A stretch of DNA of 22,843 nucleotides from a virus: positions 1-22,843 of the IMG/VR virus record IMGVR_UViG_3300032073_000274; one strand, written 5' to 3'. Positions within the stretch are counted from its first letter, which is position 1. Every line of letters starts with the position of its first letter. Of the stretch, positions 1-22,843 are shown in pieces. Made by a program: the position numbers and the translations under genes. Under the pieces are notes generated by a model that was not told the DNA's origin, did not search any database, and saw only the letters and a list, made by a program, of their open reading frames with translations.

Positions 1-2
1 AC

Positions 3-1493
3 TGCAAAGGAGATCTAGCAGGGCAAAAATTTAAGCTAGAAAGGTGGCAGCGAAAAAAATTAATAGAGCCTATTTTTGGAATGAAGCATAAAGATACAGG
101 GCTTAGAAAGTATAGGAGTGTATATTGCGAAATTCCTAGAAAGAATGGTAAGAGTACTCTAGGAGCTGCAGTAGCTATATATATGCTTTTTGCAGATTCT
201 GAATTAGGCTCTGAGGTGTTTAGTTGTGCAGGAGATAAAAATCAGGCCTCTATTATATTTGATCTAGCAAAGAGAATGATTCAGCTAGATCCTTTACTAA
301 GCTCTAAAGCTAAAGTATTTAGAAACTCAATAACATTTCCTCATAAAGGAAATACTTATAGAGTACTTTCCTCTGATGCATCTTTGCAGCATGGGCATAA
401 TCCTAATGCTATTTTATTTGATGAGCTACATACTCAAAAGAATAGAGAGCTTTATGAAGTAATGCAAACAGGAACAGGATCTAGATCTCAGCCTCTGCTC
501 TTTACTATGACTACTGCAGGAGCTAGCAAAACTGATGGGAATATTTGTTGGGAGGTACATTCTTATTCTGAGAAAGTAAAAAAAGGGATTATAATTGATA
601 ATTCTCATCTATCAGTAATATATGCAGCAGAGGATGATGATGATATACAAGATCCTGAAACTTGGAAAAAAGCTAATCCTAATTTAGGAGTATCAGTATC
701 TGAGGAATATCTTAAAGCAGAAGCTAAGAGAGCATCTGAGCTCCCTAGTTATGAGAATACTTTTAAAAGATTGCACTTAAATATGTGGACTACTAATGTA
801 ACTAAGTGGATCTCAGATAGTGTATGGATGGAAAATTATGAGGAAATAGATCTAGAAATATTGAAAGGGAAAAAATGTTGGGGAGGATTAGATCTAGCTA
901 GTACTATGGATCTCAGCTCACTTGTACTCTTTTTTCCTATGGAGGATCAGAAAGATGTAGTACTTTCTTTTTTTTGGTGTCCTGAGGAATCAGCAGATCT
1001 AAGAGGTAGAAAATATAAGCTTCCTTATGATGAATGGATTAATGATGGATATATTAAAGCTACTGCAGGGAATGTTCAAGATTATGCTTTTATAAGAAAA
1101 GATATAAATGATATAATTAAAGATTATGATCTGCAGTCTATTGCTTTTGATAGATGGAATAGCTCTCAGCTAGTAATTCAATTATCTCAGGATGATGGAA
1201 TACCTATGAGCCAATTTGGGCAGGGATATAGGAGTATGAGTGCTCCTACTAAAGAACTTGAAAAGATGGTATTAAAAAAAGAAATTAATCATCTTAAAAA
1301 TCCTGTACTGAGGTGGATGTGTGAAAATGTAAGCCTGCAAACAGATGCATCCGATAATATAAAAATAAGTAAAAAAAGGAGTACTGAGAAAGTAGATGGG
1401 ATGGTATCTTTAGTAATGAGTATAGGAGAGATGCTTACTGATGAATCAGATGGAGATTCAGTATATGATGAAAGAGGATTATTAACTTTTTAA
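3..1493 (+). CDS. terL: Terminase large subunit (TerL), 5' end outside window
   Basis: Packaging motor: an ATPase that translocates DNA into the prohead plus a nuclease that cuts the concatemer. The frame is open back to base 3 (CKGDLAGQKFKLERWQRKK... precedes the ATG at 81). That upstream stretch looks like the adenine-binding region of Terminase_1 proteins, so the gene starts before the window and the ATG at 81 is internal. Walker A is PRKNGKST (bases 135-158) and Walker B is ILFDELH (about 411-431). The RNase H-like nuclease follows, with GGLDLAS (about 888-905) carrying the first metal-binding Asp, then AFDRWN near 1146 and VDGMVSLVMS near 1395. About 496 residues are visible, so roughly 50-80 may be missing. 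Family assignment is firm from the motifs. It heads the head-gene cluster, as usual in HK97-like phages. Confidence 0.96.
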   Translation, partial: CKGDLAGQKFKLERWQRKKLIEPIFGMKHKDTGLRKYRSVYCEIPRKNGKSTLGAAVAIYMLFADSELGSEVFSCAGDKNQASIIFDLAKRMIQLDPLLSSKAKVFRNSITFPHKGNTYRVLSSDASLQHGHNPNAILFDELHTQKNRELYEVMQTGTGSRSQPLLFTMTTAGASKTDGNICWEVHSYSEKVKKGIIIDNSHLSVIYAAEDDDDIQDPETWKKANPNLGVSVSEEYLKAEAKRASELPSYENTFKRLHLNMWTTNVTKWISDSVWMENYEEIDLEILKGKKCWGGLDLASTMDLSSLVLFFPMEDQKDVVLSFFWCPEESADLRGRKYKLPYDEWINDGYIKATAGNVQDYAFIRKDINDIIKDYDLQSIAFDRWNSSQLVIQLSQDDGIPMSQFGQGYRSMSAPTKELEKMVLKKEINHLKNPVLRWMCENVSLQTDASDNIKISKKRSTEKVDGMVSLVMSIGEMLTDESDGDSVYDERGLLTF

Positions 1494-1502
1494 TATAAAT
1501 TA

Positions 1503-1709
1503 ATGGATATAGAAATTTTAGCTTTATTAAGCCCTGCAGGATTTGAAAAAAGATTTCATCAATTTTGCAAAATTAGCAAAACTTATGAGGATGCTTATGA
1601 ATTAACTGAGGAGGAATATGAAAAAAACTTTAAAAAAAGGAGATATGCTTCTTATGATTCTTTTAGGGTTACTAAAAATAGAAAGAATAGAAACAAAGTT
1701 ACATCTTAG
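1503..1709 (+). CDS. Small protein of unknown function between TerL and portal
   Basis: A 68-residue charged protein starting 9 bases after the terminase stop. The first part is hydrophobic-helical (IEILALLSPAGFEKRF), the middle is acidic (ELTEEEYEK) and the end is very basic (KKRRYAS, KNRKNRNK). No signal peptide or membrane segment is visible. Codon use matches its neighbours (GAG before GA, AGG before AGA), which supports real coding. The position between terminase and portal suggests a packaging or head-assembly accessory, but I recognise no family and assign no function. Confidence 0.7.
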   Translation: MDIEILALLSPAGFEKRFHQFCKISKTYEDAYELTEEEYEKNFKKRRYASYDSFRVTKNRKNRNKVTS

Positions 1710-1755
1710 ATCCTTTTTACTTTCGTATTATTGAAGGCACTAATCAGAGAATTTT

Positions 1756-2976
1756 ATGGGCCTACTAGATACTATTAGAAGTATATTTAAAGGGAAAGAG
1801 AAAAGAAATGGATTTTATGAGGCTATGTCCTCAGTAAATGGAAATAATGCAGGAGTAGCAGTATCTGATGAAACTGCTTTAAATTTTACTGCAGTATGGG
1901 CTGCTATAAGAATACTATCTGAATCAGTTGCTCAGCTTCCTCTTTCTATATATGAATCAGATAAGCTAGGTAATAAAAGTCAGGCCTATAATCATCAGCT
2001 CTATAATTTAATTCATAGGAAGCCTAATGATAATATGACTACTTACACTTTTATTCAGAAGTGTATGCTAGATCTATTACTTAGAGGAAATTCTTTTGTA
2101 TATATTAATAGAAATAGATCAGGCAGGCCTACTGAGCTACTTCCTTTAGATGTTACTAAAGTAAAATTAGTAGAAAATGATGGAGCTATATATTATGAGC
2201 TTCAGGAAGGAGGAGTAGTAGATAGCTATGATATACTTCATTTCAAAGTAATGAGCAGAGATGGGCTTATAGGTATGAGCCCTATAGATGTAGGAGCTTC
2301 TGCTATTGGATATGGAATAGCTTTAGAAAGATATGGAAATTCTTTCTTTTCTAATGGAGCAAAAGTATCAGGCATACTTTCTACTGATAGGCATCTATCA
2401 GATGAGGCTATCAATAGATTAAGAGTATCCTTTAAAGAGAATTATTCTAGTATTAAAGATGCTAATAAAACTATGGTACTAGAGGAAGGGCTACAATTTA
2501 AGCAGATTAGCCTTTCAAATGAAGCCTCTCAATTCCTAAAAAGCAGGGAATTTTCTATAAGTGAGATCTGTAGATTATTCAATTTGCCTCCTCACTTATT
2601 AAGAGATCTTACAAAATCTAGCTTTAATAATATATCAGAGCAAAGTAGAGAATTTGTGCAGTATTCTTTAATGCCTTATATAGTAATGATGGAATCTGAG
2701 ATGAATTGCAAGCTTTTTAGATCTACTGAAGTTGGAAAGATTACTACTAAATTTGTAGTAAATGCTCTGCTCAGAGGTACTCCTAAAGATAGATCTGAAT
2801 ATTATAGAACTATGCTAAATATAGGAGCTATGAGTATTGATGAGATAAGACAATATGAGGAGCTGCCTACTATAGAAGGAGGAGAAAATCACTTTATGCA
2901 GTTGAATATGAGTACTTTAGATAATATAATTAAAGGAGGTACTTTAATGAATAATGATACTGATGCCGATTCCTAA
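1756..2976 (+). CDS. Portal protein, HK97 family
   Basis: The portal forms the ring at the unique head vertex through which DNA passes and to which the terminase and connector bind. The 406-residue length is typical of the HK97-type Phage_portal family. Recognisable stretches are AVWAAIRILSESVAQLPLSIY near residue 50, HQLYNLIHRKPN near 80 and LRGNSFVYINR near 108. Further on come LHFKVMSRDGLIGMSP near 165 and SISEICRLFNLPPHLL near 270, all characteristic of this family. The start is separated by 46 bases from the preceding gene. The 3' end overlaps the next gene by about 20 bases, consistent with translational coupling. The acidic C-terminal tail (NNDTDADS) is probably flexible. Confidence 0.95.
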   Translation: MGLLDTIRSIFKGKEKRNGFYEAMSSVNGNNAGVAVSDETALNFTAVWAAIRILSESVAQLPLSIYESDKLGNKSQAYNHQLYNLIHRKPNDNMTTYTFIQKCMLDLLLRGNSFVYINRNRSGRPTELLPLDVTKVKLVENDGAIYYELQEGGVVDSYDILHFKVMSRDGLIGMSPIDVGASAIGYGIALERYGNSFFSNGAKVSGILSTDRHLSDEAINRLRVSFKENYSSIKDANKTMVLEEGLQFKQISLSNEASQFLKSREFSISEICRLFNLPPHLLRDLTKSSFNNISEQSREFVQYSLMPYIVMMESEMNCKLFRSTEVGKITTKFVVNALLRGTPKDRSEYYRTMLNIGAMSIDEIRQYEELPTIEGGENHFMQLNMSTLDNIIKGGTLMNNDTDADS

Positions 2977-4420
2977 GCCTAATATAGCAGAATCTAAAGA
3001 GGAATTTTTAGATAGATGTATGATAGATCCTACTATGGTAGCAGAGTATGATGAAAAGCAGAGATTTGCTATATGTGAATCTCAATTAGAAAGAAATATA
3101 AAAATAGTATCAGGATCTCCATGCTCAGGAAAGAATACATATATAGAAAGAAATAAAAAAGAAGGAGATATAGTATGGGATTTTGATAAAATACATTCTG
3201 CTTTAACAGGATCAGAATCTCATAATCATATAGAGAAAGTTAGAAAATATGTTTTTTCTATGAGAAAACAATTTTATTCAGATATAAAAAATGAAAAGGA
3301 GATAAGAGTATGGATCATAAATTCATCTCCTTTAAAAGAAGTAAGGCAAAACTTAGCAAAAGAATTAAATGCTGAAATTATATTTTTAAGTAGATCTAAA
3401 GATGAATGCTTAGAAGTTGCTAAAAATGAAAGGCCTAAAGAATGGGAAGGATATATAAATTCTTATTTTGAAAGATTAGAAACTCCTACTGATGAGGAGG
3501 AAATTAAAATAATAGAAGTAAATACTATGGAAAATATTAAAAAGAGGCATATACTAGAAATTAAAGAGGATGAAAAAACAATTACTCTCGTTTATTCTAA
3601 AGATCCTGATGCAGTTACTGAAGCCGAATCTGAGGAAGTGGTGGAGGTGGATGAAGTACAGGAGGAGGAGATAGATAGAGATCATATAGAAGGGCATGTA
3701 TCAGATGAGGAGGAAATTTTAGAGGAAATAGATGAGGAGGTAGAGGATGAGCTAGAGGAATCTCCTGAAAATACTTATAGTAGATCTATGGAGAAAGTAG
3801 ATGTATGGGATAAAAAACATACTCAGGAAACTAGATTTTTTGAGATAGAAAGTAGGTTAGATAAAAAAGAGGGCAGAGATGTAGTAGTAGGGCATGCTGC
3901 AGTATTTAATTCTCTTTCTGAGGATCTTGGAGGATTTAGAGAGAAAATTATGCCTAATGCTTTTGATGATGTATTAGATAATGATGTAAGAGCTTATTTT
4001 AATCACGATCCTAATTATTTATTAGGGAGAGTATCTGCAGGAACTTTAAGGCTAGCAGTAGATGATAAAGGATTGAAGTATGAGCTAGATATTCCTAATA
4101 CTACTGCAGGCAGAGATCTAAAAGAAAATTTAAAAAATGGAAATATTACTCAGAGCTCTTTTGCTTTTACTTTAGGAAAGGATGGAGATTCTTGGGAAAG
4201 ATCTGAGGATGGATCTGATCTTAGAATTATAAATAAGGTAGATAGATTATATGATGTATCTCCTGTAAGCCTTCCTGCTTATCCTAGTGCTGATAATTTA
4301 GCTTTAGCAGTAAGATCTAATTTTATGGATAAAGAAAATAAAAGAAAAGAGGATGAAAAGAATTATGAATTGAATACATTATTAAACTTAAAAATTAATT
4401 TACTAAAAAGAAAAAAATGA
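2954..4420 (+). CDS. Leader + P-loop kinase-like + HK97 (S78) prohead protease fusion
   Basis: Three modules occupy one 488-residue chain. Residues 4-46 (MPIPKPN...ESKEEFLDRCM...KQRFAIC) are the leader often seen on phage prohead proteases. Residues 49-190 form a P-loop nucleotide kinase-like domain: GSPCSGKNT at 54-62, VWDFDKIH at 74-81 and a lid-like basic stretch at 145-161. Residues about 222-272 are a strongly acidic linker. Residues about 290-455 are the S78 protease, with likely catalytic His351 (FNHDPNYLLGR), Ser401/402 (NITQSSFAF) and Asp434 (LYDVSPV). The protease matures the capsid and removes scaffold. The kinase-like part has no assigned role. Met4 (base 2963) fits the family leader better than Met1; the longer start is reported because I cannot exclude it. 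The stop overlaps the capsid start as ATGA. Confidence 0.9.
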   Translation: MILMPIPKPNIAESKEEFLDRCMIDPTMVAEYDEKQRFAICESQLERNIKIVSGSPCSGKNTYIERNKKEGDIVWDFDKIHSALTGSESHNHIEKVRKYVFSMRKQFYSDIKNEKEIRVWIINSSPLKEVRQNLAKELNAEIIFLSRSKDECLEVAKNERPKEWEGYINSYFERLETPTDEEEIKIIEVNTMENIKKRHILEIKEDEKTITLVYSKDPDAVTEAESEEVVEVDEVQEEEIDRDHIEGHVSDEEEILEEIDEEVEDELEESPENTYSRSMEKVDVWDKKHTQETRFFEIESRLDKKEGRDVVVGHAAVFNSLSEDLGGFREKIMPNAFDDVLDNDVRAYFNHDPNYLLGRVSAGTLRLAVDDKGLKYELDIPNTTAGRDLKENLKNGNITQSSFAFTLGKDGDSWERSEDGSDLRIINKVDRLYDVSPVSLPAYPSADNLALAVRSNFMDKENKRKEDEKNYELNTLLNLKINLLKRKK

Positions 4421-5634
4421 AAAAATCAATAGAACTTAAGGAAACTCGTTCAGGTTTAGTAGATACTTTAGAAGCAATTAAAACTACTGCTGAAGGAGAA
4501 TCTAGAAATTTGAATGAAGCTGAGGCTACTGAAGTAGATACTACTTTAGCTTCAATAGATGAATTAGATGTAAAAATAGAAAGAGCAGAAAAAATGGAGA
4601 AAGAATTAAGAACTGCAGCTTCAGTATCAGGAGTAAAAATAACTCCTCAAGCTGATAAAGATCTTAATAAGTTTACTTTTCAGGGAGCTTGCAGAGCAGC
4701 TTATACAGGTAAAGTAGATGGGATCTATAAAGAGATGCATGAGGAGGCAGTAAATGAATCTAGATATACAGGAAATAGTGTGAAAGGATATGGGATTCCT
4801 TCATCTATTTTAACTAGAGCATGGAGTACTTCATCTAGTAATGCTGAGGAAGTAATGAGCTTTACTGATCAATTAGAAAAAAATCTAGTTTTATCTAGTG
4901 CAGGAGCTAATACTTATTTCGGTATTAATGATATGAAATTCCCTGTATTTTCTGAAATAGCTTCTACTTGGGTATCTGAGGATGGAACTTCAGGAGCTGC
5001 TGCTTCTGCAGGATCTTTATCATCAGTAACTTTAACTCCTAAGAAATTAATCTCAGTAGTAAATATGACTGCAGAGAGTATGATGCAAAATCCTTCTTTA
5101 GAGGGAGCTCTTACTAGAAATATGGCTGCTCAAGTAGCTTCTGCTTTAGAGTATGCTTTACTTGATACAGGAGATGTATCTGATGCTCCTACTTCTATCT
5201 TTGCTGATGGTACTGCAGGCCCTACTACTATTACTGCTGCTGATTGGGTAGAGATGGAAACTGATGCTCTAGCTTTAGGAGTAAATAGAGAGGGATCTAG
5301 ATTAGCTTACTTATTAGATATGGATGCTTATAAGAGTGTAAAAACTTTAGCTCAGGTAGCTTCAGTATCTCCTTTATGGGATAATGCTGATAGGAGATTA
5401 AATGGATACTATGCTTTTCAAAGTGGTAATGTAGCTGCTTCAGGTACTGCTAATAAAGCTCATGCTTTATTTGGAGATTTCTCTAAAGTACATATCGCAC
5501 AATTTGGAGGCTTAGATATTTTATTTGATCCTTATACTAATGCAGCTTCAGGCTTGCCTAGAATGATTGTTACTTCTTTAGTTGATGGAGATGCTACGCA
5601 AAATTCATCTTTTATTAAATTAATTGAGGCATAA
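4417..5634 (+). CDS. Major capsid protein, HK97 fold
   Basis: The 405-residue HK97-type capsid subunit forms the shell. Residues 1 to about 70 are charged and helical (LKETRSGLVDTLEAIK, IDELDVKIERAEKMEKELR). They resemble the scaffolding delta domain that the upstream protease removes, and cleavage probably falls around residues 70-95. The remaining part shows family features: FTDQLEKNLVLSSAGANTYF, FPVFSEIASTWVSEDG near 165-195 (E-loop to spine region), LTPKKLISVVNMTAESMMQNP near 205-225 and the C-terminal P-domain with FGDFSKVHIAQFGGLDILFDPYT. It overlaps the protease stop (ATGA) and is followed by a strong terminator, which fits high expression. Assignment is firm from fold signatures and synteny. 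Confidence 0.95.
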   Translation: MKKSIELKETRSGLVDTLEAIKTTAEGESRNLNEAEATEVDTTLASIDELDVKIERAEKMEKELRTAASVSGVKITPQADKDLNKFTFQGACRAAYTGKVDGIYKEMHEEAVNESRYTGNSVKGYGIPSSILTRAWSTSSSNAEEVMSFTDQLEKNLVLSSAGANTYFGINDMKFPVFSEIASTWVSEDGTSGAAASAGSLSSVTLTPKKLISVVNMTAESMMQNPSLEGALTRNMAAQVASALEYALLDTGDVSDAPTSIFADGTAGPTTITAADWVEMETDALALGVNREGSRLAYLLDMDAYKSVKTLAQVASVSPLWDNADRRLNGYYAFQSGNVAASGTANKAHALFGDFSKVHIAQFGGLDILFDPYTNAASGLPRMIVTSLVDGDATQNSSFIKLIEA

Positions 5635-5649
5635 TTTGTTTATAAAATT

Positions 5650-5693
5650 GGAAGGAAATTAGAGCAAAAAGCTCTTTTTTCCCTCCTTTTTTT
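5650..5693 (+). terminator. Intrinsic terminator after the major capsid gene
   Basis: The core is a perfect hairpin AGAGC-AAAAA-GCTCT (5661-5675) followed by a T run. It extends outward: GGAAGGAAATT on the left (5650-5660) pairs imperfectly with TTTTTCCCTCC on the right (5676-5686), and a second T run follows at 5687-5693. It lies 15 bases after the capsid stop. It would stop or attenuate transcription before the connector genes and may also stabilise the capsid mRNA 3' end. Confidence 0.88.
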
Positions 5694-5828
5694 AAAAATC
5701 TCTAAATGCTTTTTAAGGCTATTTAGACGCTCTTTAAGAAAGATTAGTAATGTTAGTAAGTATTACTATTAAACATTCTAGAAAATAGAATAGAAGCAAA
5801 TTACTAGATAAGAAAAAAATAGAAAAAA
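5694..5828 (+). promoter_or_regulatory. Intergenic leader with inverted repeats before the connector operon
   Basis: About 135 bases with no credible reading frame lie between the capsid terminator and the connector gene. Two inverted repeats stand out: TCTTT-AAG-AAAGA at 5731-5743 and TAGTAAT-(10 bases)-ATTACTA at 5745-5768. The spacer of the second contains another GTTAGTAAG copy of the left-arm motif. The block ends with the A-rich start leader ATAGAAAAAAATG (5819-5831). A promoter is expected here because a terminator precedes it, but I see no clear Bacteroidota-type TAnnTTTG box. Operator or promoter function is therefore inference from position and symmetry. Confidence 0.4.
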
Positions 5829-6398
5829 ATGAAATATTTAGAAGTAGTATCTCATCATAATACGCAAGTAGTAAGCACTGCAGATCTTAAAAAACATCTC
5901 AGAATTACATTCAATAATGATGATACTTATATAGATGGATTAGAAAAAGCTGCAGTACAAAGGATAGAGGAATTTTGTAATATTTATTTATTAGAAACTA
6001 CTCTCAGGCAGTATGGAAATAAATTTAAGGATCTAAATATTCTATTTAAAAGCCCTATAAAAAATGCAGCTTTTGATGTAAAGTATAAAAGTGGAGGAGC
6101 TTGGGTAGCTTTTACTTCCTCCTGCGAATTAGTACAACATATAAAGCCTCCTAGAATTTATGCTAATCCTGATTCTACTATTCCTAATACTGATGATATA
6201 TTTCAGGCTTGGAGAGCTGATTATATAGTAGGATGGGCCTCTGCAGGAGATATTCCTCATCCTATTATACAGGCTATAAAAATAGTAGTAGCAGATATGT
6301 ATGAGAATAGGCAGTCAGTAATTATAGGAAAGACTGCTACTGAAATTCCTAGAACTGCTCAATATTTAATGAATCCTTATAAAATTCAAACTCTATGA
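5829..6398 (+). CDS. Head-tail connector, gp6-like
   Basis: A 189-residue adaptor that docks under the portal ring. The N-terminal half has the usual gp6/YqbG-like layout: STADLKKHLRITFNNDDTYIDGLEKAAVQRIEEFCNIYL (residues about 17-56), meaning a threshold helix pair and a long helix. A beta-rich central segment with IKNAAFDVKYKSGGAW follows. The C-terminal helix ends in HPIIQAIKIVVADMYENRQSV, which is highly typical (usually ...AI..lva.lYenRe). The start follows the leader ATAGAAAAAAATG, and the stop overlaps the next start (ATGA). Family assignment rests on these signatures and on synteny. Confidence 0.88.
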   Translation: MKYLEVVSHHNTQVVSTADLKKHLRITFNNDDTYIDGLEKAAVQRIEEFCNIYLLETTLRQYGNKFKDLNILFKSPIKNAAFDVKYKSGGAWVAFTSSCELVQHIKPPRIYANPDSTIPNTDDIFQAWRADYIVGWASAGDIPHPIIQAIKIVVADMYENRQSVIIGKTATEIPRTAQYLMNPYKIQTL

Positions 6399-6757
6399 TC
6401 TCAGTAGGTAATATGGATACTCCTATATATATACAAAAGCCTGAATTTTCTACTAATGCAAACTATGGAGGAGTACAGGCAGTATCTTGGGCTTCTCTTA
6501 ATCCTGATATGGTTTGGGCTTATAGAGTATGGAAAGGAGGAGGAGAGAGAGAGGATGGAGATCAGATGATAGGAAATACTATAGTAGAATTTTATATTAG
6601 ATATGAAACTTATGGAGAAACTTTACTCCCTTCATATAGAATAAAATATACATCAGGTACTCAAGCTGCTGAATATTATTATATAGATAAGATAGATCAG
6701 ATAGATGGGAGAAATAAGATTATAAAGATAACTGCAACAAAAAAAGAAGCTAATTAA
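6395..6757 (+). CDS. Head-tail joining / stopper protein (Phage_H_T_join-like)
   Basis: A 120-residue beta-rich protein at the position of the head closure (stopper) protein. MISVGNMDTPIYIQKP... is the typical opening, where the family reads roughly 'G.l..rI.iq'. The middle contains WASLNPDMVWAYRVWKGGGERE, and the end has YYYIDKIDQIDGRNKIIKITATKK, matching the family's 'y.I..i...r...l.i.a..'. It overlaps the upstream stop by four bases (ATGA) and shares its last stop base with the next start (TAATG). This indicates tight translational coupling in the connector operon. Confidence 0.85.
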   Translation: MISVGNMDTPIYIQKPEFSTNANYGGVQAVSWASLNPDMVWAYRVWKGGGEREDGDQMIGNTIVEFYIRYETYGETLLPSYRIKYTSGTQAAEYYYIDKIDQIDGRNKIIKITATKKEAN

Positions 6758-7218
6758 TGAATTTACAGGCAGGCAAAGTATTGGGAAGCAGAGAGCTTCA
6801 AAAAGCTTTTAAAAAAATACCTTATGCAGTTAAGAGGAATAAACTTTGGTTAGCAGTTATGAGAAATGCTGCTAAGCCTATAATAGCTGCAGCTAGAGGA
6901 AATATAGATAATGATTCAGGAGATCTTAAAAAAAGTATAAAGGCTTTTAGTACTAGAGCTTCTAGGAGATTGCCTGCTTTATATGTAGGGCCTAAAGCTA
7001 CAGGAGGATCAGCTAAAAAAAATTCACAAAGGGGAGGAGGATTTTATGGAGCTATGGTAGAGTATGGAACTGCTCATTCAGTAGGGAAGCCTTTTATGAG
7101 GCCTGCATGGGAAAATAAACAAACTCAGGCAGGAGATCTTTTATTAAATGGAGCTCAGGCTATAGTAGAAAAAATATTAGAAAGAGAAACTAAAGGATTA
7201 AAAAGAATTTATAGATAA
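6757..7218 (+). CDS. HK97 gp10-like tail component
   Basis: A 153-residue basic protein of the HK97-gp10_like type, a conserved component at the head-tail interface or tail terminus. Diagnostic features are the helical N-terminus and NAAKPIIAAARGNI near residue 38. DSGDLKKSIKAF near 53 matches the family's 'tG.L..si', and the run GGFYGAMVEYGTAHSVGKPFMRPAWE near 95-120 is nearly invariant in the family. It starts with TAATG coupling to the preceding gene and ends TAATG into the next. The exact structural role in this phage is inferred from family and order. Confidence 0.88.
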   Translation: MNLQAGKVLGSRELQKAFKKIPYAVKRNKLWLAVMRNAAKPIIAAARGNIDNDSGDLKKSIKAFSTRASRRLPALYVGPKATGGSAKKNSQRGGGFYGAMVEYGTAHSVGKPFMRPAWENKQTQAGDLLLNGAQAIVEKILERETKGLKRIYR

Positions 7219-7685
7219 TGAGAACAGGAGCACTAATATATCCTTTGCTAGCTAATTTTGCAGGATTGACTGCTATAGTAGCTGCTAATAAGATCTTTGC
7301 ACTAAGAGCTCAGCAGCCTACTAATGCTCCTTATATTACATATAGACAAATAAGCTCTCAGCCTACTAATACTAAAGGGGATAGTACTGATATAAATGCA
7401 GATCCTAGAATAAAGCAGAGATCTACTATAGATGTAAATACAATACAAGTATCCTGCTTTGCTGATACTTATTTAGAAGTAGAAAATATAGCAGTAGAAG
7501 TGAGAAAAGCTTTAGATAGAGAATGGGGAGCTGCAGATGCTCCTTATGCAGCAGATATAGAATTAGATTCCTGTATTTATGATAGTTGCGTTGATGATTT
7601 TGATGAGGATTTTGGAGCTAATGGAATTTATATAAAGCATCTAGATTTTACTTGCAGAGTAAATAGAATAGATATAAGTAATTAA
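7218..7685 (+). CDS. DUF3168-like tail completion/terminator protein
   Basis: A 155-residue protein in the position of gp17-like tail terminators, which cap the tail tube and join it to the head. The pattern fits DUF3168: N-terminal MRTGALIYPLLANFAGLTAIVAANKIFALRAQQPTNAPYITYRQ (level helix, then a beta strand with a proline). TIQVSCFADTYLEVENIAVEVRKALD follows near residues 80-106, where the family has 'vqid.wa.t...a..la..v..al'. It is coupled to the gp10-like gene by TAATG and ends 15 bases before the next start. Confidence comes from pattern and synteny. Confidence 0.82.
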   Translation: MRTGALIYPLLANFAGLTAIVAANKIFALRAQQPTNAPYITYRQISSQPTNTKGDSTDINADPRIKQRSTIDVNTIQVSCFADTYLEVENIAVEVRKALDREWGAADAPYAADIELDSCIYDSCVDDFDEDFGANGIYIKHLDFTCRVNRIDISN

Positions 7686-7700
7686 TTTAAAAAAAAGATT

Positions 7701-7898
7701 ATGAAAATAGTATTAATAAAAGACTTTATTTCTCCTTCAGGTAGAGAATATAAAGAAGGATCTCAGTATGATTGCTGCAGAGCTACATATAAAAAACTTT
7801 TAGAGGATGGATTTTGTAAGCCTTTAAAGGGAGATAAAAAAGTAAAAAAATCAGTAAAAAAAATAGAAAAAATAGAGAAAAATGGCGACAATAAATAG
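7701..7898 (+). CDS. Small basic protein, unknown function
   Basis: A 65-residue protein whose start follows the A-rich leader TTAATTTAAAAAAAAGATTATG. The first half (VLIKDFISPSGREYKEGSQYDC..., LLEDGFCKPLK) resembles small phage proteins in tail operons that read 'v.vl.df...G..y..G..y.v......L...G..k', a short beta-barrel-like pattern. The second half is a lysine-rich tail (KKVKKSVKKIEKIEK). It overlaps the next gene by 17 bases in a different frame. The A-rich coding of this tail (7850-7881) also forms the A-rich leader of the following gene, so the repeated lysines may partly reflect that dual use. No function is assigned. Confidence 0.65.
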   Translation: MKIVLIKDFISPSGREYKEGSQYDCCRATYKKLLEDGFCKPLKGDKKVKKSVKKIEKIEKNGDNK

Positions 7899-8226
7899 TC
7901 AGAGGATAGGAGAAGCAGGAATAGTGCCTACTATGACAAATATAGAAGCATCTAATAATTTTCTGAATACAGGCTATCAATTTATATATTATAGAAACTC
8001 CTCAGGAGTATCTAAAACTATTACTATTACTACTCAAGTAACTTCTATCAGATCTCCTTTATATGGAAATATTACTAAAGATAATGCAGTAAAAGTAGTA
8101 GCAAATGGGGAGGATTGTATGATAGGCCCTTTCTCAGTAGATGCTTATAATGATAATGATGGATTAACTACTTTTGCTATTACTCCCTTTTCAGAAGCTG
8201 ATGAGGTAGCAATTTTATACCTATAA
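7882..8226 (+). CDS. Beta-rich putative virion protein
   Basis: A 114-residue protein, rich in Thr, Ile, Asn and Val, with no charged N-terminal segment and no membrane helix. Alternating hydrophobic stretches (TGYQFIYYRNSSG, KTITITTQVTSI, GEDCMIGPFSVDAYND, LTTFAITPFSEADEVAILYL) predict a beta-sandwich. That would fit a head-decoration protein or small virion protein. It sits between the tail-terminator region and the first tail-tube gene. The start ATG follows ATAGAGAAAA and lies inside the preceding gene. I do not recognise a family, and structural function is inferred only from composition and location. Confidence 0.7.
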   Translation: MATINSQRIGEAGIVPTMTNIEASNNFLNTGYQFIYYRNSSGVSKTITITTQVTSIRSPLYGNITKDNAVKVVANGEDCMIGPFSVDAYNDNDGLTTFAITPFSEADEVAILYL

Positions 8227-8229
8227 GAA

Positions 8230-8754
8230 GTGGCTTTAAATGGAATAATAAATGGAGCTCAGATAGCAATATATCTAGATGCAGAAGTATCAGTATTATC
8301 TACTTCTTTATCTTGGAATATTGAGCATAAAACTAGATCTACTACTTGCAGAGAAGGGAATGCATGGAGTACTGCAGCTCCTTTTATGAGAGCATGGAGT
8401 GCAGATGTAGAAAATTTATTAGCTTTTAGGAATGCAGATGGGCAGCTTTATAATTCTCAAGCAGGGCAGATTTCAATAGATACAATAATAAAAGAGTATA
8501 TTATACTGCAAAAGCCTGTAAATATCAAGATAAAGCCTAATCAAAATTTAGCTAATGGGAATAAGCAGTGGGTAGGGAGTGCCTATGTTACAAGTGTATC
8601 TGCAGATACTCCTAATGAGGATAATAGTACTTTTTCAGTAAGCTTAAAAGGAGCAGGATTGCTTAGATTAACTCAAACAGGCCCTATACAACATTGGGAT
8701 GATGATATGCATCATCCTTTAGATTTTAATGATTTAGTACTATCATTCCCTTAA
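8230..8754 (+). CDS. Tail tube protein paralogue 1 (GTG start)
   Basis: A 174-residue protein of the phage tail-tube (TP901-1/major tail protein) type. It opens GIINGAQIAIYLDAEVSVLSTSLSWNIEHKTRSTTC, the typical first strands, and ends VTSVSADTPNEDNSTFSVSLKGAGLL, the closing signature of the family. The second copy at 8824-9255 has an almost matching segment, so the two are paralogues. Translation starts with GTG, four bases after the previous stop, without the A-rich leader that precedes copy 2, which predicts weaker expression. It carries a C-terminal extension (residues 152-174, HWDDDMHHPLDFND) that copy 2 lacks. It may be the minor tube or tail-terminal ring component. Confidence 0.82.
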   Translation: MALNGIINGAQIAIYLDAEVSVLSTSLSWNIEHKTRSTTCREGNAWSTAAPFMRAWSADVENLLAFRNADGQLYNSQAGQISIDTIIKEYIILQKPVNIKIKPNQNLANGNKQWVGSAYVTSVSADTPNEDNSTFSVSLKGAGLLRLTQTGPIQHWDDDMHHPLDFNDLVLSFP

Positions 8755-8823
8755 AAAAATACAGGAATAAGAATTGAAAACTATATAGAAAAAAAATTAA
8801 TTAATTAAAAAAATAGAAAAAAA

Positions 8824-9255
8824 ATGGCTACAAATAATGTAATAAATGGAACAAAATTTGGAGTATATGCAGCAGGCACTAAGATTGCCTATGCTACTTC
8901 AGCAAGTATAAGTATGAATCATAATCTAAGAGATACCTCTACTAAAGATTCAGGAGGATGGAGAGATCAATTAGAAGGGCAGAGAGATTGGGAAGTATCA
9001 GTAGAAGGAATGCTCATCTTTGTAGATGGATCAGGAGGAGCTATAGCAGGATTAACTATGGATGAATTATATTCTACTTATATAGCTACTAGAACTGAAT
9101 TTACTTTAAAATTTTCTACTGATGTATCAGGAGATTATGAGTGGAGTGGGCAGGCTTTCTTAACTTCGTTAAGTGCTGATACTCCTAATGAGGATTCAAG
9201 TACATGGAGTGGATCTTTTTCAGGATCAGGAGTATTAACTCAGGCAGCAGTATAA
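8824..9255 (+). CDS. Major tail tube protein (paralogue 2)
   Basis: A 143-residue tail-tube subunit. The N-terminus is NVINGTKFGVYAAGTKIAYATSASISMNHNLRDTS and the central part is SGGWRDQLEGQRDWEVSVEGML, a typical tube-protein core reading roughly 's..W.......kdW.is.eg'. The closing signature is LTSLSADTPNEDSSTWSGSFSGSG near residues 112-135. It begins after the A-tract leader ATAGAAAAAAAATG in a 69-base gap and is followed by a strong terminator. Both features suit the abundant tube subunit. It is related to the gene at 8230-8754 over most of its length. Assignment is firm; which of the two is the main tube subunit is inferred from expression signals. Confidence 0.88.
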   Translation: MATNNVINGTKFGVYAAGTKIAYATSASISMNHNLRDTSTKDSGGWRDQLEGQRDWEVSVEGMLIFVDGSGGAIAGLTMDELYSTYIATRTEFTLKFSTDVSGDYEWSGQAFLTSLSADTPNEDSSTWSGSFSGSGVLTQAAV

Positions 9256-9262
9256 TTGTATA

Positions 9263-9321
9263 GAGAGAATCCTAGTAGCCTTTTTATTTCTTAAAGGGGT
9301 TGCTAGGAGGATCTCTTTTTT
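9263..9321 (+). terminator. Intrinsic terminator after the tail tube genes
   Basis: A long hairpin. GAGA (9265-9268) pairs with TCTC (9312-9315), TCCTAGTAGCC (9270-9280) pairs with GGTTGCTAGGA allowing two G-T wobbles, and an inner CCTTT/AAAGG pair extends the stem. The right arm runs straight into T6 (9316-9321). It lies 8 bases after the tail-tube stop and before the tail chaperone genes. It is expected to keep tube mRNA abundant relative to the downstream chaperone and tape-measure message. Confidence 0.88.
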
Positions 9322-9344
9322 AATAACCTTTAAGAAAATAAATA

Positions 9345-9695
9345 ATGAATTACGAAATAATAGAATTAGGAGGAAAAAAATTTCCTATCTTTTTTGGCTT
9401 TAATGGATTGAGGAAATATTGTGGAATGACAGGAACTTCCTTAACTAAGCTAATGAGGCTAGGAGATGATATGACTTTAGATCAGGCTTTGCATCTTGTC
9501 TTAGTAGGAATAGAGGAAGGATGTAGAAAATCAGGAGAAAACTTTAATCTTACTATAGATGAGCTAGGAGATATGTTAGATTCTGATATGTCAGGATTAG
9601 CTAGAGCTTTGGAAATATTTGGAGAGCAAATGGGCCAAAATGTAAAGCAGCCTAAAGAAGTAGGAAAAAAAAAGAGCAGAAAGAAGCTGAAGTAA
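9345..9695 (+). CDS. Tail assembly chaperone, short (G-like) form
   Basis: A 116-residue protein immediately upstream of the tape measure gene, where siphophages encode tail assembly chaperones. The sequence starts with a small beta segment (YEIIELGGKKFPIFFGFNGLRKYC) and continues as helices (LTKLMRLGDDMTLDQALHLVLVGIEEGCRKSG..., LTIDELGDMLD), a pattern typical of gpG-like proteins. The basic C-terminus (GKKKSRKKLK) is encoded over the A9 slippage run at 9665-9673. Ribosomes that do not slip make this form. It binds the tape measure protein and recruits tube subunits; that role is inferred from family position, not from a catalytic motif. Confidence 0.85.
   Translation: MNYEIIELGGKKFPIFFGFNGLRKYCGMTGTSLTKLMRLGDDMTLDQALHLVLVGIEEGCRKSGENFNLTIDELGDMLDSDMSGLARALEIFGEQMGQNVKQPKEVGKKKSRKKLK
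9665..9674 (+). promoter_or_regulatory. -1 programmed ribosomal frameshift site
   Basis: The run A9G lies in zero frame as GGA AAA AAA AAG, so it offers two overlapping slippery heptamers, A-AAA-AAA (9665-9671) and the classical A-AAA-AAG (9668-9674). The -1 frame is open from the run through to 10039, while the zero frame stops at 9693-9695, 19 bases after the run. The layout matches the G/GT frameshift conserved in lambda-like tail operons. No strong downstream stem or pseudoknot is obvious to me, so efficiency may depend on the A run alone. Confidence 0.85.
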
Positions 9696-10039
9696 TAGAT
9701 TTTACTTTTGATGATGTAGAGCAGATAGGCTTAGGAGAGCTAGGATTTACTATAGATCAGATCTATAATATGAATCCTAAAAACTTTTTAAATGCTCAGC
9801 TAGGCAGAAAGAGATTATATGATCAGGATCAGCAGGCCGAATGGGAGAGAGCTAGATGGATAGCTTGCGTAATAATTAATCCTCATTTGAAAAGAGCTAT
9901 AGATCCTAAAAAATTAACTACTTTCCCATGGGAGAGAGTAGTAAGAAAAAATAAGAAAAAAGATATAGAGAAAATATTAAAAGAATCTCAGTATCAGGAT
10001 AAGTTAAACGAACTAAGAAAAAAGAAAAAAGATGCCTAA
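9674..10039 (+). CDS. Frameshift-encoded T domain of the tail chaperone (GT fusion)
   Basis: Slipping back one base at AAG (9672-9674) joins the first 110 residues of the upstream protein to 121 residues from this frame, giving a fusion of about 231 residues. The joined part begins EQKEAEVIDFTFDDVEQIG and continues through GELGFTIDQIYNMNPKNFLNAQLG, then QAEWERARWIACVIINPH. This last block is typical of T domains in Bacteroidota phages, where it reads 'w...R.ia..i.....k'. An ATG at 9770 could be mistaken for a separate start, but the frame is open and protein-like upstream of it. The stop overlaps the tape measure start by 8 bases. Confidence 0.82.
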   Translation, partial: EQKEAEVIDFTFDDVEQIGLGELGFTIDQIYNMNPKNFLNAQLGRKRLYDQDQQAEWERARWIACVIINPHLKRAIDPKKLTTFPWERVVRKNKKKDIEKILKESQYQDKLNELRKKKKDA

Positions 10040-12659
10040 AAAAGCCTTAGCCTCCTTAAATGTAGTAATAAATGCAGTAACAGGCCCATTATTTAAAGGC
10101 CTGAATAAAGCTTCTAAAAGACTTGCAGTCTTTGGAGCTAAAATGAAAACTATAGGGAGATCTATCTCTACTTCTTTTACTTTACCTTTTGCTGCTATTG
10201 GAGTAGCAGGAGCTAAAATGGCTATTGACTTTCAGAAAAATATGACTAAGATTAATACCTTAGTAGGTATTTCAGCTTCTGAAGTAAATAAAATGCAGGG
10301 AGAAGTAATGAAGCTATCAGGAGCTACTGCTCAAGCTCCTGCAGATCTAGCTGATGGATTATTCTTTTTAACTTCTGCAGGATTAAGAGGAGCTAATGCT
10401 ATGCAAACTTTAGAGAGTGTATCTAAAGGGGTAGCAATAGGCTTAGGAGAGCAAACTGATCTAGCTAAAGTAGCTGCTGCTGCTCAGAATGCTTATGGAG
10501 CTGATACTATTACTGCTTCAAAGGCTTTGGATGTATTTGGAATGAGTGTTCAGCAGGGAATGTTTGAAGCTTCAGATCTTGCTGAGGTATTAGGTACTCA
10601 GTTAGGGCTTGCATCTAGTTTAGGAATATCTTTTGAGGAAACTAATGCTTTCATAGCTACTTATACTAAAACTACAGGAGATGCTAAAAGTGCTTCTACA
10701 AGTTTTGGAGGTGTTATGATGGCTTTAGCTAAAACTACTCCTCAGATGGAAAGAGCTCTGAATCAGGTAGGAATGACAGGAGATTCAGTAAGAGCTAGCT
10801 TAGGAGAAAATGGATTAAGGCAGACACTTATAGATATAAAAGCTGCTTTTGAAGCTCAGGGAGTGCCTTTAACTCAATTTTTTAGCAAGTCGCAAGCTTT
10901 AAAGGGTGTACTAGGAGTATTAGGGAATCAAACTGAAACTTATGGAGAAGTACTAGAAGGAATGCATAATTCAGTAGGTATGGTAGATGATGGATTTAAT
11001 ACCTTAGAAAATACTGCAGGCTTTAAAATGCAGAAGGCCTTTACTAATCTAAAGAATGCTGCTATGGAGCTAGGAGCTATGCTTATGCCTATATTTACTG
11101 CTATAGTAGATGGAGCAGTAAAATTAGGATCTGCTTTTACTGAATTAGATGGAGGTACTAAAAAATTATTAGTAGGAGCTGCAGCTCTTTTTGCTTTCTC
11201 AGGGCCTTTAATGACTTTAGCAGGAGGATTAGTATCTGCTATAGGAGCAATACTTTCTCCTGTAGGATTAGTAGTAATAGCTTTAGGATTAATATTTAAA
11301 GTTATCTATGATAATTGGGCTAGCGTTAGAAAAACTTTAGTAGATTTTATTAATTATTTTATAGATCTTTATAATGAATCTATAGGATTTAGAACTATAG
11401 TAGAAGGCTTTAAAGCAGTATTTCTAGGAGCATGGGCTACTGCTAAATTCTTTATAAAGTCAGCTATTCAAGCTTTCAAAAATTTTGGAAATTTCTTTAA
11501 GGAAATATTTGGTAGTATAGGAGATATAATAAAAGGAGTATTTACTTTAGATACTGATCTGATAAAATCAGGGATAAAAGACTTAGGGAAAGGAGTAAAA
11601 AAGACTTTTACTAAAGATATGGATGATATTAAGTCAGAGTATAATGATACTATGACTGAAATAGGAGAAGGCTTCTCAGCAGGAGTAAATAGAACTGATA
11701 AAGTAGAATTCATTACTGAGGAGGATGTTCAGAGAAATGTAGATAATGTAAACGGGTGGCTGCAGGATAAAATGGGTAAAGCAAAAAATGCTATTCAGGG
11801 ATTAATAGGAGGAGGTAGTTTAGGAGTGCCTGATTCAGGAGGAGATCCTGTAGATCCTACTTCAGGAGGAGGAGATGATGGTACTAAAGATCTAGAAAAA
11901 ACTATTCAAAAGAAAAAATCTATTTTGCAGAGCTATTTAGATTGGGCTAAAACAGGATATGAAGGCTTTGCTGATAAAGTAGGAGAGGTATGGGATTCTA
12001 TTGCTAATGTAGCAGGATCAGTATTAAGTGGAATATCTAATTTATGGGCTGCAGAAGCAGAAAAGCAAAATCAGATTTTAGCTAATGAGGAAACTGAAAA
12101 GCAGACTGCTTTAGATCAGGATTTTGCTAGGCAGGAAGCTATCATAGAGAATTCTACTATGAATCAGGCTAAAAAAGATGAGGCTCTTACTAAATTAAAG
12201 GAAAAATTTGATGAAAAGCAGGGAGCTTTAGATAAGAAAATGGATGATAAAAAGAAGGCTTTACAAAAGAAGCAGGCTATAAGAGATAAGCAGATGAAAA
12301 TAGCTTCAGCTATTATGAGTACTGCTCAAGCAGTAGTACAGGCTTTAACTGCAGGCCCTATAGCAGGCCCTATATTAGCAGGAATAGTAGGGGGATTAGG
12401 AGCTGCTCAGATAGCAGCTATAGCTTCTACTCCTATTCCTTTAGCAAAAGGAGGATTAGCTTTTGGGCCTACTAATGCAATAGTAGGAGATAATCCTAAT
12501 GCAGCTAATGATCCTGAGGTAGTAGCTCCTTTATCTAAGCTTAAAGGGATGTTAGGAGGGGAGATGAATGTTTCTCTAAATGTAGGAGGAGTATTAAAAG
12601 GATCTGATATTTTCTTAGCTAATGAAGCTGATACTGAAGCTAGAGAAAGATATATATAA
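10032..12659 (+). CDS. Tape measure protein
   Basis: An 875-residue protein that sets tail length and is ejected ahead of the DNA. Residues about 60-290 form the TP901-type (PhageMin_Tail) domain: DFQKNMTKINTLVGIS, LADGLFFLTSAGLRG, NAYGADTITASKALDVFG, ASDLAEVLGTQLG and SFGGVMMALAKTTPQMERAL. Residues about 375-428 are strongly hydrophobic (LLVGAAALFAFSG, GLVVIALGLIF), able to span a membrane two or three times. Residues about 680-756 form a charged coiled coil (KDEALTKLKEKFDEKQGALDKK). A Gly/Ala-rich segment (AGPILAGIVGGLGAAQIAAIAS) and a PLAKGGLAFGPTNAIVGDNPNA tail, common in this family, follow. At about 0.15 nm per residue the tail would be roughly 130 nm. It overlaps the chaperone stop by 8 bases. 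Confidence 0.93.
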   Translation: MPKKALASLNVVINAVTGPLFKGLNKASKRLAVFGAKMKTIGRSISTSFTLPFAAIGVAGAKMAIDFQKNMTKINTLVGISASEVNKMQGEVMKLSGATAQAPADLADGLFFLTSAGLRGANAMQTLESVSKGVAIGLGEQTDLAKVAAAAQNAYGADTITASKALDVFGMSVQQGMFEASDLAEVLGTQLGLASSLGISFEETNAFIATYTKTTGDAKSASTSFGGVMMALAKTTPQMERALNQVGMTGDSVRASLGENGLRQTLIDIKAAFEAQGVPLTQFFSKSQALKGVLGVLGNQTETYGEVLEGMHNSVGMVDDGFNTLENTAGFKMQKAFTNLKNAAMELGAMLMPIFTAIVDGAVKLGSAFTELDGGTKKLLVGAAALFAFSGPLMTLAGGLVSAIGAILSPVGLVVIALGLIFKVIYDNWASVRKTLVDFINYFIDLYNESIGFRTIVEGFKAVFLGAWATAKFFIKSAIQAFKNFGNFFKEIFGSIGDIIKGVFTLDTDLIKSGIKDLGKGVKKTFTKDMDDIKSEYNDTMTEIGEGFSAGVNRTDKVEFITEEDVQRNVDNVNGWLQDKMGKAKNAIQGLIGGGSLGVPDSGGDPVDPTSGGGDDGTKDLEKTIQKKKSILQSYLDWAKTGYEGFADKVGEVWDSIANVAGSVLSGISNLWAAEAEKQNQILANEETEKQTALDQDFARQEAIIENSTMNQAKKDEALTKLKEKFDEKQGALDKKMDDKKKALQKKQAIRDKQMKIASAIMSTAQAVVQALTAGPIAGPILAGIVGGLGAAQIAAIASTPIPLAKGGLAFGPTNAIVGDNPNAANDPEVVAPLSKLKGMLGGEMNVSLNVGGVLKGSDIFLANEADTEARERYI

Positions 12660-12676
12660 TATAAAAAAGAAAAAAA

Positions 12677-15600
12677 GTGGCTTTTATAAATACTTATAAT
12701 TTTAAATTTAAAAGTAATGCAGATATAGTATATCTAGTAGAATTTTGGGATCAGGGAGCTAATGCAGGATCTTTTGCAGGATTAGAAGGAACTTTAGGAA
12801 AAAATGCAGCTAAGATAGCTTTTGGATCTGAAGGGAGTAAAATGTATGCTCCCCTAAAAGCTTCTACTTGTACTATAGATTTTATGGTAACGGATATAAA
12901 ATCAGCACTTTATATAAGAAATCTAAAAAATGAAAGGCAGGAGAGAGATGTTTATGTATATGTATATGCTACTACTAATGGATTAAAAAAAGCAGCTCCT
13001 ATTTTTGCAGGCTATATATTAGTAGATCTATCAGATGATCCTGATCAAGCAGTACCTTATGGAGTAAATATTAAGGCAGTAGATGGATTAGCTGCTTTAA
13101 AATATTATGATTTTATTCCTTCTACTACTCCCCAAAATCCTGATCATCTATACGAAAAAGCAGATACTTATGTAGCTACTACTTTTCCTCTAAAAGATAC
13201 TTTTATTCAGCAAATAAGAAGGATTCTAGAATATTCAGGATATGCTTCTACTCCTAAAGGAGTGAATAGAGATGCAGAGATACAGACTTCTCTAAATTGG
13301 TATAATGGAAATATGGTAAATAGTACTAGCTGCCCTTTAGGAATGAGTAGAGTATCAGCTATGCAGTTTTATAATAAAGAAGGAGATACAGGAAATATAA
13401 AATATAAGCCCTTAACTTGCTATGATGCTCTAGTAGCAATTTGTAAAACTTGGGGAATGAGATGCTTTGTATGGGATAATACTTTTTATTTCATTCAGAT
13501 TAATATGTACTCTAAAAATAATGCAGGAAATATAGCTAATACTACTAATATTCCTTATCATAGATGGGAAATTGCTATAGGAGGAGCATATTTAGGATCA
13601 GGAGAAAAATTGGATATAGATTGGGGAAAATATTTTATTCCTGTTCATCTTTCGCAAATTAATAAAAAATTAGAAGGATCTCAGTATGGAGTACTTCCTG
13701 CCTATAAGAAAGTAACTATAGATTTTATGAATGTATCTAATATAAACTACTTTCAGGCTTTCCCTTTGCCTCCTAATCCGTGGCCTACTGCTGCAGGATC
13801 AGGAGGATATGTAGCTTATGAGCCTATAGGGGTTTTTACTTTTGATGGAATAAACTCTCAGACTTTTTATCAGGAAATTTGGCTTCAGTTTATTAATAAT
13901 TCAGGTACTACTATAAGATATGAATTTGGATGGACTATTCAAGTACAGCCTGTAGGATCAGGAGGAGTATGGTACTCTTTAGGGTTTTATAATTGGCCTA
14001 CTATTCCTCAGGCTGAATGGTTTACTACTTCAGGAGCTCCTTTATATAATACTTACTATGGATATGGAGATTTGAATATTCCGACAGGAACTTCATCTCA
14101 TAATGCTACTCAGACTAATTCTCCTTTTGCTTCAGGTATTCCTTATATAGTATGTGATCCTGCCTTTTTTACTGCAGGAGATTGGGAATTCAGATATAAA
14201 ATAGCAGGAGATTGGAATGCTTCAGCAGATCCCCATTATAATCAGCAGCATGGGAGATGTGATCCTTTGCCTGCTCCTTCAGGCCCTTATTTTACTGATC
14301 CTGATAGTAATAGTATTTCTTATATAAATTCTACAATTACTGCAGGAATAGGAGCTAGTATGTTCTCTCCTATTATTAATGGAGCAGTAGGAACTGCTAG
14401 CACTAATACTGCAGTAATACAGGCAGGAGATGATACTGCTTTTGAGGAAGTAAATGGAGTGCTTTGGGGAGATATACAGGGAATTAATACTCCTTCTAAT
14501 ATAGAGGTTTATACAGGAATAGTAGGTACTCCATGGGTAGAGAGTGGTTTTGGTGGATTTTGGGGTATAGAAACTTTAGCAGGCACTAATTCTCTAGCTG
14601 AAACTTTAGCAGAGCAGATCTTTGCTAGGCAGGCTAAAAATGTGCAAAAATTTAGTACTAAAATAATAACTGATCTAAAATATCAGAATAATGATGGATC
14701 AGGAGTTGAAAATATGTATCCTGCTCCTTTTACTAGATATTATACTCCTTCTCATATGCCTTCTGCTACTTTTAAAGCAAATTGGATAATGCATACAGGT
14801 ACTTTTGAATTAGTGAAAGATGAATGGAGTTTGAATCTTTACGAATTTAAAACTTTTGCTACTGATACTACTTCTACTACTACTACTACTAATGGAAGCA
14901 ATACAGGAGGAGTAGGAAATGGTACTCTAGGAGGTAAGCCTTTGCCTACTGAAGGGCCTGCAGGGAAATTTGCAGCTCCTACTACTACTACTACTCAGGA
15001 GCTTAAAAGACTTTCTCAAAGTGCTCCTAAAGTAATAGCTAAAGTATCAGCAGATCAGGGGAGAGATCCTTTAGTAGGGCCTCAGATTATTACATCTATC
15101 TCAGTACAGGAGATGCCTTTAGCTTTACTTAAAGCAGGAGATACTATAATGCTTCAGCCTCAGGATAAGCCTAGAATATATAATAAAGAGATAGAATTTG
15201 GAAATGTAGAATTTGTATTAAGTGCTGATCAGCTAGCAGGAGCTACAAGTCTATCAGTAGTAGCTCAAAGTATAGATCAAAATATAACTATAGGAGATGT
15301 AATAGTAATATCTCAGCCTGATCTAATATCTCAGTATCAGCATAAAACTAAGGGCTCAGTAGCAGGCTTTTCAGTAGATAATGATGGATTAACTAAAGGA
15401 GGAATAGAGATTATAGGATGGACTGATTCAGATACTATGGAGGGATCAGATCTAGATCAGAAGCTTCCTACTACTGAATCTGTAAAAAATTATATTGATA
15501 ATGAAGTAGCAGGATCAGTAACTTCTATAATAGCAGGAACTAATATAACTATTTCTCCTACAGGAGGTACAGGAGCAGTAACTATAAATTCATCAGGAGG

Positions 15601-16114
15601 AGGAGGTACTTCTACTAATGAGAGTAATACATCTTGGAGAGGATCTCTTTTATTAAATGAAAGAGCAGGAATAAGAGCAGGAATAGAGTATCTTTTTGAT
15701 GGAACTAATAGAGGTTTTGAATTTGATCATAAAATAGCTTTTACAGGGCCTAGTATTTCTATTAATCAGGCAGTAACTTCTGCTATTCATATAGTAGATA
15801 CTCCTGATCCTATTATAGAAAAATGGATAGGAAAACTTACTGCTAATTTAGGAACTTTATCAGGTACTTTAAGATTATATAATGTAAGATTCACATGTCC
15901 TGAAGGCCCTTCTCCTGTTGAGCCTTCTGAAGTTACTGCAGTACTTAGTACTACTTTTAGCCTTTCTGCAGGAGGCTTACATTGTTGGGAGCTATCAGCA
16001 GAGGATCTTAGGCTTCCTTTATTAAAAGGAGATCTGATTATTCCTGCTTTAACTATTACTGAAGGAGATAGAGGAGGTGTAAATTATGTAACTTCTTTAA
16101 GATTAAAAGAATAA
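12677..16114 (+). CDS. Very large tail tip / fibre protein
   Basis: A 1145-residue protein, the largest in the window, starting with GTG after an A-rich leader. Residues 1 to about 150 are beta-rich (YNFKFKSNADIVYLVEFWDQ..., RDVYVYVYATTNG), like distal-tail or baseplate-hub N-termini. A long aromatic, Gly/Asn-rich middle follows. Residues about 730-775 are low-complexity Thr/Gly linkers encoded by ACT repeats. ESVKNYIDNEV plus ISPTGGTGAVTINSSGGGG (about 933-976) is a fibre-linker motif seen in many phage fibres. The last 130 residues form a separate beta-rich domain that may contact the receptor. It sits directly after the tape measure, where hub and adsorption proteins lie, and apparently one polypeptide replaces several tail-tip genes. 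Exact subfamily is not recognised. Confidence 0.8.
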   Translation: MAFINTYNFKFKSNADIVYLVEFWDQGANAGSFAGLEGTLGKNAAKIAFGSEGSKMYAPLKASTCTIDFMVTDIKSALYIRNLKNERQERDVYVYVYATTNGLKKAAPIFAGYILVDLSDDPDQAVPYGVNIKAVDGLAALKYYDFIPSTTPQNPDHLYEKADTYVATTFPLKDTFIQQIRRILEYSGYASTPKGVNRDAEIQTSLNWYNGNMVNSTSCPLGMSRVSAMQFYNKEGDTGNIKYKPLTCYDALVAICKTWGMRCFVWDNTFYFIQINMYSKNNAGNIANTTNIPYHRWEIAIGGAYLGSGEKLDIDWGKYFIPVHLSQINKKLEGSQYGVLPAYKKVTIDFMNVSNINYFQAFPLPPNPWPTAAGSGGYVAYEPIGVFTFDGINSQTFYQEIWLQFINNSGTTIRYEFGWTIQVQPVGSGGVWYSLGFYNWPTIPQAEWFTTSGAPLYNTYYGYGDLNIPTGTSSHNATQTNSPFASGIPYIVCDPAFFTAGDWEFRYKIAGDWNASADPHYNQQHGRCDPLPAPSGPYFTDPDSNSISYINSTITAGIGASMFSPIINGAVGTASTNTAVIQAGDDTAFEEVNGVLWGDIQGINTPSNIEVYTGIVGTPWVESGFGGFWGIETLAGTNSLAETLAEQIFARQAKNVQKFSTKIITDLKYQNNDGSGVENMYPAPFTRYYTPSHMPSATFKANWIMHTGTFELVKDEWSLNLYEFKTFATDTTSTTTTTNGSNTGGVGNGTLGGKPLPTEGPAGKFAAPTTTTTQELKRLSQSAPKVIAKVSADQGRDPLVGPQIITSISVQEMPLALLKAGDTIMLQPQDKPRIYNKEIEFGNVEFVLSADQLAGATSLSVVAQSIDQNITIGDVIVISQPDLISQYQHKTKGSVAGFSVDNDGLTKGGIEIIGWTDSDTMEGSDLDQKLPTTESVKNYIDNEVAGSVTSIIAGTNITISPTGGTGAVTINSSGGGGTSTNESNTSWRGSLLLNERAGIRAGIEYLFDGTNRGFEFDHKIAFTGPSISINQAVTSAIHIVDTPDPIIEKWIGKLTANLGTLSGTLRLYNVRFTCPEGPSPVEPSEVTAVLSTTFSLSAGGLHCWELSAEDLRLPLLKGDLIIPALTITEGDRGGVNYVTSLRLKE

Positions 16115-16127
16115 TAATGAAATAAAA

Positions 16128-16319
16128 ATGAAGGCTAAAATGATAAATGATGTATTTACTAAAATTTGCCCTACTACTATGATACTTAATATAGGAGCAA
16201 TAGGAATGAGCTTAACTGATGTAGAAATAGGATTAAAAATACTCTCATATATTGTAGCAGTATTATATACTATAATAAAAATAATGAAAGAAGTATCTGA
16301 ATGGAGAAAAAAAAAATAG
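16128..16319 (+). CDS. Small membrane protein, probable holin
   Basis: A 63-residue protein with a hydrophobic N-terminal half (TTMILNIGAIGMSL, residues about 16-29), a turn (TDVEIGLK) and a second hydrophobic helix (ILSYIVAVLYTIIKIM, about 38-53), then a basic end (EWRKKK). Two membrane helices with a charged tail is the usual small-holin design. The gene overlaps the endopeptidase gene by 19 bases, so the two are translated together, supporting a role in releasing the lysin across the inner membrane. Holin function is inferred from topology and neighbour, not from a family-specific motif. Confidence 0.72.
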   Translation: MKAKMINDVFTKICPTTMILNIGAIGMSLTDVEIGLKILSYIVAVLYTIIKIMKEVSEWRKKK

Positions 16320-16687
16320 ATTTTAATATTAATCTAAAATATTTTAAGATGGAGGAATTTAATCAGAAAGGCCTTCCTGAATCTTGGAGAAAGATGGATA
16401 TTAATTTACTTTTGATTTTAGATAAAATGAGGCATAGAGCAGGAATACCTTTTAAAATTACTTCTGCTTATAGATCTCCTGAATATAATAAAACTTTAAA
16501 AAATGCATCTCCTAATTCAGCTCACTTATTAGGAAAGGCAGTTGATATATCAGTAAAAGATAGTAAGAGTAGGTATCTTATCTTAGAAGCTGCTATTTAT
16601 TATGGAATACAAAGGATAGGAATTGGAGATAATTTTATACATATAGATATAAAAGAAAATCCTGCTGAGGTAGCATGGATCTATTAA
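16301..16687 (+). CDS. M15-family peptidase, endolysin
   Basis: A 128-residue zinc peptidase of the Peptidase_M15_3 type, which cuts peptide cross-links in the cell wall to release progeny. Key residues are visible: ITSAYRSPEYN (53-63, with Arg58), SAHLLGKAVDI (73-83, giving His75 and Asp82 as zinc ligands) and FIHIDI (112-117, giving His114). A conserved Glu/Asp near the last block would act as the base. The chain is only the catalytic domain, with no signal peptide and no wall-binding domain, which fits export through a holin and a Gram-negative host. The N-terminus starts inside the holin gene. Confidence 0.93.
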   Translation: MEKKKIDFNINLKYFKMEEFNQKGLPESWRKMDINLLLILDKMRHRAGIPFKITSAYRSPEYNKTLKNASPNSAHLLGKAVDISVKDSKSRYLILEAAIYYGIQRIGIGDNFIHIDIKENPAEVAWIY

Positions 16688-16705
16688 TTAATTAAAAAAA
16701 AAATT

Positions 16706-16954
16706 ATGAAAAAATGGTTAAGTAGTATAGTAATAAATCAGATCTTACATAGTAAAAAATTTATTTATGCTATAAGTAGTATTATAGTGCCTAGTATTTG
16801 TACTGCTTTAGGAGTAGATGAGCAGACTGCATCTAATTTATTTTATGCTTTACTAAGTTTAGCAGGCTTTCAGGGATTAGCTGATATAGGTAAAGAAGCT
16901 AAGAAAGTATGCTCAGATGGATCTTGTGAGCCTAAAAAAACTAAAAAGAAGTAA
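16706..16954 (+). CDS. Small membrane protein, possible second holin or spanin-like lysis protein
   Basis: An 82-residue protein with a hydrophobic segment at about 18-38 (KFIYAISSIIVPSICTALG) and another at about 43-57 (ASNLFYALLSLAGFQG), followed by a charged tail with two cysteines (KVCSDGSCEPKKTKKK). It is preceded by the leader TTAATTAATTAAAAAAAAAATTATG and couples to the next gene by TAATG. Position right after the lysin and the membrane topology point to lysis, perhaps as antiholin, second holin or an outer-layer helper. The paired cysteines in the tail are unusual for a holin. No family is recognised. Confidence 0.68.
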   Translation: MKKWLSSIVINQILHSKKFIYAISSIIVPSICTALGVDEQTASNLFYALLSLAGFQGLADIGKEAKKVCSDGSCEPKKTKKK

Positions 16955-17703
16955 TGAAGCAATTTAGGCCTAGATTGAGCCTAAAGGAAAATAAATTTCT
17001 TAAAGAATTTAGGCGAAAAAAAGTAAATAGATTAGTAATTGGAGATATGCATCTCCCTTATACTCATCCTAAATACTTAGATCATTGTAAAGAAGTATAT
17101 AAGAGGCATAATTGTAATGCAGTCAGTTTTACAGGAGATCTTATAGATTCTCATTTCAGCTCATTCCATCCTATTAGTACAAAATCAGAAGGAGCTGCCT
17201 TTGAATTATCTAATGCAATAGAGATGATAAAGGAATGGTATGAAGCCTTTAATAATGATTCAGTACCTAATGGAATAAGTGTAACTCTTGGGAATCACGA
17301 TCTAATAATATATAGGAAAAGTGAGGATGCAGGAATAGATAAAAGATGGGTAAGGAATCTTAATGAAGTATTAGGAGTACCTGATTGGAAATTTGAGGAG
17401 CAGTTTGTTTGGGATAATGTTTTATATACACATGGTACAGGATGCTCAGGTAAAGGTATAATGAAAAGGGTACAAAATTGGGGTACTTCTATGATACAGG
17501 GCCACATTCATACTCAGGCTTTTATAGATTATACTTGTAGCCTTAAAGATCTGAAATTTGGAATGCAGGTACCTACAGGAATAGATTATAAAAGCTTTGC
17601 CTTTTCTTATGCTAAATTTCATACTGCTAAGCCTATGCTAGGCTGCTCAGTAGTATTAGATAATGGTAGAATGCCGATCATAGAGCCTATGATTCTTACA
17701 TAA
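16954..17703 (+). CDS. Calcineurin-like metallophosphoesterase
   Basis: A 249-residue two-metal phosphoesterase with all five family blocks: GDMH (Asp31, His33), GDLIDSH (Asp62), GNHD (Asn114, His115), YTHG (His160) and GHIH (His184, His186). Such enzymes hydrolyse phosphomono- or diesters; the substrate here cannot be read from the sequence. Both the GDxH and GNHD sites are intact, so it should be active. It overlaps the preceding membrane-protein gene by one base (TAATG) and is the last gene before the non-coding control region. Similar stand-alone phosphoesterases occur in other phages with suggested roles in nucleotide or RNA end processing, but no specific role is assigned. Confidence 0.92.
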   Translation: MKQFRPRLSLKENKFLKEFRRKKVNRLVIGDMHLPYTHPKYLDHCKEVYKRHNCNAVSFTGDLIDSHFSSFHPISTKSEGAAFELSNAIEMIKEWYEAFNNDSVPNGISVTLGNHDLIIYRKSEDAGIDKRWVRNLNEVLGVPDWKFEEQFVWDNVLYTHGTGCSGKGIMKRVQNWGTSMIQGHIHTQAFIDYTCSLKDLKFGMQVPTGIDYKSFAFSYAKFHTAKPMLGCSVVLDNGRMPIIEPMILT

Positions 17704-17710
17704 AAAAAGA

Positions 17711-17729
17711 GCCTAGAAATAATCTAGGC
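17711..17729. terminator. Perfect 7-bp hairpin, terminator-like
   Basis: GCCTAGA and TCTAGGC flank the loop AATAA with no mismatch. The A run at 17702-17708 lies on the 5' side. On the + strand no T run follows, so it is not a standard + terminator, but it lies 8 bases past the late operon stop and could protect the mRNA end. On the - strand it would be a textbook terminator for antisense transcripts. Confidence 0.55.
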
Positions 17730-17865
17730 CCTTCAAAGGAATTCCCTACTAGAGGGAAAATGAATTGAATTCTCAAAGATACATCTTTTTAATCTAGGAT
17801 AATGGAACTTTATTTCTTTATTAACATTTTATCTGATATTCTATTGTTCAAAACTTGCACTTTTC

Positions 17866-17899
17866 TACATTCTGAGATCTCTTTTATTTTGTACTTTTG
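17866..17899 (+). promoter_or_regulatory. Candidate early promoter with TAnnTTTG box
   Basis: TACTTTTG at 17892-17899 matches the Bacteroidota -7 consensus TAnnTTTG. A TTTG -33 box at the expected distance is not present; the nearest is TTCTG at 17870-17874. A transcript starting around 17905 would reach the ATG at 17928 after a short leader. A second weaker candidate is ATTG (17843-17846) with TACATTCT (17866-17873), spaced by 19 bases. It depends on the assumed host. Confidence 0.33.
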
Positions 17900-17927
17900 G
17901 CTCAGTATTAATTAAAAAAAAGGAATT

Positions 17928-18128
17928 ATGAATAAATTAAGCTATAATAATTGGATGAGATACATATATAATACTATCTCTAAAGATAAAAAAACTGAAT
18001 CAGATCAGAAATTTGGAGAAGTAGGATCTAGAACTTCTAAGCAGATTCAGGAGGAGATAGAATACTTAAAAGAATTAGATAAGCAGATCTCTAATAGAGT
18101 GAGAGCTTCTTATAATATTTCAAAATGA
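17928..18128 (+). CDS. First early gene, unknown small protein
   Basis: A 66-residue charged protein: NKLSYNNWMRYIYNTISKDKK, a disordered-looking middle (TESDQKFGEVGSRTSKQ) and a helix (IQEEIEYLKELDKQISNRVRASYN). It follows the control region directly with an A-tract leader, so it is probably the first gene of the early transcript. No DNA-binding motif or catalytic residue is recognisable. It overlaps the next gene by four bases (ATGA). Early phage proteins of this size often target host functions, but there is no sequence evidence for that here. Confidence 0.65.
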   Translation: MNKLSYNNWMRYIYNTISKDKKTESDQKFGEVGSRTSKQIQEEIEYLKELDKQISNRVRASYNISK

Positions 18129-18427
18129 AAACTAAAGAAATAGTACTTCAGCTTTTAGAGGATATTCCTTCTTTAAGAGATGATGATCAGAGGCTCAGTA
18201 CTCATATATGGTTTAGGGAATTAGAGAGAATGGGAATAGATCCTTTTAATACTCCTACTACTGATTTTCTTAAATTATATGCTAAGGATAAAATCACTTT
18301 AGCTCCTACTATAAAAAGATTAAGAGCAAAAGTACAGGAGGAAATTCCTGCTACTAGAGGAAAAAAATACTATATAAGAAAGGGAGTAGCTGAGGAAGTA
18401 TGGAGAAAAAAGCTAGGCTATGAGTAG
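18125..18427 (+). CDS. Conserved-type small phage protein, unknown
   Basis: A 100-residue helical, charged protein. The layout KTKEIVLQLLEDIPSLRDDDQRLSTHIWFREL... followed by KDKITLAPTIKRLRAKVQEEIPATRGKKYYIRKGVAEEVWRKKLGY recalls small early proteins of many Bacteroidota and Gram-positive phages, reading 'L...p.lRddD..L...iw...........i..R.rrkiqe..p.lrG..'. I know no established function for that group. The conserved Arg-rich pattern TIKRLRAKVQEE suggests nucleic acid contact, which is inference. It overlaps both neighbours by a few bases, indicating a tightly packed operon. Confidence 0.75.
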   Translation: MKTKEIVLQLLEDIPSLRDDDQRLSTHIWFRELERMGIDPFNTPTTDFLKLYAKDKITLAPTIKRLRAKVQEEIPATRGKKYYIRKGVAEEVWRKKLGYE

Positions 18428-18758
18428 AGAGCTTTTATGTTATGATTATGATCTATATGATTATGAATATGTAGGAATAGTAGGGAGAGATTCTTATACA
18501 GGAATAGAGTATTCAGATATAAAAATGAAAAGTAAAAGTATTAGAATTTATGGTACTAAAAAGCAAATAGATGAAGCTGAAAAAAATTATAAAATAGATG
18601 AATGCTTTTCTTTTAAAGTAGAGCCTAAGGGATCTTATTGGTATAATATTTACAAAGATCCTGAGGAGTATAATGAGAAAGTAAAAAAGAAGCTTTTAGA
18701 ATATAAGGAATTATATAAAAGAAATAATAATAAAGTATTAATTTTTAGAACTGAATAA
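18420..18758 (+). CDS. Unknown Tyr/Asp/Lys-rich early protein
   Basis: A 112-residue protein with a very tyrosine-rich start (LLCYDYDLYDYEYVGIVGRDSYTG), then SIRIYGTKKQIDEAEKNYKIDECFSFKVEPKGSYWYNIY, and a charged helix (NEKVKKKLLEYKELYKR). The middle reads as alternating strands with one helix (KQIDEAEKNY), which could be a small alpha/beta fold. There is no membrane segment and no recognised motif. It overlaps the previous stop by 8 bases and ends one base before the next start. Expression as part of the early operon is likely; function unknown. Confidence 0.65.
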   Translation: MSRELLCYDYDLYDYEYVGIVGRDSYTGIEYSDIKMKSKSIRIYGTKKQIDEAEKNYKIDECFSFKVEPKGSYWYNIYKDPEEYNEKVKKKLLEYKELYKRNNNKVLIFRTE

Positions 18759-18759
18759 A

Positions 18760-19014
18760 ATGGATAATCAAATAGCGATTAATTATATAAAGATCCTTAG
18801 ATCTGAATGGGTAGCTAGAAGGGCAAAAGAAATAGAAAGAATAGATGAATATAATATGAAAGGAGATGAGATAGTAGCATCAGCTTTAGAACTTAATAAA
18901 GATCAGATGCAGCACTTTATTTCAGATCTAACTAATTTAATAGATCAGCTAGATACTGCAGATAGGTATCAGAAAAGCTGCATAGAATTAATAAATAATC
19001 AATTTAAAAAATAG
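18760..19014 (+). CDS. Unknown helical early protein
   Basis: An 84-residue, almost entirely helical protein: NQIAINYIKILRSEWVARRAKEIERIDEYNMKGDEIVASALELNKDQMQHFISDLTNLIDQLDTADRYQKSCIELINNQFKK. Heptad-like spacing of Ile/Leu suggests coiled-coil or helical-bundle oligomers. The start follows the previous stop by one base (TAAAATGG). The stop TAG is part of the start leader ATAGAAAAAATG of the next gene. It lies immediately before the OB-like gene, so a helper role in DNA metabolism is possible, but no motif supports a particular activity. Confidence 0.65.
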   Translation: MDNQIAINYIKILRSEWVARRAKEIERIDEYNMKGDEIVASALELNKDQMQHFISDLTNLIDQLDTADRYQKSCIELINNQFKK

Positions 19015-19019
19015 AAAAA

Positions 19020-19472
19020 ATGGGAATAAAAAAATCAGTAGTTAAATCAGTACAGGGATCAGGAACTTGGGATACTAAGAAAGAGCCTATAAAAACTTTT
19101 TACAAGTATGAGATAGAGATGGAGAATGGAGATTCAGGAGAATACTCATCTATTTCTGATTCTCAGGATAAGTTTATAGAAGGAGCTGAGGTAGAATATA
19201 TATATACAGGAGGAGAATATCCTAAAATTAAGCCTTATTATAATAATCCTAATACTAGCTCTTATTCTTATTCTAGCAGTAAAAGCAATAATGATGATCA
19301 GATAGCTAGATCAGTAGGAGTTAAGGCTGCAGTAGAGCTAGGAATAGCTGAGGGCCTTACTATAAAAGATCTATCTGAAATATTAGAAACTGCTAAAATA
19401 TTAGCTGATTTTATTATTACTGAGAAAGTAATAGAAGTAAAAGAATCAGTATCAGAATCAGTACCTTTTTAA
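19020..19472 (+). CDS. Putative single-stranded DNA-binding-like protein
   Basis: A 150-residue protein. Residues 1-75 look like a five-strand OB-type barrel: KKSVVKSVQGSGTWDTK, TFYKYEIEMENGDSGEYSS, FIEGAEVEYIYTGGEYPKIKPY. Residues 76-98 are a Ser/Asn/Tyr-rich flexible linker. Residues 100-140 are helices (VKAAVELGIAEGLTIKDLSEILETAKILADFII). The C-terminus is acidic and ends SESVPF. Bacterial SSB proteins end in an acidic tip closing with PF, which recruits replication and repair partners. The resemblance suggests this is the phage SSB with a helical insertion before the tip. The OB fold and SSB role are inferred; there is no clear match to the canonical SSB core sequence. Confidence 0.6.
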   Translation: MGIKKSVVKSVQGSGTWDTKKEPIKTFYKYEIEMENGDSGEYSSISDSQDKFIEGAEVEYIYTGGEYPKIKPYYNNPNTSSYSYSSSKSNNDDQIARSVGVKAAVELGIAEGLTIKDLSEILETAKILADFIITEKVIEVKESVSESVPF

Positions 19473-19473
19473 A

Positions 19474-19884
19474 ATGGAAAAAACTATAGAAATTGCTAAA
19501 TGCACTTTAGCAGATATATTCAGTATAAACAAATTAGAATTTGATAGAAAGATAACTAGGATAGCTCCTGTAGTAGAAGCTAGGAGATTTTTAATTTATT
19601 TTCTAGTAAATGAATGCAGCTTAAAATTTTCAGAAGTACCTAAAGTAATGAAGTGTATTACTTCCCATGCTTCAGCTATGCATCACTTTTATAAGATGAT
19701 GGGATGGATGGATCTAGAAGCTGATTCATATAAAAAGCTTCAGCTTAAATATATTGATTTTAAAAATCAGATGCTAGATAAGGGAATGGAGCATCTAGAA
19801 AAAGAACTTCATAATCAGTATGCTATGAGAAAAACTATTAATTGGAATATAAAAAAATTAAAAAAAATGATAAATGAAGCCTAG
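19474..19884 (+). CDS. DnaA domain IV-like DNA-binding protein
   Basis: A 136-residue protein whose residues about 34-75 (VVEARRFLIYFLVNECSLKFSEVPKVMKCITSHASAMHHFYKM) have the layout of the DnaA C-terminal domain. That layout is an 'R' plus hydrophobic helix, 'S..EI/V...' helix-turn-helix, and 'H.....H...' recognition part, where DnaA reads 'HsTV.hA'. No AAA+ motor is present, so it would bind DNA without opening it by itself. The C-terminal part is a long charged helix. It lies between the OB-like gene and the winged-helix initiator, which fits origin recognition. It begins one base after the previous stop and overlaps the next gene by 11 bases. Moderate confidence, from pattern alone. Confidence 0.62.
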   Translation: MEKTIEIAKCTLADIFSINKLEFDRKITRIAPVVEARRFLIYFLVNECSLKFSEVPKVMKCITSHASAMHHFYKMMGWMDLEADSYKKLQLKYIDFKNQMLDKGMEHLEKELHNQYAMRKTINWNIKKLKKMINEA

Positions 19885-20491
19885 TTATTATGCTATTATT
19901 CCTGCAGATGTGAGATATTCAGATCTGAAGCCTAATGCTAAGCTACTATATGGAGAGATCACTGCTTTAAGTAGTAAGGAGGGATATTGCTTTGCTACTA
20001 ATAGATATTTTGCATCTCTTTATAATGTTACTAAGAATACTATTTCTTTATGGGTATCTCAGCTACATAAAGCAGGCTTTATATCAGTAGAATTAATTAA
20101 GAAAGGGGAGCAGATCACTGAAAGAAGGATAGGTATCATTAAAAATGATGAGAGGGCTCATATTAAAAATGATGATCTTAGTAGTATAAAGATTAATAAT
20201 ACAAGTAATAATATATCTCTAAGGAGATTGAAATTTAAAAATGATATTTCTTTATTAGAATATGATCCTAAATTTTTAAAGGAGTTTTTTGAATATTGGA
20301 GTGAGCCTAATAAAAGTAAAAGTAAAATGAGATATGAGCTAGAAAAGACTTGGGATCTAGAAGCTAGATTCAAGAGATGGATGATTAATGTAAAAAAATG
20401 GAGCACTAAAAAAACTTCTAATACTTTTAGATCTAAAATGGATACATATTCTAGAGCTAAAGAGATGATGAATCAAATAAATAACAAATGA
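19874..20491 (+). CDS. Winged-helix replication initiator-like protein
   Basis: A 205-residue protein. Residues 1-90 match the HTH_36/initiator winged helix common in phage replication proteins: YYAIIPADVRYS, LKPNAKLLYGEITALSSKEGYCFATNRYFASLYNVTKNTISLWVSQLHKAGFISVEL. A charged linker follows. Residues about 133-185 have the C-terminal block FFEYWSEPNKSKSKMRYELEKTWDLEARFKRWM, found at the end of DnaD-like or initiator proteins of Bacteroidota phages and thought to load helicase. It overlaps the preceding DnaA-like gene by 11 bases and the next gene by 4 bases. It should bind the origin and recruit host helicase, since no helicase is encoded here. Confidence 0.82.
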   Translation: MKPSYYAIIPADVRYSDLKPNAKLLYGEITALSSKEGYCFATNRYFASLYNVTKNTISLWVSQLHKAGFISVELIKKGEQITERRIGIIKNDERAHIKNDDLSSIKINNTSNNISLRRLKFKNDISLLEYDPKFLKEFFEYWSEPNKSKSKMRYELEKTWDLEARFKRWMINVKKWSTKKTSNTFRSKMDTYSRAKEMMNQINNK

Positions 20492-20859
20492 TGATAAAAA
20501 ATATGCCTATTCAAGATCTTAGATCTTATTCAGTAGAAATTCTTTCTAGAACTTTTTTAGAATTGAGGCAGCATAGTATATCTGAGGATGATATAGTAAG
20601 CCTAAGCCTGATACTAGCAGAGGATCTGCAGAAAGATTTTAAAAATTTAGAAATTATAGATATTAAAGAAGCTTTTAGAAAAGGAATCAGAGATACTGAT
20701 GATTTTCTAATAGGCCCTAAGATATGGTATAAATGGATTAAAAAGTATAGGAATTTATTATGGGATGCTGAATATCAGGTTAAGACTATGAATCAAAATC
20801 CTAAGAAAGTGCCTTACTTTAAAGAAGCATCAGTAAAATTATTAAAAAATAAAATATGA
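20488..20859 (+). CDS. Unknown protein, possible helicase-loading or replication accessory
   Basis: A 123-residue helical protein. The segment FKNLEIIDIKEAFRKGIRDTDDFLIGPKIWYKWIKKYRN (about 52-92) resembles a block seen in small phage proteins next to initiators ('lt..ei..Af..G..........t...W...y'). It overlaps the initiator gene by four bases and the next by four bases, and is probably translated with them. A replication-accessory role is inferred from this linkage; there is no Walker motif, zinc site or known loader signature. Start could be Met1 or Met2 of MM, or Met6. Confidence 0.65.
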   Translation: MMIKNMPIQDLRSYSVEILSRTFLELRQHSISEDDIVSLSLILAEDLQKDFKNLEIIDIKEAFRKGIRDTDDFLIGPKIWYKWIKKYRNLLWDAEYQVKTMNQNPKKVPYFKEASVKLLKNKI

Positions 20860-21053
20860 CAAAAGATAAAGACTTCAGCTCCCTTAAATATGTAAATCTT
20901 TCTAATAAAAGAGGCTTTAAGGAGGAATACTCTGAATATAGAAAGAGATTGAGAGAAAACTATTATAAGGTTAAATATTATCTTAAAGGTACTTTATATT
21001 GGGATAGCTTAAGTAAAGGTACTTATAGAATAAATAAAAAAGAAAATAAATGA
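20856..21053 (+). CDS. Unknown small basic protein
   Basis: A 65-residue Lys/Tyr/Arg-rich protein (KDKDFSSLKYVNLSNKRGFKEEYSEYRKRLRENYYKVKYYLKGTLYWDSLSKGTYRINKKENK). Its central helix EEYSEYRKRLRENYYKVKYYL and strongly basic end give a net positive charge. There is no membrane segment or motif. It overlaps neighbours on both sides by the ATGA arrangement, which supports expression. The codon pattern (AGG/AGA, GAG before GA) is the same as in certain genes. Confidence 0.6.
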   Translation: MTKDKDFSSLKYVNLSNKRGFKEEYSEYRKRLRENYYKVKYYLKGTLYWDSLSKGTYRINKKENK

Positions 21054-21256
21054 GTTTTTTAAATCATTTGAAAAGAGCAAATATTAGCTCAGAGATAAGA
21101 TGGATAGTAAAATATGAAAATTCTAAAATTATAGAAGTAAAGCAGATTTTTAATCCTGATGAATATAAAATTAATAAAAAAGCTAGAAAGATGTATAATA
21201 GAATAGAACTGATAAAAATTTTAGAGAATGACAAAGAAAAAAAAAGCAGCTCATAA
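21050..21256 (+). CDS. Unknown small basic protein
   Basis: A 68-residue protein: FLNHLKRANISSEIRWIVKYENSKIIEVKQIFNPDEYKINKKARKMYNRIELIKILENDKEKKSSS. The first half reads as two or three strands (SSEIRWIVKYEN, KIIEVKQIF) and the second as a helix with basic surface. It overlaps the next gene by 29 bases in another frame, a long overlap for this operon, so the true C-terminus or the next start may need checking. No family recognised. Confidence 0.6.
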   Translation: MSFLNHLKRANISSEIRWIVKYENSKIIEVKQIFNPDEYKINKKARKMYNRIELIKILENDKEKKSSS

Positions 21257-21527
21257 TGAATTATATTATGAAGTAGATAGGAATATAGATCCTAATGCTA
21301 ATAGAATTAAAACTTTTGAGGAGATGGAGATACCTGCTTATTATATAGGTAAAAAATATAAGATAGAAGCTAGAAAAGTAGTATCTGATTTTAGCCTTAG
21401 CTTTAATGTAGGATCTGCAGTAACTTACTTACTTAGGCATAGGAATAAGCATAAAGATCCTAGAGAGTGTATAAATAAAGCAATAAAGCATCTTATCTAT
21501 GAATTAGAGGAATTAAATGATGAATAA
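21228..21527 (+). CDS. DUF3310-like protein (nucleotide kinase-like annotation)
   Basis: A 99-residue protein with the DUF3310 pattern at residues about 43-92: YKIEARKVVSDFSLSFNVGSAVTYLLRHRNKHKDPRECINKAIKHLIYELEE. The family reads 'y.iE..dvi..f.L.f..GNaiKYi.R...K......DL.KA..yl'. Phage members are sometimes annotated as nucleotide kinase-like, but activity is not established, and this version replaces the usual 'NaiKY' with SAVTY. The N-terminal basic region (MTKKKKAAHN) overlaps the preceding gene, so the start may be later, for example near residue 33. It overlaps the following membrane-protein gene by 11 bases. Confidence 0.78.
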   Translation: MTKKKKAAHNELYYEVDRNIDPNANRIKTFEEMEIPAYYIGKKYKIEARKVVSDFSLSFNVGSAVTYLLRHRNKHKDPRECINKAIKHLIYELEELNDE

Positions 21528-21693
21528 AAAAAATCTATTAATATTGAATCTAATAATAAAAACTATAGTAGAATTAGCTATAGTATGTACTTTAGTAGCA
21601 TCAGTAGGATTAATAGTATTTATTTGTACTTATATCTATAAAAGTATTAATAATGCTATAGATGAGTACTATGGAACTATTAACAATATATAG
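21517..21693 (+). CDS. Short single-pass membrane protein (58 aa)
   Basis: Reads MMNKKNLLILNLIIKTIVEL, then AIVCTLVASVGLIVFICTYI, then YKSINNAIDEYYGTINNI, and stops with TAG at 21691-21693. The first ATG lies in the stop region of the preceding gene (AAATGATGAATAA), an overlap arrangement repeated along this operon. It is preceded by GAGGAATTAA. Residues about 7-40 are continuously hydrophobic, giving one long or two short membrane helices, with a basic N-terminus (KK) predicted inside and a short acidic tail. Codon use (ATA, TTA, GTA, ACT) is as in neighbouring genes. Small early membrane proteins can act in superinfection exclusion or host takeover, but nothing here shows which. Confidence 0.68.
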   Translation: MMNKKNLLILNLIIKTIVELAIVCTLVASVGLIVFICTYIYKSINNAIDEYYGTINNI

Positions 21694-21754
21694 TTAAAAA
21701 GAAACATTATTCCATTGTTTATTCTATTTCATCTTTCTATAGATTAGCAGAACT

Positions 21755-22090
21755 ATGAATGAGCAAAACTTACAGGAGGCTCTTGTTACTTATATTCAGC
21801 TTAAATTTAAAGGGGTGAGATTTTGTGCTAGTGCAGGAGGATTAAGAACTTCTATCTCTCAGGCATCAGCTATGAAAAGAGCAGGCTATGTTAAGGGAGT
21901 GCCTGATATGCAGATAATGGAAAGCAGGCATAGTTATAATGGATTATTCATAGAACTTAAAACAAAGAAAGGAAGGCTATCTCCTCATCAGAAAGAATGG
22001 ATAGAGGATCTAAATGATAGAGGCTATTTGGCTAAGTGTTGTTATGGATTAGATGAAGCTTTAGATCTGATAGATTGGTATCTTAAATAA
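21755..22090 (+). CDS. VRR-NUC domain nuclease
   Basis: A 111-residue stand-alone VRR-NUC protein. It shows a start with Gln/Glu (NEQNLQEAL), the catalytic block GVPDMQI (48-54, Asp51), IELKTKKGRLSPHQKEW (66-82, Glu67 and Lys69, with Gln79) and the final strand/helix YLAKCCYGLDEALDLI. Such nucleases act on branched or single-stranded DNA in phage replication and recombination. The PD-(D/E)xK residues are all present, so it should be active. It starts after a 61-base gap following the small membrane gene and is followed 10 bases later by another nuclease gene. Confidence 0.92.
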   Translation: MNEQNLQEALVTYIQLKFKGVRFCASAGGLRTSISQASAMKRAGYVKGVPDMQIMESRHSYNGLFIELKTKKGRLSPHQKEWIEDLNDRGYLAKCCYGLDEALDLIDWYLK

Positions 22091-22100
22091 TAAAAACTAT

Positions 22101-22436
22101 ATGAGAGCAATAAGTAAAAAGCAGAGTAAGATTAATAGAGAGCTAAAGAAAGTATATAATTATATAGCAGAAACTAGAGGGCACTATTGCTCAGGATGTG
22201 GCCGATCAGATGTACCTTTATCTCATTCTCACTATATAGCTAGAAGCAGAAGGAAGGATCTAGAAACTGATCCTGATAATATTACTTATCACTGCCTAAG
22301 CATAGGGGAGAGGAAAGGTTGTCATTCTTTATGGGAGGGGGGGGTAGCTGATAAACAAAAGCTTCTAGATTATCCTAAAGCTATGGAATATATATTAGAG
22401 AAAGATACTGAGCTCTATTTCTTAATTACTGAATAA
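22101..22436 (+). CDS. Zinc-binding NinG-like/HNH-type nuclease, putative
   Basis: A 111-residue protein with a zinc-binding CSGC (Cys30, Cys33), SHSHYI (His42, His44) and CHSLWE (Cys74, His75), plus Cys65. It also has DPDNITYHC. The order 'C..C ... SH.H ... DP.Ni...C......CH..WE' is the layout of NinG/Rap-like and HNH-like recombination endonucleases in phages, which resolve branched DNA. A run of eight G's lies at 22337-22344, encoding Gly-Gly after WE, and the frame is intact across it. The stop overlaps the next start by one base (TAATG). Fold assignment is moderate; metal-binding residues are clear. Confidence 0.75.
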   Translation: MRAISKKQSKINRELKKVYNYIAETRGHYCSGCGRSDVPLSHSHYIARSRRKDLETDPDNITYHCLSIGERKGCHSLWEGGVADKQKLLDYPKAMEYILEKDTELYFLITE

Positions 22437-22786
22437 TGCCTAAGATGCCTCCTCCTAAAGATCGCCCATGGATTCCTAAAAGAAAAAAGAAAGTAGATCA
22501 TCTCAATTATAATAGGAGTAGATCTGCAGGAGAAATGTTAAGCTTTTATCAGAGTAAGCAGTGGAGATCTTTAAGAAATTATAAGATTCAGATGCAGCCT
22601 TTATGTGAGCACTGCGAAAAAAAAGGATTAGTAGAATCAGCTAGAGAGATAGATCATATAGTAGCTATAAAAGATGGAGGAGAAAGATTAAGCCTTAGGA
22701 ATCTGCAGAGCCTTTGTAGATCTTGTCATTCTAGGAAGTCAGTACAGGAAAGAGAAGCAAGAAAACATATAAAGAAGTATTACTAA
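22436..22786 (+). CDS. HNH endonuclease, packaging-associated
   Basis: A 116-residue HNH enzyme. The pattern is FYQSKQWRSLRNYK (37-50), CEHC (57-60), REIDHIVAIKDGG (70-82, with Asp73-His74 as the catalytic pair), NLQSLCRSCHSRKS (89-102, with Asn89, Cys94, Cys97, His98). This arrangement is typical of the HNH proteins encoded just before the terminase genes in HK97-type phages, which in related phages are needed for genome cutting at packaging. The N-terminus is Pro/Lys-rich (MPKMPPPKDRPWIPKRKKK). It follows the NinG-like gene with a one-base overlap. Confidence 0.93.
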   Translation: MPKMPPPKDRPWIPKRKKKVDHLNYNRSRSAGEMLSFYQSKQWRSLRNYKIQMQPLCEHCEKKGLVESAREIDHIVAIKDGGERLSLRNLQSLCRSCHSRKSVQEREARKHIKKYY

Positions 22787-22799
22787 AATAAAAAAAAAA

Positions 22800-22843
22800 T
22801 TGGGAGGAGTGAGTAAAATCTTAAATAGAGATCTATATAAAAC
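22800..22843 (+). CDS. 5' end of a probable terminase small subunit gene (cut by window end)
   Basis: After the HNH stop, a run TAAAATAAAAAAAAAA is followed by TTG at 22800, with GTG in the same frame at 22809. Reading gives LGGVSKILNRDLYK and continues off the window end. An A-run directly before the start is the usual leader in this genome. In HK97-like phages the gene between the HNH and TerL is the small terminase subunit, and TerL is cut at the other end of this window. Only about 14 codons are visible, so the call is by synteny, not sequence. Confidence 0.4.
   Translation, partial: MGGVSKILNRDLYK

Follow-up and report, generated by a model that had tools for sequence, protein, structure and literature searches.

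The IMG/VR virus record analysed here (22,843 bp at its full length; hereafter, the window) is a fragment of a siphophage that contains neither GAAGA/TCTTC nor CCAG/CTGG on either strand. We infer a host nuclease with MboII-like (Type IIS) specificity and a second activity recognising CCAG, and consider it very probable that both sites were eliminated under the selection that such a system and activity impose.

GAAGA/TCTTC is completely absent from the window

An exact word count over positions 1-22843 found 0 copies of GAAGA and TCTTC on both strands, compared with ~59 expected under a maximal-order Markov model and 72.3 ± 6.0 (minimum 57) in 300 shuffles in which synonymous codons were permuted while the proteins and codon usage were kept fixed. 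The lower of the codon-shuffle and second-order Markov expectations is 66. The first-pass annotation had described the word as apparently absent throughout, and the count and both types of null model confirm that it is real. Closely related words are not affected: GAAGG, GAAGC, and GAAGT, which had been described as common, occur 51, 78, and 72 times on both strands, nearly all one-base neighbours of GAAGA are present at or above expectation, and the single-base neighbours together are in excess (1272 observed vs 990 expected). The codon choices to which the annotation had drawn attention were also found as described. The first Glu codon is GAG in all 57 Glu-Glu and Glu-Asp pairs, with GAA used 296 times and GAG 186 times across the window, while Arg-Arg is encoded by AGGAGA (five times), AGAAGG (four times), or AGGCGA (once), and never by AGAAGA.

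The word is absent from only one of the 117 related contigs with enough sequence

Searches of IMG/VR with the terminase large subunit (TerL), tape-measure, capsid, and phosphoesterase proteins yielded 124 non-redundant AT-rich contigs. GAAGA was absent from just one of the 117 with enough sequence, namely the window itself. The first-pass annotation had named an equal absence in host genes without such a system as contrary to its reading; looked for in these related phages, no equal absence was found, with the observed/expected ratio in the other 116 contigs having a median of 1.30 and a minimum of 0.30.

We then aligned the window codon-wise with 28 relatives. None of the relatives' 659 GAAGA/TCTTC positions is kept in the window, a number in which window positions recur across relatives, such that these are not independent events. 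In comparison, control five-letter words were kept at 16-57% of their positions, and the four-letter control CCAC/GTGG, itself rare in the window, at 10%. The most frequent substitution leaves the amino acid unchanged (GAA to GAG), and 228 of the 659 sites read GAGGA in the window. The encoded amino acid is changed at 56% of the aligned GAAGA sites (370/659), as against 32-53% for other five-letter words (e.g., GAAGC, 199/503; AGAAG, 411/770).

These alignments bear upon two other explanations. Given that only metagenomic contigs are available, an artefact of assembly or library preparation, such as the loss of fragments cut at GAAGA or CCAG, has to be considered. However, the sites are replaced by sense-preserving substitutions within intact genes, and a second contig of the same phage (L001; 99.99% identical over 14.2 kb, with two mismatches) agrees with the window and extends the absence upstream by 1.2 kb that also contains 0 GAAGA and 0 CCAG. 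We therefore reject an artefact, which is scarcely credible. Alternatively, GAAGA might have been removed by a preference for certain codons or codon pairs, such as a bias against GAA preceding GA for reasons of translation or frameshifting; the word was indeed mostly lost via the choice of codons, and this AT-rich genome has biased codon contexts. This too is rejected as very improbable, because the synonymous shuffle with usage kept still gives 72 copies, both GAAGA and its complement are gone from the coding strand, and relatives with 72-82% DNA identity and the same gene set use GAAGA freely, at or above expectation.

Both orientations are missing from the coding strand

All called genes of the window lie on the + strand (Table 1). 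In 1000 codon shuffles, this strand was expected to contain 57.9 copies of GAAGA (minimum 43), 14.2 of TCTTC (minimum 6), 88.4 of CTGG, and 9.2 of CCAG, and it has 0 of each. Since both orientations are gone even though the genes occupy one strand, the absence points to double-stranded DNA as the target of selection, as the first-pass annotation had argued for GAAGA; a pressure on transcripts or translation would have caused one orientation alone to vanish. Five-base RNA words are typical targets of MazF-like mRNA interferases, and GAAGA might have been lost in evading such a toxin, or an RNA-sensing defence that recognises it in transcripts; yet TCTTC, a different word in RNA, is equally absent, as are CTGG and CCAG. 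We rejected RNA-level selection as having very little chance of being correct.

The same observation is relevant to the class of enzyme. Instead of a Type IIS nuclease, the activity reading GAAGA might be a defence of Type III, a BREX-like one, or one linked to phosphorothioation, given that Type III and BREX modification typically involves asymmetric words and that GAAGA avoidance cannot by itself reveal the enzyme class. BREX motifs, however, usually comprise six bases. Type III enzymes require two opposed sites, so that clearing one strand would suffice, yet both orientations are gone, and avoidance of their sites was rarely seen by Rusinov et al. (PMC6286503). We consider such a defence unlikely.

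Table 1. Features of the window
Feature	Position	Strand	Basis or remark
GAAGA/TCTTC- and CCAG/CTGG-free region	1..22843	both	also 0 ACAGT/ACTGT, 0 TCGA, 0 CAAGG/CCTTG
Terminase large subunit, frame open to window start	81..1493	+	PHROG 9 E=1e-144; Pfam TerL_nuclease/TerL_ATPase
Portal protein	1756..2976	+	Pfam Phage_portal E=2e-104
Head maturation protease (S78)	2954..4420	+	Pfam Peptidase_S78
Major capsid protein	4417..5634	+	Pfam Phage_capsid; PHROG 617/10
Head-tail adaptor	5829..6398	+	PHROG 40/442
Probable tail tube protein	8230..8754	+	Pfam Phage_tail_2, just under cut-off
Tail tape measure protein	10032..12659	+	PHROG 991 E=1e-43
Large tail protein, 1145 aa	12677..16114	+	follows tape measure; no PHROG match
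M15 peptidase, likely endolysin	16301..16687	+	Pfam Peptidase_M15_3
Calcineurin-like phosphoesterase	16954..17703	+	PHROG 221; Pfam Metallophos
Replication initiation/DnaD-like protein with HTH_36	19874..20491	+	PHROG 19658/270; Pfam HTH_36
VRR-NUC nuclease (Holliday-junction resolvase-like)	21755..22090	+	Pfam VRR_NUC; PHROG 824/5702
HNH endonuclease (terminase-associated type)	22436..22786	+	Pfam HNH; PHROG 144

CCAG/CTGG and other scarce words

The asymmetric four-base word CCAG/CTGG is also missing from the window, with 0 copies vs 97.7 ± 6.0 expected in the synonymous-codon shuffle. It is likewise absent from the relatives L002 (0 of 69), L341 (0 of 53), and L207, and occurs once in L039, where 63 copies are expected. 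No enzyme could be assigned to it. A CCAG methylation motif has been reported in Sporosarcina P32a, where 30.9% of sites were detected as modified and no methylase was assigned (PMC5930826). The CCAG deficit, which was missing from the first-pass annotation, is larger than that of GAAGA.

Two further words, ACAGT/ACTGT (0 vs 14) and CAAGG/CCTTG (0 vs 16), are weaker candidates for avoidance. TCGA is absent as well, but merely ~6-13 copies are expected. There is no avoidance of GATC (165 vs 113 expected) or CTAG (121 vs 108), and any reduction of CATG is mild (20 copies, vs 24 expected or 58 by maximal-order Markov). Separately, we observed that ACAGH (ACAG plus A, C, or T) occurs five times vs 78 expected, and that ACAGG exceeds its expectation (54 vs 22). 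Among the relatives, ACAGC is absent from L002, ACAGC and ACAGT from L039, and ACAGT from L036.

Forbidden words across the clade are mostly palindromic and change between close relatives

Total absence of short words recurs throughout the clade. Contigs entirely lacking a word were found for CTAG (23/109), CATG (19/89), GATC (12/115), CTNAG (5/110), ACGT (5/50), AATATT (4/57), TCGA (3/40), GANTC (3/112), and CCAG (3/122, the window included). Palindromes account for most of the totally absent 4-mers (65 of 1260 tested cases, vs 12 of 13,086 for non-palindromes; p=6e-57), and for all of the absent words of the form xyNzw (14/1443 vs 0/13,636). The clade's absent palindromes are sites of common Type II enzymes, namely NlaIII, DpnII/MboI, BfaI, DdeI, SspI, TaqI, and HinfI. 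The palindrome bias is characteristic of sites for Type II restriction, and it is our strongest argument that total absence of a word in this clade reflects restriction.

The set of avoided words also turns over among phages with less than ~20% divergence between their terminases, since L002, the nearest relative with a sizeable contig, lacks CCAG and GATC and retains GAAGA (31/42), and since CATG avoidance, seen in most of the surrounding clade, is gone from the L001/L002 pair (tree support 89/63, which is not strong).

One relative, L039 (contig G021), has five or more forbidden words: CTAG and CCAG are nearly gone together (CYRG, 1 vs 115), and GANTC (0/31), CTNAG (0/31), AATATT (1/43), and CAGC (0/27) are missing or nearly so.

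Gene content and host

The window is most of the genome of a probably virulent siphophage. Neither the window nor 12 related contigs yielded an integrase (13 contigs scanned, which are perhaps incomplete), and this is consistent with a virulent life style. It also counts in favour of restriction, because total site elimination is commoner in non-temperate phages (PMC6286503). There is no tRNA in the window, and the proteins scanned against PHROG and Pfam included no recognisable methylase or anti-restriction protein. Phage-encoded beta-class (PF01555) methylases are carried at or near the contig ends by the relatives L005, L012, L013, L014, L036, and L042 (loci L174:1-1185 and L163-L168); none was found in the window. 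From the position of its gene, the 1145-aa tail protein is probably a receptor-binding or fibre protein. With 51-54% identity to relatives, compared to 73-88% for TerL, portal, and capsid, it is the least conserved large protein; it has no match in PHROG or cultured phages, and it may follow host changes.

A Bacteroidota host appears likely on the basis of three sequence features. First, the Shine-Dalgarno core is depleted upstream of the window's start codons (3/34, vs 26% of random 17-mers). Second, 651 starts of the clade show upstream adenine maxima from -14 to -11 and at -3, a pattern also described for Flavobacterium johnsoniae and Bacteroidetes (PMC6847099). Third, the closest match to the TerL profile in the GTDB genome collection is a Flavobacteriales MAG contig (L082; 55% TerL identity), placed with L030/L033 by the TerL tree (support 97/92); other genomes from the family of this MAG gave no closer TerL match. 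Compared with cultured phages, the window proteins showed generic similarity only. A 79% match to Cellulophaga phage phi39:1 was discarded as a host clue, as it covers a mere 81 bp of the tape measure gene. The phage is probably marine, judging from some of the source metagenomes of its relatives, which we take to be ocean samples.

Search for a GAAGA-specific enzyme

GAAGA is the recognition sequence of Type IIS restriction-modification systems of the MboII/HpyAII type, and the absent word corresponds exactly to it. A search of candidate host genomes for an MboII-like gene gave no close relative of M.MboIIA in 396 Flavobacteriales or 395 Bacteroidota genomes; the best matches in the Bacteroidota sampled were general beta-class methylases with 30-40% identity. 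The query was a sequence printed in an alignment, with its middle masked, which slightly reduces sensitivity. One Flavobacteriales genome (G083; L221:680-3693) has a complete locus in which a Type IIS nuclease of the AlwI family precedes two beta-class, CcrM-like methylases. We rejected it as the GAAGA enzyme, given that both methylases are closest to CcrM (GANTC), but it shows that such Type IIS systems occur in Flavobacteriales. Nucleases of the DpnII family, the GATC enzyme, were above cut-off in four of the 396 Flavobacteriales genomes, two of them full length. In ocean metaepigenomes, two asymmetric motifs are described as carrying m6A together with m4C, and GAAGA/TCTTC is one of them (PMC9516812), as expected from a Type IIS system with two methylases; the passages of that study dealing with the motif tie it to no phage-host pair.

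Of the proposal in the first-pass annotation that the phage evades a host MboII-type Type IIS system, the evasion of a restriction site is thus strongly supported by the clearing of both strands, the specificity to this phage among 117 contigs, the 0/659 positions kept, and the palindromic absent words of the relatives, while the enzyme itself was not found in the genomes searched.

Discussion

Under the restriction explanation, hosts would carry, or would until recently have carried, nucleases that cut unmethylated GAAGA/TCTTC and CCAG/CTGG. Genomes with these sites would risk being cut on entry, and variants losing them would be favoured until zero copies were left. The loss would have been mostly synonymous (GAA to GAG before GA; CTGG to CAGG or TTGG), with part of it paid for in amino-acid changes. 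Several points count against this explanation: neither a host nor a GAAGA-specific enzyme was found in the genomes sampled, and the depletion of ACAGH has no clear enzyme match. In addition, Rusinov et al. found avoidance mainly of orthodox Type II sites, rarely of Type III sites, and not of Type I or IIG sites (PMC6286503), and a CCAG-recognising enzyme may be of any of these classes.

Loss of a word expected ~70 times in 23 kb indicates how hard restriction selects on wild phage. Since the words that are missing differ between close relatives, they can serve as an inventory of the enzymes that each phage lineage met, and they offer a sequence-only route to the restriction systems of uncultured hosts and to the prediction of phage-host matches; the CCAG case points to a specificity without an assignable enzyme. 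More tentatively, and with somewhat less than even confidence, we suggest that the clade evades restriction chiefly by eliminating words altogether and swaps its forbidden set at each host change, in which case its genomes would record the restriction repertoires of uncultured hosts, including a CCAG/CTGG activity.

Site avoidance is already known, and the window is a new extreme example in which two asymmetric words are cleared together; its interest lies in an unusually clear comparative record across a clade, with forbidden words changing between related viruses. In the dsDNA phages studied by Rusinov et al. 2018 (PMC6286503), roughly one viral genome in ten has lost its sites wholly or almost wholly; most of these viruses are non-temperate, and most of the sites are orthodox Type II. 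The window is similar in that short Type II-like sites are fully eliminated and no integrase was detected, but it differs in that GAAGA and CCAG are cleared at once and in that its close relatives have cleared other sets of words. As in the account of GANTC depletion in pelagiphages (PMC9516812), the phages here, which are probably marine, split by lineage into those without and those with a word, although the phage group and the words are different from those in that account. With respect to MboII/HpyAII-type systems, the avoided word is the exact recognition sequence, in both orientations; unlike those systems, the activity proposed here had no corresponding enzyme in the sampled Bacteroidota genomes.

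Follow-up and report, generated by a model that had tools for sequence, protein, structure and literature searches.

The window analysed here, 22,843 nucleotides from a virus (IMG/VR record IMGVR_UViG_3300032073_000274), carries on its plus strand an open reading frame (positions 2954..4420) that, as read from the sequence, is uninterrupted for 488 codons. The frame lies between a portal protein gene (1756..2976, plus strand), which overlaps its start, and the gene for an HK97-type major capsid protein (4417..5634, plus strand), which overlaps its stop; both neighbours were assigned by sequence and position. From its N-terminus the encoded protein has a small helical leader (residues 4-45) and a P-loop kinase domain (46-177), from which an acidic linker of variable sequence leads to a Peptidase S78 domain (300-447). 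Translation probably begins at Met4 (ATG at 2963, MPIPKPN) and not at Met1, since close relatives start with MPIP and a related locus, L011 (L numbers denote the other loci compared), has ATA at the Met1 codon. A preliminary description of this sequence had placed a P-loop domain between the leader and the S78 domain, and PHROG matches, a confident AlphaFold2 fold and a Pfam match to S78 bear this out. It had also considered that an assembly error might have joined two genes. This is excluded, because a second IMG/VR contig encodes a protein 100% identical over all 488 residues and because relatives from other metagenomes, at 62-79% identity, keep the order of leader, P-loop, linker and S78 without stops. 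A candidate for the separate start near residue 190, raised in the same context, is indeed present (Met192, see below), but it does not make the fusion an artefact. At the other side of the portal gene, the terminase large subunit gene (81-1493) is truncated at the window start; locus L001 has its start, as well as a small-terminase-like ORF of 160 aa (487-969).

The S78 domain (3851..4294, plus strand) matches PF04586 in Pfam over residues 300-447 (E 2.6e-45) and TIGR01543 with 101.5 bits (cutoff 59), and its candidate catalytic residues, His351 in FNHDP and Ser402 in SSFAF, align in relatives. As judged by family match, catalytic residues and the position of the gene between portal and capsid genes, the protease domain is that of an intact HK97-type prohead protease. 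The segment that joins it to the kinase measures about 120 residues, and not the roughly 50 ascribed at first to the acidic linker; a predicted beta hairpin (residues 197-214) is followed by an acidic stretch (about 215-298; 3596..3847, plus strand) that AlphaFold2 predicts to be disordered, at residues 220-298 of the model. The suggestion that this linker could act as a scaffold was dropped as unsupported: it is predicted to be disordered, it is the least conserved part of the protein and it also occurs in relatives without the kinase. At the other end of the protein, the leader (leader module A, MPIPKP..EFLDRCM.D.TM..EYDEKQR.AICESQ; 2963..3088, plus strand) is predicted to form three short helices, which are compact at residues 15-45 in the AlphaFold2 model. 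Neither Pfam nor PHROG holds a family for the leader itself, and we found no convincing match to it in cultured phages, its relatives coming solely from IMG/VR. There, the 43-residue leader (two Cys, RCM.D.TM..EY...QR.A.C) recurs in other settings (L248, L253, L265, L284 and others): it can be a stand-alone ORF of 46-52 aa or the N-terminal part of an S49 protease, an S78 protease or a Mu F-like protein, and in L288 it ends a portal protein (residues 726-766, C-terminal).

The boundaries of the kinase domain (3089..3484, plus strand) rest on PHROG matches, AlphaFold2, structure comparison and conservation. A Pfam search returned no model covering the domain, whereas residues 43-174 matched PHROG 4581 (E 4e-30), 9644 (E 1e-16) and 2071 (E 4e-7), named terminase small subunit, head maturation protease and ATPase, respectively. 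From 49 aligned sequences, AlphaFold2 predicted a P-loop fold with a pLDDT of 92-97 over residues 46-176, and the solved structures nearest to it were polynucleotide kinases and O-phosphoseryl-tRNA kinase (PSTK). The first three Foldseek matches were all to the kinase of Clostridium thermocellum Pnkp, which a sequence profile of 40 members also picked up (E 7e-4). With VIA-align, the Z score was 14.6 for PSTK, while T4 Pnkp reached 13.4 and C. thermocellum Pnkp 12.8 (12.4-13.4 across the T4 and C. thermocellum structures, slightly under PSTK). Because Pnkp scores near PSTK, with gluconate kinase and others coming next, the fold does not fix the substrate. The domain shares with the Pnkp kinases of T4 and C. 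thermocellum (1ltq, 2ia5, 4gp6, 4mde) the fold, the Walker A motif and an Asp after the second strand, but only 15-20% identity. The conserved positions, all on the plus strand, include the Walker A motif GSPCSGKNT (residues 54-62, with K60, N61 and T62; 3113..3139), a DxD motif (D76-F77-D78; 3179..3187), Arg104 (3263..3265) and Arg160, a candidate LID arginine (3431..3433). Five positions (G54, P56, G59, K60, D76) do not vary across 40 diverse members, and five more (T62, D78, R104, R160, I168) are kept in at least 90% of them. No one-to-one match was established between K60, D76/D78, R104 and R160 of the window and K15, D35, R38 and R126 of T4 Pnkp.

Six of seven IMG/VR scans and one bacterial-genome scan together gave 227 non-redundant P-loop domains of this kind. 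An HNH-like partner was found for 92 of them, an S78 protease for 71, a ClpP-type head protease for 6, the C-terminus of a portal for 3 and a scaffold for 1, counts that come from loci selected by similarity and are not frequencies in nature. The remaining domains stand alone, with 17 directly adjoining S78 and/or portal genes, and where the flanks permit, almost all kinase loci adjoin terminase, portal or protease genes. Fusion to S78 proteases occurs in dozens of lineages. Because the partners are non-homologous, the kinase must have been joined to them by several separate fusion events; a kinase tree of 153 tips showed 13 partner changes, most of its forks being unsupported and its columns too few for a firm event count. 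In the preliminary description such ATPases were separate small genes in other phages. Separate genes do exist, among them the actinophage 'polynucleotide kinase' and orf61 of Lactobacillus phage A2, but a search for the same domain order in other phages showed the fusion to be recurrent rather than unique, and joining to ClpP-type protease, scaffold, portal or HNH adds to it. The actinophage and A2 proteins belong with PHROG 4581 to the P-loop family of the window kinase; in PHROG 4581 members, however, the kinase is fused to or lies beside an HNH at the terminase end, whereas in the window it is fused to the head protease. In M. abscessus prophi52-1 the gene order is HNH, kinase, TerS and TerL.

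In cultured phages, protease fusions were found in Corynebacterium phages phi673 and phi674 (gp04) and in Staphylococcus phage vB_SauS_308. Like the window protein, phi673/phi674 gp04 and PHROG 9644 have an N-terminal P-loop kinase followed by S78 and are encoded between portal and capsid genes, but phi673 gp04 is without the leader module or a long acidic linker and has GKSQ where the window has GKNT. The phi673 and phi674 fusions are annotated as proteases only, and the paper on these genomes makes no mention of a kinase (PMC6132909). Among the loci compared, L110, L105 and L113 encode lambda-type portals with the same kinase at the C-terminus, where Pfam gives an AAA_33 hit.

Within the clade of the window, the region between portal and protease is a variable slot. 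It holds leader and kinase in the window and in L002-L006; leader A is replaced by another leader (KCxNGKYRWG), together with the kinase, in L007-L010 and L034, and by that leader with the kinase and about 320 extra residues in L023-L032. The leader is present alone in L011, L015, L017, L020 and L021, and neither leader nor kinase in L013, L014, L016 and L019. In L239 (2501-3535) the kinase has been naturally deleted between short flanking direct repeats, leader and protease staying in frame; the scar joint, ERNIKIIEVKTM, merges two short repeats that flank the kinase in other members. No compensating second copy of the kinase was found in the partial records of relatives without the P-loop (L011, L013, L015, L017, L020 and L021). 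Given these close relatives without it, the absence of a second copy from their records and the deletion scar, the kinase is dispensable in some phages.

In L022, a sister phage, the kinase slot is taken by a HAD domain. DxDGT and the other HAD motifs are kept across 34 relatives, and the predicted fold has a pLDDT of 85. Among HAD-type structures this fold is closest to the T4 Pnkp phosphatase domain (Z 10.7, 19% identity); universal stress proteins score similarly. Since the slot is occupied by the kinase in some phages and by a domain resembling the T4 Pnkp phosphatase in L022, different phages have in it folds resembling both halves of Pnkp. The leader, the HAD domain and a third module, the RGGT-type domain, are also combined with proteases of the XkdF and S49 types, with a portal and with a Mu F-like protein. 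The HAD domain is found with leader A, leader B or the RGGT-type domain in L442-L447, L448-L476, L478, L482, L484 and L489, and HAD-bearing head proteases, of the S78 and XkdF types (Peptidase_S78_2), reach 992 aa. The RGGT domain itself (RGGT..VG..RA....RM.SF..RH..DK...GYPS.GRIA..LWGGDAG; phrog_2859), at residues about 185-400 in L023-L032 and present in L275 and L288, is widespread, partly overlaps DUF5824 and is shuffled among portal and protease proteins.

The codon for Met192 (3527..3529, plus strand) is a candidate internal start for the protease. The unfused proteases of L013, L014, L016 and L019 begin at Met192, a residue present in 23/23 clade members. Outside this clade, 44 kinase-protease or kinase-scaffold fusions (75% clusters) were compared; an ATG lies at the junction in 41 of them, where Met frequency predicts 21.1. 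In this comparison the better Met was taken where a junction had two, and sequences trimmed at the junction Met had seeded the S78 profile. At junction ATGs the mean Shine-Dalgarno (SD) energy was -7.7 kcal/mol, whereas the remaining in-frame Mets of the same proteins averaged -3.3 kcal/mol (Wilcoxon p 2e-8), with 88% of the former and 23% of the latter at -5 or below. In contrast, HNH-kinase fusions, in which the kinase is downstream and which served as a control, gave no signal (19/78 with a junction ATG, 28.2 expected). These two comparisons replaced a synonymous-shuffle test of the junction SDs, which was set aside as uninformative because the junction amino acids (KG, EKG, GGE) themselves encode an SD. 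In Staphylococcus phage vB_SauS_308 the junction carries AGAGGAGGTGAGGAAAATG, and AGAGGAGGTGAGGAAA immediately precedes the junction ATG. Most kinase-protease fusion genes probably make both the fusion and the free protease.

The gene starts of the window are rich in A and T and pair more weakly with the SD than background ATGs do (means of -1.1 and -3.0 kcal/mol), suggesting that the host probably initiates without an SD; the SD test is therefore inapplicable to Met192. A start-context matrix scored Met192 between real starts and background, and synonymous conservation just before it was not exceptional. As this phage does not use SD sites, what suggests internal initiation in the window itself is the conservation of Met192. 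A precedent is the nested protease-scaffold gene C/Nu3 of lambda, in which an internal start yields the scaffold. There, two in-frame products come from one head gene through an internal start, as is proposed here, but the internal product of lambda is the scaffold, whereas the candidate here is the protease itself.

The reading that we favour, with a probability of about 45%, is that the gene encodes a packaging-linked Pnkp-type kinase carried on an HK97-type prohead protease and acting in or at the procapsid. The kinase would be active and would phosphorylate 5'-OH ends of nucleic acid. Fusion to the protease would put it in or at the procapsid during DNA packaging, a location inside the prohead being plausible, and there it would heal ends or nicks in step with the HNH endonuclease and the terminase. 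Because the protease would also be made alone from the internal start (Met192 in the window, by comparison with the relatives), only some protease copies would bear the kinase, which self-cleavage in the disordered linker would release during maturation. The fold, the conservation of the active-site residues, the selection on the domain, its repeated joining to or proximity to genes for heads and packaging and the Pnkp-phosphatase-like domain in the slot of L022 speak for this reading; against it stand the similar scores of PSTK and Pnkp and the close relatives that do without the kinase.

The same fusion might instead serve to carry cargo, which is the chief alternative. The protease would then be the carrier and processing domain of a polyvalent-type protein, and the kinase, phosphatase or other module would be packaged and injected with the DNA and act in the next host, for example by repairing tRNA or DNA cut by host defences. 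The kinase and phosphatase pair of Pnkp is the RNA-repair set of T4, and the modules found in the slot (kinase, HAD, RGGT-type domain and two leaders) vary as expected of effectors. Moreover, polyvalent proteins are likewise multidomain, and their assemblin-like (prohead-type) peptidase, where they have one, is stated to be invariably the C-terminal domain (Iyer et al., 2017, PMC5512222); leader, kinase, linker and C-terminal S78, with variants bearing HAD or RGGT-type domains, make up such an architecture, known here from genes. The proteins described here differ in having two to four small modules and in a Pnkp-type kinase and an internal protease start, both absent from that account. However, a kinase attached to an HNH beside the terminase, or to the C-terminus of a portal, is a better fit to a role in packaging, and none of the window genes was recognised as encoding an RNA ligase. 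We regard a cargo function as possible but rather unlikely.

Alternatively, translation might read through from one gene into the next. The kinase-like protein and the protease would then function as separate molecules, and the fusion itself would be incidental or regulatory, as in translational coupling. The strong internal start at the junction would suit such an arrangement, as would the separate kinase and S78 genes that lie 8 nt apart in L133 and its relatives. Yet the fused form is the commoner, with 41 S78 clusters against 4 in which the genes are adjacent and separate (75% level, in a sample chosen by kinase similarity), and since the fused genes have no stop codon after the kinase, a free kinase would need proteolysis. 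Read-through is a doubtful explanation, to which we would give little weight.

In the Walker A motif of the window, Asn61 stands where Ser or Thr normally binds magnesium, and the preliminary description suggested that nucleotide may be bound without normal turnover or that the function may have shifted to Thr62. On the first of these views the P-loop would be a non-enzymatic nucleotide-binding or assembly module. GKNT is typical of the window clade, but the Asn recurs in four HNH-linked kinases, and Thr62, the DxD motif and the Arg residues are conserved. Adenylate kinases have Gly at this position and are nevertheless active. Moreover, dN/dS is 0.12-0.35 for the kinase part, 0.09-0.22 for S78 and, where computable, 0.21-0.33 for the linker, values that place the kinase domain under purifying selection. 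As GKNT recurs in the HNH-linked kinases, we read Asn61 as a natural variant and have dropped it as the mark of a dead enzyme; a non-enzymatic module seems very improbable. Least credible to us is a kinase that shares the fold only and acts on small molecules (nucleoside, sugar or tRNA-linked seryl type), a view in keeping with the top Z score of PSTK and the high rank of gluconate kinases but at odds with the best Foldseek and profile matches, which are to Pnkp, with the genetic linkage to DNA-packaging genes and with the replacement of the kinase in its slot by a Pnkp-phosphatase-like domain.

Packaging is usually described as the work of terminase, portal, protease and scaffold alone. If a repair-type kinase is repeatedly attached to non-homologous head proteases, scaffold, portal and HNH, these phages may have in common a need to process ends while the head is being filled or, alternatively, a way of getting enzymes into the virion. 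The recurrence of the fusion, in this marine phage and in others, hints at an unstudied repair step in virus assembly. More broadly, and as a conjecture that we think has the odds against it, tailed phages might share an unrecognised nucleic-acid end-healing step in or at the procapsid, the kinase or phosphatase being brought there as a fusion with any head protein available (S78 protease, ClpP-type protease, scaffold, portal or packaging HNH) while an internal start keeps most of the protease kinase-free. Kinase-protease fusions are already on record, unremarked, in PHROG 9644 and GenBank, and a C-terminal prohead-type protease in multidomain proteins is also known. In the open-access literature, to which the search was confined, we found no description of the kinase-protease fusion, of the Pnkp identity and recurrent fusion to unrelated head proteins, of a slot in which kinase and phosphatase replace each other, or of a conserved start for the protease inside the fusion gene. 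The internal start would also mean that annotation pipelines hide two products under the single label 'prohead protease'.

Elsewhere in the window, two adjacent and similar tail-tube-like genes (8230-8754 and 8824-9255) look by eye like tandem paralogues, and at the far end (22101-22786) two HNH-like genes overlap end to end.
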